Shown here: one piece after another, positions 1-64,000 of the stretch | How positions within the stretch are numbered: position 1 is the first letter of the stretch | How the letters are laid out: every line of letters starts with the position of its first letter | DNA from: Siphonodentalium dalli | Lineage: Eukaryota > Mollusca > Scaphopoda > Gadilida > Siphonodentaliidae | Length of the DNA stretch: 64,000 nt | NCBI GenBank assembly: GCA_032622095.1 | Contig: CP136065.1 | Span: 53,067,949-53,131,948 of the forward strand | Direction of reading: 5' to 3' | The notes under the pieces: model-generated | Databases searched by the model: none | What the model was told of the DNA's origin: nothing | Seen by the model: the letters and a program-made list of their open reading frames with translations, nothing else | Program-made: the position numbers and the translations under genes

Positions 1-155
1 GGTACCGGTTTTCCCAATAGTATGGTTTGACCGATGGGCATGTCCGCACATATATCCGATAACGCAGCTGTATCTGTCCAATATGTCCACTACTTCCTCG
101 TAATTCCAAAGTCTGCTCCCGTACTGATATTTGTCGTCTAGGAGAGCATGGTGAC
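1..155 (-). CDS. ADPRM: ADPRM, downstream exon (partial, runs off the left edge)
   Basis: Second visible exon of a manganese-dependent ADP-ribose/CDP-alcohol diphosphatase, a cytosolic metallophosphoesterase that hydrolyses ADP-ribose and related diphosphate esters. On the minus strand an acceptor (CGTTTGCAG) ends at 156 and the exon begins at 155 with GT, which completes the glycine codon left open by the exon ending at 2555. The 51 following codons are open to position 1. They include the LWNYEEV block seen in this family and the last metal-binding motif, read here as CGHAH (G-H-x-H). The family usually has a GHxHDGG sequence; here the residues after GHAH are RSNHTIG. About 50-60 residues of a normal-length protein (320-350 aa) would lie beyond the window. 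It was missed by simple ORF scanning because it has no start codon. Confidence is high because splice phase, order and motifs agree. Confidence 0.85.
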
Positions 156-629
156 CTGCAAACGTTTAATATAGCACGGAAATTACTCATGTGAATGTAT
201 TGTTTTGTGTTAATCGTCGTTTCAGTCACTAAGACCACAACACGACATTGGCCGTTAAACGTAAACATTTGTAACAATAAGGGAAACAAATACACTGTTG
301 TCAAATCAGATCAGTGAAAATAATGGGATGGTTAATGTTAACAGACCGGGCTGCAACGATGAGGCTGACTGCATGTACAGCATTTTATTGTAAAATATAA
401 CGAAAAAAAACGGAACTACAGGTTACCTCAACTATAGTAAGTATATGTTCGTAAGTACATACATGCCATAGTTTGACAACCAATACGTGATTACGCGTAT
501 GGAGTTAATAGCGACACCAAAGTAGAAAGAGCATCGAACATGGAATACCACATGAAGCCCCGGGTTCATATTAACACTGAGTTAAATATGTCGAGAAGTT
601 CGTGAAATACTTACAAACGAACTCAATAT

Positions 630-790
630 ATGCAATTAATTTCGTTTCAACGCATCTATTTGCGTATAGAAGTGTCAGACGCCGAAGTTACCGAACAACA
701 TGATGGTTTTATACCAAGTATGTTGTTCGACACTTCTATACGACCAGATACGCATCGTAAAAGACGTTAATCGCATATAATTTACGCCAT
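630..790. repeat. Foldback (inverted-repeat) element in the ADPRM intron
   Basis: Arms GTATAGAAGTGTC at 664-676 and its perfect complement at 729-741, with an inner pair GAACAACAT (693-701) / ATGTTGTTC (720-728). The left arm has about 16 extra bases between the two paired blocks. Weaker pairing extends outward to about 630 and 790 (ATATGC...GCATAT, ACGCAT...ATGCGT). A related end (GCGACACTTCTAT) is seen near 1347, so the family is probably repeated. No target duplication was identified. Confidence 0.5.
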
Positions 791-1394
791 TACGAGATTG
801 AATCTCGGTGGCACCAGATCACTGAAAAACATTATTTTCCGTTGGGACATCGCTGGAATGGAACGACGGGAGGAAAATGTATTGGTCGAAATTGACATCG
901 ACCGAATGGAAATTCATAAAATAACATATCGTACATATATCTCTATTTTTAGATGCAGACAACACAACAGTAAGAAAATACACACGGAAACGATAAATCA
1001 GTTCCTGCTAGTGTACAATTCGCACAATTAAAACGATACCAGAACATCTGATGCGATCAACACAGTCCTTGTCGATTGACATTTCGAAGCAGTGTTTCAG
1101 GCCGTATTTGCGGTCTCCGATGACTAACTTGAAATGGAGACAAAAAATACAATTGTCACATTTTATGTTCCCGTGATCAATGTTATCGCATTTCACAGTT
1201 TCACTGATCAGCTTATTCATTACTTTGTTTTCGCAGTATGGCAACTAAATGGACGTTGTTTACAAAAATGACGTAATGGTGTGGTGCGACGGTCGCAATC
1301 GCCCAATTTCTTAAATTATTATCGCTGCGCGTTGTGATATGGGAAGCGACACTTCTATTAGGATATAGAGATTGTCGCTACCAAAACGCACACA

Positions 1395-1500
1395 AGCGCC
1401 TTGACCAATCAGATACACGTATTTAAGTGAAAGCGAAAGTATAAATGTAATTGTATACATATAAAAGACGTACGAAGTGTCAGAAATTAATAAACCATTT
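1395..1500 (+). promoter_or_regulatory. Promoter-like or LTR-like stretch (weak)
   Basis: GACCAATCAG (a CCAAT-box match) lies about 50 bases before ACATATAAAAGAC (a TATA-box match), followed some 30 bases later by AATAAA. This order also fits the U3-R of a solo LTR. No repeat partner or target duplication was found in the window, and it lies inside an intron of an opposite-strand gene, so this is only a sequence-motif call. Confidence 0.2.
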
Positions 1501-1576
1501 CAAAGCTGAACAAACCCTCAAGATTTCTTAGTATGCCATATGATGAATCTAAAAACTAATTCTCCATCACTTACCA

Positions 1577-1805
1577 TTTCATGACTGGAGCAGCATTAAA
1601 GATCCCGTGCCAGTGCATTCTCTTATATATGTGAGTCTCACACATGGAGCATCGCATATATAAGAGACGGCACTGGATTACAAGGACAAGGTAAATAGTG
1701 TTAGGTCAATACATTCTCCTATATGGGAGACTCGCATATATAAGAGAATGCATTGGCACAGGGTAAAAGCAAAAGTTCAGTCAGCTCCAGTCACGGAAGG
1801 GTTAC
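1577..1805. mobile_element. Palindrome-cassette MITE, CCGTGACTGGAG-ended type (old copy)
   Basis: Contains two consecutive hairpins built on the CATTCTCTTATATATG motif (about 1612-1676 and 1711-1760), the right one followed by GCACAGGG. The outer ends are ATGACTGGAGCAGC on the left and GCTCCAGTCACGGAAGGGTTA on the right, which are inverted repeats. The same outer termini are seen at 34005-34262. It is diverged relative to the 2038-2438 type and has different outer ends. Confidence 0.55.
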
Positions 1806-2037
1806 CTAAGGTTTTGCCATGCATACGTTTCGTTTTAGGTCGACCTATTGTGACGCCAGGATAAACAATTACTATATGTAGGTTCAGTTCGAGGCGCAAG
1901 TGTATATAGCTTTAGTGTGATGCGGCAGAGAAAACCTTTTCACCAGTGAGTCTTGGGAAAATGTTTCACAAACTAAATCTTCGACATATCAATCTAAATC
2001 GTTCAACTAATGGATTCATTGAAATTATATAGAGAAC

Positions 2038-2438
2038 TTAACCCTTTACCCAACAGAACGGCCCTGTGCCAATGCGTTCTCTTATATATGCGAGTCGACC
2101 ATAGGTCGCCTCGCATATATAAGAGAATGCATTGGCTTAACACATTAAAAATTATAAAATTGTTAAAGAATGTAAGAAAAAATGGTAAAAAGTGTTTAAA
2201 AAAGATCTTTTTTAGGCCAATGCATTCTCTTATATATGCGAGGCGACCTATGGTCGACTCGCATATATAAGAGAATGCATTGGCACAGGGCATAACTGTA
2301 ACTATCACAATGTGGTCAAGGAGCCGGTTCCAATGATATCCATATTTGTATGGTTTTATTGAGACAGACCCAAGATATTTTAGGCTGTTGAAGCTTTATA
2401 TTGGGCGTTTTTGGCCGGTTTGTTGGGTAAAGGGTTAA
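2038..2438. mobile_element. piggyBac-like MITE with palindromic cassette, copy 1
   Basis: Bounded by TTAA at 2038-2041 and 2435-2438 with terminal inverted repeats CCCTTTACCCAACA / TGTTGGGTAAAGGG. A TTAA target and termini starting CCC are hallmarks of piggyBac-type elements; no transposase is encoded, so it is non-autonomous. Inside are two hairpins (2064-2136 and 2213-2290). The second is the reverse complement of the first, separated by an AT-rich spacer. A right-hand segment (AACTATCACAATGTGGTCAA...) is unique to this type. Full-length relatives are at 36931-37319, 57722-58112 and 60028-60591. Confidence 0.8.
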
Positions 2439-2554
2439 CCAAGTACATATTCTGTAGAATATACCCTTAGTACAAGTACAAGCTGTTATATTCTGAAGAA
2501 TATACCCTTACGGCGATTATGAGGGTAAAACATTTTGCGTCATCTTAACCTTAC

Positions 2555-3221
2555 CTATAACGATCACATTTTGTGATGCCTCCTGTGACTCGGCTAACTG
2601 TCGTTCCAGCCAGTTCAATTGATCGTCGCTCACAGAACCATTCCAGGCGACAAACCTCCTGTCTTTTCCATGCATACCACTGCAGTCGTTATCATCTTTA
2701 TTTGGATTGTGCGATTCGAGAATTTTCCGACCTTGCTTGTATTCTTCATCGGATTCATCATACCCATGCACAGAAATTTCCATACAATCCAAAACAACAA
2801 CCTTCAGCTTTGGAATGGGCGTGTGTGAGAAGTAAAGTTTTCCCGCAACAGTGGAACATGAGGTCATATGACATGGGCTGTACAAGTCTGATCTAATGAT
2901 TTTCTTTCGTTTGAAGTTATATAACTCATGATTTCCTATGGCGTGCAAAGAACGCTTCCGGAATGTGTCGAAACAGTTCATAACTGTTTCCAAACCTTTG
3001 GATGACCCGCCATGTTGCTTACATTTGAGATCGATGATATCGCCAAGCTGCAATACCAAATCAACATCGTCTTGTTTCCATGACGACACGGCGCGTTTTA
3101 CTAAGTTTAGAGCGTTTCGGTAGTAGCGTAGTTTACCTCCATGGTTCCTTGGGGCGTCGTCTACGTCGGCGTATTGGATATCCGCGATGATCCCGAGCTT
3201 CAAATGTGGCTTCATAGATGC
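2555..3221 (-). CDS. ADPRM: ADPRM, exon with start codon and N-terminal metallophosphoesterase motifs
   Basis: Encodes residues 1-220 and the first base of codon 221 of the manganese-dependent ADP-ribose/CDP-alcohol diphosphatase. The start is ATG at 3215-3213, six bases after a plausible acceptor (pyrimidine-rich TCTTTCCCTTAC then AAAACAG, AG at 3223-3222), so a 5' untranslated exon probably lies further right. Metal-binding motifs appear in order: IADIQYAD near residue 10 (this family has Q where most relatives have H), LQLGDIID near 56-62, GNHE at 94-97. The donor G|GTAAGG at 2555/2554 leaves phase 1, which matches the acceptor exon at 155. Reading on past the donor gives only 11 further codons before a stop, typical of intron read-through. 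No stops or frameshifts were seen, so the gene appears intact. Confidence 0.88.
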
Positions 3222-3387
3222 CTGTTTTGTAAGGGAAAGAGGGAAACAGTATTGAATCTTGAAAAAAGTAACTTGAAGAACTGGTCGATATCAAATCAAA
3301 CTAAAAATGTTATTCGGCACAACATACCCATGGCATGCCTCCGTCAACCTGCTGCTATGTCGTGTTACCCATCGTATAGCTTCAACA

Positions 3388-3450
3388 AATTCACGCACAC
3401 TATCTGCATATAAGGACATCACATTACTTAAATGTGACATTGCTTAAATG
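3388..3450. repeat. 63-bp segment shared with 5936-5998
   Basis: AATTCACGCACACTA...GCTTAAATGT is repeated at 5936-5998 with about one difference. The second copy lies inside a LINE 3'-end fragment, so this is probably a small piece of the same element. The sequence after it (CGCAAATACGCACATA..GACCTA) resembles 13240-13265. Confidence 0.55.
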
Positions 3451-3583
3451 TCAACATGTCATCGCGCAAATACGCACATACTCGACCTATACTGTGAAAT
3501 ATGTGCATTATTTGATTTTGAAACAAGAGCACGCCGTCGGGGCGTGGCATAATACGCCCGTTTCTGGAGTAGAGTGGGGCAAG

Positions 3584-4087
3584 GTTTAAAGGTACGGTTG
3601 GCCTTGGCGGTGGGTATCCTGTAAAAATATTTCCACCCGTCAAAAACCGCCACAAACAGAAAGAACATCAAAATGTAGACATACTTTGTCCGTATACAAA
3701 TAAGAAATATCGCATAAACAGTATGTTATTGTCATTTGTTTGATCATTGTTATGTAAACAAAAGCATAAAAAGTTACTTTTCTGGTGTTTGTTTATATTA
3801 TGATGGTAAACATAAAGAGCGTTCTTTGTTGGTGAATTCATGATATGGAACAAATAAAGAGCGTTTATGCCATTTTTGTGTGATTGGCCAGTAGCATTGT
3901 GCTGTCTTCTGTAACACAATCAGGCTCTTGCTTAGGCAAAATATAGTAGGTCTTTATGATAACATGCTGTTTACGCGATAGTCATGGTATATATGAACGA
4001 ACCTGTATGCATTTTAATGTTTTTCTGTTTACGGTGATTGGAACAAATATGAATATTTTCGACAACTAAGGCCTCACGTGCCTTTAA
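3584..4087 (+). mobile_element. AAAGG-family MITE, subtype 2, copy 1
   Basis: Begins TTTAAAGGTACGGTTGGCC and ends GGCCTCACGTGCCTTTAA, so the ends are imperfect inverted repeats flanked by TTAA. About 500 bp with no coding capacity. Near-identical copies are at 44642-45143 (opposite orientation) and 54362-54862. The middle holds the module AATAAAGAGCG...GATATGG...AATAAAGAGCG, shared with other MITE families here. Confidence 0.75.
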
Positions 4088-4149
4088 TTAATTTGTTTGA
4101 AACCTTTGACTTAAGAAGAAATAATAACAAAAATAAAACACAATAACTT

Positions 4150-4840
4150 GGAAACCGCATATCAGTTAAAATCTAAGTCGAAAAAGGGGCATAACTCAGT
4201 CAAAATCATGCGGACGAAACCAATATTCGAACTTGATCTGTATTTTGGTGTGGTAAACCAATATACCAAATTTAGTTCAGTTCACTTGATTCAATCTAAA
4301 GTTATCATCCGTAAACCGCAAATCAGGTAAAATCTAAGTCGAAAAAGGAACATAACTCAGTCAAAAGCATGCGGACGAAACCCATATTCGAACTTGATCT
4401 GTATTTTGGTGTGGTAAACTAATATACCAAATGTGGTTCAGTTCACTTGATTCAATCTAAAGTTATCATCCGGAAACTGCAAATCAGGTAAAATCTAAGT
4501 CGAAAAAGGGACATAACTCAGTCAAAAGCATGCGGACGAAACCCATATTCGAACTTGATCTGTATTTTGGGGTGGTACACTAATATACCAAATTTCGTTC
4601 AGTTCACTTGATTCAATCTAAAGTTATCATCCGTAAACCGCAAATCAGGTAAAATCTAAGTCGAAAAAGGGCATAACTCAGTCTAAATCATGCGGACGAA
4701 ACCCATATTCGAACTTGATCTGTATTTTGCTGTGGTAAACTAACATATTAAATTTGGTTCAGTTCACTCCATTCAATCTAAAGTTATCATCCGGAAACCA
4801 AAAGCGGATTGACGACGGACGGACGGGCAACCCATTACAC
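4150..4840. repeat. 161-bp tandem repeat, four units, with GACGGACGG tail
   Basis: The landmark AAATCTAAGTCG recurs at about 4168, 4329, 4490 and 4651, giving an exact spacing of 161 bp. Units are about 95% alike by eye. The last unit runs into GACGACGGACGGACGGGC. Diverged relatives lie in the opposite orientation at 35020-35860 and 38980-40130. A short ORF over the first unit is a by-product. Confidence 0.85.
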
Positions 4841-4894
4841 AATACGACCGGTTTTTGAAATAGGCGTATAAGCAGATAATGGACTCACTCATAC

Positions 4895-5080
4895 CCGTTA
4901 TTTCATTTTATGGCACGGGCCACAGTGGAAACACATGTTAAAGAGCGTACAAAAGACGTCAGTTGGCTCACTTGTGTCATTGTCCACGTATAATCTGCTT
5001 AGAATCGGCTCATTATGAGTCGATAATGTGACTAAACCGCTTTCATTTTCAGCACATTATCGACTCAAAATGAGGCCAGT
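4895..5080. repeat. Repeat fragment with a 14-bp stem-loop
   Basis: GAGTCGATAATGTG at 5017-5030 and its exact complement at 5053-5066 enclose a 22-base loop. The preceding TTATTTCATTTTATGGCACGGGCC (split here only as a landmark) resembles segments at 17460-17490 and 23970-24000, so this is a third fragment of that family. Confidence 0.45.
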
Positions 5081-5652
5081 ATGTAAATGGGAAACTATTT
5101 TTGAGGCATTTGTTGTGTAGGGAATTACGTCTATCCAGTGTTGTGTAGGGTATTACGTCTATCCATTGAAATCCATTGTGATATTGGCGAAATCAAGACA
5201 TTATGATCACTAGCTCATTGGACGAAAGAAAGTACATTATTGTAAACAAAGTTATATAATAACCGTGTCCATTATTATTAATAACAAGTATATAGACTAA
5301 TTTTGATCCGTTCATTGCCAAACTGTAGGCATAATACATAATGTGCCTGTACATGAATAGACCGTTGGTAGTCGCAAATAAATATGACCTGAAGTCTTAT
5401 AGTGAACGGACACACGACCGGTCAAGTTTGGCATTTACTTGACGTATACTCAAGAGTTTATAACTAACGTTCATCACTTTTGTTTGAGTATTGATACATG
5501 ACCGTCGACATAACCGTTTGCCATGTGTCAGAGTAGATCGTACATTTACACGTGGTCGGACCACTGGAATATAGCGAAAACTAACAGAGAACATAATACC
5601 ACATACATGTATCTACCATATATCTGAGACGGTACATGTAGTGAGTGATATA
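5081..5652. repeat. Direct duplication, copy 1
   Basis: From GTAAATGGGAAACTATTTTTG to GAGACGGTACATG, matched in the same order and orientation by 6019-6555, with substitutions and small indels (roughly 10% by eye). Copy 1 has a short internal doubling (TGTGTAGGGAATTACGTCTATCC). No protein was recognised; ORFs on the minus strand of both copies are short and differ by frameshifts. Confidence 0.7.
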
Positions 5653-6000
5653 GCTTCATTTAATTCAATTCAATTCAATTTTATTTAGTAATACATAACA
5701 AACATGATAACGTATAATGCACAACTCAAACAAAATATAGTATATATATTACTGGAAGATGGCATGACCCATTTGTCGTCTTCCTGCACACTCCCAAACT
5801 TATAGATAATAATAATCCGACTCTGAGACGTGTGACAGCGTACGTTTTGTAATAGTGTAGACAACGATACTTTTGTGGTTTAATTTTTTCCATAGCCTAG
5901 GTGGCGACAAAGTAAAGACTCGTTCAGCTCCAATTAATTCACGCACACTACCTGCATATAAGGACATCACATTACTTAAATGTGACATTGCTTAAATGTG
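5653..6000 (-). pseudogene. LINE 3'-end fragment with (GAATT)n tail
   Basis: On the minus strand a short frame (5988-5800) reads RVFTLSPPRLWKKLN..., resembling the 'RLWN.LP..I...FK..LK' end of CR1-like LINE polyproteins. It is followed, still on the minus strand, by a stop, an AT-rich 3' UTR, AAATAAAATTG and a (GAATT)n tail ending near 5660. The fragment separates the two direct-duplication copies. The resemblance to LINE C-termini is weak but the polyadenylation-type tail is clear. Confidence 0.4.
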
Positions 6001-6018
6001 GTTGATGCAAAGTTAGTT

Positions 6019-6555
6019 TGTAAATGGGAGACTATTTTGAGGCATTTATTGTCTAGGGAATTGCGTCTAATTTCAATGAATGAAAAGAAATCCATTGTGA
6101 TATTGGCGAAATCGAGACATTATGATCACTAGCTCATTGGTCGAAAGCAAAGTACAGTAAGTTGTAAACAAAGTTATATAATATTATTAATAACAAGTAT
6201 ATAGCTAATTTTGATCCGTTCATTGCCAAACTGTAGGCACAATTGTGTCTGTATCTGTACATGAATACCGTTGGTAATCTCAAATAATTATAACCCGAAG
6301 TCTTATAGTGAACAGACACACGACCGATCAAGTTTGACATGTACCTGACGTATACCCAAGAGTTTATAACTAACGTTTATCACTTCTGTTTGAAATACAT
6401 TGATTGTCGGCATGACCGTTAGCCATGTCATCGTAGATCGTACATGTACACGTGGTCGGACCACTGTGATAGAGCTAAAACCAACAAAGAACAACATAAT
6501 GAAAACACCAATGTATCCCACATCTATCTGAGACGGTACAGGTAGCGAATGAGAT
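6019..6555. repeat. Direct duplication, copy 2
   Basis: Second copy of 5081-5652, about 940 bp to the right and in the same orientation. It lacks the internal doubling of copy 1. Shared landmarks are GATATTGGCGAAATC, GATCCGTTCATTGCC, GACACACGACCG and ACACGTGGTCGGACCAC. Confidence 0.7.
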
Positions 6556-7353
6556 GCAAGCACAATGATAGCCAAATTGTCAAATAATTCCTAACTTTCA
6601 GTTAAAACCTTTTTCTTGAGTCAAAAGCTAACTTCCTAATACCTGTTCAACAAAGAATATATGTGCCACAGAATGACTTCCTCGTGTCATAACATATAAA
6701 TGTATCAATAACGCAATTGTTTTTTTACACTACTAAGAAATAACTAAGAACAAACGCTGAATATCTGTTTCTCTCTTGACGCGATGATTCTCACGAATCT
6801 AAATGGCTTAAATTGTCATATTTATCCAGTGTAGACATTTATGACACAATTCTTACATGCTTAAAATTGTACTGTACACTAAATCCAGTCATTTGTGGGA
6901 CCATCTCCTTTTATATTCAACAGAATATCTGCAACAAATGAATAAACGTGAGGCATGGATTAGTGCAAAATACATTCACGTGCTCTATGAACGATACAAA
7001 CGACATGGTCATTATAATGAAAATGAATTTATGACTCAAGCCATTTATTCATTTTCCTTATAATTGTCATGTTGAAGGCAATGCGTAGTTTGATATATTT
7101 TGTACACAGTTATGTTTTTTTCACATTTCTGACATTCAGGTCCGGTTTTGGTATATCAAATTAAGCCGACAAAGACGTAATATACTTTATCTTCGGAATG
7201 AAACAATAAAGAGTGTTACTGGTGAGTATATTCCTGATATGGTTTGAATAAAGAGCGATTGTCTCGCTTTTTTTAAAATTAGAAACGGCTTGACAAATTA
7301 TCTTTTTCTTCTGTGAGTTTTGTCAGGTTACTAACTTTGTATATAATATCTAT
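6556..7353. other. No gene seen; MITE-module fragment at about 7190-7275
   Basis: AT-rich. Around 7195-7260 the order AATAAAGAGTG - CCTGATATGG - AATAAAGAGCG reproduces the core module of the AAAGG-family MITEs without their ends. Nothing else was recognised. Confidence 0.4.
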
Positions 7354-7853
7354 GAGAGCGGACTTGATATATCACGGGAATAACGTCACGCTCCACAGGG
7401 GTCCAGGGCTGTTAAAAAGAATGAGAATTGTTATAAGGAAATCGAGTATAGTATTGTGTTGTCTAAGAATATTAATAACAAATACAGTAAATACATTGTA
7501 ATAGACATTGTAATAGACACATTGAAATGGTGTTGGCTTTAGACACATATAAATAGTGTTGCATATAAATTAGATTGGGCTTTATGTTTGACTTGATTTA
7601 GTTGATATGAAACGTATTTAATAACAATTAAGAGACTGCAAATGAGTTGAATGTAGATAAGAATTTAAGATAAGTTAAGTATATTTTAGTGATAATAAGA
7701 ATTAATAAATATAGAGTAGAATAATGTAGTAAAATTGTATATACCTGTTAAAAAGAATGAGACATGTTGTAAGTAAATCGAGTATAGTATTGTGAACTCG
7801 ATTACCCTACAACTTATCTTTTTATACGGGTAGCGATGACCCAATGAACTTCT
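7354..7853 (-). repeat. 3' long terminal repeat of gag-only LTR element
   Basis: About 500 bp, directly repeated at 9361-9825. Both start (plus strand) GAGAGCGGACTTGATAT and end TGACCCAATGAACTTCT. Each contains an internal near-repeat (GTTAAAAAGAATGAGAC then AAATCGAGTATAGTATTGTG) close to both of its ends. On the coding strand the LTR ends in CTCTCA. This copy differs by a ~30-bp internal expansion (ATTGTAATAGACATTGTAAT), implying an old insertion. Confidence 0.75.
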
Positions 7854-7946
7854 TTCTGCGTTCATGTTTATCGCCACAGCCGGCGATGCATGTTGTAATT
7901 AGTCTGAGTGTTTGTGCAATGTTGTTTGTTATTATATTGTGATGTA

Positions 7947-8399
7947 GGTTACAATACACCAAATGATTTACATATAGGCCTCAGTGTTAACAAATCCCGC
8001 TGGCCTGTATTCGCAGGAAAGCTTTGACCCTGCACGAGTATTTGAAATTAAAGAACGTCCCTTTAGCCACACAGAAATTTGCCCAAAAGTACGTGTGAAC
8101 GTGGTAAATCACACTGCAGCTTGACAAACGTCACACTACTCGTAAAATTGAGAAAAAAAATGACATCGAAGAAACACAAACACCTCCCATTAATTATTCG
8201 CCATTTGCACAGCCATAACCCTTTACCATGTGGTTATATTTGATGTTTCTCGACGGGAAACACATTTGTGCATTTTTTTCGTGCACTTTTCATCCATGTA
8301 TCATTGACCATTCAGCTGCCAGAATGTTTTTATGCTGATCCTAGCTTGGTAGTGCCAGGGGAAATCACTCTACTAATTTGTATTTGGTGTATTGTAACC
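7947..8399. mobile_element. 453-bp element with perfect 18-bp inverted ends inserted at the end of gag
   Basis: GGTTACAATACACCAAAT at 7947-7964 is the exact reverse complement of 8382-8399. The gag frame reads into the right-hand end and stops within a few codons, just where a nucleocapsid region would be expected. This suggests a MITE insertion that truncated gag. Target duplication is uncertain: GTA precedes the left end and AGTA follows the right end. Confidence 0.55.
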
Positions 8400-9341
8400 A
8401 GTACTTTGAGGTTCCCAGTTGGAATTTCTGTATACGTATGTGGTCTCGAACGTGGTACAAAGGTTTGGCTTGTGTGAGAGGATTGTGGATGTGCATGCTG
8501 TTTCGTAATTTCGTGGTGCGTGTGATTGAATTGCATTTACACTTGCATTGACACTGTCCATGGACTGCTTTATAGCCTTAATTTCCGCTGTTAGTGCAGC
8601 GAAGGCTGATGAAACGTGATCGATTTTAGATGTGCTAGCGTTTAAATCGGCAGTCGCGATTTCAGTTCTAATAGCACCCTGAGATAACTCCGGAAGAGTA
8701 GTGGGGTTTTGTTGAATTACACCACTTCTAATCGCGGGGCGAAGTCCCTTCATTACGGCACTGAACACCTGCTCGTCGGAGAGATTTAAAGATATCGCCT
8801 TCGAGCGCATGTTCGTGATATAAGCTTGGACAGATTGTCCAGGGAGCTGACTCTCATTGAACAGGTCAGCCATACGTGACCATTCTAGATGTTTTGACAA
8901 ACAGAAATGTTCTTCAAATGCTTTAAATAAATGCATTAAACGAGATGTTACATCACTATCTGCACATTCCCACGAATCCTGGGCTCCCGATGTCAGTAGT
9001 AATGGAAACATTAAGAGCTGCTGCTCCTCAGTTAATCCTTTAAAGGATGCATAGTTTTGAAAAGTTTTCAGCCAACGGGTTGCATCCCCAAGACGGCTAA
9101 ATTTCCCAACTATGTGGATGTCCCCTAGAGACATACCTTTATTCAAAGTTGATGACGATGAAGATGTGGATGTAATTAACTCTACATGTGTGGTGATTGT
9201 CGAGGTGACTGTTGTACTGGAAGTTGTTGTGGTTGTTGCTGTTGTTTGCGCTGTTGCGTTGGTAATGTCCGTGTTCACAGCGGGAGGTCGGATGGTAATT
9301 CTTGCCTGGGCCCCTCGTGTTTTTATCTTGTCATGGGACAT
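8373..9341 (-). CDS. Retrotransposon gag (capsid region), C-terminally truncated
   Basis: A single open frame of 322 codons from ATG at 9341-9339. The frame is also open for 18 codons further into the leader and LTR, but MSHDK is the first methionine after the LTR. After a basic start (KIKTRGAQAR) and a Thr/Ser-rich linker comes a Ty3-type capsid domain: FSRLGDATRWLKTFQNYA, QLLMFPLLLTSGAQDSWE, and a helix with YITNMRSKAISLNLSDEQV then GLRPAIRSGVI. A predicted coiled segment (AEIKAIKQSMDSVNASV) follows. Capsid proteins of this type package element RNA. There is no CCHC zinc knuckle: the frame ends inside the inverted-end insertion at 7947-8399. The intact frame suggests recent activity, or supply of gag in trans. 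Confidence 0.82.
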   Translation of the reverse strand: MSHDKIKTRGAQARITIRPPAVNTDITNATAQTTATTTTTSSTTVTSTITTHVELITSTSSSSSTLNKGMSLGDIHIVGKFSRLGDATRWLKTFQNYASFKGLTEEQQLLMFPLLLTSGAQDSWECADSDVTSRLMHLFKAFEEHFCLSKHLEWSRMADLFNESQLPGQSVQAYITNMRSKAISLNLSDEQVFSAVMKGLRPAIRSGVIQQNPTTLPELSQGAIRTEIATADLNASTSKIDHVSSAFAALTAEIKAIKQSMDSVNASVNAIQSHAPRNYETACTSTILSHKPNLCTTFETTYVYRNSNWEPQSTGYNTPNTN

Positions 9342-9360
9342 TGGATTCTCCACCAATTGT

Positions 9361-9825
9361 GAGAGCGGACTTGATATGTCAGGGAATAACGTCACGCTCC
9401 ACGTGGGTCCAGGGCTGTTAAAAAGAATAAGACTTGTTGTAAGGAAATCGAGTATAGTATTGTGTTGTCTAATAACATTAATAACAAATACAGTAAATAC
9501 AATAAAGACACATAGAATTAGTGTTAGATATAAATTAGATTGTGCTTTATGTTTGACTTGATTTAGTTGAAATGAAACGTATTTAATAATAATTATGAGA
9601 CTGCAAATGAGTTGAATGTAGATAAGAATTTAAGATAAGTTAAGTATATTTTAGTGATAATAATAATTAATAAATATAAAGTATAGAGTAGAATAATATA
9701 GTAAAATTGTACATACCTGTTAAAAAGAATGAGACATGTTGTAAGGAAATCGAGTATAGTATTGTGAACTCGATTACCCTACATCATATCTTTTTATACG
9801 GGTAGCGATGACCCAATGAACTTCT
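9361..9825 (-). repeat. 5' long terminal repeat of gag-only LTR element
   Basis: About 465 bp matching 7354-7853, just upstream of gag on the minus strand. It lacks the ATTGTAATAGAC expansion of the other LTR. Its coding-strand start contains TATAAAAAG (in ..CCCGTATAAAAAGAT..), a plausible TATA element driving the gag transcript. Confidence 0.75.
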
Positions 9826-11162
9826 AGGTGAAAACCTTAGCTTGCAAAAAATACTAAAATATATCTAAAAGTATACCAGTGGCTAATTTCTGATTAGTTT
9901 CTGACATATGTAAAATATGGAAATGTAGTATTACTAGTACTATTATATTAATTTATATGGATGTAACATGTTGCGATCAGCAGTTCTCTTGGTGTAGGTA
10001 GAGTGTCAGGTTGTTAGCTGCTGACCACACACGTTGTTAATGTGCACTCTGATATATCTAGCCATGTCAATTTTATATTATTCCCTATGGAATCGACATA
10101 TCTTATATGACGTATATACATGGGTATGCCCTGAGTTGGTCGGAGAATGAAGGGTAGTACGTACTAATCGCATATAAATTACGTGTAATTTGACCCTCTC
10201 GGACGGGTATCATTTCAAGTTGCCTTCACGTGTATCAAATGATATGCGCACACTATTTCAGAAGATGCAAACCAACATGTAGTTATGATACGATAAATGA
10301 AAACTTTGCGTAAGGTGAAACTTCTGGTGTATCAAAACTAGGCCTATCAAAGCAGTATCCAATGACTCAGATATAATTTCCCAGAAGCCATTCCCAGATA
10401 GATTTGGCTGCAACCAGTCTGGTTACAACAACAAAACGAACTTGTATCTCGCCAGATATCGGAAAAAACTCTATACGAACATTGGTGTTACATATTTCAA
10501 TAGAAGTAAAGAGGGGTAACTCTATTTCTATCAGTTTAATAATGGATTGACATAGTCAGTCATACGGTTACAAGCAACTAATTATATAGAGTAACGCTTC
10601 TTGAATTTGTGTTGGGGGGACCCGGAGGAAGCATAAAAACATCTGGATGCTGATTGGTTGATTATCATTGAGGGAAAAGAAAAACATAGCCTACATACAT
10701 TTGGCGATCATTTTTTGTTTTGATGGCCAATAAGAGTTTGGTGGGGTTCCGAAGTTACGGAAGGGGTCAGGGTATTTTGTATGCTGTTGGTTTTCTGTGC
10801 AGTAGATTGGGTAGTTGTGGAAACGCAAAATTATCGTTTAGAAAAAACAGGCACTGAAAAGAGCGCGTTTGTTGTCACCGGCTGCTGTATCAGGTGACGT
10901 TCGAAGGGGCAATTGACCATTTGAAGTTCAAATATGCTTAATCCATCGCCGGTGGGATTTATAGTAACACTGTTGACTATGGAAAATAATTAGTTGTTTG
11001 TAACAACCTTTTGAGGGGACAACAGAAAGTATATAATATATAATAGATTGCAACACTGAAAAGATATCTCCCACAATCATCCGTTATGGTATAATTCCAG
11101 GAATGCACACATAAACGATAATGCATAAAGAGCGACAGTGTAGCGTAAACACTGTTAAACAC
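9826..11162. other. No gene recognised
   Basis: AT-rich non-coding DNA. I see no conserved protein or obvious repeat boundary. ATCGCATATAAATTACG near 10168 echoes 773-788 in the first foldback region. Confidence 0.3.
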
Positions 11163-11636
11163 GCTGTTAAAATATTCACCTCCGTCAAAAACCGCCATAA
11201 ACAGAAAGAATAGTAAAATATAGGCAGACCTTGTTCTTATACCAATCAGAATTATGGCATAAACAGTATGTTATTGTCAAATGTTTTTCCTTTGTTATGT
11301 AAACAAAAGCAAAAAACTTTACAGAACCTGGCTTTTGTTTAGATCCGGATATTTGTTACTGTTTTCCCGATATGGAAATATTAAAGAGCGTTTATATCAT
11401 ATGTGTGCGATTAACCAATAGAATTGCGCTGTGTTATGTAAACAGAAGCAAAACTTCTGCAACACGAGCAGGCTCTTGTTTACCTACACCATCGTACGTC
11501 TTGACGACAATATACTATGTACGTGCTGATTATATTTGGCATATGAACAAACTATATATATTTTAATATTCCTTCTGTTGATGGCGATTTGAACAAATAT
11601 GAATATATCTGCAACGAACGCCGCCCGTGCCTTTAA
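11163..11636 (+). mobile_element. AAAGG-family MITE, subtype 1 (left end lost)
   Basis: From GCTGTTAAAATATTCACCTCCGTC to GAACGCCGCCCGTGCCTTTAA. It matches 31424-31943 (inverted), 34332-34838 and 46540-46990. The normal left terminus (AAGATACGGGCGGCGTT) is missing here. Internal landmarks: ACCTGGCTTTTGTTTAGATCC, the AATTGCGCTGTGTT block, and CATCGTACGTCTTGACGAC. Confidence 0.7.
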
Positions 11637-11969
11637 ATTCTTCGACAAAACCTAGATATATTGCTGTCTATACCTCCGACGAAGTAAATTTGTGTTTATC
11701 TGCACTCGTTTGTAGTTGCTGCTAATGACAGTGACAAATAGATACGCGCGATTTCTAGTATATTGGTATTGCTAACTCTAACTTTGTGGGAATCGATGCG
11801 ACGTTCAATGAAAGTGTCAATGGCACTGTAGCTCAACTTGGGAATGAGTTTATTTTTTTGGAGAGCAACGAATAGAATCATAAAGAAGAAGGAAAGCCAA
11901 ACAGTTACAGTAAAGGTCTTGTATTGTGTAGATGAAATTATTTTCATTTGAAATATTTCGCCAATAAAT

Positions 11970-12960
11970 GTGGGTTGTAGGATGTCAGGATGGATTAAAA
12001 TTTGAAATCCAAGATGGCTGCTGGCAGCCATGTAGTGTAACGAATTTCGAAAAGAATCGATGGCTCCAATCCGAGGACACCCGAAGATCCATATGAAATT
12101 TGGTGGCCATCGGATGGGGCAATGTGGCATGTAGGGTGTGCCGAAAGATTAAGTCATGAAAAGAGTAAAATCCAAAATGGCTACTGGCAGCCATGTTTTT
12201 TTTTACGAATTTCAAAAAAAAAATCGATGACTCCCATCAAGTCACAATGAAGATCCATATAAAGTTTGGTAATGATCGGATGTGAGACGTGGTATGTAGG
12301 ATGTGCCAAAGGATATAGTCATGCAAAGATTAAAGTCCAAGATGGCTGCCGGCAGCCATGTTTTTCATCGAAAAATTGTTCAAATTCGATGGCTCACATC
12401 TGGAGGTGATCCTAAACATGCCTGAACATTTTCAAAACAATTCTCCAATAAATGCGAGCTGCGGGCTGAGCCGATGGATGGATTCAAATTTGAAATCCAA
12501 GATGGCTGCTGGCGGCCATGTTTTTAAAAAACAAATTTCGGGAAAATATCAATGGCTCCATCTAGAGGTCACCCCCAAGATCCGTATGGAGTTTGGTGAT
12601 GATCGGATGAGGGATGTGATCTTTTGGTAAACCAAAGGATTTATGCATGCAAAGAGTAAAGATGGCTGCCGGCGGCCATGTTTTTCATCGAAAATCGCTA
12701 CAATTTGATAGCTCCCGTCTAGATGTGATCCTAAAGATGCTTGTAATTTTCAAAAATATTTCTCCAATAAATGCGGGCTGCAGGATGAGCCGATGGATTC
12801 AAATTTGAAATTCAAAATGGCTGCCGGCGGCCATGTTTTTTTTTTAACGGAAAAGATCGATGGCTCCCACTAGAGGTCGCCGCGAAATTAAGAAATTGAT
12901 GACGTACGGACATACGGCGGACACGTACACACGGCAATAGCTCAAACTTTACAAAGTAAA
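11970..12960. repeat. ~160-bp tandem array ('..GCCATG..' family), six units
   Basis: The block GGC(A/G)GCCATG occurs at about 12025, 12187, 12353, 12510, 12672 and 12829, with spacings of 157-166 bp. Two unit types alternate: one continues with TTTTTCATCGAAAA, the other with a T-run and ACGAATTTC, so the higher-order period is about 320 bp. The array ends near GACGTACGGACATACGGCGG. Several ORFs over it are translations of the repeat. Other copies: 27290-27765, 63490-64000, and a single unit near 43612. Confidence 0.85.
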
Positions 12961-13934
12961 GTTCAGCTAAATATATGATGTTGAGTTACCCCTCCTGCAT
13001 CACATGTTGGTGTCTAGTGTGTCACAAGAGAACAGAGCGCACCGTTAAAACACCTACATGTATACCAGGAACGATGCGTTACGATGGGGTGGCTCATCCG
13101 CTGATAACTTCGTTTATGTCTACATAATTTGGATGGCTCGTTACGATTTCAGGGGTAGGGTTAAGAAACACACGGAATACCGATATAGCCAACTTTCCAA
13201 TCTCATAAATTGTGTAACTGTTTTCACAACATATCCTCACGCAAATGCGCACATATTGGACCTACAATTAATAAGCAAATAGCTTCATATTGGATTATTT
13301 GATTCTGAAATAAGCAGATACTGGACTCATATCCCGACCAAGCATACATTTGCTGTTTATCAGTGACCATGGCACACCAGAAGGTCGTAGTACAGTACTC
13401 GCTCAAAATTGTGAAAATGGCCAGAAATCGTGTATTGCTTCGTTAAATATAGTTTCCTGTTAAGATAACGCAATATACATTTTCTGGACATACCGCTTCC
13501 GATTCCGGAATTCCGATAAATACAAATGACTTTTTTTTATTTGGATCCAATCATCGTGTTTAAAGTTATATTTGTTATGACTTCAATGCGTCTTTCTGTG
13601 ACATATAAAGTATTTATTGATCTATTTCGATACCGGGAAAAATTAAAAGTGAATATTAGTGGGTGTATTTTGGATCGCAAACCGCCATTTCGCTTTAATC
13701 TTAATATTCCTGAATATATTCCATTGAATATACATAACTATCTTTCGTAATATAATCATATTGTTTGCAATATCAGGGGTTTCCATGTTTTAAAACATAT
13801 ACGATTCTATCAGCATGACACTGTCACATGTCATCGATTTATGGACATCCATATGTCGCCGAATTCATGGTTACAGTAACCGCGTGCATGCCAACAAGGC
13901 ACTCTAGGTACCATTGTGATACAGAGTTAGACGT
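12961..13934. other. No gene; mixed repeat fragments
   Basis: About 13225-13325 resembles 3455-3525 (CGCAAATGCGCACATA, GATTATTTGATTCTGAAATAAG). About 13540-13720 matches 55690-55850 (ACTTCAATGCGTCTTT, GACCTATTTCGATAC-like, CGCAAACCGCCATTTCG-like). These indicate a dispersed element with no coding capacity. Confidence 0.4.
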
Positions 13935-14118
13935 ACCCCTATAAATCTAGAATTTGAGTGACTTGTGTTGATTGCAACGCGCAGTGCAGTCCCGAAAGTG
14001 CAGAAACTTGTCAAATAAAGAGGAACAACCGGAGCGGGATGCACTCGTTAGTTCCCAAACTCCAGGCAGATTTATCTCCCATCGCTCCGCTGAGATACCA
14101 CTGCCATAAGGACATTTG
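13935..14118 (+). promoter_or_regulatory. Candidate promoter and non-coding first exon
   Basis: CCCCTATAAATC (TATA-box match at about 13938) is followed, 175 bases on, by CATTTG|GTAAGG, a strong donor match at about 14118/14119. No ATG-initiated frame of note lies between, so it would be a 5' untranslated exon, with its next exon not identified. No independent support. Confidence 0.25.
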
Positions 14119-14725
14119 GTAAGGATTTCTTACGTGTTCTTGGTTCTTATGTTTTAGGATTAAAATCAGTGTTAAAATTGTCTATATCTGGCTCAGTTCA
14201 TATTGTTCTTATCAATACCGAAAGAATTACCATTATTGCAAAATAAGATAATAGGTGACTAAATATAGTTCCGGTGACATGTAAAAATAGATGTATCGGT
14301 CCGCAGCGCACCATACTTGTGGCAGTGCTAACGTAGAGGGCGCTACATGGAGTTTGTACTTGTCGCTCTGATTACCAGTGCGCATATCGTCGAGAAGTGT
14401 GTATTTACGACTAAAAGCATGGATCGAACTCCTCCGTGGAGCTATATTCCAACCGCGTTGTTAGCCATTTATTTCACACGGCGTTTGAAATTGCAAATTG
14501 AATGAGCCGTGATATCAAAGAATTTTATTGCCGCGCAGCTCATTATAAAGAAGCAGTGTGCATGGTGGCGTAACAGCTCTTTCTGAGCTTTCCGTAGTAA
14601 ATCACACACAACCGCTTTTCCTCACAATTTCCTCGTTTTCGAGGGCGATAATCCAGTTTGCCCATTTCAACGAATCACATAAATTTGAGTCGCTGGTTTT
14701 CTACCTAATGTCCACGCATCATATA
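14119..14725. other. No gene recognised
   Basis: If 13935-14118 is a first exon this is intronic. Slightly richer in GC than the surroundings around 14300-14400. Nothing else was recognised. Confidence 0.25.
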
Positions 14726-15126
14726 TTCTAACCTTGATACGTGTATATACGGACGGACGAACGAACGAATATTTTATTATAGTGACATGTGTGTTTAGTG
14801 TATAAAACATATCACATACCAGAAAGAAATTCCATGGTCTCCTATCTCTTCAAAATATTCCTAAGGTGTGCCTTTAAGAAGGGTGGAATAATGCGCGGAA
14901 TTATTTATTGTTATGGGTGAACACATGTAAATATCCTACTTGTTAAGTTTATCATATATTATTGTGTAATCTAATTGAATTACTGCTGTATATATAAACA
15001 TGCATATGTACATGAAATGATCAATGATGAAGTGATATTCAAATTTGTGTACATAGTGCATATACGCTTTGCTTGTTTCACTGTTATGTGACTTTTGCAA
15101 TAAATCAATCAATCAATCAATCAATC
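14726..15126. mobile_element. LINE/SINE-like tails: (ACGA)n-AATATTTTATTAT on the left, AATAAATCAATCAATC on the right
   Basis: The right end is TTTTGCAATAAATCAATCAATC, a polyadenylation-type signal running into a (TCAA)n microsatellite as at the 3' ends of many CR1-like LINEs on the plus strand. The left end GGACGAACGAACGAATATTTTATT reads, on the minus strand, AATAAAATATTCG followed by (TTCG)n, a second tail pointing outward. Two elements may lie tail-out. No coding part remains. Confidence 0.45.
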
Positions 15127-15780
15127 ATGCAGGTGATAGCAATGTCGAGTAACAAAATAAGAACACACCCGTCCAATAAGGCATATAAGTCACTTTAAAC
15201 AAAATAATAAAGAAAATTGTTGTGCACATTGATGGAATAGAACATGTTTTGCTAAGAAGATCTTTTCTTTTTTGATATGCGATATGAAGAAATTTAGCTA
15301 TAATTGAAGAGGATACCGATTCATTAGCCGAATAAGTAAGCCGACGTCACTAAATTGTGTCTGTCCAGATTCAATCGCGATATATGACATCAGTTTTGAT
15401 CGCAGGTGTATATAAGGACTCTTCCTTGTAGTTGCCATTTCATTTGCATGGCACACGAATCGCAATTATTCACACAATCATTCATCAATTTTATTGAAAA
15501 CGATACAACATTTCATAACTGAGAACGCTCTCTATTATTTAATGATTTTGAAAGAATGGACGCTGTTTACCAGCGATGGTCATTGGCAAAAATTCAAAAC
15601 GTTTTGAAATTGACCATCACAACATCCTATTAATGGGTTCATTGGCATGATGTAATTATACCCTCTCCCCATACTGTAATTAGCTTGTCCGTCCATCCGT
15701 CCGAGCTTGTATTCCTTCAGTGTTCAATCAATTATTTGTAAAACTTGGCATAAATATTTATTACCAAGGAAATGGAACTG
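15127..15780. other. No gene recognised
   Basis: AT-rich; no ORF, repeat or RNA gene was identified. Confidence 0.25.
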
Positions 15781-15783
15781 TGG

Positions 15784-15905
15784 ACCTGCGATTATGAGGT
15801 CCGTGCACATGCGAGTATAAGGTTCATGGACCTGCGGTTATGAGGACCGGCGATTATTAGGTCCGTGTATGAACCTGCGGTTATGCTGTCCGCGCACCAG
15901 CGTTT
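15784..15905. repeat. Degenerate ~22-bp minisatellite (GGTCCGTGGACCTGCGATTATGA type)
   Basis: Units such as GATTATGAGGTCCGTGCACATGC, GGTTATGAGGACC and GATTATTAGGTCCGTG recur about five times with poor periodicity. The same unit reappears three times at 16360-16425, about 580 bp away. Confidence 0.55.
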
Positions 15906-15999
15906 TTTGTTTTTTCCGGTTTCAATGTTTATTATGCCTTAGCCATAAATCAATATGTAACATAAGCGCATTAGTAAGTTAACAAAATAGTATTAGTTA

Positions 16000-16000
<1 letters not shown>

Positions 16001-16032
<32 letters not shown>

Positions 16033-16090
16033 GCATGATTATGTAGATGATGAAGATTATGATAATGATGATGAAGATGATATATTTGTG
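16001..16090. repeat. (ATG)n trinucleotide repeat
   Basis: ATGATGATGATGATGGTGATGATG and continuing degenerate GATGA units. Two Met/Asp-rich ORFs over it are artefacts. Confidence 0.8.
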
Positions 16091-16359
16091 GTTATGGTGG
16101 TATATACACTTATTTACATTGTTGGACCCCCGGTATGTCATCTATCTTCTAATTCATACATGTGTTTACTCGTGTACATCTGGTTCCCAAATCATTGCAT
16201 CGCATAAATCTGATAACATTTTAGTACTTATAAATTAGCATCTATAATTTCTCGTGTCTAAATAGCGCAGACTACTTCCCCATTGAACGACTTCAGTCAA
16301 TCTATCTGCCAGTTCATCAATCAGAATCACGATGATCGTGGTTGGTTGCCTTTGATTGA

Positions 16360-16425
16360 CTTTGATTATGAGGTCCGTGGACATGCGGTTATGAGGTTCG
16401 TGGACCTGCGATGATGAGGTCCGTT
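16360..16425. repeat. Second block of the ~22-bp GGTCCGTGGAC minisatellite
   Basis: GATTATGAGGTCCGTGGACATGC, GGTTATGAGGTTCGTGGACC and GATGATGAGGTCC in tandem. Same unit as 15784-15905. Confidence 0.55.
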
Positions 16426-17289
16426 CGAATTATTTAGTTGAGTTATTCCACATTTTTCAATTTATAAATGTTTTGCAAAACTGACATTTTGTCCGAGCTT
16501 TTATTCAATCATTTATTGGTCAATGTTTTTGAAACTTGTCACAATTATTGACCATCATCGGAACCTGTGTGGTCCATTCGAGCTTTTTACTATAATTATC
16601 TCCCTTTTCGACTTAGAAATGCCTAGCAACGTACGTAATTTTATGCACGCTGGTAATCCTTCGTTTCATGGTCAGTTTCTATGAAATTTGGCACATATAT
16701 TTACCACCATGGCAATCTGTGCATCTTCGATTTAGATCTGCGATTTCAAGATGTGAGGGGGTGTAAGCTTGTCTATCCGTCTGGCCACATTGCCATTTCG
16801 ATCTGCGATTTCAATTTGCTATCAAATTACGAATGTATAATTTGATAATCGAAAGATTCATGTTTAATATGGCTACCCTTGATAGCACATGCGGGACAGC
16901 CACAACTCTAGTTATTTTCTGGTAGATACATTTTGGTACCAATTTTAGTCATATGGTGTTTTCAGAGATGTCCGTGTCGGCACCTGCTCCGATCGTAAGG
17001 GAGAAGATATCACTTTTACGTACACGTTCGATCGCAGGGTTTCTTTGTCTAATCGGCGTCTTCTATGATATATACTACATGCAGGACGTGGTCCAAATTT
17101 GGGCTAAATCTGACGCATGGCTGAAATATTATAAACACCGACCGAAAATAGCGGTGACAGAGTTACAGATATACAGACGATGGGCTATATACATATATAT
17201 ACATTATAGTTTGCGGTAGACTGGAAATCGAGAGCCTGTTTTCTTGAAAATAAGCACATAACGGGTTTATTTTAATGAGCGAAATAAGC
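16426..17289. other. No gene; diverged E-family-like text
   Basis: Phrases such as CTCCCTTTTCGACTTAGAA and GAAATTTGGCACATATATTTA resemble the repeat arrays at 35 and 39 kb but no clear periodicity remains. An 88-codon ORF at 16953-17219 has no features I recognise. Confidence 0.3.
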
Positions 17290-17490
17290 TCATTTTGGAA
17301 TTATACCTGTATTTAACATCAATATACGCTCGATATGCACATAAAACGAGGTTTTTAAAACACTCCAATGTGGGGATTATTTCCATACGAAAAGAGCCCA
17401 TATTGGCATATTTAATCTACCATTTTCGTCGTCACGATTTACCAGATTGAAGCTGTGTTTCATTGCGGCCCGCGCCACGGAATAACTAGT
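17290..17490 (-). repeat. Dispersed repeat (inverted relative to 23970-24170)
   Basis: The reverse complement (TGCCAATATGGGCT...TTCCATACG-like, GCGTATATTGA.GTTAA, ..GGCGCGGGCC) matches 23970-24170 over about 200 bp at moderate identity. A third, shorter copy is near 4895-4960. No ends defined. Confidence 0.5.
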
Positions 17491-18803
17491 GTTGGAGGTG
17501 GGGTAGTTGCAAATTCGTTCACTTTGTGATAGAAGCGCCAAAGTTTTAGAGTTTGCTTAGTGGTTGGTGAGTATCACTAAACTGGCTGGTTCCAGATTTT
17601 GGAGGTCACCTTGACCTTCAATTTGACCTTTTTGAAAATCTAAGTTTTTGTGTAGGGTGGTTTATGACACCCTCTTCTCGTGACAATCATCTCTCACAGT
17701 TTCTCAATGCAATTATAGTTGGGAGACGACCACGGTTCATTTGGGCCAAAACATGTCTAAATTTTCAAAAGATGGCCGCCAATACGGCCACCGAAACTCA
17801 GAATTATTTTTTTTTCTATTTTTTGATGAAATATTAATATATAGTCCAATCATTAGTACATATTTGTTGTATATATGCATCTTATCTGACGTCATTGCCA
17901 CTTAACCATCAATTTAGAACAAATATATAATTAATGTAAAATATGCTCTCAAATTTATTAAAAATGGTGATGCGATAGTAGTATTCCACTATCGATTATG
18001 GGAGTAATTCTGGTGAGAACTGTACTGGGTGCCTTAATGATTCTTTTACCCGGTATCTCCGCAGCATATGTTTTGGTTTGAAAAAATATCACATCTTTTC
18101 TGCCTAACCACGAAACCATAATCCAAACTGAAGTGTGCTTCCATAGATTATTTTTAATGAGCTGATTCAAGCAGACGACTACATTGACAAGTTTCCAGAT
18201 AAAAGCACAATTACAAGACCATGGTGGTGAGTAAATTTAACAAAAACATTGCAGTTAATTAGTTTCCTTGACATAGCACATTGCTACCTAATCAAACTTA
18301 TCAAATATCGGTTTAATATGAAATAGAATGAAAAAAATAGAAGGTAGGCCTACACAGGTCATGCTTGTTTTAAAAAGCATGGAAAGCCAGTTCAACAATT
18401 TAATTTCTCAGAAAATTATTGTAGTGCACCACAAAGTGAAAGTGTTGCCATGTCTTCTTTAAATTAGACACAATTTATTTCATGCTTTCTTTGTATGCTC
18501 CCACTGTGTGTATCAATATATTCCAGAATATGTTAATAGAGCGTGTTGGGGCAGTTCTATTCATATATCCCAATATATTGATTCCGATCAGAATGGGGTT
18601 TGGCATTAAACGCTTTATATAAGTTTTATAACCAGCTTAACCAATTAAATGGAATTGTCTCCATTCTAAATACTTCCAATCGTTATAATCTGAGTGATCC
18701 CACCAGTCCTGTTCAAAATGTTATGGAACTCGAAAAGCTTACCAGTTCCGCATGCGGCACATGTATCTCATATAATTAATGTGTTGCGATTTTTTTTCTT
18801 TCA
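17491..18803. other. No gene recognised; possible splice donor at about 18229
   Basis: Mainly AT-rich. Around 18170-18230 a short open stretch (DYIDKFPDKSTITRPW) ends at a GGTG|GTGAGT donor match; this might be an upstream exon of the broken gene at 18804. Evidence is slight. Confidence 0.25.
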
Positions 18804-21732
18804 GGCACAGTCGTGATCACCGTTGAAGAATAACAACCTATCTGGAATATGCCGAAGCAGTTTGTGCTTTTCGAAACTCCAGGCAACAAAACAAGTCCTG
18901 GAGATGCTACTCCTCTGAATTGGTTACAATGTTTCATTTGCCAGAAGGAAGCTGATTCTCCGTTGCTTCGTCCTGGTGGTGTTCAATCAGACTACACGTA
19001 CTTAGCACGAAATATAGATGCTCTTGAAGAACTCGGACGATTGCCTCCCGAACTGTATTACGAAAAACTGAAAGGTGACACCAGTGTTCTGGACAACTTA
19101 ACTAAAAATGCAGCAAGGTATCACAAAAATTGTTATTATAAATTCACTAATGAGAAACTGGAGCGTGCTCGGAAAAGATGTGCACTCATATCAAGCGGCC
19201 CAAGTAAAAAAAAAAGACTCGATCGACACTCGCAATTATTCCAGAGTCACTTACTGCTGACATTTGCGTTTTCTGTGATAGGACTGGAGGTGAACTTCAT
19301 AAAGCACAGACCAAAGATATAGACAATAACGTCCGGAATTGTGCTCTTGTTCTTGTGACTCTAAGATGCTGACGAAACTAGCTGTCTCCTATATGCATAC
19401 ACAAGATGCCATGTACCACTTGGATTGTTTAGTGTCATTTTATAATAGGTCACGTAAAGCTTCTAAGCTACATGCACCCATTGATGGCAAAGTCATTCTT
19501 CCAAATGAAGCTCTTGCTTTGGCTGAGTTGGCCAATAATATTGAGGATTCTCGATACATACAAGGGAGTAGCGTTGTTGAATTTGTACGTGCGATCATTG
19601 AGAATGGGAGATTTTCCGCTGCATCTGGACTGCCTGGATCGCATGATGCCATGGTTTTTTATCTTTCGATCATGTACACTATTCACGTTGGCTCACCATA
19701 CATATCAGGGATATGACACAATTGGAACATCAACACCCAACTGTTGACAAGGAGTTCATGGAATGCAAGTTTGGGGTACAGCAAGTTCTCCGTAATATCA
19801 TTAGACCAATCACATGAGCAATCAAACAAAGTCATCAAAGGTGGCGGTGCAGTTGGATTGACGGAAAACCCTGTAGCATTCGAAAGGTAGATGTCAGTAG
19901 GACCAGAATTCGCCAGGATCACAAATGAGTTTGAGTGTGTAGGAATTCCGGATAGTACTGAGCTTCATGAGTCACCAGAGAAGACACAGTAGTGTTTTCT
20001 GAAAGATGTCTCTGATCTTGTCACCACCTTCGCAGATGTTGGGAATCCTTTTATGGAGGAGAGCAGTGATTTGTTCCGCCTTGATAATTTAAACTGCCAA
20101 CCCCCAAATGTTGTGACAACATTTAGAATTGCACAATCAATAGGACGGAAGAATTATAACGATTTTGTAGATCAGAGAATTGCAAATGGCAGAGACAACA
20201 TCCCGCTGACAGATCCAATAAAGAAGTTGTCACTTCCCACCTTTAGTAGTAGACTACGAAAGTCTACAAAACAACGAGACAGTTGAAGAATGTCTGCCTC
20301 CTTTTCTCTAGATTTTATATAGCATGGCAGGTGAGAGACGGCAACCTTGAACAATTTTTCTTACATGAAAATCAATCCAGTCCACCTGTCTTATCTTTTC
20401 AATGTAAACTGAGAAGTGGGAACAAATCGGACCTTCTATCTTGCTTAGAACCACTAATTTGCATAGCCGCTGGAGATAAAGGTCCTTCGGTGTCAATGAT
20501 TGTTCTTGATGGGGCAGAAATTGTGAACATGGTCAAACCTTGAGTGCCATCTACGGTGGCTGACTATGCAGATAAGACCTTCATACCTTATATATTGTCA
20601 GTCGTCGAAAAGGTTGAAAGGCAGGATTTGGTATGGGATAAGTACCTGGGAAACAGTCTGAAGTTAGGATTGAGAGAATGTCGGGGTCAGGGTGATCGCC
20701 GACGAGTGTCAGATAAGGGGTTCATACCTGTAAAGTGTCCATCATTTCTGAGGAATTCTGGGAACAAAGAAGAGTTGTTCGCCTTCTTGTCGAACCGTCT
20801 GTTAAAGCATGAGTTCCACAACAAAGAGTTATTCATCACGAAGGGTGGCAATGTTATAAATACACATGGATGGAAAAATGAATGTATCGACCCTTGTGAT
20901 CATGAAGAGGCAGACTGTAGAATGTTACTACATGTTGCACACGGAATTTCAAATGGACATTCGCGAATACGAATACGAACGGTTGACACCGACGTTGTAG
21001 TTCTTGCTGTTTCATATGCCAAGGAACTTAACATCACTGAACTTTGGGTGGCCTTTGGTGTTGGAAAGAATTTCCGATATATACCAGTACACTATATTGC
21101 AGTGCCATTAGGTCCGAATAAATCGAAGGCCTTGCTTGGTTTCCATGCTTTAACGGGATCAGATACAACATCTTCACTATCCGGTAAAGGGAAGAAATCT
21201 ACATGGGGTACATGGGAATCATACCCGGAACTCACAGAAGCATGTTTGTCTATCAGCCGACACCCACCGATTTTCGACGATAATCATTTGAAGATGTGTG
21301 AACGCTTCATGGTCCTTTTGTATTATATTCAAAAACCTGCGAATCATTGACGGTGAATGAGGCCAGAAGGTTACTGTTTCCACAACACAGATCGCTTGAT
21401 AGTATCCCACCAACACTAGGTGCCCTCAACGAACATATCAGGCGCTCAGTATTCAAGCTGTATGTGTGTGTGGGGACAAGCTACTTTATCAACATAATTT
21501 TCCCAGTCCATTAGATTGGGGGTGGAAATCATCATGCTCCGGTGTTTATGAACGCTTATGGACTGAATTACCAGAAGCGAGTGATGCATGTTATGAACTC
21601 ATCAGGTGTGGCTGCAAAAAGGCTTGCAGGAGTTCATGTAAATGTTCAAAAGCAAACTTGAGCTGCACTGCTTTGTGTGTTTGTGGTGGACAATGTTATG
21701 TTGCGGACAATCACCTAACTAGAAACATGTGA
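18804..21732 (+). pseudogene. Broken copy of the multicopy FHALTG / CXC-tail protein family (transposon-associated, function unknown)
   Basis: An acceptor-like TTTTTTTTCTTTCAG precedes ATG at 18849. Pieces follow in family order but in changing frames. Frame 1: MPKQFVLFETPG, CFICQ, NCYYKF (18849-19203). After a frameshift near the A-run at 19204: ICVFCDRTGGELHKA (about 19262-19310). After another near 19365: MYHLDCLVSFYNRSRKA to about 19640. Then DQSHEQSNK, GGGAVGLTENP and NPFMEES (19750-20286), with in-frame TAG at 19888 and 19990. Then a shift into LLFSRFYIAWQVRDGNLEQF and, past TGA at 20541, the long open part to 21350 with EEADCRMLLH, VDTDVVVLA and FHALTGSDTTSSLSGKGKK. Finally CGCKKACRSSCKC (21607-21690), a Tesmin/TSO1-like CXC segment. 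The spaced acidic residues (EEAD, DTD) recall PIN/FEN-type nucleases; that is inference. At least five frame changes and three stops make it non-functional. Confidence 0.8.
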
Positions 21733-22936
21733 TGTCACTGTTTGTTTGTCATCTGTAAAGATGTTCGGCATCACTATAGTTAATGATACTACTTTTACCT
21801 TTCTGTCTGGTACTCAACTTGACAGTACAATTCCTTTTATGTCAAACATGGAAGCATTCCATTTGTGCAAACCCAATTGATATAGTTATTTTTTCAACAT
21901 GTTGGGACAAATTCACATGTAATGGCAAAGATAGATCCATAGTTTTTTCGACCAATAAACGCTCTCTATTGAACTGTTTACCTTTAAGTTCCATCAACAT
22001 TTCTACAATTATCCAAGCAACCTAATGAGTACAATATTATTCATCAACTCATTCTTAGATAGTTCGGTCAAACTAATACTAAAAGAACATTACTTTTATA
22101 TTCATATAATACCCAGAAAATAGACACTGCGGTAATTGAAAAATATGCTACAAAACTCACAAATATTCTCATCTGTTGGATGTTTCACAAACAATCTGGA
22201 TTAGAGTATATATCAAATGAGTTCTCTTCATATTAAATTCAATAAAACCACTCATATCTATACAAATTTCCAAAAATAAAAAATTGTGGCGAAATTGTGA
22301 ACAAAATCTTTAAAAAATAAAAATAAAAACATATCAATATTGTTTTTATTCCCAACTAAGCGTCAGGACTTCTGAAAAGGATTATATCGAAAACTGCTTT
22401 GGAACAAGCATCAACTATGACTGAATGTTATTTTTATTTTATTTTAGGGGGTGTTCTACTTCCGGTCAATTTATTTCTAGGTTCCACTCACTGAAAAGCT
22501 GGAACCAGCTAGATTCTCATTTAGAATATGTTAAACTACATCTGTGCCAAACTTTGGTGCTTCTATCAAAAAGTGAACGATTTTTATGTTTTCATATAAT
22601 TACCCCCCCCCCCCCCCCCCCCCCACTAAATGGATTTAAGCTCACAATGGCTGAAGGGATCACTCTCACCAAAGCAAGTTATGATGGTACGTAGGTTTTG
22701 AAAATGTGCTGAAGGGTACACAGGATTTAAGTTTGTTTAAGTTCATTTTAATTTTCATTGGAATATCTTCTCTTACAGAAATCATGGCAGACACGAAAAC
22801 TAAACTAAACGAGATTTCAAAACCTGTGTACACTTCAGCACATTTTAAAAACCTGTGTACCCGTCAGCACTTATTTTGGTGCGAGTGTCCCCTTCAGCCT
22901 CAATGTGGGATTATTTCATAATCAAATATGTCCAAT
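21733..22936. other. No gene; poly-C tract at about 22603-22624
   Basis: May hold the 3' flank of the broken gene on its left. A run of about 22 C, ending ..CCCCACTAAATGG, lies at 22603-22624; an ORF that reads it as polyproline is an artefact. Confidence 0.4.
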
Positions 22937-23010
22937 ATGAATCAATGTGAATATTTAGGTCCAATATGAACCTACATGTATCTGAATATATAGGTCCAAT
23001 ATGAACATAT
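22937..23010. repeat. Short tandem of ~35-bp unit (TAGGTCCAATATGAAC)
   Basis: Three units of (T)AGGTCCAATATGAAC separated by CTACATGTATCTGAATATA-type text. It is the reverse complement of the unit at 23325-23390 and 23886-23935 (GGTTCATATTGGACCTAAATA). Confidence 0.6.
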
Positions 23011-23215
23011 TAACACGAGGATAAGTTGAAATTGAACATCGCGATCAACTGACAGTGTTATTGCGTCTGTGGCCTTGCACTTTTGCAATCTACCAAACAA
23101 CATATAGAAGTTTGGAGATATGATTGGAATCGATAGTTGCGAATAGTAATCATTCTCCCATCCGTCTACGTCGGACCAGTGGCCCGAGATGTTTATTTAG
23201 ATATTCGAAGTGGCC

Positions 23216-23390
23216 AGCAGATAGCAATGTGTGTCTGCATTAAGATTGATGATAGGTTCAGACTGCCCTCGCTTTCTAGTCCATTAACCCTCTTTCGTCA
23301 CTATCCAACATATCCTCATGAAAATAGGTTCATATTGGACCTAAATATTCAGATACATGTAGGTTCATATTGGACCTAAATATTCACATA
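23216..23390. repeat. Direct duplication, copy 1 (repeated at 23777-23935)
   Basis: CAGATAGCAATGTGTG.CTGCATTAAGATTGATGATAGG through GGTTCATATTGGACC, about 160 bp, repeated about 560 bp to the right with few differences. A fainter version is near 25010. Confidence 0.65.
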
Positions 23391-23776
23391 CGCATACGTT
23401 CTGAATGTCTAAATTGGTAAAACCTAACTATGTACCACGGTCCCATCTTTTACTGAAACTACCCGTATGGGACAATCATGATCCTGAAAAGTTTTAACTT
23501 CCCACGTATATGAATTTCCTTTATGATGGTGCGTGATTTACAATACTGGTACGCATACGCTTGTCATATAGTATGCTTATATTTTCTAAATTTCAAAACA
23601 CCAAGCATACGTCTGTTATGCTCCTGTTTTTCATTTATCTGACTACTAAATTTCCAAGTGGCGCTTCGGAATGTGTACCTAGATTTTATATACCTTTGTC
23701 CATGTTACCGAAGACAGGTTTACCCCTGTATTCTGCGGTGTTCCCAGCCCCCCTGGATCTCTATATTTTTACAACA

Positions 23777-23935
23777 GATAGCAATGTGTGGCTGCATTAA
23801 GATTGATGATAGGTTCAGACTGTCCTCGCTTTCTAGTCCAGTAACCCTCTTTCGTCACTATCCAACACATACTCGTGAAAATAGGTTCATATTTGACCTA
23901 AATATTCAGATACATGTAGGTTCATATTGGACTGG
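23777..23935. repeat. Direct duplication, copy 2
   Basis: Second copy of 23216-23390, ending at GGTTCATATTGGAC. Followed at once by the repeat fragment at 23970-24170. Confidence 0.65.
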
Positions 23936-23969
23936 TCTTATTCTGAAATAACCCCATAGCGAGCTTATA

Positions 23970-24170
23970 CCATGTTATTTCGTGTTATGGCGCGGGCCTC
24001 AGTTTAAACATATTATAAAGGACGTGGATATGATAAGTCGTGTAGATGAAAACAGAAAGATTACATAATGCCAATATGGGCTTATTCCGCATGGAAATAG
24101 TCCCATATTTGACTGTTTTAAAATCAGCGTTTTATGTCCATATAGAGCGTATATTGAGGTTAAGTTAGCG
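23970..24170 (+). repeat. Dispersed repeat (partner of 17290-17490)
   Basis: ATTTCGTGTTATGGCGCGGGCC, then TGCCAATATGGGCTTATTCC and GAGCGTATATTGAGGTTAA. Matches 17290-17490 in the opposite orientation. Confidence 0.5.
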
Positions 24171-26068
24171 TGCTGCAGTAGTATCCATAATATCCGTAAT
24201 CTCCGACCAATTGATTATCCATTATCTCCAACACGTTTATTGTATAATCCATGATTTCCAAATCCAGTCTATTATAAACTTATAAGTGCATTTGAATATA
24301 TGGGTCTGAATGTTATCGATGAATACTAGTATAAGATTTACGGTTGTCAGCAGATTGTTGTCGAGTCCATTGTAGCGTAATTATGTTCTTGGGTGCATTT
24401 AATCATTAAAGGTACTCAATCCCTTTCAGACGGTCCCCATATCATCTAGTTACAAGAACAACATAATTTCTTAAAAATAAGCTCTTTTTTTTATCAGAAT
24501 CGATTAATTACAACAAAATAACCTCTGTCAACATTTTGTTCAACGAAATATGGCCGTATTATCACTTTCTTATCACGAAATTTGCCGCATTACCACTTGA
24601 TTTTTGAGTTATCCATCTTCATCCGCAATTTTTCCAACACAATCGGTTTGACGACTCGTTTCTGGGTCACAAATAATTAAACATTTCGAGAAATATCAAA
24701 AATCGATATCTGATCACTCTGAGCTTTGATGGGCGGGTACCTCGACTCGAATGAAATATTTTTCAGCCCGAGGCCAAAGAAATAGTCATTTGGCAGCATT
24801 AATTTGGATTATGCATCGTTAATCTGCAATTGAGCCACACGATAAATATAAAATTCACGCTTCTCCTGAGATTTGGAAACCCTGGGTACTTAACTCTCAC
24901 AAGGCTACGATTTTAAGAGAGATACAAACAACGTAACCAGAGTCAGTTAAGCATCAGCATGCCATTCGTTGAAACTAGAAACGAGACATGACATTCGAAG
25001 TAGCCATCAGCTAGCAATGTGATTCTGCAATAACGTTGGTGGTTCACATCGACATCGTTTTACATATCATTGACCTCTTGTACATTGTTGTGTCTTCTAT
25101 TTTGAAAGTTTTTTTAATCTGTTATTTTTAACCACCTGGAATATTTGGCGGCCAAGCAATTATTCAACGAGCCGCCCGATATACTCTCGATACCAAATTG
25201 CATTGAACAAAATGTTAACATATAACACGTTTTGGAAAAGTTTATACTAGAGTTGACAGTGATTAGCATTATTTTTGGGTAATTAATCGATTCTGATAAC
25301 TAAATCGCCTTTTAAAGAACTGTTGTTGCTGTTGAATCTGATGATACGGGGATTATCACAATTTGTACCTTTAATGTGCCCATGTGTTAGAACTAATTAT
25401 TTTCTTTTATAAAAACCGTACATATGACTGTTTTAAGGTGTCAACTCCGATAGGTGTTTCTTAAAAAAGGGCAATTCAACGGACATACGTACTCGCCCAA
25501 ATAGAGGTTTCACATTCCGCAAAACACGCCTTGTCTCCTATTACATTAAACTTCATTATTTGAATTCCACGACATAATATTTAAGAGACTCATGGGACAG
25601 TTGTTTTCAATGAAACTGATTCTTCTACTTGCTATGACCCAATTCCGAGACCGTAGAATTATCTTTCTACGTCCAATGACTATATTCGTCAGGGTGCTGG
25701 CGCCAACACATTTTATTGCAAACACAATAAATGTCTCGATCCAACAAATTTATTAATATCCAGATATAAAAGGTTTTTTTTGTATTATATGTATATTAAT
25801 TTTATATCTCACGTGATCCATTACTGTGTGTGCCACGAATATCTCTCCGGTTTTGAACAATCAGTTCAGTCATTGTGTTAGCAGTTTTCTAGACCATGGA
25901 CATGCTTTTAGCATTTAGAACATCTTATGGTATTTGGTATAGAACTAGTCAGCGGAAAGCTCCCATAACGACCGTACAAGTCGGTGGGTGTTGACCACAA
26001 TTTAATGTATGGATGCATCCGTTCAATGGCATCTTTGAACAAATGGACATTTGTTACTACCCATGGTC
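24171..26068. other. No gene recognised
   Basis: AT-rich; only short ORFs with no recognisable features. No repeat boundaries seen except the faint AGCTAGCAATGTGATTCTGCA echo near 25010. Confidence 0.25.
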
Positions 26069-26540
26069 CACGTTAGCAAGCCTGATTATAGGGTGCCTGT
26101 CATTTGCAGAATGAGGTCCCCAGAGGGCGAATTTAGTGACGCTATCCCGCATAGCGGGCTAGCATCAATAAATTCACCCTCTGGGGACCTCATTCTGCTT
26201 AGGCCCAATCTTCTCTGGATAGTTTCTTTATTATCAAATTTCTGAAGAAACTTCTTCACATAGATTCTATTTCTTTTTAAGTTTAGTGTTTCTATATCCC
26301 CAAATTGGCAGACAACACATTGCATAATCGAAGTTCCCAATGTACATCACAGAATTCACCATTTGGGAACTTAGGTCTGAGTCTATATCTCCCATAGCAG
26401 ATGATGCCATGCAGAATGAGGTCCACAGAGGGTGAATTTGGTAATGCTAGCCCGCTATGTGGGATAGGGTCACTAACTTCACCCTCTGGGAACCTAATTC
26501 TGCAAATGACAGGCACACTAAACTTAGGCTTGCACGTTAG
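26069..26540. mobile_element. hAT-like MITE with long inverted repeats and perfect 8-bp target duplication
   Basis: CACGTTAG at 26069-26076 is exactly repeated at 26533-26540. Between them a 456-bp element begins CAAGCCTGATTATAG and ends as its near complement (..TAAACTTAGGCTTG). About 85-90 bases at each end pair, including GCAGAATGAGGTCC, GAGGG.GAA and GCGGGCTAGCA, so each end is also internally palindromic. An 8-bp duplication is typical of hAT transposons. No transposase. A decayed relative is at 30620-30965. Confidence 0.8.
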
Positions 26541-27289
26541 TCAATGACTCTGGTACATAAGTGTTTCCAGAACTGTTCTGTTATGCAAGCTATGATGAGG
26601 AAAAACCATCACAGAGGCTCCCATGAGCGAGATTAACTTGCAAAATAGCGTCAGTCTGAACTAGCTTTCTTGTGACATTCTATCGAGAGAGACCCAGCTG
26701 CTGACACATAGACCGTCGGGGATAATGGATGAAAAACTGGACATTACGATCTATCGTAGAACAGCCATACCCCGGTAGTGGCCGATATTACCATTTTTCG
26801 GGAGTTTGAGCTCTGGTTGGTAACACCTAGAAGGGTCACTTCAAATACATACACGTATATATTCATGGGAAGACCATTCTGTCTTCCGAGATGCCACACT
26901 GATATTCATGAACGAAAATATTGTTTTGTATGCTGTATGTGGTCTTTGACATATGAATAGTACATTCTTTGGGATTTTTTCGGAGCAAAATTCATTGAAA
27001 TATCATTGTCATTTCGTCACTTTAAAATGTTAGTCTGCCCTATATATGCGGATAATACATGTATATGCGCTATTTTAAAATGCAGTTGAATTACATGTCA
27101 TATCAGTCCATGGAATGCATTTCAGGTATACCTTCGATTAACCATCGTTGAAAATATCACTCAATTGCAATGTACTCTCGCTATTATTTTACAAAATGTA
27201 ATTCGCGACTTTTATTAACAAGGGTTACGTATCGGAAGATGTCTCTCGTCGAGTTATTTTGTCCGAAAGAGTGGATCTGTCGCAAAAGA
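26541..27289. other. No gene recognised
   Basis: Short ORFs only; nothing identifiable. Confidence 0.25.
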
Positions 27290-27765
27290 ATTATAGAAAT
27301 TGGTTAATAGCTCCCAACTAGAGGTGATCATAAACAAGCCTGTAAAGTTTCAAAACAATTCTCCAATAATTGTGGCTGAAAGGTGTACTGATGGATTCAC
27401 ATTTGAAATCCAAGATGGCTGCTGGCCATTTTTTTATACAAATTTCTAGAGGTCACCCCGATCCCTATGAAGTCTGTTGACGATTGGATGAGAAATATGA
27501 CATGTAAGGTGTTCTAAAGGATTTAGTCATACAAATAGTAAAAATCCAAGATGCCCGCTTGATAAATGGAAAGCACCCATCTAGAGGTCACTCAGGGGAT
27601 CCATATGAAGTTTGGTGATGATCGGATGAGGAGTTTGCTCTGAGTGTGTGTGCTGAAGGATTTAGTGATACAAAGAGTAAAATTCAAGATGGCTGCAGAC
27701 AGCCATGTTTTTCATCGAAAATCATTCAAATTCGATAGCTCCCATCTAGAGTTGATCCTAGACTC
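27290..27765. repeat. ~160-bp tandem array ('..GCCATG..' family), about three decayed units
   Basis: AATCCAAGATGGCTGCTGGCC, AGATGCCCGC and AAGATGGCTGCAGACAGCC recur with GATCGGATGAG-type spacers, as in 11970-12960. It passes directly into a different tandem family at 27766. Confidence 0.75.
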
Positions 27766-28335
27766 ATATACCAAGTATCGTGGGCATCGGTCAAAGTTTG
27801 TTTGAATTAACGGTCTCGAATGATCAAAATCGATAAAAAAAAAAGACAAATTAAGTCCCATAATTCTCGTACAAAAGATTGGACAAACCTGGTTTATATT
27901 GATATTGTTACAACAGACTCATATACCAAATATGAATGAAATCGATAAGTTTGTTTGAGTTATCGCGCTAACGGTCTCGAACGATCAAAATCGCAACAAC
28001 AAAAAAGAAGACAAACTAAGTCCAATAACTCTCGTACAAAAGATTGGATAAACCTGTTTATATTGATATTGTTGCAACAGACTCATATACCAAATATGAA
28101 TGAAATCGATCAACGTTTGTTCTAGTTATCGCTTACGGTCTCGAAGGATCAAAATCGCAACAACAAAAAATAGACAGTTTTAAGTCCCACAACTCTTGTA
28201 AAAATATTGGACAGACGTGGTTTTCGAACTCTTTCGAGATATTGTTGCAACAGACCCATATACCAAATATGAATGAAATCTGTTGACGTTTGTTGGAGAT
28301 ATCGCGCTAACGGTCTCTCGCCCGTCCGTCCAGAC
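27766..28335. repeat. ~165-bp tandem array (CAGACTCATATACCAAATATG family), four units
   Basis: CTCATATACCAA-type landmarks at about 27767, 27917, 28081 and CCCATATACCAA at 28255, with ATATCGCGCTAACGGTCTCG-type ends. The array finishes at CGCCCGTCCGTCC, another GACGG-type tract (reverse strand). Confidence 0.75.
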
Positions 28336-29055
28336 GATCGCCCGCTTACCGACCTCGCCAAACCATCAGTCGAGTATTTTGAAAAAAAACTCGACTAAGA
28401 ATTACAATAACCCGTCCCTGGTTGAAGATAAGAAATCCGATAGAACCAGCAACTTTGAAATAAGAAAACTCACCGACAAGTAACAGTATACTGTAGTTGG
28501 AATTGCTTGCAAATTCTCTAAAAAGCTACCAAGTGGGTTTGTGTATGTGAAATATGCATGATGTCGAAATTTATGTGGCAACGCTAGACTCATTACAAGT
28601 TGTGTCCAATGATCCTGATTGTTGGCAAATAAACAATCTCAGTACTATGACAACCAAATGCCATGCATCCTTTAGACAAAATACTCATTGAGGAGTAGGC
28701 CGTTTGTTGAACTTATCTGAACATTTCCCACTAAAGAATATGAATCCTGCTGCGCTTGTATTAGCTTCTCATCGGTCTGTCGTCTGATGTTATTACCCGA
28801 ACACCCCTCCAAGTGAATAATAAACCAGCCCAATATATACTTTATAACTGATTGGGGGATCCAATTTATTAAGGAAAGGGTTACGGCAACATAAATTTCC
28901 CACTCAAAATTGTAGTGATATCTTTATTGATGTTCAATCCGAGGTCGTTTGTCAAGATGTGCTATCGTTAAGAATGTACGGAATGATCCGGAACTTTCCG
29001 TGATCGTTCCTCATTATCAATCATACATTTAAACAGAGATTGGCTGTGCAAGGAT
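28336..29055. other. No gene recognised
   Basis: Only short ORFs with no recognisable features; no defined repeats. Confidence 0.25.
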
Positions 29056-29059
29056 CAAG

Positions 29060-29166
29060 GGGATATATAGTCAATACAATAATCGGTAAATTCCTGCAGC
29101 GTTGGGCGAAACGATAGACTGACCACACACGGCGAGCAACCAAGTTCTCGTTTTCGAAAACTGAAG
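29060..29166 (+). promoter_or_regulatory. Candidate promoter and non-coding first exon
   Basis: GGGGATATATAGTC (TATA-like, about 29063) lies some 100 bases before AACTGAAG|GTAAGAAT, a good donor match at about 29166. The intervening GC-rich stretch (CCACACACGGCGAGCAACC) differs from the AT-rich surroundings. No downstream exon was identified. Confidence 0.25.
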
Positions 29167-30590
29167 GTAAGAATATTTCAGCATATGCGTTGGCTGTGAT
29201 AATTTAAAAACTATTGATGAAATCTTTAAAACTTTTATCTTTCTGATTTGTTTAAATTTTAACATTTTTTACATGATTTTACATTGGAAGTCATCGACCG
29301 TCGCAGATAAATTAACGATGTCGCAACACATTAAAGATGCTCTGCCATAATATGTATGCTTTATATACCATAACATCGATATATATATATATGACCAATC
29401 AAAGTGTGGTTTTGATGACCAGATATCGACTTTCAAAAGAGGATACAGAGCGTCCACGTACGCTTCTGTCGCCACCGGTGTATACTGTGGGCCAAATTAT
29501 AAAATCTCATGTCCTATGTAGGTTTTATAAATAGATTGGGTCGCTTTAAAAGCTGTAGTACTATCCCGAATGCCGTTATTTTGGGACGCGTTAAAGCTTG
29601 TACTGCGACCCATACCGGTAAAAGCTGTAGTTGGAATTTCCAAGTTCGTGAAAGTTCTATTGACTATGACGATGATTTGAGAAGCTTTATTGTTTTAGGA
29701 TATTGTATAAATGTTAATCTGGCCGTGTCAAATTGAGCTATAGCGATGGGATATCTCGCAGGACAACACATTTCGGTTTTCGTGGGGTGTGTATTCGCTG
29801 GATGTCTTATAGTTGCAGTATGTAACCATTATGACCGCGTTAATTGCGTTCGACGTTTAGGTATGAACAATGGCTGGGCCATGCACTCTTGGCGGGAACA
29901 CAATACCTCCGATTATATTTGATCCGCATTTAGAAGCTTTCTGGTGTGGTGAATGAGAAACCTGCAGCAATAAGCCGTAGTTTTTTGTAATAATTTGAAG
30001 GATTAGTTGTTTTAACGGTGCATTCATGTAACCAATATATTTTATATTATAATTTATATTTATGGCTAATAATATGATATTGGTGGCGTTACCATTTCTG
30101 ACTATGGTTTTCTTGTATAGATTGTTTTAAATTAATCGCGATGTCTGTGTGATATGAATGATGGTGACTACAAGTATTTTTCCTTTTCTTTTACCTTGTA
30201 CGCAGGCAATTGGCTTATGAAATTCTGAGTTATTTCGTGTCAAATCAGACCATGGCTCTTTGCATAAATGCCATAAATCTGACCAGAAATTTGTTCGAGA
30301 AATATTTGTATTATAAAATGTGTTTCATAATATTTTCTGGTTGCAATAGGATCACTCACTCCTACCCATACAAATGCAACTGATATTTGCTTTGAACCAA
30401 AATTATTTTTATTATCCGCCAAAAAAGACGGATACCACCCCATTTCCGTCTGAATACTTGGAACTGTCTACAACCTGCAGTCATTACGCTCCTATGGGGA
30501 AACAAACTACTTCCAATAGACCTACGATCCTTTTGTTTATTATCCAGCTAAAAGAATAACAGCTGGCCGAACTCATATTTTAGAAGATAT
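29167..30590. other. No gene recognised; poly-G at about 30592-30605
   Basis: AT-rich. Short ORFs (for example 29509-29736) have no features I recognise. A G-run of about 14 follows ATATG at 30592-30605. Confidence 0.25.
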
Positions 30591-30619
30591 GGGGGGGGGG
30601 GGGGGTAATCAGACCTGAA

Positions 30620-30965
30620 AATATGGTGCCGGACGTTTGCAGAATGAGGTCCACAGAGGTAAATTCAGTGATGCTATGTGGGCTATCATAAATAAATTCA
30701 CCCTATTGTGACCTCAATCTGCTAGGCCTTATCTTTTTTTACTTTCTTTAGAAAACTTCTTTTTATTTTTAGTTTAGTTTCTCCATATCCCCAAAATGGC
30801 ATACGATACATTGCATAATTGATGTGCCCGATGGGTGCACATCACAACATTCACCAGTTGGGAACTTACATCTGAGTATAGGTTTCCCATAGCAGATGAG
30901 GCCTAAGCTGAATGATGCCAACTGATGGTGAATTTAGGGATGCTAGCCCGCTGTTTGAATTTGAG
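30620..30965. mobile_element. Decayed copy of the hAT-like MITE
   Basis: GTTTGCAGAATGAGGTCCACAGAGG, ATAAATTCACCCT and GCTAGCCCGCTGT appear in the same order as in 26069-26540, with many differences. Terminal CAAGCC and the target duplication are no longer visible. Confidence 0.6.
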
Positions 30966-31423
30966 GTTCGGCATCAGGAAAACTTTTATCAGGATCTCAA
31001 AGAAATGTGGTATGGATGTTTACCATAACCATGCTTAGGCTTATAATGAAGTACTGGAGTGTTAGTTTACAGTATTTGTCCTGGGATCCGCCCTGACTAT
31101 GCTTAAATATGCCACAGTTGTGCTATATAACATACATAGCATAATTCTTCTCGGCTACAAGTCACCATGACTTTTGGCCGGTTATAGATTTAAAGTGTGT
31201 TAAAAGTAATAACAGACGAGTGTGATCACTCATCAAATTGATATCTGATATCCCAAAGCTGTGAATCTAATGGCTCTTTAAAGGTTTTTGATGTCCTCAG
31301 CTTGAACTACAAACTCTGGCAAGTCATTCCACTGGTTGATAACACGTTCTATAAAGAATCTATAAAGGTCTATTAGTCTGGATCTTATATGTGTGCTCTC
31401 TCGTCCTCGCATCGGTCTTTCTT
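30966..31423. other. No gene recognised
   Basis: Nothing identifiable apart from short ORFs. Confidence 0.25.
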
Positions 31424-31943
31424 TCAAAGGCACGGGCGGCGTTCGTTGCAGAAATATTCATATTTGATCAAATCGCCATCATCAGAAGGAATATTAAAAT
31501 ATATATAGTTTTGTTCATATGCCAAACATAATCAGCGCATAAATAGTATATTGTCGTCAAGGCGTACGATGGCGTACGCAAACAAGAGCCTGCTCGTGTT
31601 ACAGAAGTTTTGCTTCTGTTTACATAACACAGCGCAATTAATCACACACAAATTATATAAACGCTCTTTATTATTTCCATATCAGGAAAACAGTAACAAA
31701 TAACGCTCTTTATGTTAACCATGTCCGGATCTAAACAAAAGCCAGGTTCTGTAACGTTTTTTGCTTTTGTTTACATAACAAAGGAAAAACATTTGACAAT
31801 AACATACTGTTTATGCCATATTTCTGATTTGTATAAGAACAAAGAATGTCTATATTTTACTATTATTTCTGTTTATGGCGGTTATTGACGGAGGTGAATA
31901 TTTTAACAGCATACCCACCGCCAACGCCACCCGTATCTTTCAA
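31424..31943 (-). mobile_element. AAAGG-family MITE, subtype 1, full length
   Basis: Begins TTCAAAGGCACGGGCGGCGTT and ends AACGCCACCCGTATCTTTCAA, imperfect inverted repeats of about 20 bp flanked on both sides by TTCAA rather than TTAA. About 520 bp. Core module AACGCTCTTTATTATTTCC...CCATATCAGG at about 31670. Confidence 0.75.
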
Positions 31944-32328
31944 ACAACTCATCGACAGTATAGTTTCCCAGAATATTGCTGTACCCGCAGGGGGGGGGGT
32001 CGCAAACAATTTCCATACACGTATGCTACTGTTTTGCCGATGACTACTGTTTCGACCCACCCACCCCCGACCCCAAATGTTTTTCCATTTCATATAGTTT
32101 TTTCCAGCCATGTTTTGACACCCACCGCCTTGTGGAACGCACAACTCAAACATACAGAGAAAACCAGGTCCAAACCTCCTACATTGAGATTCAGGGAATC
32201 AAGTAATGAACAGCAGGAATGGTCTCTAGCAGTATATTCTTGACTGCAGTGGATTTTTTATGGTTTTTGTTAAATAGCATATTTCCACAGCTCTGCAGTC
32301 AATTTATTCTAAAGCTTAGTATATGAAT
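31944..32328. other. No gene; short poly-G and C-rich text
   Basis: A run of G at 31989-31998 and ACCCACCCACCCCCGACCCC near 32055. ORFs over these are composition artefacts. The text CGACCC..CCATTTC..TTTTTTCC resembles 43740-43930 inverted. Confidence 0.3.
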
Positions 32329-32461
32329 AGAGCATGGCTTGGAGTTGACTACGCGAATGTAGTGGCCAGTGTGAAGGGTATAGTTCACGAGCCGAAGGCG
32401 AGTGAACTACACCATTCCCACTGGCCACTACATTCGCGTAGCCAACGACAAGATATGCTCT
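32329..32461. repeat. Long covarying hairpin, copy 1
   Basis: GAGCATGGCTTGG...ATATGCTC: arms of about 58 bp (GACTACGCGAATGTAGTGGCC...TATAGTTCAC) with a loop GAGCCGAAGGCGAG. Mismatched bulges occur near the stem base and about two thirds up. Followed by TAATCATTATATTATATCGAAC. The same layout with different arm sequence is at 56632-56762 and 60954-61083. Confidence 0.8.
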
Positions 32462-32682
32462 AATCATTATATTATATCGAACATTTATAGACAAACTTAC
32501 GTTTTAATATGTATATACAATCGAACATTTTATTGCTAAACTGACGTCATTGTATTGTGTCCAGGTTGCATTCAATTTCCTTCTCGTCACAAAACCTATT
32601 AAGCAGCTTTATTGCTATTGTGAATAGCAGCTATGCATGAGTGGGTAACCGGTCACTGACACAGCGCGCACGGTTACTCATA

Positions 32683-32785
32683 CCAGGTAGGTGATTTTGC
32701 GGTACACCACATAGGTGATTTTGTTTTACACCAGATATGTGATATTGTTTTACACCAGATAGGTGATTGTATTATATCAGATAGG
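32683..32785. repeat. 24-bp minisatellite (ACCAGATAGGTGATTTTGTTTTAC)
   Basis: Four to five units: ACCAGGTAGGTGATTTTGCGG.., ACCACATAGGTGATTTTG.., ACCAGATATGTGATATTG.., ACCAGATAGGTGATTG... Period 22-24 bp. Lies about 220 bp to the right of the hairpin at 32329. Confidence 0.7.
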
Positions 32786-34004
32786 TTAAATTAGTATATG
32801 CTACGTGCCACCCAGACTCATTAGACATTATTAAAACATGTTTATCGCACATATAGCAATACACTAGAGCACACAGGAGCACCAATGGGAAATCAAAAAA
32901 AGTTAATGTTACGATTGATTCAAATTGATTCAGATTGGTCAAGATTGGTTAGGAATTTTATGACGTTCACAGTTTATCTTGGATGAATTCAGGAATCTTG
33001 TATGAGTTCAGAAAAGGCATTATTTCTATTGGACTGCTCAAGTGTAGCATGTGAGAGTAAAGCATATAATAAAAAACAAACCTACACTTTTAGTAGAAAC
33101 CTGTATTAACTCATTCATGACTACATGAGATTGTAATTATTACCATTTTCTATCTCTTTTGTCACATATGAGATAATTGTGTTATCCACTCACAAGTCTA
33201 GGTATGTTACATGTTTTTTCTTTATACATCAGTGTATAAATCAGTGTTTAATGTCCATGTTTGACAAGATTTGGCATTAAATTTATTTCTTTAAAGTTAT
33301 CCTTATTTCATGTTAATTACATAGAATACTGCATGGGCGATTCAGCTGCATTAAGAATACTTTCCCTTGTCCTAAAGAGGCACAAACCAACATCCAATGG
33401 CCCTAGCGTGTTTAGTGTTGCTGCAGTTCCTTATTAATGATTTCTTAGTGTTAAAAACCAGTACAAACTAGTACAAATCCAATAAAAGGTGTGAAGGAAA
33501 ACAAATAATTTTGTCACGGAAAAAATAGCTTTGGGTTTATTCTGACACCCACCACCCCAGCATCGTGTCGGAAATCCCCCCCCCCCCCCCCCCCCGGGAC
33601 CCGCGGTGAAAAATTATCCGGTTTGAACTTGTTTGGTGTTTCAACGTCCCATATCGACTCATTCTCAGACATCTCAATTGAGGACCTCTGGGTTCGTGCA
33701 GTGTGTTTGTGCACCAATAATTGTAAACCTTACAACATTTTACGATGTTACCGAAATGTACCGCCTCTAGATACGGACGAAGCAGCGTAAGCAGTGACAT
33801 GGTAATCATAAAGAGAGCTTAAAAACGCAATGGTTTTAAATGCGACAGGCGGGTTGAGGCCTCAAATTGTACTTAATAATGTTCGTCTTTGTTACATCCC
33901 GACCCTTAATCAAATAGGTCGCTAAATTCGTGAAATACTTGTGTATACTGGTTCGTGCATGTGTGTGTGATGGAATAACAAGGTTGTTCAGGTCATGGTA
34001 TCTT
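32786..34004. other. No gene; poly-C at about 33579-33595
   Basis: AT-rich. A C-run of about 17 followed by GGGACCCGCGG lies at 33579-33601; the Gly-rich ORFs on the minus strand come from it. Confidence 0.3.
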
Positions 34005-34262
34005 AATCCTTTCGTGACGTGAACTGCGCTGCTGCAGCATTAAAGATCATATTCCAGTGCATTATGTTATACATGCCAGTCTCCCATGGGGAGCCTCGCA
34101 CACATATAAGAGAATGTACCGGTCAATGTAAATATTGTTAGACCAATGCATTCTCTTATAATAATACGAGAGTCTCCCTGTGTGAGACTAGCATATATAA
34201 GAGAATACACTGACACAGGGTTTTCGCAAAATTTCAGGAAGCTCCAGTCACGGAAGGGTTAA
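34005..34262. mobile_element. Palindrome-cassette MITE, CCGTGACTGGAG-ended type
   Basis: Left end TTAATCCTTTCGTGACGTGAAC, right end GCTCCAGTCACGGAAGGGTTAA, imperfect inverted repeats with TTAA outside. Two hairpins on the CATTCTCTTAT..GAG motif (about 34054-34120 and 34144-34217), the second followed by ACACAGGG. More diverged than the CCCTTTACCCAACA type. Confidence 0.6.
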
Positions 34263-34331
34263 AACAAAAGACAGCATGAAATAATAAAGACCATATAATC
34301 TTAGTCTATTCCTGATATGGTATCAATAAAT

Positions 34332-34838
34332 TTAAGATACGGGCGGCGTTGACGGTGGGTATGCTGTTAAAATATTCACCTCCGTCAAAAACCGCCATAA
34401 ACAGAAATAATAGTAAACCATAGACAGAGTTTGTTCTTATACTAATCAGAAATATGGCATAAACAGTATGTTATCGTCAAATGTTTTTCCTTTGTTATGT
34501 AAACAAAAGCAAAAAACGTTACGGAACCTGGCTTTTGTTTAGATCCGGATATGGTAAAAAAAAATTCGTTATTTGTTACTGTTTTCCTGATATGGAAATA
34601 ACAAAGAGCGTTTATATCATTTGTGTGTGATTAGCCAATATAATTGCGCTGTGTTTTGTAAACAGAAGCAATACTTCTGTAACAGGAGTAGGCTCGTGTT
34701 TACGTACACCATCGTACGTCTTGACGACAATATACTATATACGCGCTAATTTTGTTTGGCGTATGAACAAAACTATATATATTTTAATATTCCTCCTGTT
34801 GATGAATATTTCTGCAACGAACACCGCCCGTGCCTTAA
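34332..34838 (+). mobile_element. AAAGG-family MITE, subtype 1, copy with both ends
   Basis: TTAAGATACGGGCGGCGTTGAC at the left and ACCGCCCGTGCCTTAA at the right, with TTAA at both boundaries. Internal text matches 11163-11636 and the reverse complement of 31424-31943. Contains AATAACAAAGAGCG and CCTGATATGG. Confidence 0.75.
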
Positions 34839-35019
34839 AGAGTGATTTACTCACTCCTGTGCGAACATTGAAGACAGCTATCCGACAATCGATCAGTTTT
34901 CGTCAGAGAAGACAAAGACTGTATATCCGAGGATTTAGAAATGGGTTCGTGTCCGTCTGAACGTTTGGAGCTCAATATCTTATAATCTTAGTCATTCTGA
35001 ACGGATTCACACCATGAGA

Positions 35020-35860
35020 GAATGACATCCATATGAGTTTCGTCCATCCATTACAATGAGAGTTATGCCCCTTAGAGTGAAAAATACGTTCGTGTGACAA
35101 TTTAGAATCTCTGTATCTCAGGCGTCATGCGCATAGGTCATGTTTGAATGAATTTTGTCTCCCCGAATTTTTTTTGGGGCACTATAGAAATCACTAGTGT
35201 CAGTGAGTCCGTCCCATATGGTGTCCGGATGATAGCTTTAGTTTTAGTTGATAATAAATGTCAAGTTTGAAAATGGTTGAGGTGTACCCATTTTTACCAG
35301 AGTTATTTTCCTTGTCGATTATTTTGGTATCCGGTTGATAACTTTAGTTATAGTTCGCCCATTGTTTTCAAATGTGGTATATGGATTTCTCACATGAAAA
35401 TACAGGTCAAGTACGATTTTGGTTTGGTCCAACCATTTTATCGGAGTTGTATAGCCCTTGTCGACTTAGAATTTGCCGATTATTTTGGTTTCCGCATGAT
35501 AAATTTAGTTTAAGTTATCTGATTGTTTCAAAATTTGGTGTATGGATTACTCACATTGAAATATAGGTCATGTTCGAATATCTGTGTGGTCGCCCATTTT
35601 ACCGGAGTTATTGTCCATGTCCACTCAGAATTTGCCAATTATCTTGGTTTCCGCATGATAACTTTGGTTTAGTTATCTGATTTTTTTCAAATTTGATATA
35701 TGTATTAATCACATGGAAATACAGGTCAAGTTCGAATTTGGGTTCGGTCCACTAATTTTACTGGCGTTATTGACCCTTGTTGACATAGAATGTGTGGTTT
35801 CCGGATGATAACTGCATAGGCTTAGAATCTATTGATTATTCATGTGTCTAATAAAATAAA
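35020..35860. repeat. ~158-bp tandem array (TTCGAATTTGGGTTCGGTCC family), about five units
   Basis: Landmarks GGTCAAGTACGATTTTGG (about 35405), GGTCATGTTCGAATATC (35566) and GGTCAAGTTCGAATTTGGG (35725), with TTTCCGCATGATAA between, spaced about 158-160 bp. It is the diverged reverse complement of the 4150-4840 array. Confidence 0.75.
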
Positions 35861-36930
35861 ACTGTGTGTTTACAACATAGACAGATGCATGACAACTTGA
35901 GAAAAAATAACTGTACTTTTTCACCAGCATCATATCAACTCAGCAGGACCCACTACCACCATAGCAAATTAGCAGCAACATTTAACCAGGGACGGGATCC
36001 ACGGATGTGGACGTTTTGTATGACGCTATCAGCGTAGGTGTTGTTAACGGAGTATAGACATTCGGTCAGAGAAAATCTGAGCCGCTTCCGGACCGGAAAT
36101 ACAAAACTGTGAATGTCGTTGGCTTTATTTGTAAAACGTCGATTTATTGCTAACAAACCGCCATATGTCAGTTAAGGATCGATTGGTGTTTCAAAGCGCC
36201 ATTTGCCCTAATTACGGTCTATTTTACGATAATTTACTGGCACACTCGATGAGAAAGCCATATCGTTTCGCGGAAGCATAATTTTCCAAGATCGATGGGT
36301 CGTAAACAGGACACCACACGAAAAACACGACGAAATGACACCTGACCGCCAGGTGTCAGGGGGTCATCGAAGGGAAGATGCCTGATCAATAGAAGGCATC
36401 CGCCGGTGCCAGTCAAGATCAATAACTCTTTATTTGGCACCGCTGGAGTAGTTTGCACGAGTCTTGCCATAGTTCGAAGTGCCTTCTCAATGCATTTTGG
36501 TCCCATTAATGTTGATTCATTTAAATGATATTTGCAGTGGCCTGAGGACCCAGAGGGGAGCTTACTCAATCAAATACGAGTTCTGAACAATTTTGCTCGC
36601 CTTCAACCCAACCCGCTGTTACCTTCGGACAGTTGGTTGGCTGTACGTAAGCTTGTCATCCATTGGTATCCGTAGGCTTGGAGTGTGCGTCGTGATTTTC
36701 TCAGATGTCGTTTAACAGTTCGTGCCCCTCCCCACCGCGAGTCGAATATTCCAACCACTATATGGTGAAATATGTTTTAGGTCAAATGTGGAAAGGTTTC
36801 CTATTTTCAGTCAAAATGGAAGATCTACATTACCGCTAGTTGAACAAGAAATCAATCCATAATGTGTTGTTGCGTTGGCGTTTCCCGTTGGTCAGGACAT
36901 TTGAGGTACACGTATCAGTTGGAAAGATAT
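35861..36930. other. No gene recognised; uncharacterised ORF 36569-36234 (minus)
   Basis: The region is richer in GC than its surroundings. The 111-codon frame (36569-36234) includes GPKCIEKALRTMARLVQTTP but I recognise no family. Another short minus frame (36156-35953) is likewise unassigned. Left as hypothetical, low confidence. Confidence 0.2.
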
Positions 36931-37319
36931 TTAACCCTTTACCCAACAGAACGGCCCTGTGCCAATGCATTCTCTTATATATGCGAGTCGACCATAGGTC
37001 GCCTCGCATATATAAGAGAATGCATTGGCTTAACACATTAAAAATTATAAAATTGTTAAAGAATGTAAGAAAAAATGGTAAAAAGTGTTAAAAAAAGTTT
37101 TTTTTAGGCCAATGCATTCTCTTATATATGCGAGGTCGACTCGCATATATAAGAGAATGCATTGGCACAGGGCATAACTGTAACTATCACAATGTGGTCA
37201 AGGAGCCAGTTCCAATGATATCCATATTTGTATGGTTCTATTGAGACAGACCGAAGATATTTTAGGCTGTTGAAGCTTTATTTGGCCGGTTTTGGCCGTT
37301 TTGTTGGGTAAAGGGTTAA
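36931..37319. mobile_element. piggyBac-like MITE with palindromic cassette, copy 2
   Basis: TTAA at 36931-36934 and 37316-37319 with CCCTTTACCCAACA / TGTTGGGTAAAGGG ends. The first hairpin is intact; the second (37110-37168) has a shortened loop (GCGAGGTCGACTCGC), a ~10-bp deletion at its centre. Otherwise nearly identical to 2038-2438. Confidence 0.8.
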
Positions 37320-37424
37320 ATGAAGTTTTTGGGTTACCCAAAAGTTATCCTCTATTGATGCGCACGATCCTGCGTTGACGTCGACGCTGTTGGTTATACG
37401 ATGCTACGAAGGTCTCCCCCATTC

Positions 37425-38030
37425 GATATACCGACTTATATGTCTGCTCATATTGGCCACAAAGTTCTCCCTATTCCATCTATACCGACTGTTCAAATCG
37501 GCCACAAATGTCTCCCTGTTCCATCTACCGACTTGCAAGTATGTTCATATCAGTCACAACGGTATGTCTGTCCTAACTACCGACTTCCACGCCTATTCAT
37601 ATCGGCCACATAGTTCTCCCTGTTCCATCTACCGACTTCCATATCTGTTCAAATCGGCCACAAATGTCTCCCTGTTCCATCTACCGACTTGCAAGTATGT
37701 TCATATCAGTCACAACGGTATGTCTGTCCCATCTACCAACTTCACCGTCTATTCATATCGGTCACACAGTTCTCCATGTTCCATATACCGACTTCCATGT
37801 CTGCTCATGTCGGCCACAAAGTTCTCCCTCTTCAATCTAATGACTTATACGTCTGTTCAAATCGGCCACAAGGTTCTCCCTATTCCATCTACCGACTTAT
37901 ACGTCTGTTCAAATCGGTAACAAAGTTCTCCCTATTCCATCTACCGACTTCCACGTCTATTCATATCGGCCACAACGTTCTCCCTATTCCATCTATACCG
38001 ACTTACACGTCTGCCCAAATCGATTGTCAT
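37425..38030. repeat. 52-bp minisatellite, about twelve units
   Basis: The landmark ACCGACTT recurs at 37631, 37683, 37735, 37787, 37839, 37891 and 37943, exactly 52 bp apart; less regular units flank these. Unit core: CATATCGGCCACAAAGTTC then TCCCTATTCCATCTA. Because 52 is not a multiple of 3, all forward frames stay open over long stretches, giving spurious ORFs of 116 and 181 codons. Confidence 0.85.
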
Positions 38031-38975
38031 TCTGACTAATCCGGTTAATGTTCCTCGTAACTGACAAGAATCCTAATCAGGCTTCGTCGAGCAGGTTAGG
38101 GTCTTGATGGACTCATTTAATTGAATGGCCAGGAAGTGAGGGACCACACTGGTCTCTCATTTAATACTTAGCATTGGAATGATTGCTCAGACAATGATCC
38201 GACTGTAGCCCGGAATTGACACTCGATTGAAAACTGTCCGACCGGCATAGCCATTCATCGGTCCTACCGGAAGTCATAGATTACGTTCATCATGTACGTG
38301 ATACGATTAGCAAAACTCTGCACTCATGTGTGCACGCGAATTCGATTCATAATTAGAAGCAGTGCAATCCGTATATTAAAAAAAGACATGTAGAGCGGTT
38401 GTTGATTTAGGGGGGTCAATCTCTGTATGGATTATCTCCACGACACATTTCCAAATTTATTCCGTCTAGCGCTAGCATGTTATCCATCAAATTATACTCA
38501 AAACTACATGTAACCCGCCAGGACTAAAACAAAATATCAGTAATGTAAATTCAGACATGTAGAGTCCAAATGTTTCAAACTTGTACTGGAATTAGTGGAA
38601 ATGTCTGCCAACCCGTCACTAAAGCTGACAATGACCATAATGTTGTCGTTGTTGTCAACCTAGGATTCCATTACACATATGCATGTTGGTAAATCTTAAC
38701 TGAAAGGAAATTTTGTGAATCGATGTGCAGACTCAGTGGCGTGCATATATATATACATTAATTAGAGCTTTCCGATGAATGGCAACAAGCCATATTTCCA
38801 ACTAAATCCTGAAAATTTACCCAATTCTGCTGTGGTTAAAGAGTCTAATATTTAGGGCATTACTGTAGTTTGTTTATTGTGTCCTTCCAGCCAATACGTC
38901 AACGATTATGTATGAAGCTAAACAACGGAGATATTCAGAAAATTGAAAAATATACGCCTTTTGAAAAAAGGTCGT
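38031..38975. other. No gene recognised
   Basis: Nothing identifiable; one short ATATATATA stretch near 38745. Confidence 0.25.
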
Positions 38976-40130
38976 ATTATGTAATCAGTCCGTCCGTCCG
39001 TCTGTCTGTCCGTCTGTTTAGCCGTCTGTCCGTCCGTTAACATTTTTGGTTTCCGATCGATAACTCTAGTTTGGACAATTTAATCTGAAGCAAAGTTCGA
39101 ATATGGGTTCTGTCCAATTAGTTTTACATGAGTTACGGCCCTTTCTCGACTTAGAATTTGACCGATTTCATAACATTTTGGTTTCCGATTGACAACTCCT
39201 GTTTGGGTTGTTTGAATTGATCCAAAGCTGGTATGTGTATTACCCCGCTAAAACTGTCGGCCAAGTTCGAATATGGGTTATGTCCAATTATTTTTGCATG
39301 AGTTACAGCCATTTTTCGACTTAGAATTTGACCGCATTTTGGCAGTTAAATTAGTGGTATATCAGATATTCTTTGTAAGCTCAAATTATTATTTTATTTT
39401 TGCGGTAGTACAATTCGAAATGGCAACAGGGCGTATTTTGCCACGCCCTAGCGATGCTCTTGTTGCTAAATTCACCTCACATAAAAGTACGGGATACATG
39501 CTTCTAAAGAGCTAATATAATAGGAATCTGGGGAATATAATGGTTATTAAATGCCCGTTTGAGAAAAAAACGGTTGTACTATTTTATCAGCCTGTCCTCT
39601 CGTTAACATTTTGGTTTCCGACCGACTACTCCAATTTGGATGTCTTGATCAGAATATATCTTGGTATGCGTGCCTATCAGCCAAATTTACAGACTAAGTT
39701 CGAATATGGGTTCAATCAGATTATTTTTACATGAGTTACGGTCAAATGTCGACTTAAAATGTGCCCGATTTCATAACTTTTTGGTTTCCACTGATAACTC
39801 CAATTTTGATTGCTTGATCAGGACCAGGATCGGGAAGTTGGGATGTGGGTTTCCCAGCCCAGAATACAGTCCAATTGTGAACATGGGTTCCGTCCAATGT
39901 ACATGAGTTATAGCCTTTTTGCGAATTTTCCTGATCTTTAAATTTGTTTTTTTGGTTTCTGGCCGAAAGCTCAAGTTTCGATTATTTGATCTAAGTTGAC
40001 ATGTATGTTCTCAGCCAAAAATACAGATGTTCATATATTGGTTCGGTGCAATGACGGCCTTTTTCAATTTAGATTTCACCTGATTTAATACCAATTTTAC
40101 AAGTAAACAAACGAACAGATTTAACCACGC
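38976..40130. repeat. ~160-180-bp tandem array (TTCGAATATGGGTTC family) led by (GTCC/GTCT)n
   Basis: Starts with CAGTCCGTCCGTCCGTCTG and then repeats TTTTGGTTTCCGA..GATAACTC / AAGTTCGAATATGGGTT / CATGAGTTACGGCC units (about 39085, 39257, 39700, 39880), with spacing less regular than at 4150. Same family as 35020-35860. Confidence 0.7.
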
Positions 40131-40223
40131 CCCAGCGATGCTCTTGTTTTTCTTAGCATAGACGGAGTGTCATTCAAAACACGTACTACGTGTACACGTG
40201 GAGCCCGGGCATTCACGTATATG

Positions 40224-40650
40224 TGACCCGCCATATCAAATCTAGTCGTAAGTCGGGATTTTTTTACCCTGTGCCAATGCATTCTCTTATATATGCGAGT
40301 CGACCATTGGCCTAACAATTTTTTATCATTTTTTTTAAATAAATGTTTCTTACAATTTTTAGGAAATAAAATAAAAACATCCATTACCCTGCAGGGAGCC
40401 CCACAAATATATAGGAGCATATAGAAGAGTGTCGTCTGCTCATGTTTGTCTGGGGCTCTGTATGGGTGAAATTATAAAATTGTTAAAGAATACAAGAAAA
40501 AATTATTAAAATTGTAAAACATTGTTAGGCCAATGCATTTTCTTATATATGCGAGGCGACCTATGGTCGACTCGCGTATATAAGAGAATGCATTGGCACA
40601 GGGTAAAAAAATCCCGACTTACGACTGGATTTGATATGGCGGGTCACATA
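40224..40650. mobile_element. Palindrome-cassette element with TATGTGACCCGCC termini
   Basis: Left arm TATGTGACCCGCCATATC...TCGTAAGTCGGGATTTTTTTACCC and its complement at about 40600-40650 form ~50-bp outer inverted repeats, which continue into the CAATGCATTCTCTTATATATGCGAG hairpin arms. The left hairpin is incomplete (cut at GACCATTGGCC, about 40310). TA on both outer sides is consistent with a TA target. These outer ends differ completely from those of the TTAA-bounded copies. Confidence 0.7.
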
Positions 40651-41500
40651 TACTCATGAATGTTATTAACCACCTGGCATATATATACGTGATTGATCAA
40701 TGCTGTATTAAAAATGGTATAATATTTACCGTGATATAAAAAGGTATAGTGATGATACGATCATTTAATATATTGTTTACATACATTTTCTGATGGCGCG
40801 ACGAATCGAAATTCTCCGGAAAACAAGACTTTGTTTAAGAAATAAATAGTAGAGGTGTGTATGGTCAAGTTGTGGTAAAACTTTACCATACACACCGATA
40901 CCCCGTGTAATTATTTTTTTTGTAATACGACTGAATGTTTGGGCCGAAATTTCGACTGAATAGTCGGTGAAATAGTGCGGTCTCAGGTGAGAAAAACAGT
41001 TCGCGGTGTAATTCACATTCGGCGTACTACATATGTTTGCACGGAGTACACCGCGGTAACTTGCATTGCGTAAATAAACGATTGTGATTGGCCAACATCG
41101 ATGTGTTTTCAGCGGCGCCCGTGTCCTTCAATGAGTCTATGGTCACCATTATAGACCATTTCCATATTATAGACCCCAAACCACAATCCCTGCAGACCAT
41201 TTCCATTACAAATTTAATTAATTTAAATATAACGGACCTCTTATATATGCATTGTTGATGTCATCATGCTTGGGAAAGGCTGCCCTCTATGTTCATATAC
41301 GCAAAGCATCCATTTGACCCAATTGATCCGATGACATACAAGATAAAGATAACTCCGCCCACGATTCTGGGCGTAAAATCTGTAAAGGAAGAGTAACGGG
41401 GTGGGACTCGGTCCAAAACAACATTCAACCCAAACGTTATCCCAAGCTGTTGAGGACATAGAAGACTTGGTCTAAGTTACACCCTCTGTGAATGCTTTGG
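40651..41500. other. No gene; small inverted repeat at about 40855-40900
   Basis: GTGTGTATGGTCAAG..GTGG near 40855 pairs with TTTACCATACACACC near 40885. Nothing else was recognised. Confidence 0.3.
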
Positions 41501-41504
41501 GTCC

Positions 41505-41860
41505 CTTTAACTCTTTCAGTGCCAGGGGCCGATCTCATCGGTCCCAATTTACTGTCTGTAGAGTGTCTTTTTTAAAGATTTTTTTTTGGGGTTGAATTTG
41601 GGCATGTTATAACTCAAAACTATCACCAAGTATTCATAGTAATAATTTTGATGCCCATGAAAAACGTAAGATTCCCTAGCACTAAACCTACAAAATAAGT
41701 CTGGCACTGAAAAAACAATTATTGAAATTGTAAAAAATTGTAAAAAAATAATAACAAATGATGAAAAATTGTTAGGCCAATGCATTCTCTTATATATGCG
41801 AGGCGACCTATGGTCGACTCGCATATATAAGAGAATGCATTGGCACAGGATATATGGGTT
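41505..41860. mobile_element. Palindrome-cassette hairpin in a fourth context
   Basis: A single hairpin at 41774-41849 (GGCCAATGCATTCTC ... GAGAATGCATTGGC, then ACAGGA). To its left, AT-rich spacer text as in other copies, then TTTAACTCTTTCAGTGCCAGG (41508) and TCTGGCACTGAAAAAAC (41700), which are inverted relative to each other. The outer context is therefore unlike the other three types. Confidence 0.55.
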
Positions 41861-43149
41861 GTGGACCGAGAATACTTGGTCTATCATACACCTGATCGAT
41901 TCGTTGGCAATAAGGGATGTTCTGCAATAATAGCACTGTCTGCACATGCACTTTTATATTTCCAAGTGAATTATGTAATTGTACAAAAAATCGAATCTTG
42001 CTGGGATGTAGCAGGAAATAGGTTCCCAATGAAACTTCGGTAAACATTTAGAGAACACCAATATTACAAACATGATAGAATGCTTCACGTTTCTAGATGA
42101 CGGACGAGCTTAATAATGCTCTCCAGTCATTTTTATTAGAGTTGGGTTTCAGTTATGCGGATCTGCAATATTTAAAATACTGCCAATTTATAACTTGAGA
42201 TATTGCCTGTGGAATCTTGGAATGATATTTTGAATGATTGTGGAGACTGGGAGGCGCATACACCAACACATATAGTGTAGTAACACAGCCGTACGAGCGT
42301 CCGAATTTTTAGGCGCGGGGCTGAGACTTTTTGTCTGAAATTTTTACATGATATATTCATGGTTGTAACATTTATTTTGTAAAATATACCTTGTAAGTAC
42401 ACAGAAATATAACAAAATATCTTCAAATTAACTTTAAATATGTATAATTCGGGCAGAAATGTGAAACAAACTGTAATATTCCACAATTTCCCCCTGAAAT
42501 ACCATTCAATTTGCCCGAAAATTGTCAGAATATATCTCCAATTGGCCGAAAATTGTCGTATTTTGAGCGTTCGAAACGTTTGGGGGGGGCTGCAGACCTC
42601 CAAACACCCTGACCCATACGGTTATTTGTACGAATTTTCTCTTGAAGAGTATAGTTGGATCAAATACTTTTTTGTGTGTGCATGGCAATAGAAAATCACA
42701 AGAACGACGGGAGGACATGGAATTGCATGATGTTTTTGGCATGGCGTATTTAGTTGGGTATTTAGTTGGGTGTATATCAGTCGTCGTGTGGATCGAGATG
42801 TTCAATATTCCTCTAAATTTCGACCTAAATATTAATAAAAGTTCAGCCTACCACGCCCACAACAACGTGGCAATTCGATGCCGCTTTGTTAAAGAAATTT
42901 AAAAAAATGTTGCACATCTTCAATATATGTGCAACAATATTCTGAAGTTTCAACTCACTGGGATGAAATCTGTAGGAGGAGATGATTACACCATGAAGGT
43001 ACTCAAAAGTGTGACGGACGGACGGAGCCCGTTTTTATAGTCCTCCTTTTCTTTCAGACAGTCGGGGGGCAATAATTTTGGGCATGTACACACGACTACA
43101 CGTATTATATTACATGTTCGCTATTTGTGACATTTCTTCCATCCCAACT
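41861..43149. other. No gene recognised
   Basis: A 143-codon minus-strand frame (42603-42172) is rich in Tyr, Phe and Ile and has no features I recognise; AT-richness may explain it. GTGTGACGGACGGACGG at about 43012 is a tail of the kind that ends the ~160-bp arrays. Confidence 0.3.
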
Positions 43150-43390
43150 AAATCTGTTATTTTACTTAAACGGACATGGCTCATTCGAGCTTCCAAATTA
43201 TGTCTACGTAATTTGGAAGGAGGTATATGATAGGTTGATAAATACACAAAATATCGATATACCGGCTTCATGTGCTCCGAAAATCCTTGCCATGATCACA
43301 GCCATTTTCCAGCTGTTTTGATCTTTGCACATAAGTGAAACATAAGAATTTCTGCCATATCAGGAATAGACAAACAAACACACTGTTTGC
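43150..43390 (+). repeat. AACGGACATGGCTCATTCGAG-type repeat, copy 1
   Basis: Shares AAACGGACATGGCTCATTCG, TCTACGTAATTTGGA.GGAGG, GATAGGTTGA and CCATATCAGGAATAGAC with 45985-46235 and 55396-55640. Short ORFs reading NGHG(S/T)FE.PN.(I/V)YVIWKEV come from this repeat and are not proteins, as each copy decays independently. Confidence 0.6.
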
Positions 43391-44641
43391 AGCCTTGGTT
43401 GCTGAGAATTTGTGGTGCATGCAGGGGTGGGTGGGTGGTCAAAGCCACCAACAAGCAATTTTTTTCGCAACTAAAAAAAAAAAATTCTGCTTGTTTTTTA
43501 GTGTTTTGGCAATGAGTTGGGCTTCAAAACCACTTTGAATGAGAGAAATAATGTAATTCTAACTGTAAATTGACTGCAGGCAGTTATCGTGTTGTATTTT
43601 GTTGCAAATTTTGAAATCCAAGATGGCCGCTGGCAGCCATGTTTTTTTGGCCGAGTGACCTCAAAATGACTCATTCCTATTTACATGTCCATGTTAACAT
43701 CCATGATAAATAATATGCACAGAAATTCATATACAGCTGTTTACAGTGAATTTCCCCCCCCGAAAATCTCTGTTTTAGTGTTAAAGGGGGGGGGGTGGGT
43801 GTAAAAAAATGGTCGGAAAAAACTGCCGAAAACGGAAAAAAATTTGGCGGTGGGGGTGGGTGGGTACAAAAAATGATCGTAAGGGAAAAAATGCCATACG
43901 TGCCTGAAATTTTTTCCGACCCCCCCCCCCCCCCCCACCTGGTGCATGGACGATTGTGATTCTACACAGCTAATGATAGGATCAAACTCAACCTTTTAAG
44001 AGTAGAATTCCTACAGTGTCGTTGTTTCAGTGTATCAGGTTACATCTACTTTTGCCACGTTCTACATAAACCGGTGATGCATTAGTATGTGTACCAGCAG
44101 ATGGCAATATATTAACCAGGTTCAATCACTCGCACATGTAACTTGTTACGTGTTTTGCCATGCGAACTGAAGTCACCTGGCTCATGTGGTCATTACGTCT
44201 ATACGTACCCGCTTAAATCATTTAGACATGATTGTGTCCAACTTATAGCCAACGAAACCTGTAATAAAAAGGAATAATTCAATCATCTGATAACCGAATG
44301 GACCATTAACGCTTTGCAGGCGGCGGGAGAATGGGATTTACCTGCGCTGTAAGATTTGATTTTGATTGAATCTAAATTATCGGTGGTCTCATTGTGGCAG
44401 CTTGTCATCACCACCCGACTAGTATTTGCACATTTCGCATGACGTTATCTAATATGAATCGTACGTGACACGTAGTGGAGCAACCACACATGATGTGCCT
44501 AAAATTTGCCCTTTTTGGCGACATAACGCTAAGAATAATTTATGTAACATCATGCACGGTTACAACGGATACGACATGCCAAAATTAACAAGACGTGTCG
44601 TGGATTGTAAAATATTGTGACTTCTTCATTTTTCGTTTTCA
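43391..44641. other. No gene; single '..GCCATG..' unit and poly-G/poly-C tracts
   Basis: TTGAAATCCAAGATGGCCGC...GGCAGCCATG at 43610-43650 is one unit of the ~160-bp family. A run of G at about 43787 and of C at 43920-43937 lie in a segment with inverted similarity at its ends (GGTCGGAAAAAA...TTTTTTCCGACC). Confidence 0.45.
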
Positions 44642-45143
44642 TTAAAGGCACGTGCGGCCTTAATTGTCGAACATATTCATATTTGTTCCAAACACCGTAA
44701 ACAAAAAAACATTAAAACGCATACAGTTCCGTTCATATATACCATGACCATCGCGTAAACAGCATGTTATCATAAAGGCCTACTATATTTCACCTAAGCA
44801 AGAGCCTGATTGTGTTACAGAAGACAGCACAATGCTACTGGCTAATCACACACAAATGTCATAAACGCTCTGTATTAGTTCCATATCAGGTATTCACCAA
44901 CAAAGAACGCTCTTTATGTTTACCATCATAATATAAACAAACACCAGAAAAGTAACTTTTTATGCTTTTGTTTGCATAACAATGGTCAAACAAATGACCA
45001 TAACATACTGTTTATGCGATATTTCTTATTTGTATACGGACAAAGTCTATCTACATTTTGATGTTCTTTCTGTTTGTGGCGGTTTTTGACGGGTGTAGAT
45101 ATTTTCACAGGATACCCACAGCCAAGGCCAACCGTGTCTTTAA
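44642..45143 (-). mobile_element. AAAGG-family MITE, subtype 2, copy 2
   Basis: TTAAAGGCACGTGCGGCC at the left and GGCCAACCGTGTCTTTAA at the right with TTAA at both boundaries. Internal text is the reverse complement of 3584-4087. Confidence 0.75.
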
Positions 45144-45159
45144 CTCAGGCAATTTTAAA

Positions 45160-45395
45160 TAATCAGACTGGATCTTTGGTTCCAAAGCCTTCAGAATTGG
45201 CCGTCGGCAGGGTGCACTCGGATATATTAGTGAGTTCAAAATGACAGCCGCGGAGCAATACGTTACTTCTAAGACAGACTCGATATCGAATTGTGAGGAA
45301 TTAATATGAAATACTTGTGATAAATCACAGCTGACTGGTCTCCAGAGTAGTCCCCCCAGACACACGAGTTCGCTCTCATAATGGCATTAATGGCT
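45160..45395 (-). pseudogene. Possible TM7/helix-8 exon of a class A GPCR (weak)
   Basis: A minus-strand frame reads SVLEVTYCSAAVILNSLIYP followed by SAPCRRPILKALEPK. The spacing of N-S-L-I-Y and the basic CRRPILKAL resembles the NPxxY motif and the helix 8 start of rhodopsin-like receptors. The frame is closed upstream by TAA and runs into the MITE at 45143. No other receptor exon was seen. It could be chance: the resemblance rests on about 25 residues. Confidence 0.22.
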
Positions 45396-45984
45396 GACCG
45401 GAAGAATCTTCCTGAAATTGCTGTTTATGGCGGACTGTTGTCCATATCACATTCATCCCATTCTGTTGAATCGCCAGATAACTGTCGAATGCACATTTCG
45501 TATAACTAAACCAAAACAATCACTTTTGTGTAAATTCACGTTTTGCCCGTCGATGTTGCGAAACACTCCGGTAGGGTGATCAAATAGAAATGGAGAATAA
45601 TCTTGCTCAAAGTAGTTATTTTTACAAATATTATATCCAAATTGGCAACACACATCGCCTTTCTTATATATTAATTAATTGCAGTGATTCTCGAAGGTGA
45701 AATCGTTTTAGTTAGTTTGTCACCAGTAGTTGCGTCTCGATTCCAGAAGTAACTATTTACACTTGAGCGGAGTTCAGACGATGATTTCTATGGAATGGTA
45801 TACGGTCGATTTTCTTGAAATTTTCTGCAATGTTACTAAAATGCTACATTCCTTCAGTTGACATTGCGCCTGAATGCTAACTTATTAGTTTCACATACCC
45901 GAACAAGTCCGGTTTATTGTACATTTATTTTGTGTGAACCGGGTCAGATCATAAGGCTATTAATTAGAACATACATTTTTAATC
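45396..45984. other. No gene recognised
   Basis: Nothing identifiable beyond short ORFs. Confidence 0.25.
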
Positions 45985-46235
45985 TTTTAAAACTTTTAAA
46001 CGGACATGGTACATTCGAGTTTCCAAATTTTATCTACGTAATTTGGAAGGAGGTACATGATAGGTTGACAAATAAACGAAATATTGATATACCGGCTGCA
46101 TATGCTCTGAAAGATACTTTCCATGGCCACAGTTTCTTTCCAGCAATTTTTCGCACAGAAGTGAAAAAACGCTCTTTATTTCTACCATATAAGGAATAGA
46201 TTAACACGAAACGCTATTTTCTGTTCCGTGCCGTG
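45985..46235 (+). repeat. AACGGACATGG-type repeat, copy 2
   Basis: Matches 43150-43390 and 55396-55640; includes AAACGCTCTTTATTTC, CCATATAAGGAATAG and a second ACGCTATTTTCTGTTCCG. Confidence 0.6.
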
Positions 46236-46539
46236 CCGTGTCGTGCATATGTGGTCTTTTCTCATTATCTGGAGTTCGTGTTCTGATTTATGAAATAGAA
46301 TTAGGTGTTTTCCTCATATGTCTCATTAAATTTTATTTGGACTTCAGCCATTTCATCTTCCAATTTGTTTTGTTTTTCATTTTTTTTTTTATCTTGAGCA
46401 ATATTCAGAAGATTTTCCTCGAATTTCCATTTTGATCATTTCCCATAACATGTGTGCATCAATATAGGGTAGCTACTTTCGCCTATGGAGTATGCGTATT
46501 TATCAACGGTGGTGCTACAGTCCGATATATTCTGGATCC
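46236..46539. other. No gene recognised
   Basis: T-rich; the hydrophobic ORF here (46238-46435) reflects composition. Confidence 0.25.
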
Positions 46540-46985
46540 TTAAATATACGGGCGGTGTTGGTAGTGGGTATGCTGTTAAAATATTCACCTCCGTCAAAAA
46601 CAGCCATAAACAGAAATAATAGTAAAATATAGACAGACTTTGTTCTTATACCAATCAGAAATATGGCATAACAGTATATGTTATTGTAAAATGTTTTCCT
46701 TTGTTGTGTAAACAAAAAGCAATAAACGTTACAGAACCTGGCTTTTGTTTAGATCCGGATATGGTAAATAATAATAACGCGTGTTTATATCATTTGTGTA
46801 TGATTAACCAATAGAATTGCGCTGTGTTATGTAAACAGAAGCAAAACTTCTGTAACACGAGCAGGCTCTTGTTTACGTACACCATCGTACGTCTTGACGA
46901 CAATATACTATTTACGCGCTTATTATGTTTGGCATATGAACAAAACTATATATATTTTAATATTCCTTCTGTTGATGGAGATTTC
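46540..46985 (+). mobile_element. AAAGG-family MITE, subtype 1, right end replaced by GA repeat
   Basis: Starts TTAAATATACGGGCGGTGTTGG and follows the family to GTTGATGGAGATTTCAACAAA, where GAACAAATATGAATAT is expected; a (GA)n tract begins instead. Confidence 0.7.
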
Positions 46986-46989
46986 AACA

Positions 46990-48015
<1,026 letters not shown>

Positions 48016-49034
48016 TGTCTTTATATACACCGCTGCATGGTGTAATATCTAGTTAGAACATGTCCTTTGTACAATGCCTATGTATAGTATTTGTGCAATG
48101 TCTATATCACCAAACTGTATTATCAGTCATAATAGCATGGGCCGATGAGAATAATTGAGATATTAATGTGAGCTGTTCTGTCAGAAACAATTATGACGTC
48201 AGAAATATTTATGCCAATCAGTTCACAATTGACAACATTAATCACCTGCGAGCTAGCGGTTCATTGTAAACAGGTCAGACAAGTGAGTAGTGATAAGCGA
48301 AGTCAAACTGTATCCTATCAGGACATTTAAGGTCAGTCCAAAAGCATGTCTTCTCTTACGGATGCGGAAAGTAGTCAAGTCTGTGTGATATCTGGCATTT
48401 TATTAATGCACGAACGCCAGAAGCGACACGTCTGGCATATATACAGGCTTGATATAGAACATTTTCGACCATGACGCTTGTTTGGCGTGGGGTCTTGAAA
48501 GCTTCAAATCGATATGGGACTTAGTTGGATGTATCGGTCGGGATAATCTGGGCAAGAAGGTACAATATAATATGTTTTACTTAAATAGCTCAGAGTTAGC
48601 CACCCCGCCTGGTAGCTTTCGGGATCATATATAGCCCCAAGTCGGGGATCATATATAGCCCCTGCATCTTGGAAATCCTGATCCACCACTGCTATTAATA
48701 TAAAGAGAGGACTGGTAATTATTTAAATAGAACGTCCACCATATGGGTTATCCCACGAACAATTATTTTAAGTGGCCTGGCGACTCGTCCAAGATAGCGT
48801 ATTCTCTACATTCCGACTAAATTGGAATTAGAACTCAGTGCGTCAACACATCGACAATGATTGGGTTGTCAGTGGACACATATTACAGTGTCTGTATAAT
48901 CCATGTAAAACAATAATTACAGAGATTACATGCATGTGTGTATCCACTCTTAATGGGAATATTAGAACGAAATATTTAAATCCTGATAAACCTCTGTGTA
49001 CTTTAAAAACTGGGCGCGCAACTGCAAAACCAAA
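48016..49034. other. No intact gene; may hold the 5' part of the LINE
   Basis: Several short frames with stops; GGGATCATATATAGCCCC occurs twice at 48623-48662. Nothing recognisable before about 49035. Confidence 0.3.
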
Positions 49035-49733
49035 TCGTTACGTATACTTACACGTAATGTATGCGGATTTAGGAGAAGAATAATTACCCAGAATTCCAAG
49101 AACTTTGTAAAAATCATGACATGTTACGTTTTTCGGAAACCAAAAAAATACGACTGTGACGAAATAAAATACTATACCTGATTTTGAATTATATATGAAA
49201 AATAGAGCAAAATTTTCACGCGTAAAATCTGGTTGAATTATCATCGGTGTCAGTTCGATTATTAAATATTCGACGCACATCTTACATACCAAGAGCCCCG
49301 CCATGCATTGGTAAGAAATCAAGCTGGATGGGAATTAAGATAATAGTATAATAGATAATATGTGCATTATGCGTTCCACCAGAGAGCACTAGATATTCAT
49401 CTGATACGACATTTGATGAAGTGGCGGCCAAAATACTTAGTATCAGAGAGCGTACATAGTCAAACCATTTTTATTACTGGTGATTTTAATGCGCGAAAAG
49501 CTAAGGACTCAGACTACATTCACGAACAAGAAAACAGACACGAACCTATCCAAATTACCAATGATATTTGTAACTCCGAACAAGCTTTTGAAAGAGTGGG
49601 CTTCACTAAACAAAGATATAACATGGATAAAATGAAAAACAATTTTGGTCGAAAATTACTCACGCTTTGCCACATTAGCGAAATGTTTTTAAGAAAATAC
49701 AATAATACCTTCGTTTCCGGTAACGGAGGGTAA
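49035..49733 (+). pseudogene. LINE endonuclease (EEP) domain, N-terminal part, decayed
   Basis: Fragments in three frames follow the order of a non-LTR retrotransposon apurinic-like endonuclease. First ILTRNVCGF (about 49037); then, after shifts, NRAKFSRVKSG and IIIGVSSIIKYS (49195-49270); then CVPPESTRYSSDTTFDEVA (49370-49430); then FITGDFNARKAKDSDYI (49470-49520) and NNFGRKLLTLCHISEMF (49640-49690). GDFNAR is the conserved metal-coordinating motif. Several stops and frameshifts break it. The domain nicks target DNA in active elements. It is cut by an inverted-end insertion just after the last motif. Confidence 0.75.
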
Positions 49734-52035
49734 AAACTCAGGGTAGGGAGGGGTAAAAAAAAATTAATTCCCCACAACGCACAAGGTAATAACAGCCGTC
49801 AATGTATTGTATATACAGGTATACTATGTATATTGTCTATCTGGATATAATATTGTAATGAATTCGCAAGGCACTGTATTTTCTATTGTATTTAAGTTTT
49901 TATTTATGATATGGAGTAAAACCACTCTTTGTACAAATCTTGCATATTTGAGTGACTGGCTTGAATCTTTGTCTCGGGGAAGCTTTCGCCACACCACCAC
50001 CGTCCCCACATTGGACACAGAAATAAGCTTCACCCATACCAGAACCATAGTATGCCAGCTCTAGAGGATCTGACAGGGATAGTCTTGGGTAAATATTGGG
50101 GCCCATGCAATTGGGAAAAATAGATACTATAGCGGGGTAAATGGGACATTTTCGAATTGAAATAATGACACTTTAAAATGAAAAGGGGACTCAATGAACT
50201 AATGGATAAAACTACAGTGTATATACCAGCTCATACTAACTCAATACCTCTGTATATCTTATAAAGACAGTATCCTAGTAGTAGATATTATTATATACAA
50301 ATTATAGTAGGACTATTATATATGATTGATTCTTGGTATAAGTTAGTATGTACAATTAAGTAGTTATTCGATAATAACATGTTGCGTTAAAGCATGAATT
50401 CACACTATGTGAACAATATTCAACCTGCTGAAAAAAGTTCCCATGTGCACCTCCCTGCACCTTCCCACAATCATACTGGGGTTACATGCCTTAGTGCCTC
50501 ATTATCTTACTAAACTTACTAAAATAGCTTCCGATGAGAACGGATTGTAACACGACAATATAGATTCTTTCTGAGATTCACGGTTGTCCAGACGCATAGG
50601 TGTGTGTATGCATCTTGTAAAAAATAGAACCAGACTTGAACAAAATACAATGAGTGATTTTTTGCCATTTCCGATAACCAACAAAGATCGATTTTTACAT
50701 TGAATCAAACTGTAACAGAAGCCATTATAACTTCAATATCGAATAGAATATCTAATTTCGAAGCAATGTCAATAGTTCACACCTTGATGAAATAAGCCAA
50801 CCAGGGGTGTACATAATTATTAAACTATAATCCCTCTTTTGTCGAACAGCATCAAAAGCGGGCAGAAATAAATATAACGATGTCAGTTTCCCGTACATCG
50901 AGCGTCCTGCGTGAGCCCCGGCGACATTAGGGGTGTCGGCAACTTTGCGACCGGATGCAAAGGATTATCAAATAGTGGTATCTGTAAATTTCACATCCTA
51001 TTTGGCGTCAATAGAGTACTCTATAAAGAAAACGCAATGAGTTACTTATTGTCAAGTGGCAACACTGGCACAAAGTGAACTCGTTCGGTGAAGGTTGCGT
51101 GTATACAAACACCGCGAAGCACGTGCAATGTGTGAAATTTCGTGTCATTCTCTTGGAAAACGTTTGTTGATTCCCATTTACATGTACGTTGACGCAGCAA
51201 TATGGGGGAAGCTTTAGATTCCCAAATGGATTCAGTAAAACGTTCGCATAAGATCCCAAATGCACCGGTTAGTGTGGATAGCAGACATTTGAAGTCAATA
51301 TTACAACGGTGTTATATAACAGCTTTATATATAACGAAAACACTTCACATAAAAAATACTCGCGGCGCAATTAATATTCTTAACACATCATCGATGGGGA
51401 CTACCGTTTCCACTTTAAATGTTTACATTTAAAAGATCCCAGTGTGTTCGATGGCATTGTTTAATACAGCGTAAACACTTGTCTTTGTTAATTTTTGGTT
51501 TAGGAAACCGAACTAAAAGCACTTCGGGATATTTGTATAAATATCGTTCGTCAACCGTACATGTTACCTATGCCAATTTTAACACCTTTGTAACTATATA
51601 ACATATATTTGCTCTCGTGTTTGTAAACCCCATACTGCTTATAATGGTTGTTAGGGAGTAGCTTGTGGTGTCTTCCATGTCGCTATGCAGACACATGTCG
51701 CCTCAACGATTAAACTATCGGCTCACTGGCTATAATAGAAAATGGGGCGGTACTTAAGGATAGGTCCATTGAGTTAATAAACATCCGATACCCATAAGTC
51801 TAAAAGACTTTGTTTTATTTTATGTTAACGTTGCCTATTTTCGAGGAGTCGCGTTTGTGGATGTGTGTTAGCAAATAACCACGGTATGGTATGTTTTGTG
51901 AGCGCGCTTTTGCAAGTTAATTAGGCTAATGACTAATTTAATTAAAACCAGCAACATAAACTAATAGAAACTGCAAAAATAATGTCCAGATGAGAGAACG
52001 ACCGGGTGGGATGTTTACCGGAAACGAAGGTATTA
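49708..52035. mobile_element. ~2.3-kb segment with 23-bp inverted ends inserted in the LINE endonuclease
   Basis: AATACCTTCGTTTCCGG (within 49708-49731) has an exact complement near 52012-52034; 23 bases pair in all. The LINE endonuclease reads up to the left end and resumes just past the right end, so the segment was inserted. TA on both sides of ATACC...GGTAT would fit a TA target, as in Tc1/mariner-type elements. No transposase was recognised inside; short frames such as 51202-51432 are unassigned. Could be several nested insertions. Confidence 0.55.
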
Positions 52036-52190
52036 TTTGTGTAGGCCTTATAAATGGGCACCTATGCAATGACGGTATGATAAGAGCATTCACTTCTGGC
52101 GACACCTCGACAATTGACTACACGACCTGTTCTCTCTCAGCTTTACCAATAGTAAAGAACTATTTTCGGATATTCACAAAACATTAACAT
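51990..52190 (+). pseudogene. LINE endonuclease domain, C-terminal part
   Basis: Past the inverted end (about 52035) the frame reads ICVGLINGHLCNDGMIRAF then TSGDTSTIDYTTCS, matching the 'NGR..GD....T....GSS.VDY' end of EEP domains of LINEs. It continues the fragment that stops near 49705. Confidence 0.7.
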
Positions 52191-52379
52191 CTGGAATATC
52201 AATCGATTTAAATGTGCACGAAGGGATTATATCTGATTCTTCTTAAATGCTCCCAAGACGTAGATAGGATCGAACAAAATCAATTGAATTGATATACAAT
52301 TTAGATCCAGACGATATTAAATGAATTATAAAAAGCCTCAACTGTTACACTTAAAGACATATACTGTAAACTTTTTAAT

Positions 52380-53341
52380 ATAGTCTTTTATTCTTGATGT
52401 ATACTTGATTACTGGGTAATTGGAACCATTATACCTCTATATAAAATAAAGGAGATCCATGTGACCCTAAAACTCACAAAAGATATTCGACTGTTGATAA
52501 TATTTGTGTTCTTCACATGCTGACAGAAATGGCTAAGTCACTAAACAGAAGCTTATATTGTGCATTCATTGACTTTGATAAGGCATCTGTTAAAGTATGG
52601 AGACATGGACTATGGCACAAACGTTTGCCCAACGGTGTAAATGGAAAAAAACATTTAAAGTCATTTGCAATATGTACTCGATCAATAAGCCAAAGTTGAA
52701 CTAGGAAATGAGCTCTCCAATTTGTTTCCATGTTTATCTGGTTTTCGGCAACGACAATCTTTTAATGACCATTTTTGCATTGTTCATAAACAAATCTTAT
52801 CTGACAACTGCATGGGTTTTTGGTCTGCCAAAATTGTTACGATGATATTGAAGAAAACATCTATATGAAATATGAAACTTTTTGTAATTTTATATGCAGA
52901 TGGCGCTGTACTGATGACAGAAACCACCTGCACAATTGCAAAAAGCTTTGATCTCCTTCTATAAGTGCTGTGAAATGTGTATTTGAACAGTTTATGCCGA
53001 TGAAACCAAAATAATGTTGATATCCAAGCGAAGCCTTCCAAAAAAAAACAACATACATTTTCTGTAATGGGAGGGAAATTGAAGGTGTTAAACACATTCA
53101 ATTATTGGGAAATATACACACTAAATCTGGCTCATATTATTAAGCAAAGAATGTGCTTGTAGACGAAGGCACTAAAGCCATATACTCCATAATCACCAAA
53201 TCAAGAGCACACTGCCTTTCGACAAAAGACGAATTTGATTTATTTGATGCACAAGTTGCACCCATACTGGCCTATGGGAGTGAACTTTGGGCTACAGGAA
53301 AAAGTGATAAACATGAAAACATACATAGACAATTTTGTTAG
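52380..53341 (+). pseudogene. LINE reverse transcriptase domain, decayed
   Basis: In order: IGTIIPLYKIKGDPCDPK-like text (52415-52465, two frames); LNRSLYCAFIDFDKA then SVKVWRHGLWHKRLPNGVNG (52540-52650), where the usual FD after KA is gone; LYADGAVLMTET (about 52890-52930), where the catalytic YADD reads YADG; CNGREIEGVKHIQLLGN (53065-53115); LFDAQVAPILAYGSELWA (53235-53295). These are motifs of the CR1/L2/jockey-like RT and thumb. Frameshifts, stops and the altered YADD show it is dead. Confidence 0.78.
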
Positions 53342-53631
53342 TTTGTTTAACAGCTAAAACCACCCACATGTAATTGTATGATATACAGAGAGAGAGCGGC
53401 CGTATGACATTTGATATATTAATTACCATGCATGTGATAAAGTATTGGTTGAAAGTGAAAAATATGAATTGTAATAGATATTGTAGATATTATATATTTT
53501 CACTAATTTCACATGGATATCAACAATGTTAAGCAAATTTTAACAGAATGTGGCCAGCTTCACTTAATGAATATAGATAAATATAGATATTGAGCGATTA
53601 CTCTCATACATTGAGTGCAACCTTATTTGTA

Positions 53632-53860
53632 AATACCATGATACATGGCAGACTGATATAGATACATGATACATGGCAGACTGATATAGATACATGATAC
53701 ATGGCAGACTGATATAGATACATGATACATGGCAGACTGATATAGATACATGATACATGGCAGACTGATATAGATACATGATACATGGCAGACTGATATA
53801 GATACATGATACATGGCAGACTGATATAGATACATGATACATGGCAGACTGATATATACG
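53632..53860. repeat. 28-bp minisatellite, eight units
   Basis: ATACATGGCAGACTGATATAG (unit core, 20 bases shown as ATACATGGCAGACTGATATA) recurs at 53641, 53669, 53697, 53725, 53753, 53781, 53809 and 53837, an exact 28-bp period with almost no variation. It lies between two parts of the LINE. Three minus-strand frames stay open across it and give the same repeating peptide, so they are artefacts. Confidence 0.9.
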
Positions 53861-53995
53861 CCTCGGGTAGTGGGGATTTATATACAAAATGTTCAAACAC
53901 GGTATCCATTCTGAAGATTACTTGAATGTTAACATTAAGTATATTTAGTACATGTAACCACCAGTTGCCTATAGAGACAGACCGATGGATTAATA

Positions 53996-54223
53996 TTGAT
54001 CCAGCTGACAAAATATACACAAAGTGTTGGTGATTCATTTCACTATTTATTGGAATGTGAGTTCTTTACGGATGTAAGAAAACGCTTTTTACAACCAAAA
54101 TATATTAGAAGAAAAGCTGCTACTGCAATGAATAAAATTCTTAATTTGAAGAATCCCACATTACTACGCAGACTATGTTCTTTCATTAGAATCATCACGA
54201 ACGTTTTCTCAGTTCACAATTAA
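53996..54223 (+). pseudogene. LINE C-terminal fragment
   Basis: DSFHYLLECEFFTDVRKRFL then MNKILNLKNPTLLRRLCSFI resembles the 'E.HFLL.C..F...R..L' C-terminal block common after the RT in CR1-like and related LINEs. The frame ends at a TAA near 54223. No polyA-type tail was recognised before the MITE at 54362. Confidence 0.65.
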
Positions 54224-54361
54224 TGCATACAAATTTATCGGAGAGAAACACTACATGGATTCCCATGCATTCGTCTATACGGAAAACACTTTAATTTAAT
54301 TGACCTTAAGTTGAATTATTACAAACATCATAACAAATCTGGTTGATAAAAATGTTTGGTC

Positions 54362-54862
54362 TTAAAGGTACGGTTGGCCTTGGTGGTGGGTATCCTGTGA
54401 AAATATTTCCACCCGTCAAAAACCGCCACAAACAGAAAGAACATCAAAATGTAGATAGACTTTGTCCGTATACAAATAAGAAATATCGCATAAACAGTAT
54501 GTTATTGTCATTTGTTTGACCATTGTTATGTAAACAAAGGCATAAACAGTTACTTTTCTGGTGTTTGTTTATATTATGATGGTAAACATAAAGAGCGTTC
54601 TTTGTTGGTGAATTCCCGATATGGAACCAATAAAGAGCGTTTATGTCATTTTTGTGTGATTAGCCAGTAGCATTGTGCTGTCTTCAGTAACACAATCAGG
54701 ATCTTGCTTAGGTAAAATATAGTAGGTCTTTATGATAACATGCTGTTTACGCGTAGTCATGGTATATATGAACGAAACTGTATGCATTTTAATGTGTTTC
54801 TGTTTACGGTGATTGGAACAAATATGAATATTTTCGACAACTAAGGCCTCACGTGCCTTTAA
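54362..54862 (+). mobile_element. AAAGG-family MITE, subtype 2, copy 3
   Basis: TTAAAGGTACGGTTGGCC at the left and GGCCTCACGTGCCTTTAA at the right with TTAA at both boundaries. Very close to 3584-4087. Confidence 0.8.
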
Positions 54863-55062
54863 AAGCCAGGAATTGTCGTTTTGGAAGATGTGTACCAAAT
54901 TACACCGTATCTTTTTCCGACAAAAGAAACCAATGCTTGGCCATGTTAAGTGCTTTCCAAAGAATCCACCAGTTGTATCTTAAGATGGACGTTAGTTTAC
55001 GAAAAATTTAGTTAATGGAAAAAAATTCATAGGCTATCAATGTTGAAACAAGTGATTTATGC

Positions 55063-55215
55063 GCGACCGTAACCATGACTATCGACATTTTGAAATGTTG
55101 ATTCCAATTGCATGGAACAAAGCTGTCGCTGTACACCACCTGGGTCCGCCAATAAATGACCAATACCACTGAGTAAATTGATATGACTACTTGATGGGCA
55201 CCATTATTTGTCGTT
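55063..55215. repeat. Direct repeat, copy 1 (partner 56030-56185)
   Basis: Shared landmarks: CCATGACTATCGACAT, AAGCTGTCGCTG, CAATAAATGACCAATACCACT, GAGTAAATTGATA. About 80% alike by eye to 56030-56185, 970 bp away, same orientation. Confidence 0.6.
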
Positions 55216-55395
55216 ACAATTCAAAACTATTCCGTCTGTAAGTATTTCATGTATATTTATATATCGACCAAGCTTGATACCGACGGACAGTGACACATTG
55301 AAAGGCGCTGTATAAATTTGATTTGAGGCTTGAAGATCATGACCAGGCTATCCTTAATAGTTTACTATATGTGCTGTGATATTGGCCTAATTTCT

Positions 55396-55640
55396 TAAAC
55401 GGACATGGCTCATTCGAACCTCCAATTTGTTTTCTACGTAATTTGGAGCGACGGATACGATAGGTCGATAAATAAACTATTGGTATATCGGCTTCATATG
55501 CTCTGAAAAACACTTGCCAAAGTCACAGCCATTTTTCAGCCGTTTTCAACTTTTTGCAAGAAGTCATAAACGCTCTTTATTGTTACCATATCAGGAATAG
55601 ACTACCACGGAACGCTCTTTTCTGTTCCATGTCGTGCAAA
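55396..55640 (+). repeat. AACGGACATGG-type repeat, copy 3
   Basis: Includes AAACGGACATGGCTCATTCG, TCTACGTAATTTGGAGCG, CATAAACGCTCTTTATTG, CCATATCAGGAATAGAC and GGAACGCTCTTTTCTGTTCC. Continues to about 55850 with text shared with 13540-13720. Confidence 0.6.
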
Positions 55641-56029
55641 TGTCTGTTTTATGTTTGGGACCCAAACACCGTATTCACAGTTGTATTTTTCATTACTTCA
55701 ATGCGTCTTTTTTGGATTACATAATGCTCGTAGAAAGGTAGTTCGGGTATTTATCGACCTATTTCGATACTCAGAAAAATTCAAAAGCGAATAGTATTAT
55801 GTGTATTTTGAAGCGCAAACCGCCATGTGGCTTTAAGATGCCCGAAATTACCCTTCAAGTATCTGGTAAGAATAATTCTTGTTACACCTCGTGTCATTTT
55901 ATTGCTCTAATACATGTATTCGATCAAAATATCGAACAAACATTCCAAAATTAATCATTCCAAAATGTGCAATAGTTAGACATTTTTGAATAAATTCATG
56001 AAAATTTGCCAGGCAATATTGCCAGTTAT

Positions 56030-56185
56030 ATGACCCTTAACCATGGCTATCGACATATTTAAATGTTGGTGTGCAATTTCATAGCGCAATGCTGTCGTTG
56101 CAGACCGCCTTGAACAGGGTCGGTCAATAAATGACCAATGCCACTGAGTAAATTGATACGACTAGTTAATGGCAGCATTGTTTGT
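56030..56185. repeat. Direct repeat, copy 2
   Basis: Second copy of 55063-55215. The pair flanks about 815 bp that includes an AACGGACATGG-type repeat, so a duplication or a pair of long terminal repeats is possible; no LTR features were found. Confidence 0.6.
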
Positions 56186-56631
56186 GGCCCATCACTTAAG
56201 TCCTCTCCACCATTTAGGAGAGTCTTCAACGGGCTGTCGTTTCGCATCTATATCGCACTTTATTGCGCAAACCTTTTAGGGGGCGCGCACTTATTTTCTC
56301 GTTCGTTTTCGTTGGCATGATGCTGTATCATCGGTCTCAAGACTCTGCGAACAAGAGGTGGAGACAGCTATAGACCGATTTCCAGACTCGAGAAGTCAAT
56401 CTCCCACGCAACAATATGTGATCAATGTCGGTAGCGGAGAAACTGAATGAATCACTTAAGATTGTCTCGAGCGCGAGATTGTAGTTGTGGTGGTGCTCAT
56501 TGCGCACTGAAAATCCTCGGTTCTTTAGGGTACGTTCATACACTAGCAAGTTTGCACGATATGACTTATATGCATTTCGTCGTATAAAACGACATGATGC
56601 CATAGTATGAACGGAAACATATTTAATAAAT
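56186..56631. other. No gene recognised
   Basis: A 117-codon minus frame (56690-56337) extends into the hairpin and has no recognised features. Confidence 0.25.
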
Positions 56632-56762
56632 AGAGCATGGCTTGGAGTGAAATACGCCGATATAGTGCATAGTGAGGTTGTGTAGTTCACGACGCGAAGC
56701 GGAGTGAACTACACAATCGCACTATGCACTATATCGGCGTATTTCACGACAAGTCATGCTCT
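56632..56762. repeat. Long covarying hairpin, copy 2
   Basis: TAGAGCATGGCTTGG...AAGTCATGCTCTA. Arms of about 58 bp (GAAATACGCCGATATAGTGC...GTAGTTCAC) with the loop GACGCGAAGCGGA. Bulges AGG/TCG and GG/GA sit where those of copy 1 sit. Followed by ATTATTATATTGTATCGAAC as in copy 1. Confidence 0.8.
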
Positions 56763-57721
56763 AATTATTATATTGTATCGAACAAATGCAGAAATTTTCA
56801 ACTTTTACTAAGTTCAGACAATTGATGTTCGCCTTACTGAAGCTTTAATTTGGATCAGCGGCGAAATAACAAGTAGTTTCAGAACAAAGTTTGATGTAGT
56901 GTTCGTTACTATTTTTAGTAGTCAAAACTACATATGCATAGTGCACGATGGGAGAGACTTGAAGGCGTAGTATACAACTACGACTAATAGAGTCGAGTAG
57001 CCAACCAATCGGAAAGCTTGATTTCAATAACAAAGTCACGTGAGATACAATATATATATATAATGCATATGTACCATCTCCGTAATTTCACCTGTAGCTA
57101 TACTACCGGAATTTATCTGTAAATAACATGCAATTATCTCGCAAGAATCAATCATACATGTATTTAAATGCAAATGCCAGTAGCACCGTTACATGTGGAA
57201 CTACAGACATTTTACTTCTGATGTCGTTCGCTTTGGCAAAGATGCATGTTATATGTATGTTTCCGCTCATATTCTGGCACCATGTGGTTTTCTATGACTA
57301 AATGCCTATAAAACATGCAAACTTGCCAGTGTATGAAATTAAATATACTAGTGTATGAACGCACTAGTGATTCTAAATATGTCTTCTGGAAGGAAGCGCC
57401 TGGATAAGTTCATAACTAAGTTGGACATTTCAGAGAGAAGAAGTAGGTTGAATGTTTTCTGACAGGTGGATATATTCCAACCAGTATTTATTGTCAAATG
57501 TGTTCTTTTTAGACCACAAAGTAAAATATTTCTAATATTCTATCAATTAATTACGAACCTCTGGAAGCTTTCAACGGTAGGTTGGGTCCTATGTTAGAAA
57601 TTCCAAACAGTTGGAAAGTTTGGGGACAGCTGGAAGTGTTGAAACATTCATATTCGTTCATGGAACTGATAATAATATCCTATGGTAACTACTCGCCAAT
57701 GCGTATTTTGTATGTTACATG
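56763..57721. other. No gene; probable body of the hairpin element
   Basis: CAACCAATC...GTCACGTGAGATACAATATATA at about 57000-57060 has a counterpart after hairpin copy 3 (about 61605-61660), suggesting the hairpin is one end of an element of several hundred bases. Nothing coding. Confidence 0.35.
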
Positions 57722-58112
57722 TTAACCCTTTACCCAACAGAACGGCCCTGTGCCAATGCATTCTCTTATATATGCGAGTCGACCATAGGTCGCCTCGCAT
57801 ATATAAGAGAATGCATTGGCTTAACACATTAAAAATTATAAAATTGTTAAAGAATGTAAGAAAAAATGGTAAAAAGTGTTAAAAAAAGATTTTTTTTTAG
57901 GCCAATGCATTCTCTTATATATGCGAGTCGACCTATGGTCGACTCGCATATATAAGAGAATGCATTGGCACAGGCCATAACTTTAACTATCACAATGTGG
58001 TCAAGGAGCCGGTTCCAATGATATCCATATTTGTATGGTTCTATTGAGACAGACCGAAGATATTTTAGGCTGTTGAAGCTTTATTTGGCCGGTTTGTTGG
58101 GTAAAGGGTTAA
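57722..58112. mobile_element. piggyBac-like MITE with palindromic cassette, copy 3
   Basis: TTAA at 57722-57725 and 58109-58112, CCCTTTACCCAACA / TGTTGGGTAAAGGG ends. Its second hairpin has a fully palindromic centre (GCGAGTCGACC..GGTCGACTCGC). Confidence 0.8.
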
Positions 58113-58186
58113 ATACATGGTTGAATCTATTTGACACCATATTGTTTAATTTTGCCCTAGCATTATCTTTTGTCTATGTTTTTGTT

Positions 58187-58205
58187 TTGTTGGGTAAAGG
58201 GTTAA
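58187..58205. mobile_element. Orphan right end of a piggyBac-like MITE
   Basis: TGTTGGGTAAAGGGTTAA stands alone about 75 bp beyond copy 3, with no left end of its own. Confidence 0.6.
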
Positions 58206-59147
58206 TATTGTCTCGAGCACGAATATGCAGATGGGGTGGTGCTCATTAATTGTGCCTGGCACTTGGCCAGTTGGGTTTTAGGTGGTAATTGTCTGGTCTC
58301 ACATAGACCTTCTGCAGGGAAAAGGCATGTAAGTTTACGAGGAGAGTCGTAAAGATGATCCACCATTTTAGACATCTACCACTTACAGGGCGAAGAAAAT
58401 TTGCAAATCGATTGCCATAAACATCAGTCGTAACGCACAGATATCTCGGAAAATCCACTGAGACATCTATCCTGATGAAGAATATGATCGGAATACAAAA
58501 AAATATATATTTAAGGAACGGTTTCGTTTTTAAAATTCGCTGCTTTTATTGTCAAAGAAATATTAAACATTCAATATCATAAGTGGTTTCATTCATGTTC
58601 AGGCGTTGTGCCTACGTATATTAATTAATTTTATATGGGGATTTCATATATTTCCAGACCACGATAAAAAAAAAACCGCTTTCTCATATTTGCATGAAGA
58701 CCGGGTTGCAAAACAAATGACGTTCGGACGGAAATGTTTCGCGAAAATGTACATGCATATCTGATGATACCTTCATCTAAATACACAATTTGGAGTTTGA
58801 ACCATTGACTTCTTGTAATTTATGGCCCTATTTTGTCCGTTTTAATCAAGCAGTTAGATGTGTTTTTATTTAAATTTTGATATAAAATTAGAGACATCCA
58901 AAACCTATGCCTCGAATCAGATAAACTATATATATGTGACTGTCATTAAATCGGGCGCGATCTGACTGAACACACCATGCGAAAACTCTTCAATTAATTA
59001 TTATTCAGAACACAATCGAATGTCTCAGACGAGGTGTCTGGATTACACGAGTTTGGTAGTACGCACTATTCAAATAATATGCCATAGATATTTATTTGAA
59101 TTTGAAACACGGGTCTCGTGCGTGATAGCCAATCAGGAGCTAAGGAA
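58206..59147. other. No gene recognised
   Basis: AT-rich; short ORFs only. Confidence 0.25.
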
Positions 59148-59335
59148 ATGTCTACCGGCATACCGATAGAACAAACGCTTCGTTCCATCAATCCAGGAAC
59201 ATATTTCAATTACCAACCGGAAGTAGCAATGTTACGCCGTGCCATAGCCAGTAATTATGGGGAGGTAGATCGATTCGGACTCTTCAATGAGTTGATTGAA
59301 ATGTTGGGTTGCAGAATTGGTCTTATCGTTGACTT
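59148..59335 (+). CDS. Short exon-like ORF of unknown product
   Basis: ATG at 59148 opens a frame of 63 codons ending in TAA. A donor match ACTT|GTAAAG sits at 59335/59336, so it may be a first coding exon rather than a complete protein. The sequence (PEVAMLRRAIASNYGEVD..., FNELIEMLGC) has balanced composition and helix-like patterning unlike the repeat ORFs here. GCCAATCAG lies just upstream. I recognise no family. Confidence 0.25.
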
Positions 59336-60027
59336 GTAAAGTTTGATGGAAATCAAAGAGCAAACAGCTTCTTTAGTATGCGTGTGTGCATGTACTCAAA
59401 ACACATAATTCAATGTCCAATACTGGTATGTCTGCAAACACAGCTCATTATCCAATGGCATACTAGTTTCAAGTCGAATTTGAATTGTTGAGTTTTTTCG
59501 CAAATAACTGACACAATTGTGCATTGTGTTCTGCAATATTGAGAAGATCCCATTACTGTTATTCAGTGAACATTTGCAGTCAATTCCTGCCCAGCAAATG
59601 ATCTCTAGGTCGGGTAGTTTAGCAATATATATTCCGGGTATGGTAACACATGGCTATCACATATGCAAATTATCCCTAATTGTGGTCAGACTACCAGAAA
59701 TTGGAATATTTAGCTTATTTTTGTGATTGTAAGCACTGGAATTGTTAAATAGCATTGTTGTGCGGCATACGGGGGAGCCCCCCCCCCCCCCGTTCACCCA
59801 TGTAATAGTTTATCCGTTCGACTTGGCCCTTTATCTCGTTATTTGCGGGTATAAATAATATCAAGTTGTTAAGTATGATATCAAATCGAATGGGGCATCT
59901 TTTAAATGAACCCATGTAAAATAGAAACAAATCTATATAAACAAAATCACAAGGAGGAACAGAAAAAAAACAAAGGTTAACCCTCCCCCTCCCGCCGCAG
60001 TATCCACAACGTAATAATTGTTCTACA
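59336..60027. other. No gene; poly-C at about 59779-59790
   Basis: A C-run of about 12 after GGGGGAG lies at 59779-59790. Nothing else was recognised. Confidence 0.3.
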
Positions 60028-60591
60028 TTAACCCTTTACCCAACATAAGGGCCCTGTGCCAATGCATTCTCGTATATATGCGAGTCGACCATAGGTCGCC
60101 TCGCATATATAAGAGAATACATTGGCTTAACACATTAAAAATTATAAAATTGTTAAAGAATGTAAGAAAAAATGGTAAAAAGTGTTAAAAAAAGATTTTT
60201 TTTTTAGGCCAATGCATTCTCTTATATATGCGAGGCGACCTATGGTCGACTCGCATATATAAGAGAATGCATTGGCACAGGGCATAACTGTAACCATCAC
60301 AATGTGGTCAATGAGCCGGTTCCAATGATATCCATATTTGTATGGTTTTATTGAGACAGACCCAAGATTTTTGTTTAGGCCAATGCATTCTCTTATATAT
60401 GCGAGGCGACCTATGGTCGACTCGCATATATAAGAGAATGCATTGGCACAGGGCATAACTGTAACCATCACAATGAGCCGGTTCCAATGATATCCATATT
60501 TGTATGGTTTTATTGAGACAGACCCAAGATAATTTAGGCTGTTGCAGCTTTATTTGGCCGGTTTTGGCCGGTTTGTTGGGTAAAGGGTTAA
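60028..60591. mobile_element. piggyBac-like MITE, copy 4, with an extra internal hairpin unit
   Basis: TTAA at 60028-60031 and 60588-60591. Three hairpins instead of two (about 60052-60124, 60208-60280, 60378-60450). The segment from the second hairpin through GACAGACCCAAGA is tandemly duplicated (about 170 bp), with one copy lacking TGTGGTCA. This shows in-place expansion of the cassette. Confidence 0.8.
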
Positions 60592-60953
60592 GGCCAGCCA
60601 TATTAACATACTTTTAGTCGAAAAAAGAATCAATCTATTCTGATTAACCACACAGTTGCGGATGCACAGGTTCCCATTGTGGTATATTAACATAAAACAT
60701 ATATGTTACGAACCCTGGCTTATTCGGACCTCGGCTCATACGGGCCCTGGCTTGTACGGACCCCATACTGATATGGACCTCAATTAAAATATGCGATTTT
60801 ATTTATATTTAATTTATTTAAATATATTAACATCACATTTTATGCTTGTGATTGAAGCGATACAATATGACACAGCTGGTTTTATCTAGTATCTACATGT
60901 ATATGTTCGAATATTTGTCTGTCTGTATGCATGTCCACTATATTATATAAATA

Positions 60954-61083
60954 TTGCATGGCTTGGAGGTGACTATGCCAAAATAGTGGTCTGAGGGGAG
61001 GAATAGTCCCAGAGCCGGAGGCGAGGGGACTATTCCTCCACCGAGGGCCACTATTTTGGCATACTCACCGACAAGCCGTGCAA
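60954..61083. repeat. Long covarying hairpin, copy 3
   Basis: TTGCATGGCTTGG...AAGCCGTGCAA. Arms (GACTATGCCAAAATAGTGG...GGAATAGTCCC) differ from copies 1 and 2 but pair over the same length, with loop GAGCCGGAGGCGAG and bulges at the same relative places. Confidence 0.8.
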
Positions 61084-63489
61084 TATTTATTATTTTTCAT
61101 TCTGTCACAGGACCCATAATTTCAAACAATTCACAATCATCTATATTCCCATTTATTCCCTTTTCACTTTTCATTGCAGAACGATTTCAATATTTTCAGT
61201 GCAAAGTTTTGTTGTTTCTTTTGTTTTTTTTTTGCTTGTCAAATTTTCTTCAATAAATTGCCCGGCTTCTAATTGGGCAAATCTTAAATTTGCTTCCTCT
61301 GGAAATATTAACAATGGAAAGCTGACGTCGTTGTTGTTGATGTTGTTGTTAAACAATGACATCAGTTTATAACAGTATTTTTTTAACCGAAAATAAACTG
61401 AAGATTCGTTCACAAAATTTAGTAGCGCGAACTAAGGAATAGACAAAAATATCGAAGCGATATTGTGAATGTGATCAGCGGAGAAAGGAACATGAATGAT
61501 AGATCGCCACATCAAACATGGGTAAAACATCACAAATAACATAAACAAATAGTGGCCCACTATGGCTTCGCGGACGACACTATCGATACTAGTGAATATC
61601 AATCAACCAATCACAAGCGTGGATAAGGCTTAGATAGTCATGTGAGATAAAATATATAGAAAATAATGAGGCCATCTATAGGACTAATAAAGTTAATATT
61701 TCTACTGACGTAGCAGAACACAAGTGATGTGCCCATGTCATTTCTAAAAAAAATCAATGTATGCATTGAATTCATCAAAAGAAGACAATAGCGTTAATAA
61801 TTGAACAATAATTTGAGTTAACTTCATTTCAGATTCACAGTGGTAAAATGCAAACTAATTTCGAGGTCGGAATGGAATATGTAAAGAGTGTGCGATAAGC
61901 AACACACGTAGGGCCGCCGGAAGCATCCAAGGGCAGGGGCGCAGAGCCTACAAAAAGGACACTTTACCGCAAAAAAGGGCATTTTCTCCGCAAACTCGGG
62001 AAAATAACCATAAATTAATTGTGGCAAAAAACCCTATTTTAATGGTATTTGTCGGTTTTTATGGCCGTTTTGTGATAAAAATTAATATTCCTTGTGAAAT
62101 TGGTGGTATTTGGACCAAAAAGTCACATTTTGCTATACAAACACGAGATTAAACACACACAAAGCATTTTCTGTATATGGAATTGTTGCCCGCTATTATC
62201 GAGTAGGAATATCTGTGCATGCGCATTACATCGGCTATAATTAAAACAAACATGAATTTTTAAGTGACATACGCCCCTATATATATAGGACATATATAGT
62301 TGCATGTTCCACACGTGTTTAAAATATACAAATTTTCTTGCCAATTCCGGGTAGTTGCATAGAAACAAAGTCTCCCGATCTTAGAATGATCAGTGGTCCA
62401 TGAATAACATGCCTGTATATAATTTGAGACATGTGCCTCCTTCGAACATCAACAACAAATGACTAGAGACTAGACTAAATTAAGGCAAAAATACCTCTGA
62501 ATGGTTAGTTCTATGGTGCCATTCGATCATTTGTGGTCTTTTCTTAGCAACTGTTGCTAATTAAATAAGACAAATGGCATACATTTGGGTATATCTCAAA
62601 TTTCACAGCAGGGCATTACCTGCATCGAAAACGCAATCACTGTCGTAGAATTTCGACGCTATATCAAGCTATAATTGAATTTCCCAGTCAATTCCGAGTA
62701 GTTGCATAGCAACCATTACAAAGGAGTTGCCGCGTGGCAAAGTCTCCCTATATTATACTGATCAGTGATCCATGGGGGCCAAACATGTAAAGTTTCAGAT
62801 CCGTGTCATAATTTAAACATAACCATCATGCGACAAGACACTGTCTAATTTAAGGGAAAATACTACGGTGAGCCCATAGTCAGGGTGTCGATCGCTGTGG
62901 AGCTTCAGGGTTCAAAGGGTTAAACCACCTGAATGAATTTATGCTACATGAGATCACATCACATCAAGTGTTCTCCAAAAGTATAAAAAATGATTGGAAA
63001 TGAATAATTGCCATAAACACTATACGATCTAAACTAGTAAAAGGCTCGAAGGACTATTTAATAGAGCGCAACAATGCTTCAATAATTTTAACAGAATATT
63101 AGTTGTGTGCTGGAAAATTGAGAGTAGCCATTTGCAACAACAGTTACATTCAATAACCAGCCAAATGAATACATTGTTGGTATCCAGGCCATTCACACAA
63201 GCAGGGAGCAATCAACTGTAAATATGCCACATTATTAGAGATAGCTGTTCGGCTGGGGAATTTGCGATGGAAATATGACCTAAAAGCATCTATGCCCACA
63301 TGTTTATATAAGTTCTTGCTAAAGTAATGCTTAGAATGTTCCAGCACACAACTAACATTCTGTTAACATTCCTGAAGCAATATTGCTCTCTATTGAATTG
63401 TCATTCGAGTCTTTTACCAGTTCGGATCATGTACTTTTTATGGGATTTATTCATTTCCAATCAATTTTTACCTCGACTTGACAAAGTCA
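61084..63489. other. No gene recognised
   Basis: 61605-61660 (CAACCAATC...GTCATGTGAGATAAAATATATA) matches the text after hairpin copy 2. CCGGGTAGTTGCATAG (62346) and CCGAGTAGTTGCATAG (62694) mark a short direct repeat that also shares GTCTCCC and GATCAGTG.TCCATG. Otherwise AT-rich without recognised coding. Confidence 0.35.
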
Positions 63490-64000
63490 CGTTTGAAATA
63501 TAATATTGCCATGGGTTGGTCGTCCCTCCCTGCGAAAGTGTTTTCGTCAACAAATTCCTTTAGCAAACCCAACATGTCACATCTCTCATCCGATCGTCAC
63601 CAAATTTCATATGGATCTTCGGGTGACATCTAGATGGGAGTCATCAATATTTTCCGAAATTTGTTAAAAACATGGCCACCAGCAGACATCTTGGATTTTA
63701 CTCTTCGTATGACTAAATCCTTTCGGTACACCCTACTTGTCCGATCGTCACAAAACTTCACATGGATCTTCGAGATGACCACAAGATGGGAGTAATCTAG
63801 TTTTTCCGAATTTTCCTTTATAAACATGCCACCGGTACCATTTTGGATTTTACTCTTTGCATGACTAAATCCTTTATCACACCCTACAGTCCACTTCCCT
63901 AATCCTAAACTTCATATTCATCTTGATGTTGATCTACCAGATGGGAGCTATAAAATGTTTTTGAATTTCATAAAAAAAAAATGGCGACCAACGGCCATAT
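63490..64000. repeat. ~160-bp tandem array ('..GCCATG..' family), inverted, runs off the right edge
   Basis: CATGGCCACCAGCAGACATCTTGG, TGCCACCGGTACCATTTTGG and GGCGACCAACGGCC, with ATCCGATCGTCACCAAATTTCA and CATATGGATCTTCGGGTGAC between. Reverse orientation to 11970-12960. Confidence 0.8.

Follow-up and report, generated by a model that had tools for sequence, protein, structure and literature searches.

A MITE family usually takes its name from its termini and is assigned to a single transposase. Those of the piggyBac type, which reportedly include mPok1 and mPok2 of Pokey, have TTAA as their target. Pack-TIR elements (PMC8277862) are TIR transposons that acquire a foreign interior by template switching, for which gap-filling and FoSTeST models are given, and multicopy Pack-TIR elements are attributed there to later transposition. 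A study on Galileo in Drosophila mojavensis (PMC3573991) describes copies that swap TIRs and central regions and have repeats within the TIRs, and proposes such exchange as the source of new subfamilies. In MER6 with the V highly conserved domain of SINEs (PMC6887750), a module of one element type has crossed into the ends of another and rides its amplification.

In the 2.23-Gb genome of Siphonodentalium dalli we found a palindromic cassette, here called K, which differs from each of these systems. Pack-TIR captures are non-TE and mostly single-copy, whereas K is one palindromic non-coding module with four end families and more than 160,000 ends. Exchange in Galileo occurs among subfamilies of one element, while K is found across end types that differ in target preference. 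MER6 combines a conserved SINE domain with one MITE family; K is a hairpin module with four end types. A literature search, which covered few subscription journals, gave no report among the matches listed of one internal cassette across MITE families with different termini.

The window analysed is a stretch of 64,000 nt of contig CP136065.1. A sequence-only reading had placed the same hairpin module at eight positions of the window, and K is indeed present at all eight. The module had been described as arms, often in two copies, followed by ACAGGG. The hairpins were recovered, but the true unit is CCCTGTG, a hairpin, an AT-rich spacer, the inverted copy of this hairpin and CACAGGG, and its outer boundary CCCTGTG is constant to about 1 base across all four end families. 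The arm CCAATGCATTCTCTTATATATGCGAG has 25 matches in the window at up to 3 mismatches, with a mean of 0.00 in 100 shuffles. When folded, two window hairpins give almost perfectly paired stems, 32-33 pairs long and closed by a 3-base loop (z -15.6 and -17.4), and one old B hairpin folds more poorly (z -7.3). The 26-base arm had 0 exact matches in viral_contigs and genome_contigs, and scans of the window with Rfam (gathering thresholds) and for tRNAs gave no match.

The outer ends around K form four discrete sets, A, B, C and E, in line with the earlier proposal of at least three, probably four, different termini. The ends are TTAA/CCCTTTACCCAACA in A, TTAA/CCCTTYCATGACTGGAGC in B, GTGACCCGCC flanked by TA or AT in C, and TTAA/CCCTTTSAGTGCCAGG in E, which is the type first listed as CTCTTTCAGTGCC. 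A-type elements lie on the forward strand at 2038..2438 (TTAA on both sides; hairpins 2062-2136 and 2216-2290), 36931..37319 (hairpins 36955-37029 and 37108-37172, the second with a central deletion), 57722..58112 (hairpins 57746-57820 and 57901-57974, the second perfectly palindromic) and 60028..60591, where a tandem duplication with a 171-base shift gives hairpins at 60052-60126, 60208-60282 and 60379-60453. A solitary A-type end without the cassette was found on the reverse strand at 58184..58205. The two B-type elements are old: 1571..1804 (no strand assigned) has degenerate ends TTAC/GTTA, hairpins at 1604-1676 and about 1701-1763 and a short spacer, and 34003..34262 (forward strand) has TTAA on both sides and hairpins at 34054-34122 and 34143-34220.

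The C-type element at 40220..40650 (no strand assigned) has lost most of its left hairpin (40267-40310) and retains the right one at 40529-40603. Its 47-base outer inverted repeats run into K as TTTTTTTA/CCCTGTG..CACAGGG/TAAAAAAA, and a second palindromic module, Q, occupies the middle of the K spacer at 40387..40468 (no strand assigned; bounds approximate, by eye). The TA target duplication proposed for one of the outer sets, which would be expected of a Tc1/mariner-type element, fits two C copies, those of the window and L039, whereas AT fits the copy in L047 better. The L047 element sits within a further palindrome (19/20 bases). The E-type composite at 41507..41861 (forward strand) consists of a left part, the TTAA-type element E', to near 41712, followed by a half-K. 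This type had been listed among the cassette carriers, which is correct for the copy at 41507, but that copy has a single hairpin (41776-41849) and its outer right terminus is lost past about 41861.

Among the copies read, 6/8 A, 4/6 B, 2/2 E and 2/2 K-less E elements are bordered by TTAA at either end and lie in flanks that are unrelated, and lengths are mostly about 230-570 bases, with L006 and L047 as exceptions. The A, B, C and E composites are thus MITEs: short, flanked by TTAA (A, B and E) and high in copy number. With a TTAA target duplication and a CCC start, A, B and E would class as piggyBac-type elements. They resemble piggyBac-type MITEs in these two features but differ from them in the internal hairpins that A, B and E have in common; their autonomous counterpart is only putative.

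Genome-wide counts are pattern matches over all 2.23 Gb, and tandem arrays push up some of them. The K end CCCTGTGCCAATGCATT occurs 163,536 times. An intact TTAACCCTTT lies 10-40 bases from 57,831 K ends; together with 17,600 C joins and 39,386 A-right joins this makes 114,817, or 70% of K ends, while about 30% fit no exact join pattern. Exact E joins number 12,598, and K-less E ends 9,034; the pattern control was 0 for each of these counts. For the 23-base C end there are 15,159 matches, which does not exceed the number of C joins and gives no sign of a large population of C elements that lack K. Of the first 100 K ends listed, 92 could be placed in one of the four end families, 81 of them by an exact pattern, two were unplaced (L029 and L059) and six were unread. 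The 100 TTAACCCTTT-type joins listed comprise 53 A, 42 E, 5 B and 0 others, and the 53 A-left and 42 E joins each have a single form apart from point variants, with the rearranged L049 as the exception among E joins.

To judge the mobility of K we used 25 K blocks, eight from the window and 17 from stretches picked independently of K. All eight in the window lie inside A, B, C or E elements, as do 15 of the other 17 by pattern and 16 by eye, which gives 23/25 and 24/25 in total. An intact K outside these elements was seen in 0 of the 25 blocks. Since nearly all blocks sit within such elements, K does not appear to transpose by itself. The junctions listed are nearly base-identical within each family, which implies few transfers with amplification after each; K seems to have passed between end types on a small number of occasions and to have multiplied afterwards along with its new carrier. 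It had been suggested that either the cassette moves or the elements exchange termini. The block counts and the E composite fit the exchange of termini better, but not a continual exchange: the near-uniform A-left and E joins point to a handful of transfers.

Judged by its sequence, the E composite shows a step of such an exchange, by TTAA insertion into the spacer of K. E' is bounded by TTAA and placed exactly at a TTAA of the AT-rich spacer (complete in L028), and the composite has the far end of E' as its left terminus. The left and right ends of E belong to two TTAA families that are alike only over the outermost 19 or so bases. K-less E ends exist on a different interior; E' by itself was not seen among the stretches read. 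K in E would also qualify as a Pack-TIR-like capture, with an interior of foreign origin between TIRs and related copies elsewhere, namely K in B and the K-less E ends. Candidate microhomology at the junctions is very short: a common CC at A-left, and A or TA preceding CCCTGTG at E and C. Intermediates of the A or C transfer, and K-less A or C elements preserved well enough to reveal the form that preceded capture, were not found among the copies read. The C end at L047:9966 was considered as a K-less C element and rejected, as it continues in L051 as a C end, Q and then a truncated end resembling that of C, which runs into K.

We consider it reasonably probable that K was an internal palindromic module of the old TTAA (piggyBac-type) MITE lineage B and was later captured by A, C and E. 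B would be the first owner, to judge by its age and hairpin type and not by a tree; the B copies read carry two hairpin cores, the older TCTCCCATAGGGAGC and the TCGACCATAGGTCGC of A, C and E (L006, L039). E' may originally have been an independent MITE that entered a TTAA in the spacer of K; one transposase reading both ends could then move the composite. The other junctions, where an outer end abuts CCCTGTG, may stem from template switching or from gap filling after a break, as for Pack-TIR elements, with K presumably a preferred filler owing to its abundance and its palindromic structure. The constancy of the CCCTGTG boundary, however, counts against random gap filling. After each rare capture the composite would be amplified like an ordinary MITE, without K ever transposing. 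The interior of these MITEs would then have a separate history that crosses end types with different target preference, and a classification by ends would not agree with one by interiors. As A, C and E each have over ten thousand joins in this genome, phylogeny and empty sites can be used directly to test how new MITE families originate. As a tentative extension, K could be a "parasite of parasites", a palindromic module that is itself immobile and survives by gaining new transposon ends again and again. TTAA and TA in its AT-rich spacer would serve as landing sites, its hairpins would invite template switching, and, if true, the K lineage outlives every end family on which it rides and every transposase that moves it.

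Alternatively, K is or was a transposon of its own, with CCCTGTG..CACAGGG ends and a TA target, which entered several MITEs and, in the case of C, landed precisely in the middle of a palindrome. The boundary is sharp in all four families, the mirror arms TTTTTTTA and TAAAAAAA around K in C are as expected of insertion at a central TA, and nested palindromes are seen elsewhere (Q in K, the C element of L047). We nevertheless hold this to be unlikely, given that no intact K was seen outside the four element types in the 25 blocks, with two of the first 100 ends listed unplaced and six unread. Furthermore, A and B have no visible target duplication around K, E has no second K side, and the empty E sequence CCCATATTTC would not lead one to expect CCCATATA/CCC and a duplicated TA.

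The conservation of arms and termini bears on a second alternative, in which the hairpin aids amplification, as a site for a transposase or host factor or as a structured RNA, and is kept by selection at a fixed distance from the end while termini drift or swap. From terminus to arm, most of the B ends read measure 49 or 51, most E ends 51-52 and 4/6 C ends 54, but A has 31 and 144-155. In the young family A (7 copies) hairpins differ at 7/897 positions (0.8%) and spacer plus subterminal parts at 36/1385 (2.6%; Fisher p 0.0014), a difference to which subfamily variants in the non-hairpin segments contribute and which is not significant when the hairpins are compared with the outer termini (6/343, p 0.21). 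In the old family B (7 copies) arms, spacer and ends are all 8-10% off consensus (arms 61/681, 9.0%; outer ends 53/595, 8.9%), and the CCCTGTG bases diverge most (18/87, 20.7%). The claim of a far greater identity in the arms than in the flanks therefore holds between families and partly within A, but fails within B. Strong constraint on the hairpins was not upheld by the figures for B, and selection for the hairpin is a quite improbable account.

Descent from a single ancestral MITE, with termini diverged by ordinary mutation and hairpins kept alike by gene conversion, would explain why A, B and E have TTAACCCTTT in common (A-E 10/10, 0/500 shuffles as good) and why B-left matches E at 16/19 bases (0/500) and B-right at 26/30 aligned, gapped bases (11/500). 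The sequence-only reading had itself named two outcomes that would speak against its proposal of a moving cassette or exchanged termini: arms no better conserved than termini, which is the case in family B, and outer types that grade into one another. The latter was not observed; the sets are discrete, with 0 intermediates among the 100 joins listed. In addition, C lacks clear kinship to the TTAA ends (25/500 shuffles do as well against the long A-right end, at least 101/500 against the others), A has little in common past its first 10 bases, and E ends occur on another, K-less interior, all of which makes a single ancestor very improbable. Plain nested insertions or an assembly artefact without module transfer, to which the raising of some counts by tandem arrays might lend support, are refuted as a general account by A, B and E copies bounded by TTAA at independent sites and by the same joins recurring in tens of thousands, and we regard them as scarcely credible.

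Candidate transposases are plentiful, with 128 PF13843 matches in the genome, many of them with open frames (116 of 649 candidates scored). In the partly read flanks of one piggyBac gene the A, B and E termini were absent, apart from a loose E-like match with 5 mismatches, and a short stretch, GGCAGGTCCGATT, resembles an E end by eye. A link between piggyBac genes and the A, B or E ends thus failed for the one copy tried.

Frequent collapse of the hairpin to its base was also considered and rejected. The exact, fully collapsed form occurs at 1 genomic place only, so frequent palindrome-driven breakage is unsupported. Separately, L044 holds a mutated collapsed hairpin.

The palindromic cassette K, which the sequence-only reading had placed at eight sites in the window, is present at all eight. 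K opens with CCCTGTG and closes with CACAGGG; between them an AT-rich spacer, whose length varies, separates a hairpin of about 70 bases from its inverted copy. Two young hairpins were folded and gave a near-perfect stem of 32-33 pairs with a 3-base loop. Allowing up to 3 mismatches, the window has 25 matches to the 26-base arm (mean of 100 shuffles: 0.00). In the S. dalli assembly (2.23 Gb, 9 contigs) the K end CCCTGTGCCAATGCATT occurs 163,536 times and the 33-base end-plus-arm 123,984 times, each with 0 in the control; the exact collapsed hairpin occurs once.

Four sets of outer ends surround K. The window contains four copies with the A end TTAACCCTTTACCCAACA, two with the B end TTAACCCTTYCATGACTGGAGC, one with the C end (TA)TGTGACCCGCCATATC and one with the E end TTAACTCTTTCAGTGCC, the last with a single hairpin only and its right terminus lost. 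By exact pattern, 57,831 K ends in the assembly are located 10-40 bases inside an intact TTAACCCTTT, 17,600 are inside the C end and 39,386 are in the A-right join, which combine to 114,817 K ends or 70% of the total. Among 100 listed TTAACCCTTT joins, 53 are A, 42 are E (10 of them within a single tandem array of about 11.2 kb), 5 are B and none is other. On contig 1, the first 100 K ends include tandem arrays and are not independent; exact patterns place 81 of these, two are B by reading (in the stretches L003 and L006, read like all L-numbered stretches outside the window), and five are partners of an assigned end at most about 400 bases away. Of a further five that were fetched, two proved to be B ends (TTAACCCTTCC) and two to be C ends carrying a mutation. 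In total 92 of the 100 were placed, two that were read stayed unassigned (L029, L059) and six were unread. The distance from terminus to arm is mostly 49 or 51 bases among the B termini read and mostly 51-52 in E; four of six C ends have 54, and A has 31 and 144-155. On contig 1 there are also an A-type tandem array (G000:C1:735751-779435, unit about 14.56 kb) and an E-type one (G000:C1:820017-920839, unit about 11.17 kb), each with one K element per unit.

K does not seem to be mobile by itself. Twenty 10-kb stretches at hand-picked positions on contigs 1-4, chosen without regard to K, contain 17 K blocks, of which 15 are assigned by pattern (A 4, B 7, C 2, E 2), the 16th (L045:8666) was judged by eye to have a decayed B end and the 17th is half a hairpin (L032). 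Together with the eight blocks of the window (A 4, B 2, C 1, E 1), which was chosen for this finding and is no random sample, A, B, C and E elements house 23 of 25 K blocks by pattern and 24 by eye. No intact K was found in plain DNA among these 25 blocks, very degenerate copies (e.g. L044, L040:2977) being below detection. TTAA on both sides with unrelated surrounding DNA was found in 6 of 8 A, 4 of 6 B and 2 of 2 E copies, which are therefore independent insertions. K remnants at L032:1509-1700 and L059 lie beside another palindromic repeat (CAGAATNAGGTCCCCAGAGGGTGAATT), a possible fifth context.

The clearest case of the proposed K transfer is E. Elements of this family without K exist (L046:2335-2468, L005:1972-2159; 9,034 exact ends in the assembly) and read ..GTATCAACCCATATTTC, where K-bearing E reads ..GTATCAACCCATATA directly followed by CCCTGTG (12,598 exact joins). 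On the other side of K lies E', a TTAA-bounded element (TTAACYCTTTCAGTGCCAGGGGCCGATCTCATCGGCCC..CTGGCACTGAAAGAGTTAA) with both ends intact in L028:1116-1396; no E' without K was found in the sequence read. E' occupies precisely the TTAA in the K spacer, which is still uninterrupted in C (TTGTTAAAGAATACAAG in C versus GAGTTAAAGAAGATAAG in L028). The E element thus owes its left end to E' and its right one to another family sharing the outermost bases.

For C, the 23-base end occurs 15,159 times in the assembly, which does not exceed the number of C joins and gives no sign of a large population of C without K. C elements show palindromes within palindromes: a second palindrome, Q, sits in the middle of the K spacer, and the C element in L047 itself lies at the centre of a further palindrome, whose flanks (L047:6543-6562 and 8772-8791) mirror each other at 19 of 20 bases. 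This element (L047:6563-8771) carries about 2 kb of cargo including CGG-rich inverted repeats, with fragments that by eye resemble a C2H2 zinc finger and a P-loop packaging-type ATPase.

Aligned B copies have an older hairpin core (about TCTCCCATAGGGAGC) and a 29-base spacer, and other B elements, in L006 and L039, share with A, C and E the newer core (TCGACCATAGGTCGC) together with AT-rich repeats. With both cores present in B, we read K as having probably arisen there and passed later to A, C and E. One locus (L008:1680-2400) has tandem B-type ends (unit about 33 bases) and a tandem hairpin (97-base unit).

The arms had also been said to be far better conserved than the flanks. Measured as deviation from the family consensus, this does not hold in the old B family (seven copies), where arms deviate at 61/681 (9.0%), outer ends at 53/595 (8.9%), the spacer at 17/197 (8.6%), loops at 24/183 (13.1%) and the CCCTGTG bases at 18/87 (20.7%). 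In seven of eight A copies, the single-hairpin one being omitted, the counts are 6/711 for arms, 1/186 for loops, 14/550 for the spacer, 22/835 for subterminal sequence and 6/343 for outer ends. Here the claim stands only in part, as the hairpin deviates less than spacer plus subterminal sequence (p 0.0014, a difference to which subfamily variants contribute) but not less than the outer ends (p 0.21). In C (six ends, three elements) arms deviate at 1/155 and outer sequence at 7/265 (p 0.27). In three E copies the counts are 2/148 for arms and 16/123 for the outer end, from which no reading is drawn because 12 of the 16 changes come from the truncated window copy. The near-identity of K across A, C and E mostly reflects youth.

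The best supported mechanism is rare capture of new ends, then amplification. E would have gained its new left end via TTAA insertion into the spacer of K, the joins at CCCTGTG may have been formed by template switching, and the composites would have been amplified after each rare capture. This model leaves unexplained why four families share one and the same base as the outer boundary of K. The main rival, that K once had its own insertion mechanism, would account for this identical boundary. The capture case resembles in part Pack-TIR gap filling and FoSTeST (PMC8277862), Galileo chimeras (PMC3573991) and MER6 with a SINE V domain (PMC6887750), but in the available parts of these papers no single module spans four end types. 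The portion of the open-licence literature covered, which is incomplete, gave no earlier report of such sharing of a K-like cassette.

PF13843 is matched at least 128 times in the assembly, and many of these matches have open frames. The flanks of one copy, as far as they were read, contain no A, B, C or E ends save a loose E-like match, and no transposase was linked to any outer end. Among the matches are many genes for piggyBac-type transposases whose open frames are long, several seemingly in near-identical copies with equal scores and frame lengths. Within the window, an open frame at 2517-3290 on the minus strand, near the A element at 2038-2438, contains a calcineurin-like phosphoesterase domain (Pfam: PF00149), and another at 8373-9629, also minus, has a weak gag-like match under the Pfam cut-off. 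A separate long-repeat family, 93-94% alike and in both orientations, is found at 3586-4091, 44638-45143 and 54338-54753.
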